64,000 nt of DNA from Rhizoctonia solani (taxonomy: Eukaryota > Basidiomycota > Agaricomycetes > Cantharellales > Ceratobasidiaceae). The DNA is taken from assembly GCF_016906535.1 (NCBI RefSeq), contig NC_057379.1, forward strand, positions 2,046,001 to 2,110,000, in the 5' to 3' direction. Position 1 is the first letter of the stretch. Each line of letters opens with the position of its first letter. The notes under the pieces were generated by a model. It did not search any database and had not been told where the DNA came from. It was given only the letters and a program-made list of their open reading frames with translations. This document shows positions 1-64,000 of the stretch, piece by piece. A program made the position numbers and the translations under genes.

Positions 1-839
1 TTGGCTGCCCAGTGTCCTATCTTACCGCAGTTGTTGCATTTAGACTTGGACTTATCTGGTCCCTTACTGCCGGTACGTATAGGTTTATTGAAGCTTGCTT
101 TGTTTGTACTAAAGAATGCTTTCCCTTCTGGGTTTCGGGCATTCTTTCTATGTGCTTCGGCTGTTGTGCGCGATCTAATGTCATTTACTTGGTTTGATAA
201 CGCGCTGTTATCTTGTAAATCGAATTGGAAACTTACTGATTGGGAGAATGAATCCCATGAGTCAGGTAAGCTCGCAATCAATGTTGTGATCCAGTCGGCT
301 TCAGTGCATGAGCCGGGACTAATATTGTTTATTCGCTGGAACCATCCGCGCATGCGTTGGATGTGTTCCTCAATGTCTTCGCCATCAGTCATTCGGTGAC
401 TGAAAAACTTTCTTTGTAGGTCAATGAGTCCGACCGTTCCCTTGACTTGGTAAGTCGTCGCGAGGGCGTTCCAAGCGTCGGCGGACGTTGTGCATCCTTG
501 TATTAGGTTTAGTACACTTCCGTCGACTCTTAATCTTATATTAGATAATGCTTTTCGGTCGGCTTTAACCCATTTCGTGTACTCGTCGTTAGTTGCTGTA
601 TATTCATAGTCGGGCAATGGTTTGCCCTCGTCATCTTTCCGGTTTCTTTCGGTTTTCAGTACAGTCTTGCTAGGTGCAATAATCGTCTTGTTTACGTAGC
701 CATATAGATCAAGATCTGATAATATGTCTTCCATCTGTATGCGCCACATATTATAATTCTCAGTTCCCCGAAGGGGTGCAATCCGGTGCGTTCCGCTAGC
801 TGCACCGGGGGCTGAAGTGCTTGCTACAGCTTCGGCCAT
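1..839 (-). CDS. Ty1/copia Gag, 5' end of the element (runs off the window)
   Basis: The frame is open from an ATG at 839 to the window edge (279 codons, no stop), so this is the N-terminal part of a copia Gag-Pol polyprotein, the capsid-like RNA-binding protein of the element. Its middle carries the copia Gag pattern (ALSNIRLRVDG, AWNALATTYQVKG, FFSHRM, MRGWF, SLPDSW). The last 12 codons give the start of a CCHC knuckle, CNNCGKIGHWAA, and the window ends before the final Cys. Directly upstream lie a primer-binding site and an LTR, which fixes the start. A decayed plus-strand relative sits at 28726-36207, where CAA and CGC codons of this copy are replaced by TAA and TGC. No frameshift is visible in this copy, so it may be intact beyond the edge. 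Confidence 0.88.
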   Translation of the reverse strand, partial: MAEAVASTSAPGAASGTHRIAPLRGTENYNMWRIQMEDILSDLDLYGYVNKTIIAPSKTVLKTERNRKDDEGKPLPDYEYTATNDEYTKWVKADRKALSNIRLRVDGSVLNLIQGCTTSADAWNALATTYQVKGTVGLIDLQRKFFSHRMTDGEDIEEHIQRMRGWFQRINNISPGSCTEADWITTLIASLPDSWDSFSQSVSFQFDLQDNSALSNQVNDIRSRTTAEAHRKNARNPEGKAFFSTNKASFNKPIRTGSKGPDKSKSKCNNCGKIGHWAA

Positions 840-907
840 GTTTAATGTACTCGAGTAAGTGTGTTATATATCTATCTATCTACAGTTGGTTATTGAGCGT
901 ACAATCG

Positions 908-919
908 GGGCTCATAACC
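908..919 (-). promoter_or_regulatory. copia primer-binding site
   Basis: On the minus strand GGTTATGAGCCC directly follows the LTR end at 920. This word is the usual copia primer site matching an initiator Met-tRNA half-molecule. The same 12-mer follows the LTR of the second copia element at 28972. Confidence 0.75.
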
Positions 920-1189
920 TGTTGAAATCTTATGTATATAGATGTATATATAAATGTATTACTAAACTAAACTAAATCGTATACAAAAGTAAAGACAGTA
1001 AAAGAGAATTAGGAGAGAGGTGAGGATAGAGGGCTTGTGTGCGGGCCTTTATATATCCCAAGAAACCTACCAAGTCATATGGTAAATTGCTGCGCATATG
1101 ACTGCGCACTGAATGACTCGTACTTACTGACTCGATTACTGCGCATAGAACATACTAGAAGAATCTAGTATTTACAAGATATTTCAACA
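920..1189 (-). repeat. 5' LTR of the minus-strand copia element
   Basis: 270 bp, TGTTGAAAT...ATTTCAACA with a 9-bp terminal inverted repeat. It holds a TATA-like GGATATATAAAGG on the minus strand and a pyrimidine-rich stretch shared with the LTR pieces at 28726-28971 and 36119-36207. The partner LTR lies outside the window. Confidence 0.82.
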
Positions 1190-1204
1190 CATACGGCCTC
1201 AGCT

Positions 1205-1785
1205 CAGGGGGAGGGGGATGGCCGGGAAGGGGGGTAGGGGATAGTATAATGGTAGGGGGGATGGTAGTGAGGGAATAGGGGTATGTATTATATTAGTATA
1301 GGGGAAAGTATGGGGTGTAAAATAGGGGTAAATGTTAATAAATATTACAAGGGGTGCATGTTCATAGGGGATAATGATACTCAGGGGGGTACAGGTAGTG
1401 GGCAGGGGAATAGGGGTAGTGCATACATGGATTGCATAGGATTGGGGATAATGTTAGTGAGGGGGGTATGTTAGGGGGATAGGGGTAGTGTGTGGATGGA
1501 TAGCATATAGCATAGGATAGTGGGTAATGTTAGTGGGGGGAAGTAAGTTAGGGGGGACAGGGGTAATGCTAGTGGGGGGAGTATGTTAGGGGGGATATGT
1601 TAAGGGGGGTACATTAGGGGGGCAGGGTCATACATGGAGTGAGGGGGGTATGTTAGGGAGGATAGGGGTAATGCTAGTGGGGGGAAGTAATTTAGGGGGA
1701 TAGGGTAATGCTATTGAGGGGGAGTATGTTAGGGGGACAGGGTCATACATGGAGTGAGGGTGTATGTTAGGGGGGATAGGGGTAA
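1205..1785 (+). repeat. G-rich degenerate tandem tract
   Basis: Almost 600 bp in which the plus strand is dominated by runs of 3-7 G separated by short A/T words, with loose recurring units such as ATGTTAGGGGGGATAGGGG and TAATGCTAGTGGGGGG. C is nearly absent. No gene is supported; a 63-codon frame inside it is composition only. It sits exactly between the copia LTR and the family A LTR. The dense G-runs could form G-quadruplexes. Confidence 0.8.
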
Positions 1786-3092
1786 TGTTATGGAATGACT
1801 AACTTAGACATATGCGCCCCTAATTGCCAATAGTGAATAGTGCAAACAGGAGTAATCATACTTGCTCTATCCAAATATGGGCATGGACATTACTATATTT
1901 GGAAACTGGCGGCGCTATAGGACCTTTTATACTTTATTTCCTCATTGCGCTTGCATATATACACGTCTGATCATGCAAAATGGTCATACAATTATTTCTA
2001 TGATTTATAGCATTTCTTTTATTATACATTTATATGTAGGAACGGTACTTACAGACCATAGAACAAGTGCAAGTAAGCATGCAAGCGCCGGCGCTTAGTC
2101 ATTGCAAATAAGCGCCAAAGGTTGGCAGGGCGCACCAACGCCAATATCTCAGCGGGAAATAGGCATATTACTATGCCAACAAATACCAATAGGTTGGAGG
2201 CTCCGGCATCTCAGTTCTCAAAAATGAATTGTCTGATACTGAGCCAAATTGATGGAGATACTAACCATTTAAGTTTCTAGCTTTTTCTATGAGATCCTAC
2301 CTTGCCTCAAGGTTATTTTTAGCATTCACACTTATGTAATTTAGTCATGTATGCTCTAGAGCATTCTGTAAATAGCCTTGGGTCTATCCCACTAGGACTT
2401 ATTGGGACTAATTGGTCTTTATGTATCAAATAGCTCAGACTGTACCTCTCATGTAACTTCCTCTTTTGTACATCATGTATATAGTTATTTGTTCTCCCTC
2501 TGGGGTATATAAAGCTCCTGAGGGAGACCCTTTGATAACAACTTTCTTTTAATCCCATTCTTACCCCTTGTGTGAACTTGAAGATCTATTAGCTCTTCTT
2601 TACCTAGTTTAGAGTGTCTTATTTTGCTTTCTTAGCCTCTTAAGCTCACTGAACTTAACCTATAAGGCATCTCGGCGCATATAGCCTCTAGCAAGGTCCC
2701 AACAGATACTGGGTGGCTAGGAAAGGCTTTAGGGCAACCCTGAACCTCTTGAGTAAGTCAGTTGGGAGAGTTTAAGGCCTTGAAAGCGGCATATACACTT
2801 TAATTTAGTGTGATCTCAGTCAAATAAATTACTAACAAATCCAGATAAATTATAGTAGGTATCTAAGACTCAATGCTAACTTTTATATTACAGATATAAG
2901 CATAACCAACCAGCTGCATCTGCAGTAATTGCTTGATTACTTGTTAAGTGTAGGGATCACCCTGATTGCTAACCTAATTTGCCTTTATATAGCTAGCTCA
3001 TTGCCTTTCATATCCATACATAAATAATCTATCAATTACTTTACTATATTCTGTACTTAATTACATAGTCCCTAAAACCCTACTCTATAACA
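1786..3092 (+). repeat. Family A LTR (5')
   Basis: 1307 bp, TGTTATGGAATG...CTCTATAACA. A TATA box (TATATAAA, 2506-2513) sets plus orientation. A second copy lies inverted at 34275-36118, where the same two ends are seen, which confirms the borders. The sequence after it (3093) begins TTGGTGACCACCAC and may be the primer site, but I cannot name the tRNA. Confidence 0.8.
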
Positions 3093-3618
3093 TTGGTGAC
3101 CACCACAGGGCCTTGTGTTGGTTACATCTTTAATTCTTACCTGTGGTCTCTTATCACTTGTACTTAGTCTTACTGCTATAGTTGTACTAACACTGCATGT
3201 GGAAGCCTCCAGAACACTTGCACAGATTGTCTAGATCTGACCTAGGGCTTTGGACAACAAGGGAACATTGCTCTACAATGTCCAAACATGTGCCGTCAAC
3301 AAGCACTGCCTTGGATACCCTTCAGCCCACCACTCAACACCCTCTTACCCCCCCTAATCACTCTATTGACCTCAGCAACAGTACCAATGCTGCCAGGTTG
3401 CCTGATTCAACAATTTTGTTGTCAAGAACCCAGCAAGATGCTTGCAAACATGGTCCAATGACCAACTACTCCAAATCTACCCCTTCCACTTCCTCATCAG
3501 CTCAGCCCTGGTTGACAATGCTCCCTATACCAAGACACCCATTGCGCTACTTACCAGTCATGAACAACAATTGTACATACTTAGACACTGCTCTTAGGAT
3601 GCACTTAGATAAAAATAA
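3093..3618 (+). pseudogene. Family A giant ORF, segment 1 (start)
   Basis: After a leader of about 100 bp, an ATG at 3197 opens a frame rich in Ser, Thr, Pro, Asn and Leu with no recognised domain. It is cut at 3618 by a solo LTR (TSD AATAA, 3614-3618 and 16690-16694). Joined across the TSD it stays open in the same frame to 16911. The protein is unrecognised; position right behind the LTR suggests the N terminus of Gag. The choice of ATG is only the first in frame. Confidence 0.55.
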
Positions 3619-3883
3619 TGTTGTACACCACTGTAATGTGGGTACTTGCTAGTGGGAGGCAGGCACTTGTGGCCGTACTACTACACTGCTTATGTAATCT
3701 AACTAATCAAGGCTAACTACTGACTAACTCAGTTGCTTAAGGCAATGACCAACTATCTACTGTCAATGCGGAGGGGCCAGAGGCCTGGAGGTGTGGTGAG
3801 TGAAGTAAAGGGGGTAAGTGACTTCTGACTGCTGGGGGCCAGCTACTTAGCTGGCTGGATACCTTCTCTAATGGGTAAGAGAC

Positions 3884-4442
3884 TGTTACAACCTCCTTAC
3901 ATATACCATCAGAATCGGACGAATTTTCTATTATTTCTAGTATTTTTTACGGACTTGATATCTTATGTTTTTCGATCACGTGATCTCGGCGCTTATTATG
4001 CCGAGATACCGCGCCGAGTTGCCGTGCCAAGGGCGCTTGGGAGAAATCCACGCTTCTGCGCAGTCCGCAGCACGCTTCTCATTTCCCTTCTATACTTCTT
4101 TCTCTCACGCGCACAGACCATGTAGATAGTGTGCTTTGTCATATATACAGCAGGGAAATCGCTTGGAAACACCAGTCGATTTTACCTCGTCTCTTATTCA
4201 CTAGAGAAGGTAGCCAGCCAGCTAAGTAGCCGGCCCCCAGTAGTAACAGTAACACTCACCCCTTTACTTGACCTACCACACCTCCAGGCCTCAGGCCCCA
4301 TTGCCATCAGTAGTTAGTAGTAAGCCGCCTTAAGCGGTATTAGATAGCCTTAGATAAGTAGATTACATAAGCAGTGTCTGTAGTAGTTACGGCCTCAAGC
4401 GCCCACCACTAGCGAGTACCCACCTTACAGTGGTGTACGACA
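3884..4442 (+). repeat. 5' LTR of Ty3 copy 1
   Basis: 559 bp, TGTTACAACC...GTGTACGACA. It contains an ATCACGTGAT palindrome near 3975, then a hairpin of GATCTCGGCGC type, a TATA-like word near 4141, and at 4171-4185 the word complementary to the primer site behind the LTR, which is the likely 5' end of the transcript. Confidence 0.92.
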
Positions 4443-4461
4443 TTGTAAAATCAACTTGGTG
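4443..4461 (+). promoter_or_regulatory. Primer-binding site, apparently self-priming
   Basis: The bases after the LTR, GTAAAATCAACTTGGT (4445-4460), are the reverse complement of a word in the LTR about 30 nt below the TATA box, with one mismatch to ACCAAGTCGATTTTAC of the 3' LTR (the 5' LTR lacks one A). Tf1/sushi elements prime from the 5' end of their own RNA, so self-priming rather than tRNA priming is inferred. Confidence 0.6.
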
Positions 4462-4961
4462 TAGGCTTGATCAACAATGAGAAGCGCCCCTGTACTAGCA
4501 CGAGGGAAAACATCTGAACGGACTCCCCTTTCGACTAGAATAATCAAAAAGTCGTTGGTCCCAGATAGTACCAAATTGCTATAAGGCAGACGGTGTCTAA
4601 TCGCCCGCATAACACGAGTTTCGCCGGAACTCCGCAAGTAGCGCTCCTAGACAGCTGAAACACCCGCTTGCAAAAAACCCGCACATATCACAATTGCCAG
4701 ATCTGTTGATTTGCTGTAGGGATTGTCCAACGCTAGGTGCTTGACGCAAGGAGTTAGCAAATAACACCTTGCATAAAAACCGCTCATAAGTCCTGATACA
4801 GGCACCTTTATCCCCACGCCGTCTCAATCATTCCATCCACACGCTCTGGCGTCCCCCATCCCTACTCCCGTCCTACCAGCCGCTCCAGCCGCCGCTCCAT
4901 TCCATCCCATTCCCAACCACCCACTCGCAGCCCATCTCCCACTCTGCGAGACCTGCCAGGA

Positions 4962-6155
4962 ATGGAACCAGAGCCAACCCTTAGCGCTCTCCTCGAGGCT
5001 ATCACAGCCCTCACTGCCACTGTCGGGTCCTTGCAGGCCCAAATCACATCCCAAGGCCAACAGCTCATTGAGCTCAAAGCCATATGCAAGGAAACCGCCG
5101 ACCTCCTTGGGGATAAAGATCAAGGAGCACCACAAGCCCAGCCTGGCCCATCGACTGGGCCTGTCACTCCTCCCACCCACTCGGGAGGAGAAACCCACAC
5201 TCCAGGCACGGTTAGGCCTGGACTCAAGGCCCCATTCCGGCCTTCAAGAGGGACAGGCTTTGATTCAGAAGATGAGGAAGAGCAAAGGCCCCCCAAAAAG
5301 GAGCCTCAAGGAACGCCTAGGAGGCATCTAGGGTCTCTGACCCCCTTCGACGCAGGATCTAGCGCCAAGCGGCCCAAGATGGACCTCCCGGACCCTTACA
5401 AGGGCGATGTCAGGGGCCGCAAGGCCACCCAATGGCTGGACCGGATGCTTCTCTGGGTTGCCCTGCACAGGGAACAATTTGATGAAGAAGAGCAGATGGT
5501 TGTGTGGATTCTCTACCACATGACAGATAAGGCCGCCGATTGGGCGTTACCCCTCATAGGGACTATCATCAAGGGCGAGGGAAACCCTCCCACCACTATC
5601 CCGGCCTTAACGGCCAAATTCAAGGAGGCATTCGCAGACCCCGATGCCAAGAGAGCGGCTGCCAGGAAAATCGCCGCGCTAACTCAGTCCACAACCACGG
5701 CTGAGTATGTCACCGAGTTCCGTAACCTTATGGCGGAACTTGATTGGAACACTGAGGCGTTCATTGCCCAGTTCACACGCGGTCTTCACTGGAAGGTGAA
5801 GGAACTCCTGTCCACCAAGGACAACATTCCGGACGATGATCTTGAGGCCATATTTGCCGCCTCAATTAAAATTGACAATATCCGTCGGGAAAACGAGGAG
5901 AACCGCCCTAAAAAAGCTCCTGCCAAGGCCCCGGTTGCTACAACCACCTCTACCTCCACCACTACCACCAGGGTCCGCTTATCCGAGGACCCCAACTACG
6001 TTACCCCGGAGGAAAGAGATCGCCGCCGTGCGTCTGGCCTTTGCGTCAAGTGCGGTCAAAAGGGCCACGGGATCAAACAGTGCCCCAATGGCTGGAAAGC
6101 CACAATCAAGGAAGCCGCTAAGATAGGAGAAGTTCTTGAGTTGGAAAAAGAATAA
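4962..6155 (+). CDS. Ty3 copy 1 Gag
   Basis: 397 residues, structural capsid protein that packages the element RNA. Residues 1-60 are a heptad-like, possibly coiled segment (ALLEAITALTATVGSLQAQI); 60-125 is Pro/Gly-rich linker; about 130-300 is a retrotransposon Gag domain (WLDRMLLWVALHREQF, TAKFKEAFADPDAKRAA, YVTEFRNLMAELDW, FTRGLHWKVKELL). A CCHC knuckle CVKCGQKGHGIKQC is at 361-374. The ATG at 4962 matches the start of the homologous frame in copy 2. The stop (6153-6155) lies inside the open part of the pol frame, which begins at 6140, so Gag and Pol overlap in different frames. Confidence 0.93.
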   Translation: MEPEPTLSALLEAITALTATVGSLQAQITSQGQQLIELKAICKETADLLGDKDQGAPQAQPGPSTGPVTPPTHSGGETHTPGTVRPGLKAPFRPSRGTGFDSEDEEEQRPPKKEPQGTPRRHLGSLTPFDAGSSAKRPKMDLPDPYKGDVRGRKATQWLDRMLLWVALHREQFDEEEQMVVWILYHMTDKAADWALPLIGTIIKGEGNPPTTIPALTAKFKEAFADPDAKRAAARKIAALTQSTTTAEYVTEFRNLMAELDWNTEAFIAQFTRGLHWKVKELLSTKDNIPDDDLEAIFAASIKIDNIRRENEENRPKKAPAKAPVATTTSTSTTTTRVRLSEDPNYVTPEERDRRRASGLCVKCGQKGHGIKQCPNGWKATIKEAAKIGEVLELEKE

Positions 6156-6178
6156 AGCCAAGGACTGCCGTCAAGCCC

Positions 6179-9100
6179 TTGGTGACATCTATAGAAAAGC
6201 ATGTATCAGAATCAGTTGTCGAATTTGTCTCTATTGCTTGTGATTCAAATAAAAAACCACTGCTCTATCTTGACCTGGTCATGCAAAACTATCCGACGGA
6301 ACCTATCAAAACGTTAATTGATTCTGGCGCCACATCTAATTTCATCTCCCCCACCATTGTTGAAAAATTTAAAATCCCAAAAACCCTGCTCGAAAATCCA
6401 CGAGTAGTGAGAATGTTAGATGGTACCCTTTCCCAGACTGGTCGCATTTGGCACCAGGTTAATCTCGCGGTTTTGGCCAATGGCCACATCCACACTATTC
6501 CCTTCCTTGTCTGTCCCATTGGGAACACACCTGCCATACTTGGCATGACATGGCTCACTCAGGAGTCACCCTTGATCAATTGGTCCCTAGGCACGGTTAC
6601 CTTCCCAGAACAAGTTCAGATTGCATCCAAAGAAGAGGCAGATCCTAATCCCTTAGCCGATCTCCCGGAGCAGTACCATGAATTTGCTAAGGTCTTTGGC
6701 AAAGAAGAATTTAAGGTCCTCCCTCCACATAGGGAGTATGATATAGCTATAGACCTTGTTCCGGATGCCAAACTATCCCCAGGCCCCCTATATGGCATGA
6801 CTGATGCGGAATCAAAGGCGCTCAAGCAACACATTGACGAAGAACTAGCAACGGGCAAGATCCGCCCCAGTACTTCTTCTACCGGCGCCCCAGTCATGTT
6901 TGTAAAGAAGGCAGATGGATCCCTTAGACTGGTCGTGGACTACCAAAAACTCAATGATGTCACTCATAAGAACGTGTACCCACTCCCAAGACAGGATGAT
7001 CTGATGGCAAAGTTAAGACATGCCAAGATATTCACAAAACTGGACCTACGATGGGGCTACAACAACGTAAGGATCAAAGAAGGGGATGAATGGAAGACGG
7101 CTTTCAGGACTAAATACGGGCTGTTTGAGTATCTAGTAATGCCTTTTGGCCTCACCAACGCCCCGGCCGCCTTCCAGCATTTCATGAACGACCTGTTCAG
7201 GGACCTCATTGACGTAACGGTGGTCATTTACTTGGACAACATCCTCATCTTCTCAGAAAATCCAGAAGAACACCCGGCCCATGTCAAAGAAGTACTGTCC
7301 CGATTAATGAAGAACCAGCTGTTCTGCAAACTGTCGAAGTGTTTTTTCCACGTCACCACAGTCAATTACCTGGGCATCGTTATCTCCCCTGCCGGATTCT
7401 CCATGGATCAGAAGAAGATCGAGGCAGTTACATCGTGGCCTCAGCCCAAGACAGTCAAGCAGGTACAGGCATTCTTAGGGTTCGTGAATTACCTCCGCCG
7501 CTTTATCCCCAACTTCAGTTCCGTGGCACGCCCCCTCCACAACCTCACACAAAAGGAAACCCCCTGGTCATGGGGTAACCTAGAAGAAGTGGCATTCCGG
7601 GAACTGAAAGCCCTTGTCACCCGGTCACCGGTCTTAATCCATTCCAATCCCAAACTCCCATACTACCTAGAAACAGATGCATCAGGAGTAGCCATGGGAG
7701 CAATTCTTAGCCAGAGAGGAGAAGATAACCGTTTACACCCAGTAGCCTACATGTCTAAATCCTTCTCCGGTGCCGAGGCCAATTATGACACCCATGATAA
7801 GGAGCTCCTAGCCATAATCAAGGCATTAGAAGAATGGCGGATCTTCCTAGAGGCAACGGACAGACCAATCCAGGTGTTTACAGATCATAGAAACCTGGAA
7901 TATTGGATGCAGGCAAGGACTTTTAACCGACGGCATGCTAGATGGCGCATATTCCTGAGCGACTTCAATTTTGAAATACATTATCGCCCAGGGAAACAGT
8001 CAGGAAAACCCGACGCCCTTTCCAGAAGGTCGGACTACGTAGACTCCCCAGTAGAACCAGAAGTCATGCTACCGTCAGAAGTTTTTGCCAATACCTCAGA
8101 AGCAGAACTTGAGATCGTCACGGAAATCCTGAGCAAGTTAAAGGAGGACCCTTCCCTGGAACCCATCATCCAGTTCCTAACAGAAGACGCAGATAACGCA
8201 CCCCCCTCTATTCGGAAGGCCTATCGGGATTATGACTGGGAGGAGGACCTCCTATGGTATTGCGGGAAACTGGTTGTCCCAGACTCGGAAGCCCTGAAGG
8301 AACGTTTACTCAAAGAATTCCACGACTCACCCCTGGCAGGGCACCCTGGACAGCAAAGAACTCTGGAACTCCTGAGCCGCAACTACTGGTGGCCAGGAAT
8401 GAAGTCATCCGCCAAGGAATGGGTAGAATGCTGTCCCACCTGTCAGGCTAACCGTCGAGCCCACGCCCCGGTCATTGCCCTTAAACCTCTGGAAGTTCCC
8501 CCCTACCCTTTCCACACCATCTCCTATGACTTCATCACAGGTTTTCCAAAATCTAATGGTCACGACGCGATCTTGGTAGTTATCGACTCCTTTTCCAAAT
8601 TTGGACATTTCATCCCAACCACCAAGAAGGTTACGTCCAAGGGTCTAGCGGAATTGTTCATCTCTCATGTGTGGAAACTACATGGACTACCAGTCAAGAC
8701 AATATCAGACAGAGGAACTACGTTCACAGGGAAGTTCCTAAGGGCACTCTACCAACGCCTTGGTGTAAAACCATCCTTCTCATCAGCCTACCACCCGGAG
8801 TCAGATGGTCAAACAGAGAGGGTGAACCAGTTCATTGAGTTCTACCTGAGGTCATACGTTGCGGCAGATCACTCGGACTGGGCTTCCTGGTTGCCACTAG
8901 CGGAATACGCATATAACAACGCTAAACACTCCGCCACCGGGAAAACCCCATTTGAATTGGTATACGGGAGGAACCCAGTAATGAATCCGTCCAACGTCCC
9001 TGCGAACGTACCAGAAGCCGATCACGTGGCTAATACCTTGGCACAAGAATGGAAAGAAGCGGAATCTGCCCTGAGAATGACAAAGGAAAAAATGGCAGGA

Positions 9101-9571
9101 ACCAAGGGAGTGATCCCGGAATATTCCATTGGAGAAAAAGTCTGGCTAGACGCCAAGAACGTGGAGATACGTTCCAACTCCAACAAATTGGACCCCAAGC
9201 GCCTAGGACCCTTCAAGGTCACCGAGAAAATCTCCAGCCACGCGTACCGCCTGGAACTCCCTGAGACCATGAAAATCCATGACGTATTCTACGTAGGATT
9301 ACTGTCCAAAGTCCACGAATCCCCAAGCCAACCACTCCCAGAACAACCCCTTCCTGAAACAATAGAAGGGGAAGAAGAGTATGAAGTTGAACAAATCATT
9401 GACTCTAAACAACAAAAAGGGAAATGGTTTTATTTGATAAAATGGAAAGGTTACGGTCCGGAAGACAATTCATGGGAGCCGGAAGAACTACTGGAACACA
9501 GTCAAGAAGAGATCAAACGCTTCAACCAAGCTAGACTCAGAAAGGCTCGTGACGCCGCCAAGAGCCTTTAA
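6179..9571 (+). CDS. Ty3 copy 1 Pol (protease-RT-RNase H-integrase-chromodomain)
   Basis: About 1130 residues, open throughout. Aspartic protease DSGA at 48-51; RT fingers/palm with LDLRWGYNNVRI and MPFGLTNAPAAF; RNase H YLETDASG; integrase zinc region HPGQQRTLELL...CCPTCQ, then DDE core residues in YDFITGFPK, ISDRGTTF and SDGQTERVNQ; chromodomain near the end (FYLIKWKGYGPEDNSWEP). The RT catalytic box is YLDN at 351-354 (GAC AAC at 7235-7240) where copy 2 has YLDD (GAC GAT), a G-to-A change expected to kill RT activity. No ATG opens the frame: it is open from 6140 and the first codon of the listed range is TTG. Copy 2 has an ATG at the matching place, so copy 1 would need frameshifting from Gag or has lost its start. 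Confidence 0.93.
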   Translation: MVTSIEKHVSESVVEFVSIACDSNKKPLLYLDLVMQNYPTEPIKTLIDSGATSNFISPTIVEKFKIPKTLLENPRVVRMLDGTLSQTGRIWHQVNLAVLANGHIHTIPFLVCPIGNTPAILGMTWLTQESPLINWSLGTVTFPEQVQIASKEEADPNPLADLPEQYHEFAKVFGKEEFKVLPPHREYDIAIDLVPDAKLSPGPLYGMTDAESKALKQHIDEELATGKIRPSTSSTGAPVMFVKKADGSLRLVVDYQKLNDVTHKNVYPLPRQDDLMAKLRHAKIFTKLDLRWGYNNVRIKEGDEWKTAFRTKYGLFEYLVMPFGLTNAPAAFQHFMNDLFRDLIDVTVVIYLDNILIFSENPEEHPAHVKEVLSRLMKNQLFCKLSKCFFHVTTVNYLGIVISPAGFSMDQKKIEAVTSWPQPKTVKQVQAFLGFVNYLRRFIPNFSSVARPLHNLTQKETPWSWGNLEEVAFRELKALVTRSPVLIHSNPKLPYYLETDASGVAMGAILSQRGEDNRLHPVAYMSKSFSGAEANYDTHDKELLAIIKALEEWRIFLEATDRPIQVFTDHRNLEYWMQARTFNRRHARWRIFLSDFNFEIHYRPGKQSGKPDALSRRSDYVDSPVEPEVMLPSEVFANTSEAELEIVTEILSKLKEDPSLEPIIQFLTEDADNAPPSIRKAYRDYDWEEDLLWYCGKLVVPDSEALKERLLKEFHDSPLAGHPGQQRTLELLSRNYWWPGMKSSAKEWVECCPTCQANRRAHAPVIALKPLEVPPYPFHTISYDFITGFPKSNGHDAILVVIDSFSKFGHFIPTTKKVTSKGLAELFISHVWKLHGLPVKTISDRGTTFTGKFLRALYQRLGVKPSFSSAYHPESDGQTERVNQFIEFYLRSYVAADHSDWASWLPLAEYAYNNAKHSATGKTPFELVYGRNPVMNPSNVPANVPEADHVANTLAQEWKEAESALRMTKEKMAGTKGVIPEYSIGEKVWLDAKNVEIRSNSNKLDPKRLGPFKVTEKISSHAYRLELPETMKIHDVFYVGLLSKVHESPSQPLPEQPLPETIEGEEEYEVEQIIDSKQQKGKWFYLIKWKGYGPEDNSWEPEELLEHSQEEIKRFNQARLRKARDAAKSL

Positions 9572-9581
9572 GGGGGGGCAA
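9570..9581 (+). promoter_or_regulatory. Polypurine tract
   Basis: TAAGGGGGGGCA lies between the pol stop and the 3' LTR, the usual plus-strand primer site. Copy 2 has the equivalent G8 tract at 10726-10740 on the minus strand. Confidence 0.75.
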
Positions 9582-10139
9582 TGTTACAACCTCCTTACAT
9601 ATACCATCAGAATCGGACGAATTTTCTATTATTTCTAGTATTTTTACGGACTTGATATCTTATGTTTTTCGATCACGTGATCTCGGCGCTTATTATGCCG
9701 AGATACCGCGCCAAGTTGCCGTGCCAAGGGCGCTTGGGAGAAATCCACGCTTCTGCGCAGTCCGCAGCACGCTTCTCATTTCCCTTCTATACTTCTTTCT
9801 CTCACGCGCACAGACCATGTAGATAGTGTGCTTTGTCTATATACAGCAGGGAAATTGCTTGGAAACACCAAGTCGATTTTACCTCGTCTCTTATTCACTA
9901 GAGAAGGTAGCCAGCCAGCTAAGTAGCCGGCCCCCAGTAGTAACAGTAACACTCACCCCTTTACTTGACCTACCACACCTCCAGGCCTCAGGCCCCATTG
10001 CCATCAGTAGTTAGTAGTAAGCCGCCTTAAGCGGTATTAGATAGCCTTAGATAAGTAGATTACATAAGCAGTGTCTGTAGTAGTTACGGCCTCAAGCGCC
10101 CACCACTAGCAAGTACCCACCTTACAGTGGTGTACGACA
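9582..10139 (+). repeat. 3' LTR of Ty3 copy 1
   Basis: 558 bp, nearly identical by eye to the 5' LTR with a few indels (one T fewer in a T-run near 9645, one extra A near 9869). It is followed by the TSD GAGAC at 10140-10144. Confidence 0.92.
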
Positions 10140-10171
10140 GAGACAAGGTAAAATCAACTTGGGGTCTCCAA

Positions 10172-10725
10172 TGTTGTACACCACGGTAATGTGGGTACAC
10201 GCTGGGGGGGGGCGCTTAAGGCCGTACTACTACAAGCTTATGTAATCTAACTTAACTAGGCTATACTACGGCCGCTGTAAGGCGGACTTCTACTGGCTAT
10301 CTACTGCGAAGGGGCCTGAGGCCTGGGAGGTGTGGTGAGTTAAGTAATGGGGGTGACTTCTGGAAACAACTGGGCCGGCTACTTAGCTGGCTGACTAATC
10401 CCTCCTCAATGGATACGAGACAAGGTAAAATTGACTTGGAGACTCCAAGCGATTTCCCTGCTGTATATATAGACTAAGCACACTATCTACATGGTCTGTG
10501 CGCGTGGGAGAAAGTACAGAGGACAAATGAGAAGCGTGCTGCGGGCTGCGCAGAAGCGTGGATTTCTCCTAAGCGCCCTTGGCACGGCATCTCGGCGCGG
10601 CATCTCGGCATAATAAGCGCCGAGATCACGTGATCGAAAAACATGAGATAATCAGTTCGTAAAAAATACTAAAAATAATAGAAAAAATAGGCGAATCCAG
10701 TGGTATAATTTAGGAGGTTATAACA
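10172..10725 (-). repeat. 3' LTR of Ty3 copy 2
   Basis: 554 bp, reads TGTTATAACC...GTGTACAACA on the minus strand. It abuts the G-rich polypurine tract. Confidence 0.9.
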
Positions 10726-10736
10726 TTGCCCCCCCC

Positions 10737-13700
10737 TTAAAGGCTCTTGGCGGAGTCACGAGCCTTTTTCAGTCGCAACTTGTTGAAGCGTTGGATCTCC
10801 TCTTGACTATGCTCCAGGAGTTCCTCGGGTTCCCATGAATTGTCTTCTGGACCGTAACCTTTCCATTTTATCAGGTAGAACACTTTCCTCGTTGACGTTT
10901 TTGAGTCAATGATCTTTTCCACTTCTACTATTCCTCCCCTTCTATGTTTCAGGGGGAGGGGTCGTTCTGGGAATGGCTGACTTGGTGATCGGGCTCTTTG
11001 ATAGCAGCCAACATAAAAGACGTCATGGATTTTCAGGGTCTCTGGGAGCTCTAGGCGGTAGGCGTGACTGGAGATTTTCTCAAGGATTTTGAAGGGACCA
11101 AGACGTTTGGGGTCCAATTTGTTGGAATTAGTCCTGAGTTCTACGTTCTTTCCATCCAGCCAGACTTTCTCTCCTATCGAGTACTCCGGTACTGTTCCTT
11201 GGTTCCTGGTCATCCGTTCTTTGCTTAATCTGAGAGCTGACTCGGCTTCCTTCCATTCCCGTGCTAGTGTGTCTGCTACATCGTCTGCCTCTGGAACGTT
11301 GGCTGGGACGTTGGAGGGGTTCATCACTGGGCTTTGTCCGTAGACCAGTTCAAAGGGTGTTTTTCCTGTTGCTGCGTGTTTGGCATTATTGTACGCATAT
11401 TCTGCCAAAGGTAACCAAGCCGCCCAATCAGAGTGATTGGTGCAACGTAGGAACGTAGGTAAAACTCGATGAACTGGTTGACTCTTTCCGTTTGCCCATC
11501 TGACTCTGGGTGATAAGCCGAAGAGAATGCTGGTTTTACTCCAAGTCGCTGGTAAAGTGCCCTTAGGAATTTCCCTGTGAAGGTAGTTCCTCTATCCAAG
11601 ACTGTTTTGACAGGTAGTCCATGGAGTTTCCAGACGTGGGTAATGAATAGATCCGCCAGACCCCTTGCTGTGACCTTCTTGGAAGTGGGGATGAAATGGC
11701 CAAATTTGGAGAAGGAGTCTATTACCACCAGTATGGCGTCGTGTCCTTGGGACTTGGGAAACCCTGTAATGAAGTCATAAGAGATGGTGTGGGAACGGAT
11801 AAGGGGGGACTTCTAGGGGTTTAAGGGCGATGACAGGAGCATGAGCGCGTCGGTTGGCTTGGCAGATAGGGCAACATTCTACCCATTCCTTGGCTGTAGA
11901 CTTCATGCCAGGCCACCAATAGTTACGACTTAGGAGTTCGAGGGTTCTTTGCTGACCCGGGTGTCCTGCTAGGGGGGAGTCATGGAATTCCCTGAGGAGT
12001 CTTTCTTTCAGGGGTTCATTGTCTGGAACCACCAGTTTCCCCCGATACCACAGGAGATCCTCTTCCCAATTGTAGTCTCTGTAAGCTTTTCTTATTGATG
12101 GTGGAGCGTTATTGGCATCTTTGGTCAGGAATTGGATGATGGGCTCTAGGGAGGGGTCTTCCCTCAGTTTAGAGCGTACTTCTGTAACAATTTCCAGCTC
12201 TTCCTCTGATGTGTTTGCAAAGACCTCTGATGGTAGCATGACTTCTGGTTCTTGGGGGGTGTCCACATAGTCCGATCGTCTGGACAAGGCGTCGGCTTGC
12301 CTGATTGTTTTCCTGGGCGATAATGTATCTCAAAAATTGAAGTTGCTCAGGAATACGCGCCATCTAGCATGCCGTTGATTGAATGTCCTTGCCTGCATCC
12401 AGTACTCAAGGTTGCGGTGATCTGTAAATACCTGAACTGGCTTGTCTGTAGCTTCCAGGAAAATACGCCATTCCTCCAGGGCTTTGATGATGGCTAGGAG
12501 TTCCTTGTCATGAGTGTCGTAGTTTCCTTCTGCCCCTGAGAATGATTTAGACATGTACGCGATTGGATGCAACCGGTTATCTGGGCCCCGCTGACTAAGA
12601 ATGGCTCCCATGGCTACCCCTGAGGCGTCGGTCTCAAGATAATAGGGGAGTTCTGGGTTGGAATGGATGAGAACCGGCGACTTGGTAACAAGAACCTTCA
12701 ACTCCTGAAATGCTGCTTCTCTAGGTCGCCCCATGACCAAGGGGTTTCCTTTCTGGTGAGGTTGTGCAGAGGGCGTGCTACTGAGCTGAAATTGGGGATG
12801 AACCGTCGGAGGTAGTTAACAAAGCCCAAGAAGGCCTGGACCTGTTTGACCGTTCTGGGTTGAGGCCATGATGTAACTGCCTCTACCTTCTTCTGATCCA
12901 TGGAGAAGCCTGATGGGGATATAACAATACCAAGATAATTGACCGTGGTGACGTGGAAATGGCACTTGGACAGTTTACAGAATAGCTGGTTCTTCATTAA
13001 CCGAGACAGAACTTCCCTGACATGGGTAGGGTGATCCTTAGGGTTTTCTGAGAAAATCAGGATATCGTCCAAGTAAATGACCACTGTGACGTCAATAAGA
13101 TCCCGGAATAGGTCGTTCATGAAATGTTGGAAGGCGGCCGGGGCATTAGTGAGACCAAAAGGCATAACTAGATATTCGAATAGCCCATATTTAGTCCTGA
13201 AAGCCGTCTTCCATTCATCTCCTTCCTTGATCCTGACGTTATTATATCCCCAGCGTAAGTCCAATTTCGTGAAGATCTTTGCGTGCCTAAGCTTGGCCAT
13301 CAAGTCGTCTTGCCTAGGGAGTGGGTATACGTTCTTGTGCGTGACGTCATTCAACTTCCTGTAATCAACGACTAGTCGGAGGGACCCATCAGCCTTCTTC
13401 ACAAACATGACCGGGGCGCCTGCTGAGGAGGTACTAGGGCGGATTTTGCCCGTTGCTAATTCCTCATCAATATGCTGTTTTAGCGCCTTTGATTCTGCGT
13501 CGGTCATGCCGTATATGGGGCCAGGAGACAGTTTGGCATCCGGGACAAGGTCAATAGAGATGTCATACTCCCTATGTGGAGGGAGGACCTTAAATTCTTC
13601 TTCGCCAAAAACCTTAGCAAACTCATGGTACTGAGGGGGGAGGTCTGCTAAGGGGTCTGAGTCTGCTTCTTCCTCGGAGGCAATTTGAGCCTGTTCAGGG

Positions 13701-14157
13701 AATGTAACTAGTCCCTGTTGCCAATCGATAAGAGGAGCTTCTGCTGTTAACCATGTCATGCCTAGGATCGCCAGGGTGTTGCCAATGGGGCAAACAAGAA
13801 ATGGGATGGAGTGGGTATGGCCATTGGCCGAGGGGTGAGGTGGACCTGGTGCCAAATGCAACCAGTCTGAGAGATAGTACCATCTAACATTCTCACAACT
13901 CGTGGATTTTCGAGTTGGGTTTTTGGGATTTTATATTTTTCCACAATCAAAGGAGAGATGAAGTTTGATGTGGCTCCTGAATCAATGAGAGTCTTGAGGG
14001 GTTCTGCCAGGAAATTTTGGACGTATAGATTGATGAATAGCAAGGGTTTTTTATTCGAATCCAGAGCAAGAGATACAAATTCAAAACTATCTAAATTGTC
14101 CATTTTTTGGGTTGGGGCTTGGCAGCAGTCCTCGACTTTATTCTTTTCCCGACTCAT
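10737..14157 (-). pseudogene. Ty3 copy 2 pol, frameshifted
   Basis: Homologous to copy 1 pol over its whole length, starting at an ATG (14157) that overlaps the gag end in another frame. The frame changes near 13.8, 12.7, 12.3, 11.8 and 11.35 kb, so no full polyprotein can be made; at 12330 an extra T in a T-run is one visible cause. Protease DSGA, RT YLDD (intact, unlike copy 1), RNase H ETDASG, integrase HHCC and DDE segments and the chromodomain (YLIKWKGYGPEDNSWEP) are all recognisable. Confidence 0.9.
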
Positions 14158-15329
14158 CCTCAGCTACCTTGGCTGCCTCCTTGATGGTCGCCTTCCAACC
14201 ATTGGGGCACTGCTTGATTCCATGCCCTTTTTGACCGCACTTGACACAAAGGCCAGACACGCGGCGGCAATCCCTTCCTCAGGTGTGACATAGTTGGGGT
14301 CTTCCGATAGGCGGACTCGTTGTGTGTGGTAGTGGTGGAGGTAGTGGCCGCGGTGGCCAAGGACTTGGCAGGGAGCTTCTTGGGACGGTTCTCCTCGTTC
14401 TCCCGACGAATGTTGTCAATTTTGATGGAGGCAGCAAAGATAGCCTCCAACTCGTCGGGAATGCTGTCTTTGGTAGACAGGAGTTCTTTGACCTTCCAGT
14501 GAAGGCCGCGCGTGAATTGGGCGATGTACGCCTCCTTGTTCCAGTCAAGTTCCGCCATGAATTGCAGAATTCCGTGACGTACTCCGACGTGGTTGTGGTC
14601 TGAGTCAGCGCGGCAATCTTCCTGGCAGCCGCCCTTTTGGCATCGGGATCCGCAAAGGCTTCCTTGAACTTGGTTGTCATGGCCGGGATGGTCGTGGGGG
14701 CATTGGTTTCACCCTTGAGGATACTTCCAATAAGAGGGAGTGACCAATCAGCGGCTTTATCCTCCATGTGGTAGAGGATCCAGACAATCAACTGCTCGTC
14801 TTCCTCAAATTGGTCCCTGTGCAGGGCCCCCCATAACAGCATGCGGTCCAGCCATTGAACCGCCTTTTGCCCTCGGATCTCCCCCTTAAATGGATCTGGT
14901 AGCTCCATTTTGGGACGTTTGGTGTCCGAGCCCAAACTGAAGGGAGTGAGGGTCCTCAGATCCCTAAGCGCTCCGCAAGGTTCTTCCTTGATCCTCCTTG
15001 GCTGTTCTTCCTTGGAGTCGTACCCAGTGGTGCCTCTGGTAGGGCGGAAAGGGTCTTTGAACCCAGGCCTAGCCGTTCTTGGAGTGTCGGCTTGTCTCCT
15101 GTATGAGAAGGAGGGGTGACAGGCCCAGTCAATGGGCCAGGCTGTGCTTGGGTTTGGGTGGTTCCCCTTGGTCCTTGTCGCCGAGAAGGTCCGCGGTCTC
15201 TTTGCATATGGCTTTGAGCTCGCTGAGCTGTTGGCCTTGGGAGCGGATCTGGTCCTGTAAGGACCCAACGGTGGCTGTGAGGGCTGTGACAGCCTTGAGG
15301 AGAGCGCTAATGGTCGGCTCTGGTTCCAT
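14138..15329 (-). pseudogene. Ty3 copy 2 gag, frameshifted
   Basis: Starts MEPEPTISALL like copy 1 Gag. The frame shifts near 15.15 kb, near 14.55 kb and again near 14.3 kb. The CCHC region at the C terminus is present at the nucleotide level but split between frames. It ends GKE-stop at 14138, overlapping the pol ATG at 14157. Confidence 0.87.
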
Positions 15330-15833
15330 TTCTGACAAGTCTCGCGCAGTGGGAGATGGGCTGCGAGTGGGTGGTTGGGAATGGGATGGAACTGAGCGAC
15401 GGCTGGTACGACTAGAGGGACGGGAGTAGGGGTGTGGGGCGCCAGAGCGGTGTGGATGGAATTGTGAAAAACGGCGTGGGGAAGGGTGCCTATATCAGGA
15501 CTTATGGGCGGTTTTTGTGCAGAGTGTGAACGCTAAACCCTTGCGTCAGACACCTAGCGTTGGACTATCCCTACAACAAATCAACAGATCTGGCGATCGT
15601 GATATGAGCGGGTTTTTAGCAAGCGGGTGAGTCAGCTGTCTAGGGTCGCTATCTGCTGTGTTCCGGCGAAACACGTGGTATGCGGGGGATTAGGATCCAT
15701 CTGCCTTATAGCAATTCGGTACTACGTGGGGGTGGGGGATTTTTGATTATTATATCCCGCAAAGTGGCCCCAATCACGTGATTTCCCTTGTGCTAGTACA
15801 GGGGACCTTCTCCTTGTCAATCAAAGCCTACAG

Positions 15834-15849
15834 CAAGTCAATTTTACAA
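15834..15849 (-). promoter_or_regulatory. Primer-binding site of copy 2
   Basis: Minus-strand TTGTAAAATTGACTTG directly follows the 5' LTR. Its complement matches CCAAGTCGATTTTAC inside the LTR with one G:U-type difference, supporting the same self-priming reading as copy 1. Confidence 0.55.
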
Positions 15850-16406
15850 TGTTGTACACCACGGTAATGTGGGTACACGCTGGTGGGGGCGGGCGCTTAA
15901 GGCCGTACTACTACAAGCTTATGTAATCTAACTTAACTAGGCTATACTACGGCCGCTGTAAGGCGGACTTCTACTGGCTATCTACTGCAAAGGGGCCTGA
16001 GGCCTGGGAGGTGTGGTGAGTTAAGTAATGGGGGTGACTTCTGGAAACAACTGGGCCGGCTACTTAGCTGGCTGACTAATCCCTCCTCAATGGATACGAG
16101 ACGGTAAAATCGACTTGGAGACTCCAAGCGATTTCCCTGCTGTATATATAGACTAAGCACACTATCTACATGGTCTGTGCGCGTGGGAGAAAGAAGTACA
16201 GAGGACAAATGAGAAGCGTGCTGCGGGCTGCGCAGAAGCGTGGATTTCTCCTAAGCGCCCTTGGCACGGCATCTCGGCGCGGCATCTCGGCTAATAAGCG
16301 CCGAGATCACGTGATCGAAAAACATGAGATAATCAGTTCGTAAAAAATACTAAAAATAATAGAAAAAATAGGCGAATCCAGTGGTATAATTTAGGAGGTT
16401 ATAACA
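15850..16406 (-). repeat. 5' LTR of Ty3 copy 2
   Basis: 557 bp; differs from the 10172-10725 LTR by small indels such as a missing AAG in the GAGAC(AAG)GTAAAAT word. It carries the CACGTG palindrome and TATA-like word of the family. Confidence 0.9.
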
Positions 16407-16689
16407 TCCAAGCAATTTTCCTGCTGTATATAGAAGTACAAGCACTATCTACATGGTCTGCGCATGTGTGAAAAGAAGTACAAATGTGAAATGAGAAGCA
16501 TGCTGCGGGCTGCACAGAAGCGTGGATTTCTCCTAAGCGCCCTTGGCACGGCATCTCGGCGCTGCATCTTGGCATAATAAGCGCCGAGATCACGTGATTG
16601 AAAAAGTGAAGATAACAAGCTCGTAAAAAATAGTAAAAATATTAGAATAATCAGGCAAATCCAATGGTATAGGTTAGGAAGTTATAACA

Positions 16690-17241
16690 AATAATAACCA
16701 TGCTAGGAACAACACTGAGATAACATCTAAGTCCAAGGACAACAGCCTCACAGTCTTGGATATGCACAACAAAGCAGTGGTTAACAAAGATACATTTTGT
16801 CAAGCACATGATAGTAGCATACATATATCTAAAACGGTACAGAGAGTGCAATGCACCTTTCAACCCAAGCCATTGTTGCAAGGAAGCCATCTCATTGACT
16901 CCATGGACTCATGAGGCCCACATGGCTACAGCGCAGCATGAACATGTCAAAAACCATATGGACAACTGTCACAAACATTCATACAAACAATTGAGCTTGG
17001 GACCATCATTGTTGAAAGACATCTACTCACTGTCAACTAAGAGAATGTCACTGCACACCACATGCAACCCACCATATACTGCAAGTGACTCATTGTACCT
17101 CCTAAGCAATCCGCTGTACTCTCTGAGTTGCCTGCCAAACAGCTTGACCAACCACAAAAGTAATGGCCCAGTCAACCCCTTGAGTCATAACACCAGTTAT
17201 GATACAACACTGGACAATTACCTGGTTGACAACATGGACAA
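16690..17241 (+). pseudogene. Family A giant ORF, segment 2
   Basis: Continues segment 1 in frame to a TGA at 16912. From about 16808 a second frame, one base over, stays open to the next insertion at 17241 and joins segment 3 in frame, so an indel lies near 16.85-16.91 kb. The product is Ser/Leu/Asn-rich with no recognised domain. Confidence 0.5.
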
Positions 17242-17661
17242 TGTCACAACTCAGCTTGGACCTATGGTACAAGGAGGCTTAATGTCTGTGGCCCTATCAC
17301 CAATGGACAATGAAACTGGTAGAGGGGCAGCAAGGGCCCAAGGGGTAATGGTAAGGGTAGTGAGGCAACAAGGGCCTAGGGTTATGATCTAAGTAGAGAG
17401 CACTAATGGCCAACAAGGGGCCTGGGCTAAGGGTGTGTGAGAGCTAAGGTGAATTGACAAAGAGGTCAAGTCTTTATACACAAGTGAAGCCACATCAAAA
17501 ACAACAGTACTAAATAACAAGTCATTCTGCAATGTCACATCATATATCAAATATGTCACATGATCTTGATGAGTCATAAATATATACCAAAAAAGGAAAC
17601 TGTCTCAGAAAAAAGGTAGAAAATAGTAAAAATTCATGTCATGCCAATGAAGGTCATGACA
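17242..17661 (-). mobile_element. Family E solo LTR
   Basis: 420 bp with TGTCACAAC...GGTCATGACA ends and the TSD GACAA (17237-17241, 17662-17666). The other copy at 53549-53993 has a TATA-like GTATTTAAACC, which sets orientation. A 194-codon frame runs out of the giant ORF into it and is partly LTR-encoded. Confidence 0.82.
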
Positions 17662-17756
17662 GACAACAGCTACAAAGCCTCAGGCAGTCAACTAAGCTTT
17701 GAACCTGATACAGAGTCTAAGTACTTACCTGCAACGGTAAGACAGCCAGAGGAATG
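17662..17756 (+). pseudogene. Family A giant ORF, segment 3
   Basis: About 95 bp left between two insertions. It reads in frame from segment 2 across the GACAA duplication and on into segment 4 across GAATG, giving words such as SFEPDTESKYLPATVRQPEE. Confidence 0.5.
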
Positions 17757-18752
17757 TGTCATGACCCATGCCTTTGCTGGCATGTCTCCTGACCAAGCCA
17801 CCTACTAATAGGATATTCCACAGTCTTTATAAGGCCGCATATACTACATATATGCAGTCAGAACTGTCATTACTTGTTACACTCCCTTAACATATACCAT
17901 CAGAATTGCCTTATTTTTCTATTATTTTTAGTATTTTTTACAAACTCTATATCTTCACTTTTTCAATCATGTGATCTTGGCGCTTATTATGCCAAGATGC
18001 TGCGCCAAGATGCTGTGCCAAGGGCGCTTAGGAAGAATCCATGCTTCTGCACAGTCCGCAGCATGCTTCCTTTTTCATATGTATGCTTCTTTCTCTCATG
18101 CACACAGACCATGTAGATAGTGCCTCTTTGTTATATAAACAGCAGGAAAATTGCTTGGAACCACCAAGTCAATTTTACCTTGTCTCTTACTCATTAGAGA
18201 AGGTCTCCAGCCAGCTAAGTAGCCAGCCCCCAGTAGTATTGCGCACTTACCCCTCTACCTCACTCATCACACCTCCCAGGCCTAAGGCCCCCTTGCACTC
18301 AGTAGTTTGCAGAAGAGCGCCTTAAGCGCTAGTAGTATAGCCTAGATTAGATAAGTTAGACAGCACTGTCTGTGGTAGTACAGCCACAAGTGCCTACCCA
18401 CCAGCAAGTACCCACCTTACAGTGGTGTACAACATTACTCTATGGGCTCATGACTTAGAGACTGACAGTCCACCAGGGTCACATGACCTCCCCCCCTCCA
18501 GTCCTCTATCAAATACTATACTAAACTACTACAGATTTGAGGTGGGGGGGATGACATAATCTCTTCTATTATAATAAATATTCAGACCTTGCCTGTGGGC
18601 ATTAACATTGGCCTGTGGCTAGGGGGGTGGGGGGAGTGCAACATCCCCCAGCAATATATATTATTCATATATCACTGTGCATCACATATACTATATATAT
18701 CTTTGACAGTGGATATATATGGTAATAACCTTTCCAGATATGGGTTATGACA
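17757..18752 (-). mobile_element. Family C solo LTR-like element, itself split by a family-1 LTR
   Basis: TGTCATGACCCAT...ATGGGTTATGACA, a 13-bp near-perfect terminal inverted repeat, with the TSD GAATG (17752-17756, 18753-18757). Without the inner LTR it is about 430 bp. Opposite in orientation to the copies at 32635 and 39729. No coding capacity. An LTR is more likely than a MITE because of the TG...CA ends and the 5-bp TSD. Confidence 0.75.
17875..18434 (+). mobile_element. Family-1 solo LTR
   Basis: 560 bp, TGTTACACTCC...GTGTACAACA, TSD TTACT (17870-17874, 18435-18439), inserted in the family C unit. Confidence 0.88.
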
Positions 18753-18921
18753 GAATGGCACACTGAACCTAAGACTCAACAAGGTCAGGCAATGGTTAGC
18801 TCTCAATGCCTGCCAAACCAAGCTATATCATACAACTGCCACAATGAATCAGTTGCAGAGAGTCAATATTTAAGCAAGTACTCACCAAGAATTGCAGTAC
18901 AACTAGACAAATGGCTGGTAC
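18753..18921 (+). pseudogene. Family A giant ORF, segment 4
   Basis: Open in the frame continued from segment 3 (EWHTEPKTQQGQ...) to the family D insertion. Joined across GGTAC/GCTAC it continues in frame into segment 5. Confidence 0.55.
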
Positions 18922-19352
18922 TGTTAAGAGTTGTGTAAGTACAGGAGTAAGAAAGAATTACTATATACAAAATGTATATGGGAATAACTAAGAACTAGTA
19001 TTAAGATTCAGAATATATGCACAGAATATATGCACAATATAGGCTAGGTTATCAGGAATAACAACTCCTAACAAATACTCTACCAACTATCAAGTGCAGG
19101 TGGTTGGTTATGTATAGTACCTTAGACTAATGTTACTTAAGCCTAAGTGACTAAGGGTATGTCTACTTAAGGTCTCTGGGATAGTACCTTAAGTAAGAGG
19201 GTTACCTGACTAATGTACAGGATTTATAGGATTTGCCTAATAAGTATAGGACTTATATATGCTTAAGTAAGACTTAAGACTTATGGGGTTCACCTAAAAT
19301 ATATCTAGGATTTATGAGATATTGTAGATAAAGCTATCTACAATATAGGGGG

Positions 19353-21460
19353 TGTTATGGATATGACATTTCTTCTTTAATCTGTACTTATTTTATTAAT
19401 TACACTAGTAATCTTACAGTAAACAAATGAGATAAAGATGCGAACTAAGGTTTTCAAGGTCCCTCTATCCAATAGTGACCTTTACAAAACCTACAAACCT
19501 CAGGAATACCCTCAATATGCGATGCCTTTCGCATATATGCTGTTTTCTCACTCATTTAAATATATATAAACTCAGCTGAGTAGATAAACAGTAACAAGTA
19601 ATATTTCTCTTGTTTGTAGTATTTATTATTCAAGATTCTATCTTGTGGCTACACACAGTAATATTCAGGGTCCCCCCTGTCGCATAGGCAAGTGCTCCGG
19701 CGCTTAATCAGCCCTTAAGCGCCGACGCACTAAATGCGCCTTTTCTCCATTACCCGGGCATCCCACACTGCCGAATCGCTTGCGCTTAGGTGCGCCGGTA
19801 TGTGCGCTCCAGAACGCTGGGTCAAACTCCCAAAACGGACAACATTTGGCAGAGTTATGCCCCATTTACTGTAAGTACCCAATGCAGTGGTATCCTACCT
19901 TTGGGACTGTTTACTCCAAGGATGAAACACTTAGCCTTGGGACATCTAAGGACCCACACAGGTAAATACTGCCTTGGGGCAAACATTGCCTGGGGGCAAA
20001 TGTTAGGATCTGTTGTTTGTTTACTATGTAACAAAGTATTGGCTCCCTCAAGTGTTTCAGCTGCCACATGTACCTCCTGTACCCCCTCTTGGTATCAATC
20101 TTGTATATACTTGTTTGTGCACCTTCTCAGGGTATAAAAGGACCCTGTGAAGACGCTTCTAATGCATCCTACTTTTATCCATTTATCCACTCTTATATAT
20201 TGACATATACACACAAGCCTTTAACAGCTTATCTGCGCATTTACTTTAGTGATTGACTCACTGTAAATAGCATAGGAGGTTATTCGGCGCACTAAGACCA
20301 TAGGCCAGTCCCAACAGACACAGGGTAACCTATTAGTGTACTTACTGCAACCCTGTGCCCCTTGACTGTCACAGTTGTTGAGTTCAACATTGAGTATAGT
20401 GCAACAATACTGTAAGGATTGTTGGGAGTGATAGTGTTTTAATCCACCATACCCCCCATATTGTAGATATCTTTATCTACAATATCTCATAAATCCTTGT
20501 TGTAGACACACTTGATACCAGGGAATTAATTCCCATTTTCTCAAATTTAAACAAAGTTGAACGGACAACATTTTCAATCACGTGATCTTGGTGCTTATAT
20601 CATACACTAAACGCCAAGCCACGTCCCCATCCGCGCTTACCTCAGCACACGTAGCCACCTCCACCTGATGACATCATTATGACACGTCAGTGACACGTAG
20701 GCATGAGTAAGGCTGACTGCGGATTGGGGTTCTTATTTGATACAGTATTGCATATAGTTGTATTTGTAATTAGGTAGCTCTGTAATATATAAGGAGGCCA
20801 ACCAACCATGGTAACACCCAGGTCAATTACCTCCTGTTGCATCCACCAACTGTACAAGGGCCTTACTGCCCAGTAACAATTAAATACACGCCTTAAGCGT
20901 TGGACTCACTGTACTTACGTAGCTTGCTGCCGCCTTATAGCGTGTGGACATCATAGTTAGGTAGCTTGTTGTTGTAGGTAGCACCCTCACCGCCTTAAGC
21001 GGTTTCTCACTTAGTCTCATACGGCCACAAGCGCCCGCTGCCTCAATGCCCCTTAAGGACGTCTAGGACAATCCTAGATATATTTTAGGTGAACCCCATA
21101 AGTCTTAAGTCTTACTTAAGCATATATAAGTCCTATACTTATTAGGCAAATCCTATAAATCCTGTACATTAGTTAGGTAACCCTCTTACTTAAGGTACTA
21201 TCCCAGAGACCTTAAGTAGACATACCCTTAGTCACTTAGGCTTAAGTAACATTAGTCTAAGGTACTATACATAACCAACCACCTGCACTTGATAGTTGGT
21301 AGAGTATTTGTTAGGAGTTGTTATTCCTGATAACCTAGCCTATATTGTGCATATATTCTGTGCATATATTCTGAATCTTAATACTAGTTCTTAGTTATTC
21401 CCATATACATTTTGTATATAGTAAGTCTTTCTTACTCCTGTACTTACACAACTCTTAACA
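19353..21460 (+). mobile_element. Family D LTR (inner copy)
   Basis: About 1530 bp without its own insert; TGTTATGGATATGAC...ACTCTTAACA, TSD GGGGG (19348-19352, 21461-21465). TATA box TATAAAA at 20133-20139 in plus orientation supports LTR identity. Short frames in it (for example 19780-19965) recur in all D copies because the DNA is conserved; I do not consider them genes. Confidence 0.85.
20498..21070 (+). mobile_element. Family F solo LTR
   Basis: 573 bp, TGTTGTAGACACA...GTCTAGGACA, TSD ATCCT (20493-20497, 21071-21075), TATA-like TATATAA near 20786. Contains a TCACGTGAT word like the family-1 LTRs. Confidence 0.85.
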
Positions 21461-22535
21461 GGGGGTATGATGGATTGAAACACTATCACTCAATCATAAC
21501 AATCCTTACAGTATTGTTGCACTATACTCAATGTTGAACTCAACAACTGTGACAGTCAAGGGGCACAGGGTTGCAGTAAGTACACTAATAGGTTACCCTG
21601 TGTCTGTTGGGACTGGCCTATGGTCTTAGTGCGCCAAATAACCTCCTATGCTATTTACAGTGAGTCAATCACTAAAGTAAATGCGCAGATAAGCTGTTAA
21701 AGGCTTGTGTGTATATGTCAATATATAAGAGTGGATAAATGGATGCATTAGAAGCGTCTTCACAGGGTCCTTTTATACCCTGAGAAGGTGCACAAACAAG
21801 TATATACATGATTGATACCAAGAGGGGGTACAGGAGGTACATGTGGCAACTGAAACACTTGAGGGAGCCAATACTTTGGTACATAGTAAACAAACAACAG
21901 ATCCTAATATTTGCCCCAAGGCAGTATTTACCTGTGTGGGTCCTTAGATGTCCCAAGGCTAAGTGTTTCATCCTTGGAGTAAACAGTCCCAAAGGTAGGA
22001 TACTGCTGCATTGGGTACTTACAGTAAATGGAGCATAACTCTGCCAAATGTTGTCCGTTTTGGGAGTTTGACCCAGCGTTCTGGAGCGCACATACAGGCG
22101 CACCTAAGCGCAAGCGATTTGGCAGTGTGGGATGCCCGGGTGATGGAGAAAAGGCGCATTTAGTGCGTCGGCGCTTAAGGGCTGATTAAGCGCCGGAGCA
22201 CTTGCCTATGCAACAGGGGGGACCCTGAATATTTCTGTGTGTAGCCACAAGATAGAATCTTGAGTAATAAATACTACAAACAAGAGAAATATTACTTGTT
22301 ACTGTTTATCTACTCAGCTGATATATATTTAAATGAGTGAGAAAACAGCATATATGCGAAAGGCATCGCATATTGAGGGTATTCATGAGGTTTATAGGTT
22401 TTGTCAAGGTTGCTATTGGGTAGAGGGACCTTGAAAGCCTTAGTTTGCATCTTTATCTCATTTGTTTACTGTAAGATTACTAGTGTAATTAATAAAATAA
22501 GTACAGATTAATGAAGAAATGTCATACCTATAACA

Positions 22536-23419
22536 GCTACAGCCTAGAACATGGCAGCACAAGGAGACTACTAGCTCCCAACATTTGCCAGAACAGATTA
22601 CATTGCACAATAGCTGTAGTTCATTGGCAACTAGCAGTCCAGAACTAAGGAGGTACTTACCGTATTTGCCAGATAGCCCTGCATATGCAATTACAGATAA
22701 GGAAATAGCAGACTATTTGTTTCAGCCTGCTAGTGCTGGACTTACCTCTGAGACCCAATTGGACCTGGAAATTAGCCAAGCCAGAAGAACACTGTGGTGG
22801 TTGGCATGCAACTTATATAATCTACCCATGCTGACTCAGCAAGACAGGTACACTCTGAACCAATCATGTGAAACATGGGCTGCACATTTATTTGAGTGAG
22901 TGGACATAGTTACTACATTCAGACCAACCTGCCTTATCACTAATAAGTTAATTCCTGTCCAAGACATACATTTCTGGCCTGAATACAACAAACTTCACAT
23001 TGGCTATAATAGTCTAGTTGCTAAGACCATTTGGCAATCAAATGAATTGGACTTGCTACTTCTAACACCAGAATGGCTGGCATCCAAATGCTTGTTTGAT
23101 GCATGCATGTTTGAAGTAGCTGCTGTTAGCTTTAGGGATCAAATGGAACAATCAATCCAAAGGTTGCACAACATACTTACTAAGTCTATAACAGTTCAAG
23201 ACTTGCCTTATAAGTCATTGATCAGTCATTTACCTGCAACAAATCATCCACAAGGTGATCCACATAAGCATAGCTCACAAATAAATTTGAATTCCCAACC
23301 AGACTGGTTACCTTACAAGGTTGAGAACCAACATGAGTGATCACATGATAAGTTGCCAACTCAAACAACACTAATCAAATCACCTACCATGTCATCTACA
23401 TACAATAATGATTACAGAG
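22536..23419 (+). pseudogene. Family A giant ORF, segment 5
   Basis: About 290 codons with only two stops, TGA at 22897 and at 23338, both readable as decayed CGA (Arg). This part looks more globular than the rest: RRTLWWLACNLYNLPML, then VDIVTTFRPTCLITNK and DLLLLTPEWLASKCLFD. I do not recognise the fold. Cut by a family-1 LTR at the TSD CAGAG. Confidence 0.55.
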
Positions 23420-23979
23420 TGTTATAACCCCCTAAACTATACCACTGGAATTGCCTCTTTTTTCTAATATTTTTACTATTTTTTACAAACTCAATACCTT
23501 ATGTTTTTTGATCACGTGATCTTGGCGCTTATCATGCCAAGATGCTGCACCAAGATGCCGTGCCAAGGGCGCTTAGGAGAAATCCATGCTTCTGTGCAGC
23601 CTGCAGCATGCTTCTCTTTTCACATGGACACTTCTTTCTTCCACGCACAGACCATGTATATACCCTTACCCTTGTCTATATAAACAGCAGGAAAATTGCT
23701 TGGAAACCCCAAGTTGATTTTACCTTGTCTCTTACTCATTAGAGAAGGTCCTCAGCCAGCTAAGTAGCCAGCCCCTCAGCAGCATAGCCACTCACCCCTC
23801 TATCTTACTCATCACACCTCCCAGGCCTCCAGCCCCTTTGCACCTAATAGATAGCAGTATTGCGCCTTAGCGCTTGGTAGTATAGCCTAGATTACATAAG
23901 TAGTTAGATTCACCTTGTAGTAGTTACGGCCTTAAGTGCCCGCCACTAGCAAGTACCCACCTTACAGTGGTGTACAACA
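23420..23979 (+). mobile_element. Family-1 solo LTR
   Basis: 560 bp, TGTTATAACCC...GTGTACAACA, TSD CAGAG (23415-23419, 23980-23984). Its CCAAGTTGATTTTAC word is an exact complement of the primer site of Ty3 copy 1. Confidence 0.9.
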
Positions 23980-24117
23980 CAGAGTGACTGAAGTGTTTCA
24001 GTCATTGTCTAAGCCTTGACTGCCTCATTCAGAACCAACAGAGCTTCTAGATTGGCATACAAGTCCTAGCGCAAGCATTGAGTACATGTATGCGTCAGCA
24101 GGAAGTACCATTAACAA
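23980..24117 (+). pseudogene. Family A giant ORF, segment 6
   Basis: In frame with segment 5 across CAGAG and with segment 7 across AACAA. One stop, TGA at 24017-24019. Confidence 0.5.
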
Positions 24118-24697
24118 TGTTGTAGACACAATTGATACCACGGAACTAATTCCAATTTTCTCAAATTTAAACAAAGTTAAATGGACAACATTTTCAATCA
24201 CATGACTTTGGCGCTTATATCATACAATAAGCGCCAAGCCACGTCCCCTTCCGCGCTTACTCAGCATACGTAGCCACCTCCACTTGATGACATCACTATG
24301 ACACATCAGTGACATGTATACATGAGTAAGACCAACTGCAGAGCAGGGTTCCTATTTGTTATGGTTTTGCATATTATGTATTAGTAATCAGCTTGTTGTA
24401 GAATATAAGGAGGCCAACCAACCATGGTAACACCCAGGTCAATTACCTCCTGTTGCATCTCCATTTTGTACAAGGGCCTTACTGCCCAGCAACTTACTTA
24501 GTCACACCGTCCACACTGCCTTAAGTGGCCTCTCTGTTGTACTTACATAGTCTGCCATTGCCCTTACGGCCTTGGTCATTGTAGTATAGCTGGTTGTTGT
24601 AGTAGGTAGCTTGCACACTGCCTTAAGCAGTTTTACACTTAGATACATCCAGCCGCAAGCACCCACCCCCTCAACATCCTTACAGATGTCTAGGACA
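24118..24697 (+). mobile_element. Family F solo LTR
   Basis: 580 bp, TSD AACAA (24113-24117, 24698-24702). TGTTGTAGACACA...GTCTAGGACA ends. Confidence 0.87.
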
Positions 24698-27600
24698 AAC
24701 AACCTTGAAACAGTTAAGGGTACTCAGCCTAATCATTTAACCATGGGTTTAAGCCCCTACTCATTACTCAACAACTCTCAGCCATCTACTCCTCTTGACT
24801 TGGAAGAAGTATCTGTGTTGACACTTACATTTACTCTAGAGTGTGACAATAGTTTGACATTGCCCATCTGGAAGTCAGTCAGCAAATTGCTGCCCATCCT
24901 TGATCATAAGATACCAATAGAAGCTGTAAAATACATTGCATCTAATGAACAGCTAAGCAATCTATTAGTCAACAAGTTAGCTCAGCCTTTAGTTACAATT
25001 GAAAAACGCAATGGTATTACATCAAGAAATGATAGCTTAGTTGAACCTATTAAGCAATCACACAATGAGTCAATTTGGATGACATACAACAGGTTCAGAA
25101 GTGTTACACCATTGCTGGATATAGCATTGCATGATCCAGCTGCTTTAAGTAGCCATCACTCCCTTAATAACCTTAGTCATTTGCATGCATGGGTTACAAC
25201 TAGTAGTGCTGATGGAATCACTAACCATACAGGAACACCATCTAACTTTACTAGTCATGGTCCTACTAGTATAGATACTCACATATCTAATACACATGAG
25301 AAGCAGACTATAAGTGATGATCTAGCCTACAAGGAAGCAACTCCTAAGCCAATTAGCGGATTGTTGACTTCTCAAGATAGTCATTCACTGTACAAATCCC
25401 ATGATGCAACTGTTCCACCTTCACCTATGGTAACCAAACAAGTGATTGACACTTTGGGTAATGATGAGCTACACACCTCAAGCAGTATTAGGCAAACAAA
25501 GGAAGAAGATTTAGCTAGTTGCTTACCTAGACAGTTGCAATCTAAGCCATGCTTAAATCAAGACCTATTGACTAACGCTGAAACAGTTTCAACTCTCATC
25601 TCTATTCATAGAAAATCACAGCTGAAGCCAAATCCTATGATTAGCCTAGACACCTTATCTAATTTGTGTGATGATACCAATACAGGTTACTTAAGAAAAC
25701 TGTCAGCTAGTGTCAAACCCAAAGCATTAGACAAAGGTCTATTGGCTCATGAATTGCCAGATAAGGAACAATCCCTGGTCACTAGTCAGCAACACTTACT
25801 TGAATTTGCACCCACATCTTTGGTCACAAGCTCCCTGCTCAACACCTCAGAGAATTCAGCCAATGCATTAGTCAAGATATATGCATTGGACATAAGAAGC
25901 AAAACCCACTCAACTTTCTGCAAAGGCAACACAACTGATCCAAGGGTCCCTGGACCAATTGCACTCAACAGTCAATGCTATGCTGCCACAGACTGGTAGT
26001 AATACTATTGGCACTCACCCAAATACAGCCAAACAGCTTATTCTTGAGTTGGCTCTGCCCTCACTATTGATTAGTCAAACAGATTGTACTGTAACAAGCA
26101 ATAGTAACAATATAGTTGAGATCCCTTCAAGTCTTAAACCATTAATAGACTTGAAGCCTTGGATTAGTCAGGATACTTTGTCAGTTTCTTACAAGAACCT
26201 AAGTATTGGACAACTAGACCACTGTAGTGTGATAAGATCCTGAAAATCAGTACATCAGTAAAAGATTCCTTTTTTCAGTAAGATATGGTATGAAAATCAC
26301 AATGTTAGTATGCTTCCCTCAGCATGAATCAGACTATGGAAGAATTGATACCTAAAATCAGTATGTATTGACCTTGATTTCAGCTCAATTCTCACTTAAA
26401 CACAGGCACTGATTTTCAGCATTATAACCTTGTACAGTGGACAGCTTGGAACAATCTTCAGAAGCTTATCAGCAACATTCAAATGCAATTGCACCGCAAG
26501 GTTTGGCTGAATAATCACTACTTGGTACCTTAGAAGGATCAAGTATTGGTATTACTTTGGACCTATATACAAATACTAAGGAAGAAGCTACTTCTAAGAC
26601 TAATGTGCCAGACACACCACTTAGTCAGCAAGAACATGGTGAGATGGCAACAAGTATTTGCAGCAAAACATTGGAAAATCTGGAAGATTTTCAACTGCTG
26701 GAAGTCAATTTATTGCCAGATATAAAGAACTGGCTAGTTGAAACTATCCGGGAAATTCAGCAAATAATGGATATATACGCTGGTTCTACCAACTTGCATT
26801 TATCTACAGCTGACTCAGCTGCTATTAAGATTGAATGTGATTCAGCTTTAGAACCAACAATACCACGTAGTCCAGAGTATCTAATGTCAACAATGTTGCT
26901 GGATCAAGCAAGCCAGTCGGCCCAGCAAATGGCCAAGCTTAGCAAATCAATCAAGAGTTTGGACTCCTTGCTTCTGTCTAACAGTCACACAACTGAATAT
27001 AGCAATGACCTACTATTGCCAGCACAAACATTGGTACTGATCTTGGAGTTGGAAGCAAGCAAACAATCCTTATTTGTAGATACAACTGGAATGCACAAGA
27101 ACAATGCTATTCAGAGTGGACTACAAGCAACAGTGTCATGTGATCCTGACTCAGCATTGTCTGAAACAGTTTGTAGCCTTGGATCAACTGAAATAAGTTT
27201 GGCTGGCTATGCTATTACTAGCCCAAGGATATTCAAGAAAATTTCAATCAGTATGGTAGCAAGTGTGACTATTAGTTCAATGGATTCTTTGACATTGTCT
27301 GTAAGTACAATTGATAACCAACTATTGATGCAAGACTCAATCAAGCCTCCAGAAAGCTTGCATTATTGAATGAAACATAAGACACCTACGCCAAGCTTCA
27401 ATACCAATTGTATCAGCTCTGAGATACGCAATGAACACATTGGATTGCACTCCAAGCAGCTAAGGAATTGGATTAGCAAGCAGACGGTAGTACATATCAG
27501 TGAAGAACCAGACAGTGCCCATACAAGCTTACCTATTATACTTGCAAACATGGAGTACTCTAACTTGTTGCATGAATACAACTCATTGGGTACACTGGAA

Positions 27601-28725
27601 ATATTAGTCCTGAGCATTAGTGTTGCAGCTAACAACGTACCTGACACACAAGCGCCATCAGATATTAGAAGTCTAAGTCCCAACTACCAGCCTATGGCCT
27701 TATGCATAAGCGCCAAGTCAAGCGCTGTTGACACTGAGCTCCAAAGTGTATTACCTGAGATATCAGCTGATGACAAACCAGTTGTTAGTCAAGCAGAGTT
27801 AGTTTCAGATCTTGGAATTAATGGTCTAGTACCAGAAGAGCCAACTACACCAAGCAGAGGTGATGATATTGATCAAATAAGTATTTTTTCATCAATATCT
27901 ACTGACAAAGGACTCCCGTTGCTGGTAATCAATACAAGGAGTCTAGATGGTTCATCAGCAGCAGATTTAAGAGTCAAAACACCCACCTTGCAACACTCCA
28001 AACTACCTTTGACACTGATATCTAGGGTGTCAAGCTCAACAATGCATTTGTTCACTAAGCAGACCAATCCGGAATGCTCACTACTGCCTGATAAGCCTAC
28101 ACCATATGAGTTGGTTGCAAGTAAAGTATTAGAGCTAGAAGATAAAGATAATAAGGACACGTTAGGTTCAACACCAATGATCAAATATCTATACCAATAC
28201 AAACCTTTGGATGGTCAGTTGGATATGTTGACAATCCTCTCATACAAGTACAATCAGGAGTTGGAACGTAAACGCTCAACCTACAAGCCAGAAGTTATCA
28301 AGCCAGACAAACCAGATGCTAATCTTTGTATTAGCTCACTAGATACACAAGCATCTGGCACAACAGAGGAACAGGCACTGCAGCATATAGCTGGTCTGTT
28401 GTACCAAGACAACTTTACCTTCACAGTTAAGAGTGCTGCAGCACAAACATCATGGCTGTCTTGATTGCCAGTAAAGTTCAGCTCAAGACACAATAAAAGC
28501 CAAGAGTCCAGCGCTGCAAATACTTCAATATTGAATATAGTCAATAGTTCAACCGCTCCTAAAGCACAACAAAATAGGAATACACTACCTACTCATGTAA
28601 GGAGCCAATTAGCCAGCTTGCACAGATTCAGCAAATTGTCTCAGGATAAAACGTTGCAAGCTTCTGTTAGCAATCAATATAGTCATAAATGCGACCAAGG
28701 AGACTCACCTTGTGCCCATGAATCA
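24698..28725 (+). pseudogene. Family A giant ORF, segment 7 (longest)
   Basis: Runs open to 25996, then TAG; a second frame is open to about 26239; after a short inverted-repeat unit a third frame runs to 28725 broken by two TAA near 26.42-26.52 kb and TGA at 27367 and 28462. The protein is rich in Ser, Leu, Thr and Asn with many SLDTL, LISL and TSLV-like words and no recognised domain, consistent with a disordered or repetitive Gag extension. The last codon before the copia insertion (28725) continues in frame at 36213 into the Gag domain, strong evidence that both belong to one reading frame. Confidence 0.6.
26240..26419. mobile_element. MITE-like unit with 12-bp terminal inverted repeat
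   Basis: 180 bp bounded by CTGAAAATCAGT and its perfect reverse complement ACTGATTTTCAG, with a subterminal repeat of AAAATCAGTA. It separates two frames of the giant ORF. No target duplication is evident and no second copy was found in the window, so it could also be a chance palindrome in old sequence. Confidence 0.35.
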
Positions 28726-28971
28726 TGTAGAAATATCATGTATATAGTAGTAAATACAAGAAGGATCTGGAATGTACTGGAGCATACATGTAATTGAGTC
28801 AAGTAACAATACCTAGTCATATACTAGATGACTTGACCATAATGTAAAGGTATAGATATGGGTGCATTTGACCGTATAGTACCTCACCTCTCTTTTCTCT
28901 TTATTCACACTACTGTCTTTACTATTGTTTTGTATTCATATAGTTCTATTTACAATCTTATTCTTTCTACA
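28726..28971 (+). repeat. 5' LTR of the plus-strand copia, with primer site after it
   Basis: 246 bp; its start aligns with the LTR at 920-1189 (TGTxGAAATATCxTGT) and its last 90 bp match 36119-36207. GGTTATGAGCCC at 28972-28983 is the primer site. Confidence 0.82.
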
Positions 28972-29140
28972 GGTTATGAGCCCCAATTGAACACTTATAA
29001 CCAACTGTAAATAGATTATATAAACCACTTACCCAAGTATACTCAAACACAATAAGAAATGGCTGAGAAAACATCAACCATTACTGGTGCAAGCGGATTG
29101 CACCAAATCCCATCCCTCCAGGGAACTGAGAATTACAACA

Positions 29141-31216
29141 TGTTGTACACCACTGTAAGGTGGGTACATGCTAGTGGGAGCAGGCGCTTAAGGCCGCACT
29201 ACTACAGGCAACTTATGTAATCTACTGTACTAGGCTATACTACTACCGCATAAGTTGGCTGTTATGGATATGACATTTCTTCTTTAATCTGTACTTATTT
29301 TAATTACACTAGTAATCTTACAGTAAACAAATGAGATAAAGACGCGAACTAAGGTCTTCAAGGTCCCTCTATCTAATAATGACCTTTACAAAACCTACAA
29401 ACCTCAGGAATACCCTCAATATGCAATACCTTTTGCATATATGCTGTTTTCTCACTCATTTAAATATATATAAATTCAGCTGAGTAGATAAACAGTAACA
29501 AGTAATATTTCTCTTGTTTGTAGTATTTATTATTCAAGATTCTATCTTGTGGCTACACACAGAAATATTCAGGGTCCCCCCTGTCGCATAGGCAAGTGCT
29601 CCGGCGCTTAATCAGCCCTTAAGCGCCGACGCACTAAATGCGCCTTTTCTCCATCACCCGGGCACCCCACACTGCCGAATTGCTTGCGCTTAGGTGCGCA
29701 TGTTTGTGCGCTCCAGAACGCTGGGTCAAACTCCCAAAACGGACAACATTTGGTAGAGTTATGCCCCATTTACTGTAAGTACCCAATGCAGAGGTATCCT
29801 ACCTTTGGGACTGTTTACTCCAAGGATGAAACACTTAGCCTTGGGACATCTAAGGACCCACACAAGTAAATACTGCCTTGGGGCAAACATTGCCTTGGGG
29901 CAAATATTAGGATTTGTTGTTTGTTTACTATGTACCAAAGTATTGGCTCCCTCAAGTGTTTCAGTTGCCACATGTACCTCCTGTACCCCCTCTTGGTACC
30001 AATCATGTATATACTTGTTTGCGCGCCTTCTCAGGGTATAAAAGGACCCTGTGAAGACGCTTCTAATGCATCCTACTTTTACTCTTATATATTGACATAT
30101 ACACAAGCTTTTAACAGCTTATCTGCGCATTTACTTTAGTGATTGACTCACTGTAAATAGCATAGGAGGTTATTCGGCGCACTAAGACCATAGGCCAGTC
30201 CCAACAGACACAGGGTAACCTATTAGTGTACTTACTGCAACCCTGTGCCCCTTGACTGTCACAGTTGTTGAGTTCAACATTGAGTATAGTGCAACAATAC
30301 TGTAAGGATTGTTGTGATTGAGTGTGTTTCAATCCACCATACCCCCTATATTGTAGATAGCTTTATCTACAATATCTCATAAATCCTAGATATATTTTAG
30401 GTAAACCCCATAAGTCTTAAGTCTTACTTAAGCATATATAAGTCCTATACTTATTAGGCAAATCCTATAAATCCTGTACATTAGTCAGGTAACCCTTTTA
30501 CTTAAGGTACTATCCCAGAGACCTTAAGTATACATACCCTTAGTCACTTAGGCTTAAGTAACATTAGTCTAAGGTACTATATATAACCAACCACCTGCAC
30601 TTCATAGTTGCTAGACTATTTGTTAGGAGTTGTTATTCCTGATAACCTAGCCTATATTGTGCATATATTCTGTGCATATATTCTGATTCTTACTACTAGT
30701 TCTTAGTTATTCCCATATACATTTTGTATATAGTAATTCTTTCTTACTCCTGTACTTACACGACTCTTAACATTGGCCTACTACTATCTACTAGCAATGG
30801 GGGCCTGAGGCCTGGGAGGTGTGGTGAGTGCGGTATGGGGGTTAACATTTAAGAACTGATGGGGGCTGGCTACTCAGCTGGCTGGGTGATCCTCCTCAAT
30901 GAATATGAGACAAGGTAAAATTGACTTGGGATCTCCAAGCAATTTTCCTTCTGTATATAGACAAGGGCACACTATCTACATGGTCTGTGCGTGTGAGAAA
31001 GGAAGTACATAAGACAAATAAGAAGTGTGCTGCAGGCTGCGTAGAAGCGTGGATTTCTTCTAAGCGCCCTTGGCACGGCAACTTGGCGTGGCATCTTGGC
31101 ATGGTAAGCGCCAAGATCACGTGATTTAAAAAGTACAGATAACAAGTTCGTAAAAAATAGTAAAAATATTAGAAAAAATAGGTGAATCCAATGGTATAAA
31201 TAAGGAGGTTGTAACA
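29141..31216 (-). mobile_element. Family-1 solo LTR, split by a family D LTR
   Basis: TGTTGTACACC...TTGTAACA with the TSD CAACA (29136-29140, 31217-31221); pieces 29141-29259 and 30773-31216. Confidence 0.88.
29260..30772 (+). mobile_element. Family D LTR
   Basis: 1513 bp, uninterrupted reference copy of the family, TSD TTGGC (29255-29259, 30773-30777). TATA box GTATAAAAGG near 30037. Confidence 0.88.
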
Positions 31217-31783
31217 CAACACATGGCGTATACAGATGAAAGACCCAAACCTAAGATAAAAATCAGGGTTACTGGTTGCAAAGACAACAATGGAAATAAC
31301 TTACCCAATCTTGAAGTAGGCAATGATGATTCTGCATACACAGAATGGATCAGAGCCAATTGTAAAGCACTGTCAAATATTAGATTAAGGGTTGAAGGGA
31401 ATGTACTTACACACATACAATCATGTAAGTACTCTGCCAATGCTTGGAATCTCTTGGCAGAAACATTTCAAGTTAAGGGTAGATTAATTGACTTACAAAT
31501 AAAGTTCTTCAGCCACAGGATGTTGGACAACAAAGACATTGAGGAACACATATAATGTATGCGTGGATGGTTCCAACAAATCAATGACATTGCACCAAAC
31601 CTGTGCACTGAAGCCAATTGGATAACCACATTAGTAGCAAGCCTACCTGACTCATGGGACACATTCACCCAGTCTGTAAGCTTTGAAATTGACACTGAAG
31701 ACAAGAATAAATTAGCCAATCAAGTGAGTGACTTACGCTCACGTATTATGGCCAAAGCACACCAAAGAACCACCCAATAACCT

Positions 31784-32634
31784 GACAGTAAGACTTTCTT
31801 TGCTACAAATAAACCAAGCTTCAATAAGTTCATACATACCAATATGAGTAATGAAGGCCCAGATAAGTGTAAATTGAAATGCAATAACTGCGGAAAGATT
31901 GGACACTGGGCAGCTGAATGCCAAGGTCCAGGTGGAGGCGTATTCAAGCCAAATCATCCAAATAAAGGCAGTCAACCAAACAGAAGATTCAATGCACCAG
32001 GAAAAGCTAGGAATGGCAATGCCCACATGCATATAGCCATATCTAATAACTCCAAACATAAAGAATATGTGTTCTTGATGCTTGAGGATGAAATAAGCCT
32101 GATAGGTAAGACCCCCAACACCTGGATAGTGGATAGCAGCACTACTATTCACATAGCAATTGATTGTAATGCATTCTTGGATTATACCAAGTCATCCAGC
32201 TACATTGCTGGAGTCACTGGCAAAGAGCCAATCATGGGCCAAGGCACTGTAGAGCTATTGTGCTTAAATAATAGAGAGAAGAACAAATACACAAAGATTA
32301 GGCTCACCAATGTAGCTCACATGCCAAGTTTGCCTGCAAACCTAATCAGCTTATCATTAGTAACTGATAAAGGCACTAGAATTCTGATGGATCAGAATGA
32401 ATTGCAAATACTGGATAAAAACAATAGGCCAATCATTATTGGATCAAAGTTGAAAAATTGCAAACAAGGAAACCTTTGGAAGATCAGTGTGAAAGCCATG
32501 AATGATTGCAATCAGAAGCTTGAGAACAATAAACTTACTGAAATAGTACTGACCAAACAAACCAGACACACATGATTTGAATGGCACAAGGTACTTGGGC
32601 ACATTGGCCTGCAAGCACTCCAACTGTCATAACC
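31784..32634 (+). pseudogene. copia gag end, protease and pre-integrase region
   Basis: A complete CCHC knuckle CNNCGKIGHWAAEC is encoded near 31878-31919. The aspartic-protease region reads TWIVDSSTTIHIA; the usual motif is DSGA, here changed. The frame ends with TGA at 32572; beyond it FEWHKVLGHIGLQALQ is the conserved pre-integrase WH-x3-GH block, cut by the family C insertion. Confidence 0.85.
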
Positions 32635-33061
32635 CATATCTGGAAAGGTTATTACCATATATATCCACTGTCAAAGATATATATAGTATATGTGATGCAC
32701 AGTGATATATGAATAATATATATTGCTGGGGGACATTGCACTCCCCCACCCCCTAGCTGCAGGCCAATGTTAAGGGAGCCTGTGGGCAAGGTCTGAATAT
32801 TATATTATTATAGAAGAGATTATGTCATCCCCCCCCCCCACCTCAAATCCGTAGTAGTTTAGTATAGTATTTGATAAAGGACTGGAGGGGGGGAGGTCAT
32901 GTGACCCTGGTGGACTGTCAGTCTCTAAGTCATGAGCCCTTAGAGTAATGACAGTTCTGGCTGCATATATGTGAGTATATGCGGCCTTCTAAAGACTGTG
33001 GAAATCCTATTAGTAGGTGGCTTGGTCAGGAGACATACCAGCAAAGGCATGGGTCATGACA
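32635..33061 (+). mobile_element. Family C solo LTR-like element
   Basis: 427 bp, TGTCATAACCC...GGGTCATGACA, TSD CCAAC (32630-32634, 33062-33066). C-runs and G-runs near 32830 and 32890 flank a central segment. Confidence 0.82.
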
Positions 33062-34274
33062 CCAACAACTAAAATCCAATGAAGCAATCAGCAGAATGGA
33101 GGTAATAGAAGACAATATTGGACTCAACTTTGAATGCAATGTATGTATGCAGTCAAAGGCACACACCCAACTGTTTCCAAAAGAATTGCAAACCAAAGTG
33201 TCTGAAATCAGCAAATTGATTGTTACCAATGTGTGGAGACCCGCTTGAACTACATCTATAGGACAATACAGATATTATGTATCATTTACTGACATTGTAA
33301 CTAGATTTAATTGCTTAGGAATTCTCAAACATAAAGATGAAACTCTGAACAAGTATAAAGCATTCAAAGCAATGGTAAATACACAGAAAGATAAAAAGAT
33401 AAAGCAAGTACGCTTTGACAATGGTTGCAAATTTATAAATAAAGATTGGATTGAGCACACTAACCTGACAGGTACAATTTTAGAAACCACAGCCCCATAC
33501 TCAGGCAACAAAATGGTATTGCTGAAAGGTTAAATTGCACATTAGCAGATAAAGCATGTGCAATGCTACTTGAATTGGGTGCACCAAAGTTCCTTTGGAA
33601 CAAAGCAATTGCATATGCCTGTTACCTGAAAAATCAAGTACCAACACAAGTGCAAGGAAAGTTCTGGAAAATGCTGTTCAAAGTGTTATGGGGTCAGAGA
33701 CCTGATGTAAGTGTACTGCAACCATGGGGAACAAAATGCTACAGTGGTGCAAGTCACCTCTCATTGGGTGGACCCTAGCTCAAGGCAAGCTGACCAAGCA
33801 AGGCTGGCAGGGCAGGAATTTGACCATTCAACACGCCTTGACAAGAAGAACCAGAATTTGCAATAATATTTTTTTTGGTCCTCAAGGTCCTTGTTCCAAT
33901 TGTGGTTTTGGTCACTTATACATACCTAGTCCCATCCAAACACTGTTTTTTGTTGATTGTCTTTCTCAATGCATTTGAAAATACAAAGCAAAGCAGCAAA
34001 GGATTGCAAGTGGCTGAAAAGACAACACATAGACCCATGTAATACTGCAAGCAATGGTAGCCAATATGCTCCCTTGAGCAGAGAGAGCACCAACAACAGC
34101 AGCAATGCTGCAATAGGGGACAAAGTGTGCTCCCACACCCAAAGTTGGAAATGGACCAAGATACTCTGTGTGGGCTTGGAGAGTTGGAATTGGATGATAT
34201 TAGTGAAAGCAACAGGGAAATAATGGCGCTATATGGATGCACATAGGAAGGGGTTGACTGGTGTGATGGCCAAA
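33062..34274 (+). pseudogene. copia integrase relic
   Basis: Encodes CNVCMQSKAH (zinc region), TDIVTRF, VRFDNGCKF (normally TDNG) and, in another frame, LELGAPKFLWNKAIAYACYLKN, the copia integrase core. Frame changes occur near 33250, 33530 and 33770. After about 33800 only weak coding remains before the family A LTR. No RT follows. Confidence 0.8.
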
Positions 34275-36118
34275 TGTTATAGAGTAGGGTTTTAGAGACT
34301 ATGTAATTAAGTGCAGAATACAATAAAGTGATTAATGGATCAATTATATATGGATATAAAAGGCAATAGACTACCTATATAAGGGTAAATTAGGTTAGTA
34401 ATCAGGGTGATCCCTACACTTAACAAGTAATCAAGCGATTACTGTAGATGCAGGTGGTTGGTTATGCTTATACCTATAGTATGAAAGTTAGTACTGAGTC
34501 TTATCTACGTACTGTAATTTATCTGGATTTTTTAGCAATTTATTTGACTGAGATCGCACTAAAATAAAGTGTATATGCCGCTTTCAAGGCCTTAAACTCT
34601 CCCAACTGACTTACTCAAGAGGTTCAGGGTCGCCCTAGAGCCTTTCCTAGCTACCCAGTATCTGTTGGGACCTTGCTAGAGGCTATATGCGCCAAGAGGC
34701 CTTACAGGTTAAGTTCAGTGAGCTTAAGAGGCTAAGAAAGCAAAATAAGACACTCTAAACTAGGTAAAGAAGAGCTAATAGATCTTCAAGTTCACACAAG
34801 GGGTAAGAATGGGATTAAAAGAAAGTTGTTATCAAAGGGTCTCCCTCAGGAGCTTTATATACCCCAGAGGGAGAACAAATAACTATATACATGATGTACA
34901 AAAGAGGAAGTTACATGAGAGGTACAGTCTGAGCTATTTGATACATAAAGACCAATTAGTCCCAATAAGTCCTAGTGGGATAGACTCAAGGCTATTTACA
35001 GAATGCTCTAGAGCATACATGACTAAATTACATAAGTGTGAATGCTAAAAATAACCTTGAGGCAAGGTAGGATCTCATATAAAAAGCTAGAAACTTAAAT
35101 AGTTAGTATCTCCATCAATTTGGCTCAGTATCAGACAATTCCTTTTTGGGAACTGAGATGCCAGAGCCTCCAACCTATTGGTATTTGTTGGCATAGTAAT
35201 ATGCCTATTTCCTGCCAACCTTTGGCGCTTATTTGCAATGACTAAGCGCCAGCACTTGCATGCTTACTTGCACTTGTTCTATGGTCTGTAAGTACTGTTC
35301 CTATGTTATAACCTCCTAACATATACCACTGGAATTGCCTCTTTTTTCTGATATTTCTACTATTTTTTACGGACCTGATATCTTATGTTTTTCAATCACG
35401 TGATCTCGGCGCTTATTATGCCAAGATGCCACGCCAAGATGCCGTGCCAAGGGCGCTTAGGAGGAATCCATGCTTCTGCTCAGCCTGCAGCATGCTTCTC
35501 TTTTCACATGGACACTTCTTTCTTCCACGCACAGACCATGTATATACCTGTACCAGTGTCTATATAAACAGCAGGAAAATTGCTTGGAGACCCCAAGTCA
35601 ATTTTACCTTGTCTCATATTCATTGAGGAGGATACATCCAGCCAGCCAAGTAGCTGGCCCCCAGTAGTTAGAACCCTTACTCCTTATTGCACTCACCACA
35701 CCTCCAGGCCTAAGGCCCCCTTGCCATCAACACCCAGTAGTAGACTGCCTTAAGTGGTGTTAGCATAGCCTAGATTAGTTAGTTAGATAAGCACTGTCTG
35801 TAGTAGTACGGCTGTAAGCGCCTGCCCACTAGCAAGTACCCACCTTACAGTGGTGTACAACATCCTACATATGAATGTATGATACAAAAAATGCTATAAA
35901 TCACAGAAATAATTGTATGACCATTTTGCATGATCAGACGTGTATAGATGCAAGCACAATGAGGAAATAAAGGATAAAAGGTCTCATAGCACTGCCAGTT
36001 TCCAAATATAGTAATGTTCATGCCCATATTTGGATAGAGCAAGTATGATTACTCCTGTTTGCACTATTCACTATTGGCAATTAGGGGCGCATATGTCTAA
36101 ATTAGTCATTCCATAACA
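34275..36118 (-). mobile_element. Family A LTR, inverted copy, split by a family-1 LTR
   Basis: Same LTR as 1786-3092 (about 1280 bp without the insert). No matching duplication at its ends (CCAAA versus CTCAC), and it joins directly to a truncated copia LTR, so deletion or recombination accompanied or followed its arrival. Its frame 34809-35048 mirrors 2319-2558 because the DNA is repeated; it is not a gene. Confidence 0.82.
35304..35862 (+). mobile_element. Family-1 solo LTR
   Basis: 559 bp inside the inverted family A LTR, TSD TCCTA (35299-35303, 35863-35867). TGTTATAACC...GTGTACAACA. Confidence 0.92.
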
Positions 36119-36207
36119 CTCACCTCTCTTTTCTCTTTATTCACACTACTGTCTTTACTATTGTTTTGTATTCATATAGTTCTATTTACAATCTTATTCT
36201 TTCTACA
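36119..36207 (+). repeat. 3' LTR remnant of the copia element
   Basis: The last 89 bp match the end of the 5' LTR (28883-28971) essentially base for base, ending TTTCTACA, followed by the TSD AATCA. Confidence 0.85.
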
Positions 36208-36874
36208 AATCAAATCAAAGCTCTGACAAAGATCAACCTCAACAAAGGACAAGGAACAATCCTCCAGATCCACCTAACAAATCAGGAGATGAGTATAGTG
36301 ACTTACCTATAAGGAATCCTATATGCGCACAATCTTTCAGACCTAAGCCCATGCACTTTGATCCTAAACTTGAGCCTGAAAACATTACAGAATGGAATGG
36401 CAATACTAGCAAATTACCCAGATGGATCATGACCATTAATAATTTAGCTGAATATAGTATTTATGCACATATACAGTTAAGACAACAAGTGCCATTGAGA
36501 CTTACAGGTCAAGTGCTAAGATGGTTTAATGCACTAGATAAGACTTATTGACAAATCATCACTGCCAATTAGCTGAGTTTAAGACATGCAATAACAATAC
36601 ACTTCATGAATCAATTGCTGATATACAGTAATGAGGCCAAAGCTCTTCAAGCCAGATTCAGAGACAGAGATAACCCGTATGAAACACCAGTAGACTACAT
36701 TGTTTGGAAGGCCAAAATGCTTACCCTATTTAGCAATTGGACCAACTTGGAACTAATTATGGAGATCATGAACAGCACTCCTGAACACTGGTCATTGTAT
36801 ATAGATACATCTGTAGTAACTACATGGGACAACTTCTCAGACAAAGTTGCATGGCATGAAGATTGCTTGCTAAG
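36208..36874 (+). pseudogene. Family A ORF, segment 8: Ty3-type Gag domain
   Basis: Reads in frame from 28725 once the copia is removed. It carries the Gag core typical of basidiomycete Ty3 elements: WNGNTSKLPRWI, LRLTGQVLRWFNALD, AITIHFMN, RFRDRDNPYETPVDYI, LIMEIMNSTPEHW. Two in-frame stops, TGA at 36549 and TAG at 36570, fit Arg (CGA) and Trp (TGG) at those places. This identifies the giant relic as Gag of an LTR retroelement. It is cut by a family-1 LTR (TSD CTAAG). Confidence 0.75.
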
Positions 36875-37446
36875 TGTTGTACACCACTGTAAGGTGGGTA
36901 TGCGCTGGTGAAGGCGGGCGCTTGTGGCTGTACTACTACACTGGCTTATGTAATCTACTATCTAAGGCTAACTAATAATCTAACTAAGTTGCTTATGGCA
37001 ACAACTAACTATCTATTGCCAATGTGGAGGGGCCTTAGGCCTGGAGGTGTGGTAAGTGAGATAAAGGGGTTAACGGCTACTGAACTACTAAGGGGCCAGC
37101 TACTTAGCTGGCTGGAGATCCTCCTCAATGGTAAGAGACAAGGTAAAATTGACTTGGGGTCTCCAAGCAATTTCCCTGCTGTATATATAGACAAAGGCGC
37201 ACTATATACATGGTCTGTGCACATGAGAAAAGAAGTACATATAACAAATGAGAAGCATGCTGCAGGCTGCACAGAAGCGTGGATTTCTCCTAAGTGCCCT
37301 TGGCACGGCATCTTGGCGCGGTATCTTGGCATAATAAGCGCCGAGATCACGTGATTGAAAAACATGAGATAATCAGTTCGGAAAAAATAGTACAAATATC
37401 AGAAAATTCAGGCGGATCTGGTGGTATAAATAAGGAGGTTATAACA
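36875..37446 (-). mobile_element. Family-1 solo LTR
   Basis: 572 bp, TSD CTAAG (36870-36874, 37447-37451), minus orientation. Confidence 0.9.
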
Positions 37447-37950
37447 CTAAGACAAGATAATAATATATCTGAGAACATGCAAAAGCAGCTCAACAAAATG
37501 AGAGGAATTCTAGCAAACATTGAGACACAATGGGATTTTAAAGTCAAAACAGACCACTCCAGTCAAGGGGATTACAAAGAGTTAAGCAACAACAAGAATA
37601 TAAGTAACAACAAGTCTGAAATCAACAAAAAGGCCTCTACTCAAGACTCCTACCAAACCCATCAATCCTTCACAGCATTAGTGTGCCCATGCACTCCCAA
37701 TCCAATACCAGCTAGAAAGTCAATCAAAGAAGACATTGTTAGTCAACAGAGTTTGGACTGGAGGTCCAGCTATGAGCAATTAACAATAAAATTAGCTAAA
37801 CTGAATCAGCAATTGAATGAACCATTAACACCACAAACATTGCCTGCTAGTACACATACAAACAAGCCAAGACAAACAGCATATAGAACAGGCAAGTATT
37901 GCCCAGCAAGTTCTCAAAGGTTTAAGTGGTTTGAGGGGAATCAACACTTC
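37447..37950 (+). pseudogene. Family A ORF, segment 9
   Basis: In frame with segment 8 across CTAAG. Open throughout, polar and Asn/Lys/Gln-rich (ISENMQKQLNKMRGILANIE), resembling a linker or coiled segment after the Gag core. No zinc knuckle is seen. Confidence 0.6.
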
Positions 37951-38521
37951 TGTTGTAGACACACTCAATACCAGGGAATTTATTCCCATTTTTCTCAAAT
38001 TTAAACAAAGATAAACAGACAATATTTTCAATCACGTGACTTTGGTGCTTATATCATATGCTAAGCACCAAGCCACGTCCCCATCCGCGCTTAATCAGCA
38101 TACGTAGCCACCTCCACCTATGACGTCATCATGACATGTCAGTGACATGTATGCATGAGTAAGGCCAACTGCGGAGCGGGGTTCTTATTGGATTAGGTAT
38201 TGGATAACATGTATTTGTAATTAGTTGATCTGTAGAAATATAAGGAGGACAACCAACCATGGAAACACCCAGGTTGATTACCTCTTGTTGAATCCCCCAC
38301 TTGTACAAGGCCTTACAGCCAGATCACTAAGTAGCCTACAACGCCTTAAGCGTCAACTCAACTGTACATACGTAGCTAGCCATTGCCCTTAAGGCCTTGG
38401 TCACCGTAGTTTAGTAATTAAATGTTGTAGGGTAGAACTTGCCGCCTTAAGCAGTACTATTGTATTATCCACACGGCCACAAGCGCCCGCGCCCTCAATG
38501 TCCTTACAGATGTCTAGGACA
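37951..38521 (+). mobile_element. Family F solo LTR
   Basis: 571 bp, TSD ACTTC (37946-37950, 38522-38526). Confidence 0.88.
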
Positions 38522-39728
38522 ACTTCCTTCTGAATTCAGTCCTTTCCACATCCAAGCAAAGAGACAATGTGCCTGGGGGGGATACAAGGGATTGAGAATT
38601 CAACACAGAAACAACTGGATTGAAAAAGCAAAATCTTATGCATCAATCAGAGAATCCTAAGGAAGTAATAGCTAACAAAGCTCAAGAATATAGGCATTGG
38701 TCAGAAATCACTTGGAAAATAGTAAAGTACATTGCTGCAAAGCACATTGCCCCTGCTTGGACCAAAGAATCACATTCAGCCACACAAATTGAAGCAACCA
38801 AGCAACCAGTTGATCACACCACAGCTAGTCCATCTACTATAGACAGCTATCAGCAATCAACAAGAGCTTTGAAACACATAGGAAATAAGCAACATAGTTA
38901 TATGCAAGGATCAACAACTCAGCATTTAATCAGTCAAACTAACCAAAGGATCTTATTGAACAATTCTGCTTGGAATAACTTTAGCTGCACTGGAAAATCA
39001 CAAGTACTTACAAACTGTATCATAAGGCAAACACATGTGCAACAGAATAAACAGAATCTGCCTGTCAACAATCAACAGAATGGTTGTAGATATGTAGACC
39101 CCCAACACCCAGTAAATAGAACACACAAGTATACATTGGGACAAAACCCAGCAGCCAGAGCAAGGGCAGAAATGTTTATAGAGCCATCCAGAATTATCAG
39201 GAAAGAGATCCATACAAATTTCAATGCTTTAGCCAGTGCCAACACATTCAGACAACCAAATAAAGCAGTACAATGGCTTTCACACAAGAAATGCGGTCAG
39301 TTGAAATTGGACAAACTGGAAACTCCCTCAGAGCATATACATCAGCCCCTGCCTGTTGTCTGGAAAGAATATACAGACACTTTGGTGCAGGATATCAGCC
39401 TGGTAAACCTGGATTCACACAGAACAGCTTACATGCATAACCACTTACATCCAGAGAAGACACAACAACCCTGGACAAGCTGAGGTATCTGTTAGGACAA
39501 CATACCATTATGGAATCAATAGTCACTCCATGTTCAGATATCATTAAAGCGCCTCTGTATAAACTCAGTAGGCATTCTAGTAGATCTCAGCAAGACCTAA
39601 TGATCAAGCAATGGTCTAAGAGCTTGGCAGAAATGTTAAGGGAACAAGAATACATGAAACTAGGAGATAAATGCACCTACCAGTACCCCATTCAATGGCT
39701 GGGACGCAACTTAAGTAGCAAACCAAAG
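38522..39728 (+). pseudogene. Family A ORF, segment 10 (last seen)
   Basis: In frame with segment 9 across ACTTC. Stops TGA at 38593 and TGA at 39481; after the latter another frame is open to the family C unit (SDIIKAPLYKLSRHSSRSQQD, QWSKSLAEMLREQEYMKLG). No known domain. The element is lost at 39729, where a family C unit and then a D fragment follow. Confidence 0.55.
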
Positions 39729-40160
39729 TGTCATAACCTATATCTGGAAAGGTTATTACTATATATATCCACTGTCAAAGATATATATAGTATATGTGAT
39801 GCACAGTGATATATGAATAATATTATTGCTGGGGGATGTTGCACTCCCCCCACCCCCCTAGCCACAGGCCAATGTTAATGCCCACAGGCAAGGTCTGAAT
39901 ATTATATTATTATAGAAGAGATTATGTCATCCCCCCCCACCTCAAATCTGTAGTAGTTTAGTATAGTATTTGATAAAGGACTGGAGGGGGGAGGTCACAT
40001 GACCCTGGTGGACTGTCAGTCTCTAAGTCATGAGCGCTTAGAGTAATGACAGTTCTGACTGCATATATGTGAGTATATGCGGCCTTATAACGACTGTGGA
40101 ATATCCTATTAGTAGGTGGCTTGGTCAGGAGACATGCCAGCAAAGGCATGGGTCATGACA
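39729..40160 (+). mobile_element. Family C LTR-like element without matching TSD
   Basis: 432 bp, TGTCATAACC...GGTCATGACA. Flanks are CAAAG on the left and CTTGG on the right, so the right flank was replaced after insertion; it runs directly into a D fragment. Confidence 0.75.
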
Positions 40161-40384
40161 CTTGGGCTTAAGTAACATTAGTCTAAGGTACTATACATAA
40201 CCAACCACCTGCACTTCATAGTTGCTAGACTATTTTTTAGGAGTTGTTATTCCTGATAACCTAGCCTATATTGTGCATATATTCTGTGCATATATTCTGA
40301 TTCTTAATACTAGTTCTTAGTTATTCCCATATACATTTTGTATATAGATTCTTTCTTACTCCTGTACTTACACAACTCTTAACA
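40161..40384 (+). repeat. Family D LTR, 3' fragment
   Basis: 224 bp matching the last part of family D, ending ACTCTTAACA. It marks the right border of the repeat block. Confidence 0.8.
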
Positions 40385-41591
40385 CATATACTCCTTGAAG
40401 GTACACATTTTACCTTGGTATTAATTTATATAAGAGTAGCTCCAAAACTGAAATAGTGAGTACATGCTAGCTTTAGATATTTGATAAGATTTATCTTTGA
40501 TTTTATTTACACTTTCTTGAGGTGGGTACAATAGGTCACTCTCACAGCCAGGAACCCAAAAAGGTATTGCATAGCTGCTTTGATGATATACTGACCCTAG
40601 CTTAGTCTCCATTGCAGCAATTCTCATGAAACCTTGTATATAGGTTCTAATAGTCTATCTTAACCACTTATATTAATCACTCAAATCAATCCAAGTGCTG
40701 ACTCGGGAGTAAGACAACACACATTGTACAATTGGTCACGTGTGCAATACCTTTTTGGGGTACTGCACCATGAGTCACTTTCAAGGGTAATAGACCGTAG
40801 GCAGTTATACAAGAGAAAAACAAGTAAATTTTCATAAGCGGAGTGGGCGTGTGGAAGTAGCTAGGAAGACTTTTTATATGAATCAATGCACATAATTTAC
40901 CTCCGCACTGATGATTTAGTACCAAGCTTAATACAAACACCCAGAGAACTGTACAACTTACGTTGTTGTCAAGAAGGCCAGTAGCTCAAGTTGCTAGAAA
41001 ATAAAACGCGAGGACCGATTGACGTCTGTGTTGATCCCTGGACATTCTGAGGACATGGTGAACGCCACCATACACTTCTGAGTCGTCTCAAACTTCCCAC
41101 ATTGTGGTTGAGCATTACGGGAGCTTGGCTCCAGTGCACCAATCTGACTGAGTCACTACAACTGATATTAAGTTAAGATGGAGCCTAATATGGATACTAT
41201 AGAACGAGTTTGCATTGTCAACACTGCACCAGCGGTGGGGGTACTTGACAGAAGTCCAATGGGAAAAGTGACAAGAGAGCTCCTGCCATGGATATGCCAA
41301 CTTTGACGTTTGAATTGAGTTTCAGGACTCTACACTCCTCTTCCTTTTGATCGAACGTAACTTATCTATTTCTGTGTTTGTGTTTCATTACACAAAACAA
41401 TAGCTCACTCACTCTAGTGTACAAACCCACAAGGCAAACAACCCCTTCTACCCGTATCAATTTAGACCTGAACAGACAACTAGAGTTCGTACAGCGTTCA
41501 GTCGAAGTAACCCGGTATGTGTTTGTCCATTAAAATATACGCGCCAGGCACTTGGTCTAACCGTCTGCCGATAAGTACTTAACTCGCATCC
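40385..41591 (+). other. Intergenic region before the ParB-like gene
   Basis: No gene, LTR or repeat recognised. Short frames on the minus strand (40421-40627, 40686-40940, 41115-41300) show no coding character. Presumably holds the promoter of the gene starting at 41592, but I see no clear TATA box. Confidence 0.6.
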
Positions 41592-44500
41592 ATGTTGCCT
41601 CATACAAAGAATCAAACAAGGCAAAAAGGAAAAGGATCCATTCAGCCAGGCAATCCTCATGGTTCAAACGGCCCTGTCTCTGGTCAGCAGCAGCTGGGAG
41701 AAAGCGTGACAGTAAGTCTCCTTTAAGCTTTGCAACTGCGTCGCTTAGCGGTCATAGGTTGAAGACCCCCAAGTATGGACTCTTGCATTGACTGCGTTGG
41801 AGCAAGTGACGTTAGAGGGTCGGACCGCCAATGAACAAGATATTCATCGTGAAACGGAGATTGCACAGTATCGGAAGGGATATGCGGTACTTCGATTTGT
41901 TGGTCAAGGAGCTGTCCAGGGGGTCGTTCAAATTGACCAAGATCCAAATCACCGAGCCAACCCCCGCCCTCTTAACAAAGAGCACCTTGCCCAGCTAACA
42001 TCAGCAATTGCGACTAATGGAGTTATTGGAGACCGACAAACCCCGGTACGAGTGAGGGCTCCCCCGGCAGGGCTAGATCCAACGCTTGAACAGCAAATGA
42101 AGGCCGTTGACATTACCAACCCGGCATCTCCTATCCCAACTTTACAGCTAATCCGAGAAAATCCAGACAGAGAAGAACAGCTTGAGCGGGAGCTTTTTGC
42201 ACTATCGGACGGAAATCGACTCTTGAGTCAAGAGGAGGTTACTGAGCGGAAGGTCCAGCTCGCGCAGCTTCGGAAAGGGCGAAAGTTAGCGTACTTGTTG
42301 AATGGAAACCACCGTATTAGTGCTATGATTGCTGCATGCGAACCACTGGTCAGTGCAGCACTGTATCTAGCAATGTGCGAGCGGAATAGGACGGAGGATT
42401 TTGATGCAAAAACGGAGTGGGAAAATCTCACAGCGTTAGTCTCAAAGGCAACATATGTGGTGGAGGTATTTGATTGTGAGTTCCTTGCTCGTGAATAAAT
42501 AGGCGATGATCTAACCACAGTACAAAGACAATACGCCTCCACACGTAATCGCTTGGCTTTCCGAGAACGAGCAGGCACAACCCCAATACTCGCCTCTAGC
42601 TGGAGAGACATTGTGGTCACTTGTTCAGTCACAGGAAACTACGACCGCAATCATGATAAAGGAAGGAAAGGCACTCAGTCGGGAGGATGCTATTGCAAAA
42701 ATCAACACTTTACGGTATCTCCAGCAAGCGTCGAAGCTTTTAGATCCCAATCAGACAAACCCACTTGGTCAATCGTCAAAACTCTCAACGCGCCGGCGCG
42801 GTATTTCACTTGGAGATAAGGAGTGCCTGGAGCTCATGTCTTACCCAACCACCATGGAGATGGTCTGCGACACCCGTATGGCCTTATGCGTATATAATAA
42901 TCGTATCACCAATTCGCATGCCGACGCATTGAGATCAGATCAAGGAGCTGCTTTCGTGGCTCACGTATGGATGGGGATGCGCCTGCTGAACACAGTAAGT
43001 CCTCATTCGTTTTTTTGTTGATGGTTTCGTATAGTGATTATGAATTGTCAGCTTGCCAATACAACGCTTGGGACAGGATTGTCAGAATCGGAAGACTTGG
43101 TGGCTTCATTTGACATCCAGAATATAACGCCGACTGGCTTAGAGGAGTCAAGCACCTTGTTCTCCAATCTGATATCGAAGCCGCAAGAGGTGCCAGCTTT
43201 ATTGTCCTACTGGGAGCCAAGCGGTCACTCCATTTTTGAGGAGTTACTGGCAAAGCATATTTATGGGAAAGGCCTATCAGTTTGCAAAGGTGACTATTAT
43301 AATCCAACGTTCGTATGCGCACTACGACGCACCTACTTTGAGCTTGGCATTCGGCTGTGTAAAAGGAGTGAAGGAGATGAGAAAGGAAAGCGTCTTGGCG
43401 TTGCAACTTCATTGTATGCGCTTCTCCCAATCTGGAGGTTAGGCACTGTCATGAACCAGCCAGCATTTTATCCTGCTGCCATTCTCCCATGCAAAACTGT
43501 GTACTCGGCCTACGAAAAAAGCATCAAGTCAACCGGAGAGACTGTTGCAAACTGGACGGTGCGGGTGTTTTTCTTTCAATTGTTGGCCATTTTACTAAGG
43601 CTTGATAGTAGATTGAACTTCTACTTGATCGTTTTCAATTGCCCTGGACAGCTGGTTCAACAACCCCAGGCAAGAGTTGTCAGTCAGCGAACTGGTGGGG
43701 CCGCATACATGGATTGCATCAAATTTTGATGCGTTGTCTTAGGAGCTCAAACCTTGGACCAATGGAGGCACGTTTATCCACAGTAAGCTCATTGTTTTTC
43801 ATGCAGGATATTTTATCAGAAATACTAAAATCTAATAGGCCCTTAACTTTCTTGAAGACTCTCGTCTGGATGCGGCTATTCATGCTATCAATGAAACACG
43901 AAAAGACGACAATAGTCAAAAGTTGGTTGCAGGATTTACCGCACAAGAGCTTTGCATAGCCTGTCATGCAATGAAAACTGGGGTTGTCAATCATCCAATT
44001 CTCTCAAGAATCATGCCACGAATTGGCAGCTCACACGGAACTTTGGGAGAAGTTCAGAAGAAGCTTATTGAGGCTCGCAAGGGCGTCAAATCATTCTTAT
44101 TGGATTCGAATCAGACAGTTGGCCAGCTTTATTCAGCACATCCTATACTCAATCTCATACCCCAAGATTATTTCGTTGCCTGGAATCCTCGGGAATGGGC
44201 CCAAGGATGGAATGATGATGACAGAAAACTGATTGGCACAGCAACTGCGTTAATCGGCTGGTTTCTTATCAGCAAGGAGCTTCGACTATCAATCTTGCCT
44301 ACCGTTTTTAGTTCACTTCCCCAGTCCCGCTTTCTCCTTCATATGATACGAAGGCTTCATTCTCTTGGAGAGAGAATACCATGGTGGGATGGAGCTCCCG
44401 GGTTTATTGAGGACTCACCCAACATTACTCAAGCATACGCCCCAGGCAACACGCAACCTGAAAATAACCCCTCGCAGGATCGTTTTAGGAGAGGAAAACG

Positions 44501-46598
44501 CAACCAACCTCCCACTAAGCTAACTACTATCACTGGTTCCTCGGCAGGTGCTTTTGAGTTCGGCAGCTCGCCATCAACAACAGTACATCCGAACATGGCA
44601 GGGAAAAAAAGGTTTGTTATATTTTCACCAATGCATCAGAATACGGAGCTTCTAACACATATACCAGCAACAAGGTTTTAAACAACGATTTAGGAATGTC
44701 ACCTGTTAGCCCTCAGGCGGCGTTTCTTACATCAGATTGTGAAGAGAACCGGACACTCCAGAAAGAGGATAACGGAAATAGTATGGGACAATATAACAAA
44801 CATGGCAAGGTTGGTTCACCCTTGGCTCCCTGTTTTTCCTTTCTCCTTTATTTTTTGCGCTAACAACTAAACATCACACTAGAACTGTCTCACTTCGGCA
44901 GCATTTTCGGACTCTATTAACCCAGGCCATGTGCTTGTTGGGCGTCCCACTCTCCTGGAAGGCGGGATCGACAGTGCGTTTGCATGCCAAGACCATAGCA
45001 TTCCTACAAGTCTTGCTGCTGTAAACAGTGCTACCCGTAAACTGGATAGTATGGAGGAGGTGATTGAAATGCTGATGAAGGAAAGGCAGAATCTCAGAAG
45101 GTCGTTATCAATTGTCTGCCACACAGCTTCCAAGGGTTTGGAGCGGTTTCCTTACGCACCAGAATATGCGGTTTCGGCTCTACCTTACTTGATCCAAATG
45201 TGCAAGGTAAGCTTAGATTCACAACGCAGCTGCTTTGGTCTGCCCAAGGGTGTAGACTAACAAATCACATAGGATGCATTTATTAGTCGCATTGCAGTGA
45301 TCCTAGCAGAACACTGGGGAGAAGCAGATCCTGTTCCAGGTGCCGGTATGCTGGATGCACTGGCAATCGCTGCCACAGATGGGTTGTATGATAGCGATCT
45401 GTTCACCATTGATTCCCAAGGTAAAATCCAGCTTAATCTGAAGCGTACATACCCAATGGGTATTCAGTCCGAGTGTAAGTTTATTATTGAAACTGGTTAT
45501 CCTCTTCTCAGTATTTGGTCTCAGTGGAACAATCGCAATACGCAGTAAACTTCAAGAATCCTGTAGGTGGTGGGGATCCAATAGGTACGTTGATGAGCAG
45601 TTTTGCATATTAGCCCTATTGACACAATGTAACACTAGATCTGAACTCAGCTTGGGAGCGCATGTCCCAGTTTATCCCCACCCAAGGCTACGGAAGAACC
45701 ATTTCGGAAGCCAGCAGCCGAGGAGTTGAAGGACTATTTGCCACCGTTGCAAACGAATCACTTGCAAATAAGCCACAGTTTCGAACGTTTGCATCGCCAG
45801 CCATTGACGCCGAAGATACACCAAGATTTGACGACAATATGCCAAACTTACATGGATTGCGTGATCGTATTCGTGAACTGCTCTCCAAGTCGAAAGAGTC
45901 ACTTGCGGAACATCTTTCGTTTGACGTCGTCACGCCACACTTGCACACCATGGTCCACAATTACCATCCTTCAATATCAACTGGGGTGTACAATGGATAT
46001 GTGACACCCAATACCCCGCCCATAGTCCAATCCGCAGCAGAAGCATTCCAGCTCGAGGCAAATTCCCGTTGGGCTGATATTGTTCAAAGTCGTCTTGAGG
46101 TATATCCACCTCCTTCCACTCATCAGCTGTCCAACCGCCCTCCCGCATCCATAGCCATGGATAACTTTGAGCTAGGGTGCTCAGTTTCTACTCCACAACG
46201 GAATAGCAAACGTGCAATAAAGACTCAAGTGGGGCCATTTTCACCGCTACCAAGTGCTCGGAGCTTTTCCCCCGTTTTCCATGTCCCAAAGCTCAGTTAT
46301 GTTATCGCCCGAGCTAAGCCACATTCAGCAACTGGGCTCTCCTACCACGTCAGATGCCCTAATCCCGGAGTCTCTCAACCATTTGGCACCGTATACATTA
46401 AGCTCGCCCACCTTGCCATATTCCCAAGTCAAACGGATGATAGGAGAACGAAGTCTAACACCTCCAACCCCAAACACAACCCCGCCCCAACCCCAAAATC
46501 AACGTAAACGTGTGCGAAGAGGTTCCACAACTATCTCACAAGGTATGAGCCGCAAATATGTCCGGGTTGGGAGTGCCGAAAGCAGTTTGGAATCATAA
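41592..46598 (+). CDS. Multi-exon protein with ParB/sulfiredoxin-like N-terminal domain
   Basis: Predicted exons: 41592-41711, 41758-42465, 42521-42994, 43052-43558, 43612-43782, 43839-44611, 44668-44809, 44883-45206, 45273-45474, 45525-45584, 45639-46253, 46297-46598. Together they make 4398 nt, 1465 residues plus stop, with every intron 43-72 bp, GT...AG and phase-consistent; the last intron is the least certain. Residues about 95-230 resemble the ParB nuclease-like fold: DPNHRANPRPLNKEHLAQL, TSAIATNGVIGD and the box LLNGNHRISAM (GNHR at 223-226, where ParB has GERR). The middle is helical and unrecognised; the last 250 residues are Ser/Pro-rich with a basic QRKRVRRG near the end, a possible nuclear signal. 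Function unknown. It is the only intact-looking host-type gene here. Confidence 0.75.
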
Positions 46599-47393
46599 CA
46601 TGTCTTGTTTTTCTTGAATGTAATGCTTCCCAACCCCCTGTGCTCTTCCCTACATTAGTACGCCCATATATCTTGGTAGCTTTATTTATCTCCTTCTCAC
46701 ACTCTGAGTCTCTCAATATTTACTAAAGGTACCATGCACTTTTTTTTCTTAATTGGTAGTAATGTTTTTTCTTTCACACGCTTGAGCATTTAAACTGAAT
46801 GCATTGTGGTAAGTAACGTCACTTGACCTAAGTGTCATGTTCACACCTGGCTTGAGCGGGGGAGCCATTTCAGAGAAGTGCAAATCCACGGAAATTAAAA
46901 AGGGTGAAATATGGAACTTTTGTCTGTCACAGGAAGTTGTGGGTCATAAATGTACGCCATATGTTTGTTGTTTATTTTGAATTTTGTAGCTTGCTTGCCG
47001 TTTTTATATATTTGTGAACACAGGAACTTGTGGGTGCAGATCACATATCTTATTTGGAGATAATTTACAGAAAATATTATTTTTCATGTGTTTTACATGT
47101 ATTTGCTCATCATTTGGCTCATTTTGAATTTGAATGATTTAGTTAACATTTATATCTCTGCATATCAGTTTGAGAAACAGTTGGTATCTTGGTACAGTTT
47201 CAGCTTGTACATACTTGTTTATGTCATCAATCAATGTGGAATACATGCAGTACGCGCATTGCTGAGCGTGACGGTGGTAGGTAGACATGTATGCCTATTT
47301 ATGAGTTTATACTACTGTGTAACTGGGATAAACTAGCTTCTGCTTGTATCTCTCCATCACTTGATTTCAACCATTGTATCTATCTTGCCCACA
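46599..47393 (+). other. AT-rich intergenic region
   Basis: Follows the stop of the ParB-like gene and probably contains its 3' UTR. AT-rich, with T-runs; no gene or repeat family recognised. A 82-codon frame at 47088-47336 is hydrophobic by composition only. Confidence 0.5.
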
Positions 47394-48143
47394 ATGGATG
47401 CTGGAGATAGAGGGCTGTTAGCAAAACAGCAACATTGCGTAAGTCCTACTAAGTATTCAAAAAATGCTAATTAGTAAATTCTCCAAAAGTCCCATCATAA
47501 AGAGCGCCCTTTGGAGCTATGCTATTGTGCAAGGTGCAAGGGACAGGTGAAACAGAAGGTAGCAACTATCAACAATCACCAACTTTGCTACCCACACCCA
47601 TCAAAAACCTGCCAGCACAACCCCTAGGTGTGGATGAAACAGTCATTGTACCTCAATATTTAGAACCAGTGCGCTCTGGCATTATACCCAATGAACAGGG
47701 CCTCAATCAGCAATTATTTTGCAGCTCTCTTGAGCCACAATCACCTACACCCAGTGGCGCTGGTCAGGCAAGAGATTGTGCTTCACCAAACCCTCCTCTA
47801 TTGCCTTGCATCCTTGAAAACTATCAACCACCAGTCCCGCTAGGTGACCCAGAGAGGCTAAATGACCCAGAAGAGGGGATCAAACCTAGTCTCTTGGCAG
47901 CAGAGGAGTTGAAACATGTGTATGACTTCAATGAACTGATTGACAATTCAGGCAACCTTGACAACAATCACCTGGATTACCTGTTTGACAACATGCTCAA
48001 TGATACTGACTTTGGACTTCCAGATGTTCAAGAGCAAGATACTGGAGTTCTACCTTGATTCAACTTTGCAGGTAGTATTGAGCCCAAGGATCCTGAAGAG
48101 CCTGAAGAGCCTGGATGCAGTCTTGATGATATTGATGAGCTGA

Positions 48144-48708
48144 TGTTGTACACCACTGTAAGGTGGGTACACACTGGTAAGGGTGGGTGCTTACAGCCAT
48201 ACTACTACAAGCAAGAGTTATGTAATCTAATTGACTAGGCTAAACTACTGTTGTGTAAGGCAACCTACTGCTATCTATGGTTGGCAAAGGGGCCTTAGGC
48301 CTGGGAGGTGTGGTTGGTGAGGATAAGTGGGGTGAGCGTCTGTACTACTGAGGGGGCCAGCTACTTAGCTGGCTGACTACCTTCTCTAATGAGTAAGAGG
48401 CAAGGTAAAATCAACTTAGGGTCTCCAAGTGATTTTCCTGCTGTATATATAATCAAAGGGGTGCTATTACATGGTCTGTGCATGTGAGAAAGGAAGTGTA
48501 CATGTGAAATAAGAACCGTGCTGTGGGCTACACAGAAGCGTGGATTGTTTCTTAAGCGCCCTTGGCACAGCATCTCAGTGCGGCATCTCAGCATGATAAG
48601 CGCTGAGGTCATGTGATTGAAAAACAACAGATATTAAGTCTGGAAAAAATACTAAAAATAGTAGAAAAAATAGGTGGTTCTTGTGGTACATGTTAAGGGA
48701 GTGTAACA
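48144..48708 (-). mobile_element. Family-1 solo LTR
   Basis: 565 bp, TSD GCTGA (48139-48143, 48709-48713), minus orientation. Confidence 0.9.
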
Positions 48709-48785
48709 GCTGAACAATTGTTGTGCCGCGTTTAGAGAGTGGTTTTGATTTGCAATGCATATATTGATGTGTTTGTCCAAAAGAC

Positions 48786-50244
48786 TGTTATGGATATGAC
48801 ATTTCTTCATTAATCTGTACTATTTTATTAATTACACTAGTAATCTTACAGTAAACAAATGAGATAAAAATGCAAGCTAAGGTTTCAAGGTCCCTCTACC
48901 AATAGTGACCTTTACAAAACCTACAAACCTCAGGAATACCCTCAATATGCAATGCCTTTTGCATATATGCTGTTTTCTCATCTTTTAATATATATAAATT
49001 CAGCTGAGTACATAAACAGTAACAAGTAATATTTCTCTTGTTTGTAGTATTTATTATTCAAGATTCTATCTTTTGGCTACACAGAAATATTCAGGGGTCC
49101 CCCCTGTCGCATAGGCAAGTGCTCCGGCGCTTAATCAGCCCTTAAGCGCCGACGCACTAAATGCGCCTTTTCTCCATCACCCGGGCATCCCACACTGCCA
49201 AATCGCTTGCGCTTAGGTGCACCTGTATGTGCGCTCCAGAACGCTGGGTCAAACTCCCAAAACGGACAACATTTGGCAGAGTTATGCCCTATTTACTGTA
49301 AGTCCCAATGCAGCAGTATCCTACCTTTGGGACTGTTTACTCAAGGATGAAACACTTAGCCTTGGGACATCTAAGGACCCACACAGGTAAATACTGCCTT
49401 GGGGCAAATATAGGATTTGTGTTTGTTTACTATACCAAAGTATTGGCTCCCTCAAGTGTTTCAGTTGCCACATGTACCTCCTGTACCCCTCTTGGTATCA
49501 ATCATGTATATACTTGTTTGTGCGCCTTCTCAGGGTATAAAAGGACCCTGTGAAGACGCTTCTAAAGCATCCTACTTTTATCCTACTTTTACTCTATATA
49601 TTGACATATACACACAAGCCTTTAACAGCTTATCTGCACATTTACTTTAGTGATTGACTCACTGTAAATAGCATAGGAGGTTTTGGCACACTAAGACCAT
49701 AGGCCAGTCCCAACAGCACATGGTAACTATTAGGGTGCTTACTGCAACTCTGTGCCCCTTGACTGTCACAGTTGTTGAGTTCAACATTGAGTATAGTGCA
49801 ACAATACTGTAAGGATGTTGTGATTGAGTGATAGTGTTTCAATCCACCATACCCCCTATATTGTAGATAGCTTTATCTACAATATCTCATAAATCCTAGA
49901 TATATTTTAGGTAAACCCCATAAGTTAAGTCTTACTTAAGCATATATAAGTCCTATACTTATTAGGTAACTCTCTTACTTAAAGGTACTATCCCAGAGAC
50001 CTTAAGGATACATACCCTTAGTCACTTAGGCTTAAGTAACATTAGTCTAAGGTACTATACATAACCAACCACCTGCACTGATAGTTGCTAGACTATTTGT
50101 TAGGAGTTGTTATTCCTGATAGCCTAGCCTATATTGTGCATATTCTGTGCATATACTCTGATTCTTAATACTAGTTCTTGGTATTCCCAATATATTTGTA
50201 TATAGAAATTCTTTCTTACTCCTGTACTTACACAACTCTTAACA
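48786..50244 (+). mobile_element. Family D LTR
   Basis: 1459 bp, TSD AAGAC (48781-48785, 50245-50249). Several small deletions relative to 29260-30772. Confidence 0.88.
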
Positions 50245-50751
50245 AAGACACTATATAGAGCAAACTCACCAGGCATTAACACATCAACTAAGGCTTCTGG
50301 CAAACCAATTCATTGCATCCTGATATTACAATTGACCATATTAATGGTATGGCCCAGACTATTACAACGGTGGAGCGTAACTGGGTGTTAACACCAGCAA
50401 GATCATAACAACTTTCACATTATGTCCTGTATGCAAACAACAATATTCACCCAAGTACATCAAAGAAACAGATGATCACTACTGTCTAAATGACAAATGC
50501 AATAGTGTACTTTTTGTATATCATAGGCTTGCTTCCAGAGTTTGTTGTAAGGTTTCTAAGTTTACTTACCTTATGCATTGCCTATTCCATTGCTGTGTCA
50601 TATATTTAGCCTTCCTGGGATGTCAGAGTTGATGCAAACTTGGCAGTCTGGAGATGATGATCATGGAATTAAACCCCCAGTTTCCAACAAGATTGGATGC
50701 GCAACCTCAATCACAATAAGGAGCTGGGAATATCACAGAAGGATGGGGTTG

Positions 50752-51214
50752 TGTCATGACCCATATCTGGAGGGGTTATTACCATATATATCCACTGTCA
50801 AAGATATACATAGTATATATGATGCACAGTGATATGTTAATAATATAAGTTGCTGGGGGACATTGCACTCCCCCACCCCCTAGCCATGGGCCAATGTTAA
50901 GGGAGCCTGTGGGCAAGGTCTGAATTATATTATTATAGAAGAGATTATGTCATCCCCCCCCACCTCAAATCTGTAGTAGTTTAGTATAGTATTTGATAAA
51001 GGACTGGAGGGGGGGAGGTCATGTGACCTGGACTTAGAGAATATCACTAAGTCCAGCCATGTTGACCATAAGTCTCTTATATGTGGGAACCTGGGGGTTC
51101 TGAGTGCATATGTGCAAGTATATGAGTGATTGCGGTCATGTTGGTGTGCAACATGAGTGTGTTGGAGGCTTGACAAGGTCAGGACTCATGGAAAGAATGG
51201 AGTGGGTTGTGACA
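50752..51214 (+). mobile_element. Family C variant, mosaic
   Basis: 463 bp with TSD GGTTG (50747-50751, 51215-51219). The first 270 bp match family C; the rest differs except for the terminal GGGTTGTGACA, so it is a recombinant or a subfamily. Confidence 0.75.
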
Positions 51215-51534
51215 GGTTGGCAATCTACCATGGCAGGGCTCCAGCAAGTTCAAGACCCCAACACTTGCAATGTCATTGACAAGAGCAGACCTGACCCACC
51301 TATTCAATTTGTTAGTCTTCTGTATGGTATATTGTTCTCACTGAACATGGACTGGTAAAGTATTTACTCAATTTCACTGAAAGTCTATGCTCAAATCCAG
51401 CATTAGGTTTCACGCAACCAAAGAAGGAAGCTATTTGGTTGGGGCATATTACTTTGTAATCAATAATTTACCTTGGCACATGCAATTCCTATGTGAGAAC
51501 ATTTCATTATCAGTTGTAATGCCCAGGCCTAATG

Positions 51535-52129
51535 TGTTGTAGACACAATCAATACCAGGGAATTTATTCCCATTTTCTCAAATTTAAACCAAGGCAATTG
51601 GAGGACATTTTCAATCACGTGACTTTGGCGCTTATATCATACGCTAAGCGCTAAGCACGCCCGTCCCCATCCGCGCTTACCTCAGCATACGTAGCCACCT
51701 CCACTTGATGACATCACTATGACACGTCAGTGACATGTATGCATGAGTAAGACCAACTGCAGATTGGGGTTCTTATTTGATACGGTATTTGATATAGTAC
51801 ATTTGTAATTAGCTAGCTTGTAGAATATATAAGGAGGCACACCAACCATGGTAACACCCAGGTCAATTACCTCTTGTTGCATCCACTCAGTGTACAAGGG
51901 CATTACAGCCCAGTAAATACTTAGTTAGCCACTTAGATAGTCTACACCGCCTTAAGCGGCTTTGTCGTTGTACTTAGATAGCTTGTCACCGCCTTAAGTG
52001 GTCTTGTTGTTGTAGGATAGCTGCTTGTTGCTGTAGTTAGGTTTGTTGTTGCCTTAAGCAACCTTCTCATTTTGTACACTGCGGCCACAAGCACCATCCC
52101 CCTTGACACCCTAATGGACGTCTAGGACA
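51535..52129 (+). mobile_element. Family F solo LTR
   Basis: 595 bp, TSD TAATG (51530-51534, 52130-52134). Confidence 0.88.
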
Positions 52130-52477
52130 TAATGAGCCTATAATAGGCACTCTTCTCTGGGGGGGTGTCAACTCATCTTTTTCCAAATACTGGTTGGATT
52201 GACCTGGTACTTTAAATAGAGCTTCTAAAAGCCCATATAAAGCCAGGAAAAGGGTTAATCAAAAGGGTTATTATGTAGGTTCAGCAGATATAAGCACTAG
52301 GAACTGACAAAAAAAAACTCCCATAGTCAAGATAACAAAAAGTTGGTATTACAAGCTTTTCAGAAGAAAAGTGAAGCACAGTACATTGATTGGTTTGACG
52401 CAAAACCAATGGATGAAAGTACTAGTTAGATTGCAAACACATCAATTGGTGGGCATCCAACCAAGCAATGTCAGTAG

Positions 52478-52912
52478 TGTCATAAACAGAGGAAAATAGA
52501 ACTAGCCGGAATTGAACCAGCTTGACCACTAAGCCATAGAGCCCTATTATTCCTCTGCTGACAACCCATGATTACACCTGCTACCCCCCAAATTTGGGCT
52601 TGGGCCAGCATGCAACCACTTGTACTGGTCATGTGACCGTGTCCAGGACACTGCCCCCCTTTTTTGGGTGGGCGGCGCCCCTGTGAAAAGTTTTTCCCAT
52701 GGTGGGAATAGAACTGGTGTCCTTCCAAGTTCTACCAAGTGTCATAAACAGAGGAAAATAGAACTAGCCGGAATTGAACCAGCTTGACCACTAAGCCATA
52801 GAGCCCTATTATTCCTCTGCTGACAACCCATGATTACACCTGCTACCCCCCAAATTTGGGCTTGGGCCAGCATGCAACCACTTGTACTGGTCATGTGACC
52901 GTGTCCAGGACA
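52478..52912 (-). mobile_element. TRIM-like element with a tRNA-like sequence in its LTRs
   Basis: Two direct repeats of 173 bp (52478-52650, 52740-52912), identical by eye, with TG...CA ends, flank an 89-bp centre; the whole is bounded by the TSD AGTAG (52473-52477, 52913-52917). On the minus strand a polypurine tract (AAAAAAGGGGGGCAG) abuts the distal LTR, which sets the orientation. No coding capacity, so transposition would depend on another element. An alternative reading is a tandem SINE, but the 5-bp TSD, the polypurine tract and the direct repeats favour a miniature LTR element. Confidence 0.75.
52487..52557 (-). ncRNA. tRNA-like hairpin in the TRIM LTR (second copy 52749-52819)
   Basis: On the minus strand CAGAGGAATAATAG pairs with CTATTTTCCTCTG at the far end, a closing stem of about 13 bp around a 71-nt unit. 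Inside are TGGCTTAGTGG (A-box-like) and GGTTCAATTCC (B-box-like); the latter sits in a 5-bp T-arm, AGCTG/CGGCT. The two boxes are only 7 nt apart, so an anticodon arm is missing and this is not a working tRNA. Pol III transcription is possible but inferred. Confidence 0.55.
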
Positions 52913-53548
52913 AGTAGTAAAGCTCAGAATGCATCAATTGGTTTGATGCCAAACCAATTGATGTCAGTAGTAGTAAAGTTGTAAATACATTGATTGGTTC
53001 AACACCAAACCAATCAATGTGTTTGCAATCTAACTAGTACTTGCATCAATTGGCTTTGCATCAAACCAATCAATGTAAGTGGTCATTGAGTTGCAAGCAC
53101 ATTGATTGGTTTGGTGCTGAACCAATCAATGTCAGCAGTAGTAAAGTTGTATACACATGGATTGGTTCAATGCCAAACCAATTGATGTCAGCAGTAGTAA
53201 AGTTGTAAACACATGGATTGGTTCAATGCCAAACCAATTGATGTCAGCAGTAGTAAAGTTGTAAACACATTGATTGGTTTGACACCAAACCAATCAATGT
53301 AAGCAGTCATTCAGTTACAAACACATTGATTGGCTTGGTGCTGAACCAATCAATGTCAGTAGTAGTAAAGTTGTAAACACATCAATTGGTTTGATGCCAA
53401 ACCAATTGATGTCAGTAGTAGTAAAGCTGAGAATGCATTGATTGGTTTGACACCAAACCAATCAATGTCAGAAGTAGTAAAGTTGTAAACATGTTGATTG
53501 GTTCAATGCCAAACCAATTGATGTGTTTGCAATCTAACTAGTACTGAC

Positions 53549-53993
53549 TGTCATGACCTTCATGGGCATGACATGAGTTTTTACTATTTTTTACCTTTTT
53601 TCCGAGATAGTTTCCTTTTTTGGTATATATTTATGACTCATCAAGATCACGTGACATATTTGATATATGATGTGAAATTGTAAATGACTCACTGTTTTGT
53701 ATTGTTGTTTTTGATGTGGCTCTCCTCATGTATTTAAACCAGGTCAAGTCGCCGCTAAACAGCAAGACTTGACCTCTTCATCAATTCATCCTAAGCTCAC
53801 TCCTACCCCTTGCCCAGGCCCCTAGTTGGCCATCAGTGCACCTTACTAAGAAACCCATAACCCAGGCCTAGTTGCCCTCTACCCTACCATACCCCTTGGC
53901 CCTTTGTCGGCCCTCTTGTTCTCATAGTCCATTGGTGATAGGGCCACGGACTTTAAACCTGCTTGTATCATAGGTCCAAGCTTAGTCGTGACA
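53549..53993 (+). mobile_element. Family E solo LTR
   Basis: 445 bp, TGTCATGACC...GTCGTGACA, TSD CTGAC (53544-53548, 53994-53998), TATA-like word near 53728. Inserted in the palindrome array. Confidence 0.87.
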
Positions 53994-54040
53994 CTGACAT
54001 TGATTGGTTCAGCACCAAACCAATCAATGTGCTTGCAACT

Positions 54041-54601
54041 TGTTGTGACCCAACTGTAAGGTTGGTCACACACTAGTGGCAGGTGCTTGGGGCTGTACTC
54101 AATACAAGGTATCTACAACTAACTACTATCTAGGCTCAGCTATTTAGCGCTTAAGGTGCTTCTACTGTAACTACTAAGTGCAAGGGGGCCTTAGGCCTGG
54201 GAGGTGTGATGAGTAATAGTAGGGGGTGAGTGTGTAGTGCTACTGGGGGGTGGCTACTTAGCTGCCTGGGGACCTTCTCTAATGTGTAAGAGACAAGGTA
54301 AAATCAACTTAGGGTCTCCAAGTGATTTCCCTGCTGTATATATAGACAAAGGGGTGCTATCTACATGGTCTGTGCATGTGAGAAAAAGAAGTATACATGT
54401 GAAAAAGAAATGTGCTGTGGGCTGCGCAGAAGCGTGGATTTCTCCTAAGCACCCTTGGCACGGCATCTTGGCGCGGCATCTCAGCATAATAAGCGCCGAG
54501 ATCACGTGATTTAAAAACAAAAGATATTAAGTCCGTAAAAAATACTAGAAATAACAGAAAAATCATCTGATTCTTATGATATGCATCTTGGGAGTGTGAC
54601 A
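54041..54601 (-). mobile_element. Family-1 solo LTR, divergent
   Basis: 561 bp, ends TGTTGTGACC...GTGTGACA, TSD CAACT (54036-54040, 54602-54606). It lies at the point where the palindrome array changes polarity. Confidence 0.82.
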
Positions 54602-55107
54602 CAACTGAATGACCACTTACATTGATTGGTTTGATGCCAAACCAATTGATGCAAGTACTGGTTAAATTGCAAACACATTGATTTGTTTGGCGTTGAACCA
54701 ATTGATGTGTTTACAACTTCACTACTGCTGACATTGATTGGTTTGGTGTCCAACCAATTGATGTGTTTACAACTTTACTACCACTGACATTGATTGGTTT
54801 GGGGTCTAACCAATCAATGTGTTTACAACTTTATCACTACTGAAATTGATTGGTTCAGCACCAAACCAATCAATGTGTTTGCAACTGAATGACCCCTTAC
54901 ATTGATTGGTTTGACGTCAAACCAATCAACATGTTTACAACTTCACTACTGCTGACATCAATTGGTTTGGCATCCAACCAATCAACATGTTTACAACTTT
55001 ACTACTACTGACATTGATTGGTTTGGCATCCAACCAATTGATTGTTTGCAATCTAACTAGTACTTGCATCAATTGGTTTGGCATCCAACCAATCAATGTT
55101 GGTGCCC

Positions 55108-55407
55108 AAGTCTGGTTGTGTTGTGGTCTGATTGGCCCAGACTTTTCTCCAAGCTCTCAAGGCTTGTTTTATTATGTTTGCTCTTGACCAAGTGATTGTC
55201 CTGTTGAATATGGGTGACAGTTGGAGTGTCTTGCTCCTCTTTGCGGCCTTGTCCGCTAGTTTGCTTCCAGCTATGTTTGAATGACCAGGTATCCATTTGA
55301 CTGTGATGTGCCCACTCAGGCTTTTGGATAGGAATGTTTGGGCGTGCTGGTGGAAGATGCAGGCAGCATATTGAGCCGGGCGTCTCAGTAGTGTCATGTG
55401 AAGGCTT
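55108..55407 (-). pseudogene. Older LINE relic, RNase H end
   Basis: Encodes ITVKWIPGHSNIAGSKLADK, the C-terminal part of an RNase H domain as found in Tad/I-type LINEs, followed by a tail that runs into the palindrome array. It was split by the LINE insertion at 55408; the target site AAGCCTTCACRTGA is duplicated on both sides. Confidence 0.75.
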
Positions 55408-56364
55408 TTTTTAATTTTAATTTTTGACATATATCCTATATAATATGGGAGCTACATGCAAACAAGGCAAACCGCTCACAAAACCAAAACCAAACCGTGA
55501 AAGCTACAGAGAAGCGCAAAAAGGAAAACACGTGAGAACAAGAAGGAAAGAGAACAAAGGAGAAAGTTGGGCGGGAATGGGAAGGCGGCCTTAGAGGCGC
55601 ATCTACTACATAGTTTGAGCGGCTGCCTGCGGGCCTCCTTGTCTTTGGCCTATGCCCGTTCTGGCAATGAACTTTGCGACTGCTTCAAGACCTGCAAGGG
55701 AGCCAAACAGTGTGGGGTCATTGATGTTGGTGGAAAACTCACTAAGTATTCCCCTGTGTCCCGCCGTAGCGGGACAAGAGGCAATTAAATGAAATATGGT
55801 CTCATCCAATTCCCCAAAAGTGCATCTGGGATCGACGTCATGGTGGAATTGAGCATGGTATTCTCCGTAATGTCCGTGCCCTGTGAGGTATTGCAAGAGG
55901 TGGCACTTGAGGTCCCTGCCCAATTTGCTGGTATTAAAGATTGGATGTAGTTTAAGGGCAGGTGGACGGGGGATGTAGTATTTCAAGTTAATTCTGGACT
56001 CTGAGTGCTCCAGCTATGCTTTCTACCAAAAGTGTACGGTCTTGAGGGTTGCCTGTTCTCTTGCCCATGTGATTGTGCAATTGAATATTGGGATTGGTAT
56101 CACTCCAGCTCCTTTGTTGGCCAAGTGGTCCACTGTTTTGTTGCCTTTGACCCCATTGTGCCCGGGCGTCCATGTGATGTGTATAGATTGTTCTGGGTGC
56201 CCTTTGACAAATGCCTTGGTGGCAGTGACAAACACTCTAGATGCATATTGGCACGGGTGTCTGGAGAGGTTGGCTATGGCTTTTACAGCGGACCGGTTGT
56301 CGCAATATATACAAATCTTGCAATACCCTTGGTTTTTGGCTATATGCTTTGCTTTCATGAATGC
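55408..56364 (-). mobile_element. 5'-truncated LINE (RNase H and 3' end)
   Basis: Minus-strand order: RNase H core IYCDNRSAVKAIANLSRHP and WTPGHNGVKGNK (frame 56358-56023), a frame change, then a post-RNase H region YLTGHGHYGEY...DPRCTFGELDETIFHLIASCP (55986-55606), a 3' UTR, and an A-rich tail at 55408-55433. Target duplication of 14 bp with one mismatch: 56365-56378 and 55394-55407. Endonuclease and RT are absent, so it was dead on arrival, as is usual for LINEs. Confidence 0.85.
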
Positions 56365-56481
56365 TCACGTGAAGGCTTAATCAGTTTGATAAGCAGCGTA
56401 GAAATCAAATATACCACGTGACCTTTGTATTCAACGCATCACGTGATCTGTGAAGACTGTCTCGAGCACCACCATCCAGTG

Positions 56482-59400
56482 TAGGGCTGTTGCCGATTGT
56501 AAATACATAGTATCAAATAAAGCGCCCCACTTATTTGATAACAATCACAATCTGGGTCTTGATATCACATGTTATCAGATTTGTAATGTTTGTATTGTTA
56601 TCAAATCACTATCATAGCTAGTTGTCAGATACAATCACTTGATACAAAGTTGGGTAGATCTACCCCCAGTCCCGCCTCAAGCCATTGTTGGCATGAAATA
56701 AGCTGACGTGCTGTATCAAAAGACATGTTTTGGTAGTCAGACATGACAAGTTTGCATCAAGAAAAAAGCCGCTTGACTGAAACACTTGTTGCAGGAATTG
56801 CAAGAATATCCTGAGCAATCTTAGCAAGGATGGGTATATGCGTTTCATTCTCCTAAGATTCATGTCATTTAAGTGTTGAATAGAAGCTCAATGAGCATAC
56901 CTTCCACCAAACTAATATATCTCCGCCTTGATACCTATATTTTCCATCCAAATAGCTTTGAATTTCTTCTGGGAACAAATTGTTCACCTCATTGCTCATG
57001 TCCAAAAGACCATCAATCCACCCAACATGAGATTCTGATGAGCAAGGGCAAGGTATTGGATTGGAATCATTCCTCTTGGAGGCTGATTCTACTTTATATA
57101 GCTCATATAAGTATTCAAGGAGCTCCTCTCCACGTTTCATCAACTGTGGCTCAAGCATCCCCCATCTGCGTGTATCTTGGAAATACCTAAGGCGCATTCC
57201 TGGGTGAAAAACTAGAGGACAACAAAGTTTGATTGTCAGCAAAAAAATATGTAGTAAATAGAGATGTGATACGCACTTGAAGCAAGCAATGTGAGATTGC
57301 TTTTTACAGCTAGATCATAATATTTTTCAAGTTTCTCTTCACCTGCCTTAAGCGCATCGACTAGAGCCTCTGCTGTCTTACTGCCAAGCAAAGATGAACT
57401 TAGACGTATGCGGCTTTCAGTAAGCTTCTCCCAAAGTATTGCATAGGTTGGTAGAACCAAGTGTAACACAGTTCTTCCTTGCCTAGAATAATCTTGTGTT
57501 GCAGATTCAAAAGGCTGTATATGCAGTATTGTCTATCATTGTAGCTCATTGTAAGAGAGGTTGCAGACATACCTCAAGTATCCTAACAAGTTCGTTAAGT
57601 TCATCCCCCTTGTCATCTGTAATTGTCCATTTGCGCTTCAGAGCACGCGCCCTACAAAGCAAAGCCCCAGTCTTGCCATCATCCAGTGTTGCAACATATT
57701 GATTGATTGCCTCAAAGACACATAAGCATGAGTACAATAAGCTTCAACAGTAAACTTACCGCTTTTAGGAGAATAGCACAACGTATTTCTGCAAGCACTG
57801 AGTTCCACCGTACCCTAACACTTTTAATCACTGCACGCAGCTCTAAGCCAAGTGCTCGAGTTATTGTATGCATTCGCTTTCGATGTGCTGCACTTGAGGT
57901 AATGTCAACAACAATACTATGTACCTAGCCAATATATATATTGGTTGTTAATAATCTAAAATACCTTACTTTTTACCACATACCTTTTGTACACAATTAA
58001 GTTTGTCACCCAACGCAACCTGAGTAGGCTGAGAGTCTAGAATTGCTACTATTTGTGGCTGATTCACGGTCTCTGTGTTGTTCAACTCCTCATCCAAAGC
58101 ATCAACTAGTGCTGGATGGGTAGCCAATTTGTTCTCTTCACCTCGCAGCCGCTCCTCTTCTTCCAGGACTTCAGCGCTTTGTTCAAGAATTTTGCCTTCT
58201 TCAAATGCTTTAGCAAGGGAATATGTCTCATCATTTTCTATTGGATCCATCGCTTTTAAGTTCGAGAGAATTGCTCTGTGGTTCATAGAATCAAAACGCT
58301 TGAAATATTTGAATGGCACCCAAATACAACTCACCCACATACTAGATGTAAAGCATGACACAGGCAAGTAACAGACATGTGGCTGACATTGAGGCGAAAC
58401 CCATACTTCTTAGAGAGCCACGCCGAGAGCTCGTTATTCATAGTCCGGTTATTTGAGGCATTGTCGGTAACACTTGCAATAACATTTCTTGCCGCATTCA
58501 TGTGGTCCAGGGATCTAAATATCCGGCGCCCCATTCCTGCACCCGTGTGATCGGCGTCAAGATGGACAATGTCCAGTACAAACTCTTGCATATTCCAGGA
58601 CTTGTCAATAAATGTGACAACAACCCCACCAAGTGAATACACAAAACTCTTGCTTGTCCATGCGTCACTTGTGATCGCAAAGCGTGAGTTTTGTGCCTAA
58701 AAAGTACTTAATACTAAACTTGGATGAAATGTCCAATGAGCTTACACTTAAGACTTGCCGAACACGTCTGCTCAACACCTCGTATAGTTTGTTCAAGTCC
58801 TTGCGCATTGTCGAGTGCACTGGTAGGTCAAGGTCGGGGCTAACCATTGCAAACACCTGTCGCATGCCTCTACCTTCGCCAAACGTTAAGGGATAATTGT
58901 CCCGCACAACTCCCTGGATTAGAACAGATCGGAATGCCAATGGCGTAATGACAATCGGACCAGGACGGGGGTTGGCAGACTTGAACATTTCGCCAAGGGA
59001 CGCTTGAGCCAATGTGAGCGTTTCGGCATGTCGATTTGTGCGCTGCTTCACCGTCAATTTGTACTGTGTTGGTAATTTCTCGCAGGATTTGAGATGCCCA
59101 GCCAAATTTGTGGCACTTATCTTCTCCTTTGAGACGTCCTCTTGGGTCCGAGGAAAATGGTGTACTGATCTATCCAATCAACACACATGTGAATTATCGG
59201 AATTTTGGAATTTACCATGATGCACTTACGGGCAGTATTTACACTTATAGGCCCATGCCGGCCTATTCGTATTTGGATAAAAACTTGCTTCTGGTTTGTT
59301 GTGATGAGCAAATGCCCATTCCCGAACAATTGCAGATCGACCTCGCTTCCTCCCGACGCATATAATCGAATTTGTACTCGGATTTACATGACTCTGTTTA

Positions 59401-60520
59401 TCCTCCACTCCCCCAGTACTACCCATCGAGTTAATTGTCTAAAAATACAATCAGTACCAAGGATGCTATGAATTTGTGGGAATCATACCTTCTGCCGCTT
59501 TCTCTTATGTCGTTGTACCTCGGACATATTCAAGTTGTCATCTGGCTGTAGTGGACAGTAGCTATATTAGGCTCCCGATCATCTTTTCTTGATAATTTAT
59601 TACATAGTTACTTACCTGAGCATCATCGCCCTCAGACTCACTCGAAGTTTCACCTGATTCGGAGCCAGAGGCTCCAGAGTGTGGGCTGAAATCCGAGTCG
59701 CTCGAGCTATTGGCCCCACCCTGCTTAGCTCCTAAAGCTTTGGTTGCACGGACAGATTTATGCCGGCGGCTATCACCATGGCGCCGTTTCTTGAGAGGTT
59801 TGTCTTGGGGATCTTGGGGAAGTGATTTGATACTTCGAGATCTTCAGCTCTCGGCAGAAAACTGAAACAAGAACAGCACTTACCGGGCATAGACAAGGTC
59901 TGTCAGTTGTCCAACCTTCAACTCCGTGAGATGTGATGCGCCTGAATCCAGTTTTGGCGATCGAGCACACTCCTCGAAGAATTGGATGACAATATCCATG
60001 CCGCATGAGCCACGAAGAATATTGTCGAGAGGGTCGGCGTTAGATCCGGGAATACGAGAAAAACAACGAGTGAATGCTTGGTCTATTGTCTCAAAAATGG
60101 CTCCTGTAATGTTTTGCGGCTTGAGACTGAAGTTTCGCCAGACTATTCCCTCATTCGATCCCTCAGGGGTCGATAGGGGTAACTTTGCGGTTGCTGCTTT
60201 GAGACGTTCAATTGCAGCAAGTAGCGACGCATTTGGTAGGGCAGAGCCAGCCATGAGGTGAGAGCTTGAAGCAACTGCAAGAGGGATGCAACGTGTTAGG
60301 AAAACGTTAGAACGGCGAAGTGCGATATGCCTCGGGTGCCGAGGGATTATCATGATGTCAGATATTAGTTTATTGATTGCTAGAAAATTCGATTATATCA
60401 TATCTTTATCTTATCAAACTGTATCACATTTCGGTGGATTATCTGATTCAAATCTAACTTCCACGTGATCATATTCTATCATAAGAATCATGATAAGGCC
60501 CATTATCATCGACAGCCCTA
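56482..60520 (-). mobile_element. Complete hAT DNA transposon
   Basis: 4039 bp. Ends TAGGGCTGT at 56482 and ACAGCCCTA at 60520 are inverted repeats, and both flanks carry the exact 8-bp duplication ATCCAGTG (56474-56481, 60521-60528), the hAT hallmark. It contains one multi-exon transposase gene on the minus strand. About 240 bp at the left and 160 bp at the right are noncoding ends. ATCACGTGAT-type words lie at or near both ends. Confidence 0.93.
56757..60353 (-). CDS. hAT transposase with BED zinc finger, 12 exons
   Basis: Exons (minus): 60353-59884, 59841-59616, 59545-59489, 59438-59230, 59169-58746, 58696-58343, 58298-57984, 57924-57760, 57710-57573, 57514-57277, 57211-56901, 56852-56757. 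All phases fit, giving 1000 residues. Features: basic PLKKRRHGDSRRHK after residue 160 and an acidic Ser stretch; BED finger with C317, C320, H346, C350; catalytic TSDAWTS (D473) and VTDNASNN (D540); CLCHALHL 573-580; VRWNS near 725; ILVWWK 964-969; C-terminal dimerisation block DILAIPATSVSVKRLFS. The TGA at 56757-56759 comes right after RLFS; the frame beyond stays open for 43 codons to TGA at 56625 and looks like the normal hAT tail. Start uncertain: ATG 60254 (MAGSALP) is an alternative. Confidence 0.85.
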
Positions 60521-60683
60521 ATCCAGTGATGTTGGATTGTAACTTTGTTGTGGCTGCCGAGCTTGCTGCCTCGCAAGAGGGGCCGCTCGGTTAGCTTGGC
60601 GCTAGTTGTGTCTAAGCATGTTATTGTTGTTACCGCTGGTTCGTGCATCATCGCATGTATCCCCACACCCGGCACCCCCTTCC

Positions 60684-63344
60684 CCTATCAAATCGATCCC
60701 CTTGCCACGCGCAAGCTTAGTCTCGCATTTCAGTGCATAGTCAATATTGGACTACGCGGCTCAACATATCCGACGCCGCGTTGTCCAGGCTGGTGCCCTC
60801 GGAGTCGTTAGTTGCATCCTCGCCGTCTGGCTCAAGGGCAAAGGATTCGCAATCGGTAAGCATATCGGTCTCACTGCCCGCGACGATGCAATTCGTCATG
60901 CATCCCCTGAACTCTTACGAACTCTTACTAATTCACATTGCAGGCCCATCGGCCACTGGTTTCGGTGCTCCTCGAGAGTCCCGTGCAGTTCGCGTGCGCA
61001 GGCGAGAAGAGGCCCTCGAACGCCAGCGCGCCCTCGATCTTCCCCGCGCCCTCGAGCACGCAACCTCATCTAACAACCTGCGGGCGCGTGCGATTGCACA
61101 ACCACAACCTCGCATCGCCACCACCACTGCTCCCCCTCCGGCTCTCCCCCCTGTACGAACCAATACATACCCAAGCCCAGTTCGGAAGAAGCCGACGAGG
61201 ATATGAGCGGTGCAAGCAGTATGGGCCCCTCACCAAGTCCTCCACCTCCCGCTATCGGACGAAGCATGTCCAATGATTCGGATGGAGGTTATGTGGGAGT
61301 CCCATCGCTCCCCGCACCAAGCGGTCCTTCGGGTGCATTTGCAGTCTCTAGCGGCTCCCATGCGCGCTCATTCGATATCCGCACTGCATCTCCCATCCCC
61401 ATTGCCTCCAACTCTTCCGTTATGGGCCGTGCCATCTCACCCAACACGGCCCAATCATCCGACGCCTCGGCCAATGCCACCCCTGTTGGCTCGGGCACGC
61501 CTACTGGGAGTGTAGTCGTACCTGGACGCGATCGCAGCGGGACCGTCGTCGGGAGGCCCATCTGGGATAATGAAGGCGGGCCAAGGCAGGTCGCTCAACC
61601 GGTCGCAAGGCCAACTTGGTCCGATGCGGACGAAACACCCACGCGAGAGGTTACAACCACGGGCAGACGAGGGACGATAACGCGCAGGCCTCGTCGAGAA
61701 CGAGATACGGATGGGGATGACACTGAAGCTGATGGGGACGACCAAACGGCCCAGCAAGGCGAGTGCCGTACGATTGGCATTGTCGACGCTGCGGATGGAG
61801 ACGGTACAATGGCGATGGATATGACGGGCGAGGGTGTCGGCGTTGGTGTCGTCGCACTCGAACAAAATGACGACTTGGCGATGGGCGCTCCGCCCGGGGC
61901 CCCAGGTGCCATCGGAACTCCAAGGGCTCGGATCGCTCCTGGTACGGAGCTTACGCCCCGAGCGAGCATTGCCACCCTTGGTGCTCAGATAGAGCAAACC
62001 GCGCAAGAAACTCGTCTGTCCGTCCCTGTCAACCCTGGACCGTATGGCGACGCGGAGGTCTTGTTCAGCCTCCAGCTACTCGCTTACCTTAGCAAATATC
62101 CACACGTCTGACAAGCCTTTTACGAAACTCCCGCGACCCTCCGTGCGCTCGTCGACGCGAGTAACGAGCCCAAACCTTCGGCCCAACCGCTCTCCAGTAC
62201 TGCCCAGTCGCCCAATGTTTTCTCCCTGGTCGAGCGATTCACTCTCCGCCCCTCCCCCTCTGAAACCACTCTCCCCCGGCTCCCCCACGAAATACAATAC
62301 TGGGTCGGCGTAATCATGCGCAACGCATGCCGAAAAGACGATCAGCGGGGCGGAATTCGACAGTGCGTCAACATGTTATGTGGGCGATTGGAAGAGTTCC
62401 CTAGAGAGTTTGCCAAGTGCTGACGGTGTCGCAAGGCCAAGTACTGCGGCAAAGAGTGCCAGAGTAAGGCCTGGGCAGAAGGACATCGATTCTGGTGTAG
62501 GTGAGTGACCGTTTTACCAAAACTTATTTATTTCTCATTCACTTGGGACTAACTTGTCTATTTACAGCGCCTGTGAAGAAGAGGACTCCCAGACCGTGGT
62601 TGCTCGCACGGGCTCTTCCGCCAACACCGTTCCCCCGCCGCCGTCGCAACCGAAGTCAAGGTCCCAACCCGACGCGGCCTTACCAACACTGTCACACGTG
62701 CATTGGTCAATATCGCCCGCGGGATGACAGGAAGAGCGAACACTACGGTGCAGCAACCGCAAGCACAGCCAGTGCCTACAAACCTGCCAACAGTCGGGCC
62801 AGGTGCGGGATTTAGGTTCGGTGCAGCGGCGGCAGAACACACAGAAGGGGATGGGCCGACGCAGGCGCAAGGGTTAGCTGGTGGGGTTCAGGCACGACCA
62901 GGGAATTTCCAGGCGCAACTACTGAGGTACGCTAGGATGGCCGCAGCTGCCAGAGGTGTTCGGCCGGTGAGTCTAGTCCCTTGTGTTTTTTGAGTATCGC
63001 TTACCCCAAGTTGGTGGCTGGCCCTGCCTGCGCGAGCAGCCAATCCACCCTCAGCAGGTTGGGCTGGTCCACCGCGAGGAGGAGTTGCGTTCTTCAATGA
63101 ACCTGCTCAGGCGGCCGATGCAGGCCCGTGTTGACAAACTCAAGGACCAGAGACAGCTCGGCGAAGTAGTGGGACAATGCCCAGTCAAGGGGTTGGCTCA
63201 AACCAGGGCGCGGAGCCAAACAACCCGTGGAACGTTGTCCCCGTACAGCAAGTCTCGCCCGTTCCAAGCGCCCCTCATACAACACCTCAGCACGCAAATC
63301 GACCATTGGACGGAGATGGAGACGATGACATGGTTCTCGAGTGA
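60684..63344 (+). pseudogene. MUB1/samB-like MYND zinc-finger gene, disrupted
   Basis: Matches the fungal MUB1/samB family in order: SLAFQCIVNIGLRGS, HIRRRVVQAGALGVV, KGFAIG then PSATGFGAPRESR across an intron (60856-60943), a Ser/Pro-rich middle, NVFSLVERF, LPHEIQYWVGVIMRNACRKD, the MYND finger (RCRKAKYCGKECQSKAW, HRFWC), intron 62501-62567, and the end DGDGDDDMVLE at 63344. In yeast Mub1 works with the Ubr2 ubiquitin ligase; samB affects Aspergillus growth polarity. Lesions: TGA at 62109, 62421 (inside the MYND Cys pair, where the family has Arg) and 63132, plus frame changes near 60765, 61190 and 62640. The N terminus is missing or unrecognisable. Either a pseudogene or a poor assembly of C-rich sequence; the TGAs argue for the former. 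Confidence 0.8.
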
Positions 63345-64000
63345 ATAATAGCTGAGGTGGGAAATATCTGTCGTGTCTTTGCTCCCCCCCCCCCCATCAA
63401 ACGTGTTGTATAATAATGTAGTGAACCCTTTTTTTTGTTTGTTTTGTCATTCCTTGCTATTGGTATATGGGCTCTGCACAATTACATTACAATATATACA
63501 CTTTTCACCAATAACTAGCAAAACATAAACTTAGAGCATGCCATGTAGGGAGATGGGCAGCATCTTGTCCCGAGAATTGTAGGTCAATGGTACCCAATTT
63601 GGAAGCTTGCAGATTGCAAGATTTTTGGTCCCAGACAAGCAACCTTCCTTCCACCCTTGGCTGGTTGCAACATGTGTGCTCTTTGAGTCCAGGCCTTATT
63701 TTGTAACTAGATCTCAACAAGAGCCCTTGCATATTCTGGTTTGGGTGGGGTAAGTGTGGTTAAGCAGGAAGTTTGCTGCGCTTTTTTGGACTTTTGACGG
63801 TCAGTATTGTGCTGGGTTCCATACCAACAGACCAATGTGTATTTTATGGACGGTATGTAAAATATAATGATATAGCAGTACTTTCACATAACCATGTTGG
63901 AGTTGTGGGGTAAGAGGTAACTAAGGAGCGCATCAAGGATCCGTCCTGAGATAATACCTTTGTAGACTCTATTTCACAAATAGCTGCCCCAATGACTTGG
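63345..64000 (+). other. Unassigned right end
   Basis: Contains a C10 run near 63390 and a T-rich run near 63432, then sequence without recognisable gene or repeat. Probably 3' flank of the MUB1-like gene. Confidence 0.5.

What the first reader, a model, noticed from the sequence alone, without database searches (positions are those of the whole stretch)
3093..39728. A giant interrupted ORF: ten segments over 36 kb rejoin into one Gag-type reading frame
Using only TSD borders, I removed each inserted element and checked the reading frame. The frame is continuous across the junctions AATAA, GACAA, GAATG, GGTAC, CAGAG, AACAA, AATCA, CTAAG and ACTTC. The relic has about 2800 codons: roughly 2200 of low-complexity, apparently novel N-terminal protein, then a Ty3-type Gag core. 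A Gag of this size is far beyond the usual 300-500 residues. Keeping the frame over nine independent junctions is very unlikely by chance. This is my best candidate for an undescribed system: a family of LTR elements with a giant Gag extension.
Basis: partly seen in the sequence, partly recalled or inferred. Interest (0 to 1): 0.9.

Follow-up and report, generated by a model that had tools for sequence, protein, structure and literature searches.

The report
Giant Gag-only fungal LTR retrotransposon
The broken pieces in this stretch are an old copy of a fungal mobile element that carries almost nothing but one enormous capsid-type protein gene; copies with an unbroken gene sit elsewhere in the same genome, and they probably move by borrowing enzymes from close relatives.

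Summary
The window (Rhizoctonia solani genome) carries a shattered relic of one very long reading frame, and the proof needs no joining: contig C13 of the same genome holds an uninterrupted 2820-codon frame that aligns in order with every relic segment. The C13 copy is a complete LTR element: identical 1307-bp LTRs, 5-bp target duplication, primer-binding site, purine tract, and no pol detected. A second copy (C12) also has identical LTRs, and its 2552-codon frame lacks 804 nt in frame. The protein has a conserved N-terminal module, a ~1275-residue linker, a capsid core whose predicted fold best matches Arc C-lobes, and a tail with one short trace of lost pol. Single-frame gag-pol relatives in the same genome share the module, core, LTR 3' half, PBS and leader. 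Best explanation: a recently mobile, non-autonomous Gag-only (TR-GAG-like) Ty3-type element, mobilised in trans by gag-pol cousins. The gigantism and loss of pol are specific. New variant of a known kind; translation, movement in trans and any role of the linker are inferred.

The parts
1786..3092 (+). 5' LTR of the relic (1307 bp), 93.3% identical to the C13 LTR
   Evidence: 87 mismatches, no gaps, of 1307
3093..3190 (+). leader with primer-binding site (TTGGTGACCACC...)
3191..3618 (+). relic segment 1: N-terminus of the giant frame (ATG is codon 3)
   Evidence: TSD AATAA 3614-3618
16690..17241 (+). relic segment 2; internal frame change near 16.8 kb
   Evidence: TSDs AATAA / GACAA
17662..17756 (+). 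relic segment 3
   Evidence: TSDs GACAA / GAATG
18753..18921 (+). relic segment 4
   Evidence: TSDs GAATG / GGTAC
22536..23419 (+). relic segment 5: conserved N-terminal module ('KYLPY' module), 82% to C13, 2 in-frame stops
23980..24117 (+). relic segment 6 (start of linker)
   Evidence: TSDs CAGAG / AACAA
24698..26219 (+). relic segment 7: linker; internal frame change near 25.9 kb
26220..26439 (.).
26440..28725 (+). relic segment 8: linker, 69% to C13, 3 stops
36208..36874 (+). relic segment 9: end of linker and most of the Gag (capsid) core
36573..36911 (+). open piece (last 12 codons lie in the next insert) whose model matches Arc C-lobes
37447..37950 (+). relic segment 10: end of core and start of tail
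   Evidence: TSDs CTAAG / ACTTC
38522..39728 (+). relic segment 11: C-terminal tail; frame change near 39.47 kb; homology to C13 stops at 39728 where another LTR-like repeat begins
3619..16689 (.). insert 1, 13,071 bp: holds two gag-pol elements on opposite strands (chromovirus label by eye)
17242..17661 (.). insert 2, 420 bp
17757..18752 (.). insert 3, 996 bp
18922..22535 (.). insert 4, 3614 bp
23420..23979 (.). insert 5, 560 bp
24118..24697 (.). insert 6, 580 bp
28726..36207 (.). composite insert; includes a minus-strand copy of the giant element's LTR (34.27-36.12 kb, itself interrupted)
36875..37446 (.). insert, 572 bp, TSD CTAAG
37951..38521 (.). insert, 571 bp, TSD ACTTC

Best explanation
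A non-autonomous, Gag-only LTR retrotransposon of the Ty3 type with a giant Gag. A pol-bearing ancestor lost its pol domains by deletion, kept its LTRs, PBS, leader and Gag frame, and the linker between the conserved N-terminal module and the capsid core came to be about three times as long as in the cousins. Its RNA is translated into a Gag of roughly 2,550-2,820 residues. Through its capsid core that Gag joins particles of single-frame gag-pol cousins in the same genome, which supply protease, reverse transcriptase and integrase in trans and recognise the shared leader, PBS and LTR signals. The window copy is an old insertion later hit by ten other insertions. SHOWN: anatomy, copies with an open frame, recent insertion, no detectable pol, shared cis signals, one pol trace. 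INFERRED: translation, co-assembly, mobilisation in trans.
Against: No autonomous element with the same whole LTR was found: the LTR 5' half does not match the cousins. Only 2 of about 8 independent loci have a fully open frame. Amino-acid change is close to neutral (N/S 2.00 vs 2.37, P 0.12 for C13-C12). dN/dS is 0.29 in the module but 0.58-0.64 in the linker, 0.81 in the core (only 6 and 2 changes) and 2.2 in the tail (8 and 1 changes). C13 and C12 were noticed because they are open, which biases the stop test. The pol trace in the giant itself is one short stretch. The fold model has mean pLDDT 65, and helical folds match easily. No transcript or protein evidence was available.
Confidence: 0.78

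Rival explanations
1. The giant element is a passive deletion derivative: only its cis signals matter, and the long frame is open merely because the copies are young.
For: Near-neutral N/S; several copies broken; identical LTRs mean little time since insertion.
Against: C13 and C12 differ by 279 substitutions in the frame with no stop (11.3 expected) and only an in-frame indel, so openness was kept along the source lineages. P0001 in another R. solani record (four blocks at 79-89%) and P0004 in Ceratobasidium also keep long frames, as gene models.
Confidence: 0.2
2. The giant Gag acts as an interfering or hijacking capsid that poisons or captures cousins' particles rather than simply riding in them.
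For: Shared core, module and leader; the C13 copy inserted inside a cousin's RT gene.
Against: No functional data; insertion into a cousin is expected in TE-rich DNA.
Confidence: 0.1
3. Chance juxtaposition of unrelated segments.
For: None found.
Against: Collinear uninterrupted frame on C13 and long collinear copies on C12, C2 and C11.
Confidence: 0.01

Closest known systems
TR-GAG (terminal-repeat retrotransposons with GAG domain), described in plants
   Same: Two LTRs, one frame encoding Gag, no pol, a gag-pol relative in the genome, recent movement (passages of PMC8704663).
   Different: The Arabidopsis TR-GAG there encodes a 562-aa Gag; here the frame is 2552-2820 codons in an element of up to 11.6 kb in a basidiomycete, with a long linker and a pol trace. 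That TR-GAGs were defined as small plant elements is recalled, not read.
Single-frame Ty3-type gag-pol elements of R. solani (P0002, P0005, P0006, P0007)
   Same: Conserved N-terminal module and capsid core; in the C4, C5 and C13 cousins also PBS, leader and parts of the LTR 3' half.
   Different: They carry RT and RNase H, most also integrase-type domains, P0005 and P0007 a chromodomain; their linker is ~365-410 residues against ~1275.
Ogre and Burro giant LTR retrotransposons
   Same: Large Ty3-type elements with extra coding sequence (passages of PMC6431247).
   Different: In those passages the size comes from long LTRs, extra ORFs or added domains, with pol kept (Burro has PR and RT); here Gag itself is enlarged and pol is absent.
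Arc (domesticated Ty3-type Gag; origin recalled)
   Same: Predicted fold of the core.
   Different: Host gene without LTRs (recalled); here a mobile element.

Membership tests
LTR retrotransposon | Paired LTRs with TG...CA ends and a 5-bp TSD | tested here: met
   C13 AAAGC and C12 CTCAC, LTRs identical; C2 CTGGG
LTR retrotransposon | PBS next to the 5' LTR and purine tract before the 3' LTR | tested here: met
   the priming tRNA was not assigned
Ty3-type Gag | Capsid core homologous to Gag of pol-bearing Ty3-type elements | tested here: met
   58-66% to cores lying in frames whose relatives carry RT and RNase H
Ty3-type Gag | Capsid fold | tested here: inconclusive
Ty3-type Gag | CCHC zinc knuckle (common, not universal; recalled, so supporting rather than defining) | tested here: not met
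   no C-x2-C-x4-H-x4-C in the C13 frame; the C13 cousin has one, sub-threshold in Pfam
TR-GAG | Single frame with Gag, no pol domains, between two LTRs | tested here: met
TR-GAG | Related autonomous gag-pol element in the genome | tested here: met
   gag-pol relatives exist, but only part of the LTR is shared; that they are active was not tested
TR-GAG | Small element (recalled, up to about 4 kb) | tested here: not met
   C13 element 11,638 bp; hence filed as TR-GAG-like, not as a member
TR-GAG | Transposition in trans | not testable with these tools
   identical LTRs show recent insertion only

The most novel reading that the evidence does not exclude
The frame is kept open for the act of translation or for sheer length rather than for its amino-acid sequence: a giant, nearly sequence-neutral Gag linker that, while being translated, protects the RNA or tethers it to its own Gag (cis packaging), letting a pol-less element out-compete its parents for their particles.
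Probability: 0.15. Interest if true: 0.75.

Novelty: new variant of a known kind. Interest (0 to 1): 0.5.

Why it matters
It shows that a pol-less retroelement can keep, and insert recently with, a Gag frame several times the usual size. That makes a concrete case for asking what Gag must do for a parasite of a parasite: coat protein, RNA retention, or interference. It also gives a defined family, with recent copies and cousins in one genome, in which selection on an open frame can be separated from selection on sequence. Public records of such frames are named hypothetical proteins (P0001, P0009, P0011), so it also helps correct gene sets.

Tried and rejected
Chance mosaic: rejected by the uninterrupted C13 frame. 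Autonomous member with the same LTR: not found; the two exact LTR-end + PBS matches outside the giants (C4, C5) belong to cousins whose LTRs match only in the 3' half. The pattern (up to 3 mismatches) gave 43 matches, its reversed control 14. The C5 LTR hit is a solo LTR (TSD TAGTG) inside a cousin. Self-priming: no reverse complement of 7 or more PBS bases in the LTR. Solved-structure sequence search: nothing credible for core or module. AlphaFold model of the module (P0008): mean pLDDT 39.9, not used further. FoldIndex: linker slightly positive (0.06), so disorder is not supported by it. A plain Foldseek search could not be started. Relatives outside Rhizoctonia and Ceratobasidium: none in three protein searches, whose reach is limited to shared words and similar length. 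Papers: PMC8704663, PMC6431247 and PMC7884421 were seen only as passages; all others only as search listings. In those listings and passages I saw no report of a giant Gag-only element in fungi.

Full report
WHAT WAS CHECKED. The window is C10:2046001-2110000 of a 40.7-Mb, 16-contig genome. So it is R. solani, most likely strain XN, whose chromosome-scale assembly is described in PMC7884421 (passages seen).

The relic has 10 in-frame stops and three internal frame changes, so it is dead.

THE DECISIVE RESULT. The same genome has an uninterrupted frame of 2820 codons at C13:51673-60132. tblastn of it against the window gives 14 pieces at E<=1e-5, all collinear, from 3194 to 39728. Nothing had to be joined. 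Other copies keep the same order: C12 (all but 268 codons), C2 (317-324 kb), C2 (975-985 kb), C11 (1.86 Mb), and in part C3 and C11 (0.39 Mb) (some only partly fetched). Two further places are duplicates: C7 of the window relic (100% over 4208 bp) and C11 (2.04 Mb) of the C13 locus (same flank and TSD). That makes about eight independent loci, of which two have a fully open frame.

ANATOMY. The C13 element runs from 50268 to 61905 (11,638 bp): LTRs of 1307 bp with no difference, TSD AAAGC, PBS TTGGTGACCACCG, a G-run just before the 3' LTR, and an open frame starting 98 bp after the 5' LTR. It sits inside the RT gene of a cousin gag-pol element, whose frame stops at its left side and resumes at RVT_1 position 58 on its right. 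C12: LTRs identical, TSD CTCAC, frame of 2552 codons, with an 804-nt in-frame deletion at an 8-base repeat. C2 (314-326 kb): TSD CTGGG, 2 LTR mismatches and 16 gap columns. C13 and C12 differ by 11 of 1307 in the LTR; in the frame they differ by 3-37 per 300 nt over the first ~4.2 kb compared and by 0-5 per 300 nt over the last ~3.5 kb, which looks like recombination between templates (inference). The LTR search listed 41 rows: 40 of 1.2-1.3 kb at 91-100% and one short one (40 of 137 candidates scored, so a lower bound). Of eight exact LTR-end + PBS junctions, six belong to giant copies and two to cousins.

RELATIVES. A genome-wide core search gave 45 rows: giant copies at 80-100% (plus two short end pieces at 60%), then relatives at 51-67% and one at 24%; six of those relatives lie in open frames of 2827 codons. 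Database relatives P0002, P0005, P0006 and P0007 carry pol domains in the same frame (precomputed Pfam; P0002 and P0005 rescanned). They share module and core with the giant. The stretch between module and core is ~365-410 residues in them against ~1275. PBS, leader and LTR 3' half are shared with the C4 and C5 cousins; the C13 cousin's LTR matches in two shorter pieces and its leader at 80 of 121. P0001 (another R. solani record) matches the giant at 79-89% in four blocks; P0004 (Ceratobasidium sp. 423, partial, ~960 residues between module and core) looks giant-type. P0004 keeps collinear traces of the protease, RNase H and integrase-end regions, and the giant keeps the RNase H-region motif. 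So the giant Gag most likely descends from a gag-pol frame that lost pol. In the core tree P0004 does not group with the R. solani giants (single FastTree run), so whether the large linker arose once is open.

SELECTION. NG86 dN/dS between C13 and C12 is 0.57 overall: 0.68 N-terminus, 0.29 module, 0.64 and 0.58 in the two linker halves, 0.81 core and 2.17 tail, the last two on 8 and 9 changes. Against a neutral simulation using the LTR substitution spectrum, N/S is only slightly low (C12 2.00 vs 2.37, P 0.12; C2 2.02 vs 2.34, P 0.18; C11 1.85 vs 2.38, P 0.03), while stops are missing (0 vs 11.3 expected for C12; 0 vs 9.8 for the open part of C2; 1 vs 7.7 for the open part of C11, where the 1 is a single-change count in an open frame). 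The stretches were chosen for being open, so the stop result is suggestive, not proof.

MECHANISM. Most likely (0.78): a pol-less, TR-GAG-like element whose giant Gag joins particles made by gag-pol cousins. Shown: anatomy, recent insertions, shared signals, no detectable pol. Inferred: translation, co-assembly, trans mobilisation.

NOVELTY. Gag-only LTR elements are known from plants, with evidence of movement (PMC8704663, passages). In nine paper searches (listings, with passages of three papers) I saw no report of one with a Gag of this size, or of one in fungi. The kind is known; the variant appears new.

Noticed in passing
C10:2014-2083 kb (includes window 1786-37446) and C7:2195-2264 kb: The relic region is duplicated near the end of another contig: 100% over 4208 bp, with LTR and core hits at a near-constant offset. 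A large, recent duplication, or an assembly effect.
   Followed up: partly
C11:2038-2050 kb versus C13:50-62 kb: Same element, same TSD and flank on two contigs; the first 1089 codons are identical, then several frame breaks at 92-100% identity. Possible segmental duplication or consensus errors.
   Followed up: partly
window 26220-26439: 220-bp CACTG...CAGTG repeat with 3-bp TSD and about 30 other listed copies, mostly 94-97%: looks like a CACTA-type MITE (label recalled).
   Followed up: partly
window 52876-53603 and 54563-55094: Two arrays of 56-bp tandem repeats in inverted orientation to each other, about 1 kb apart.
   Followed up: no
window 3619-16689: Two gag-pol elements in opposite orientation (chromovirus label by eye); the 4.8-9.6 kb one has frames of 452 and 1143 codons and flanking repeats 98.9% identical over 560 bp.
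   Followed up: no
L037 4218-5513 (C5:1717218-1718513): Solo LTR of the giant family (TSD TAGTG) inserted in the N-terminal part of a cousin gag-pol frame.
   Followed up: yes
window 3-863 (-) and 31154-32575 (+): Copia-like Gag frames (CCHC 'CNNCGKIGHWAAEC' type, by eye).
   Followed up: no
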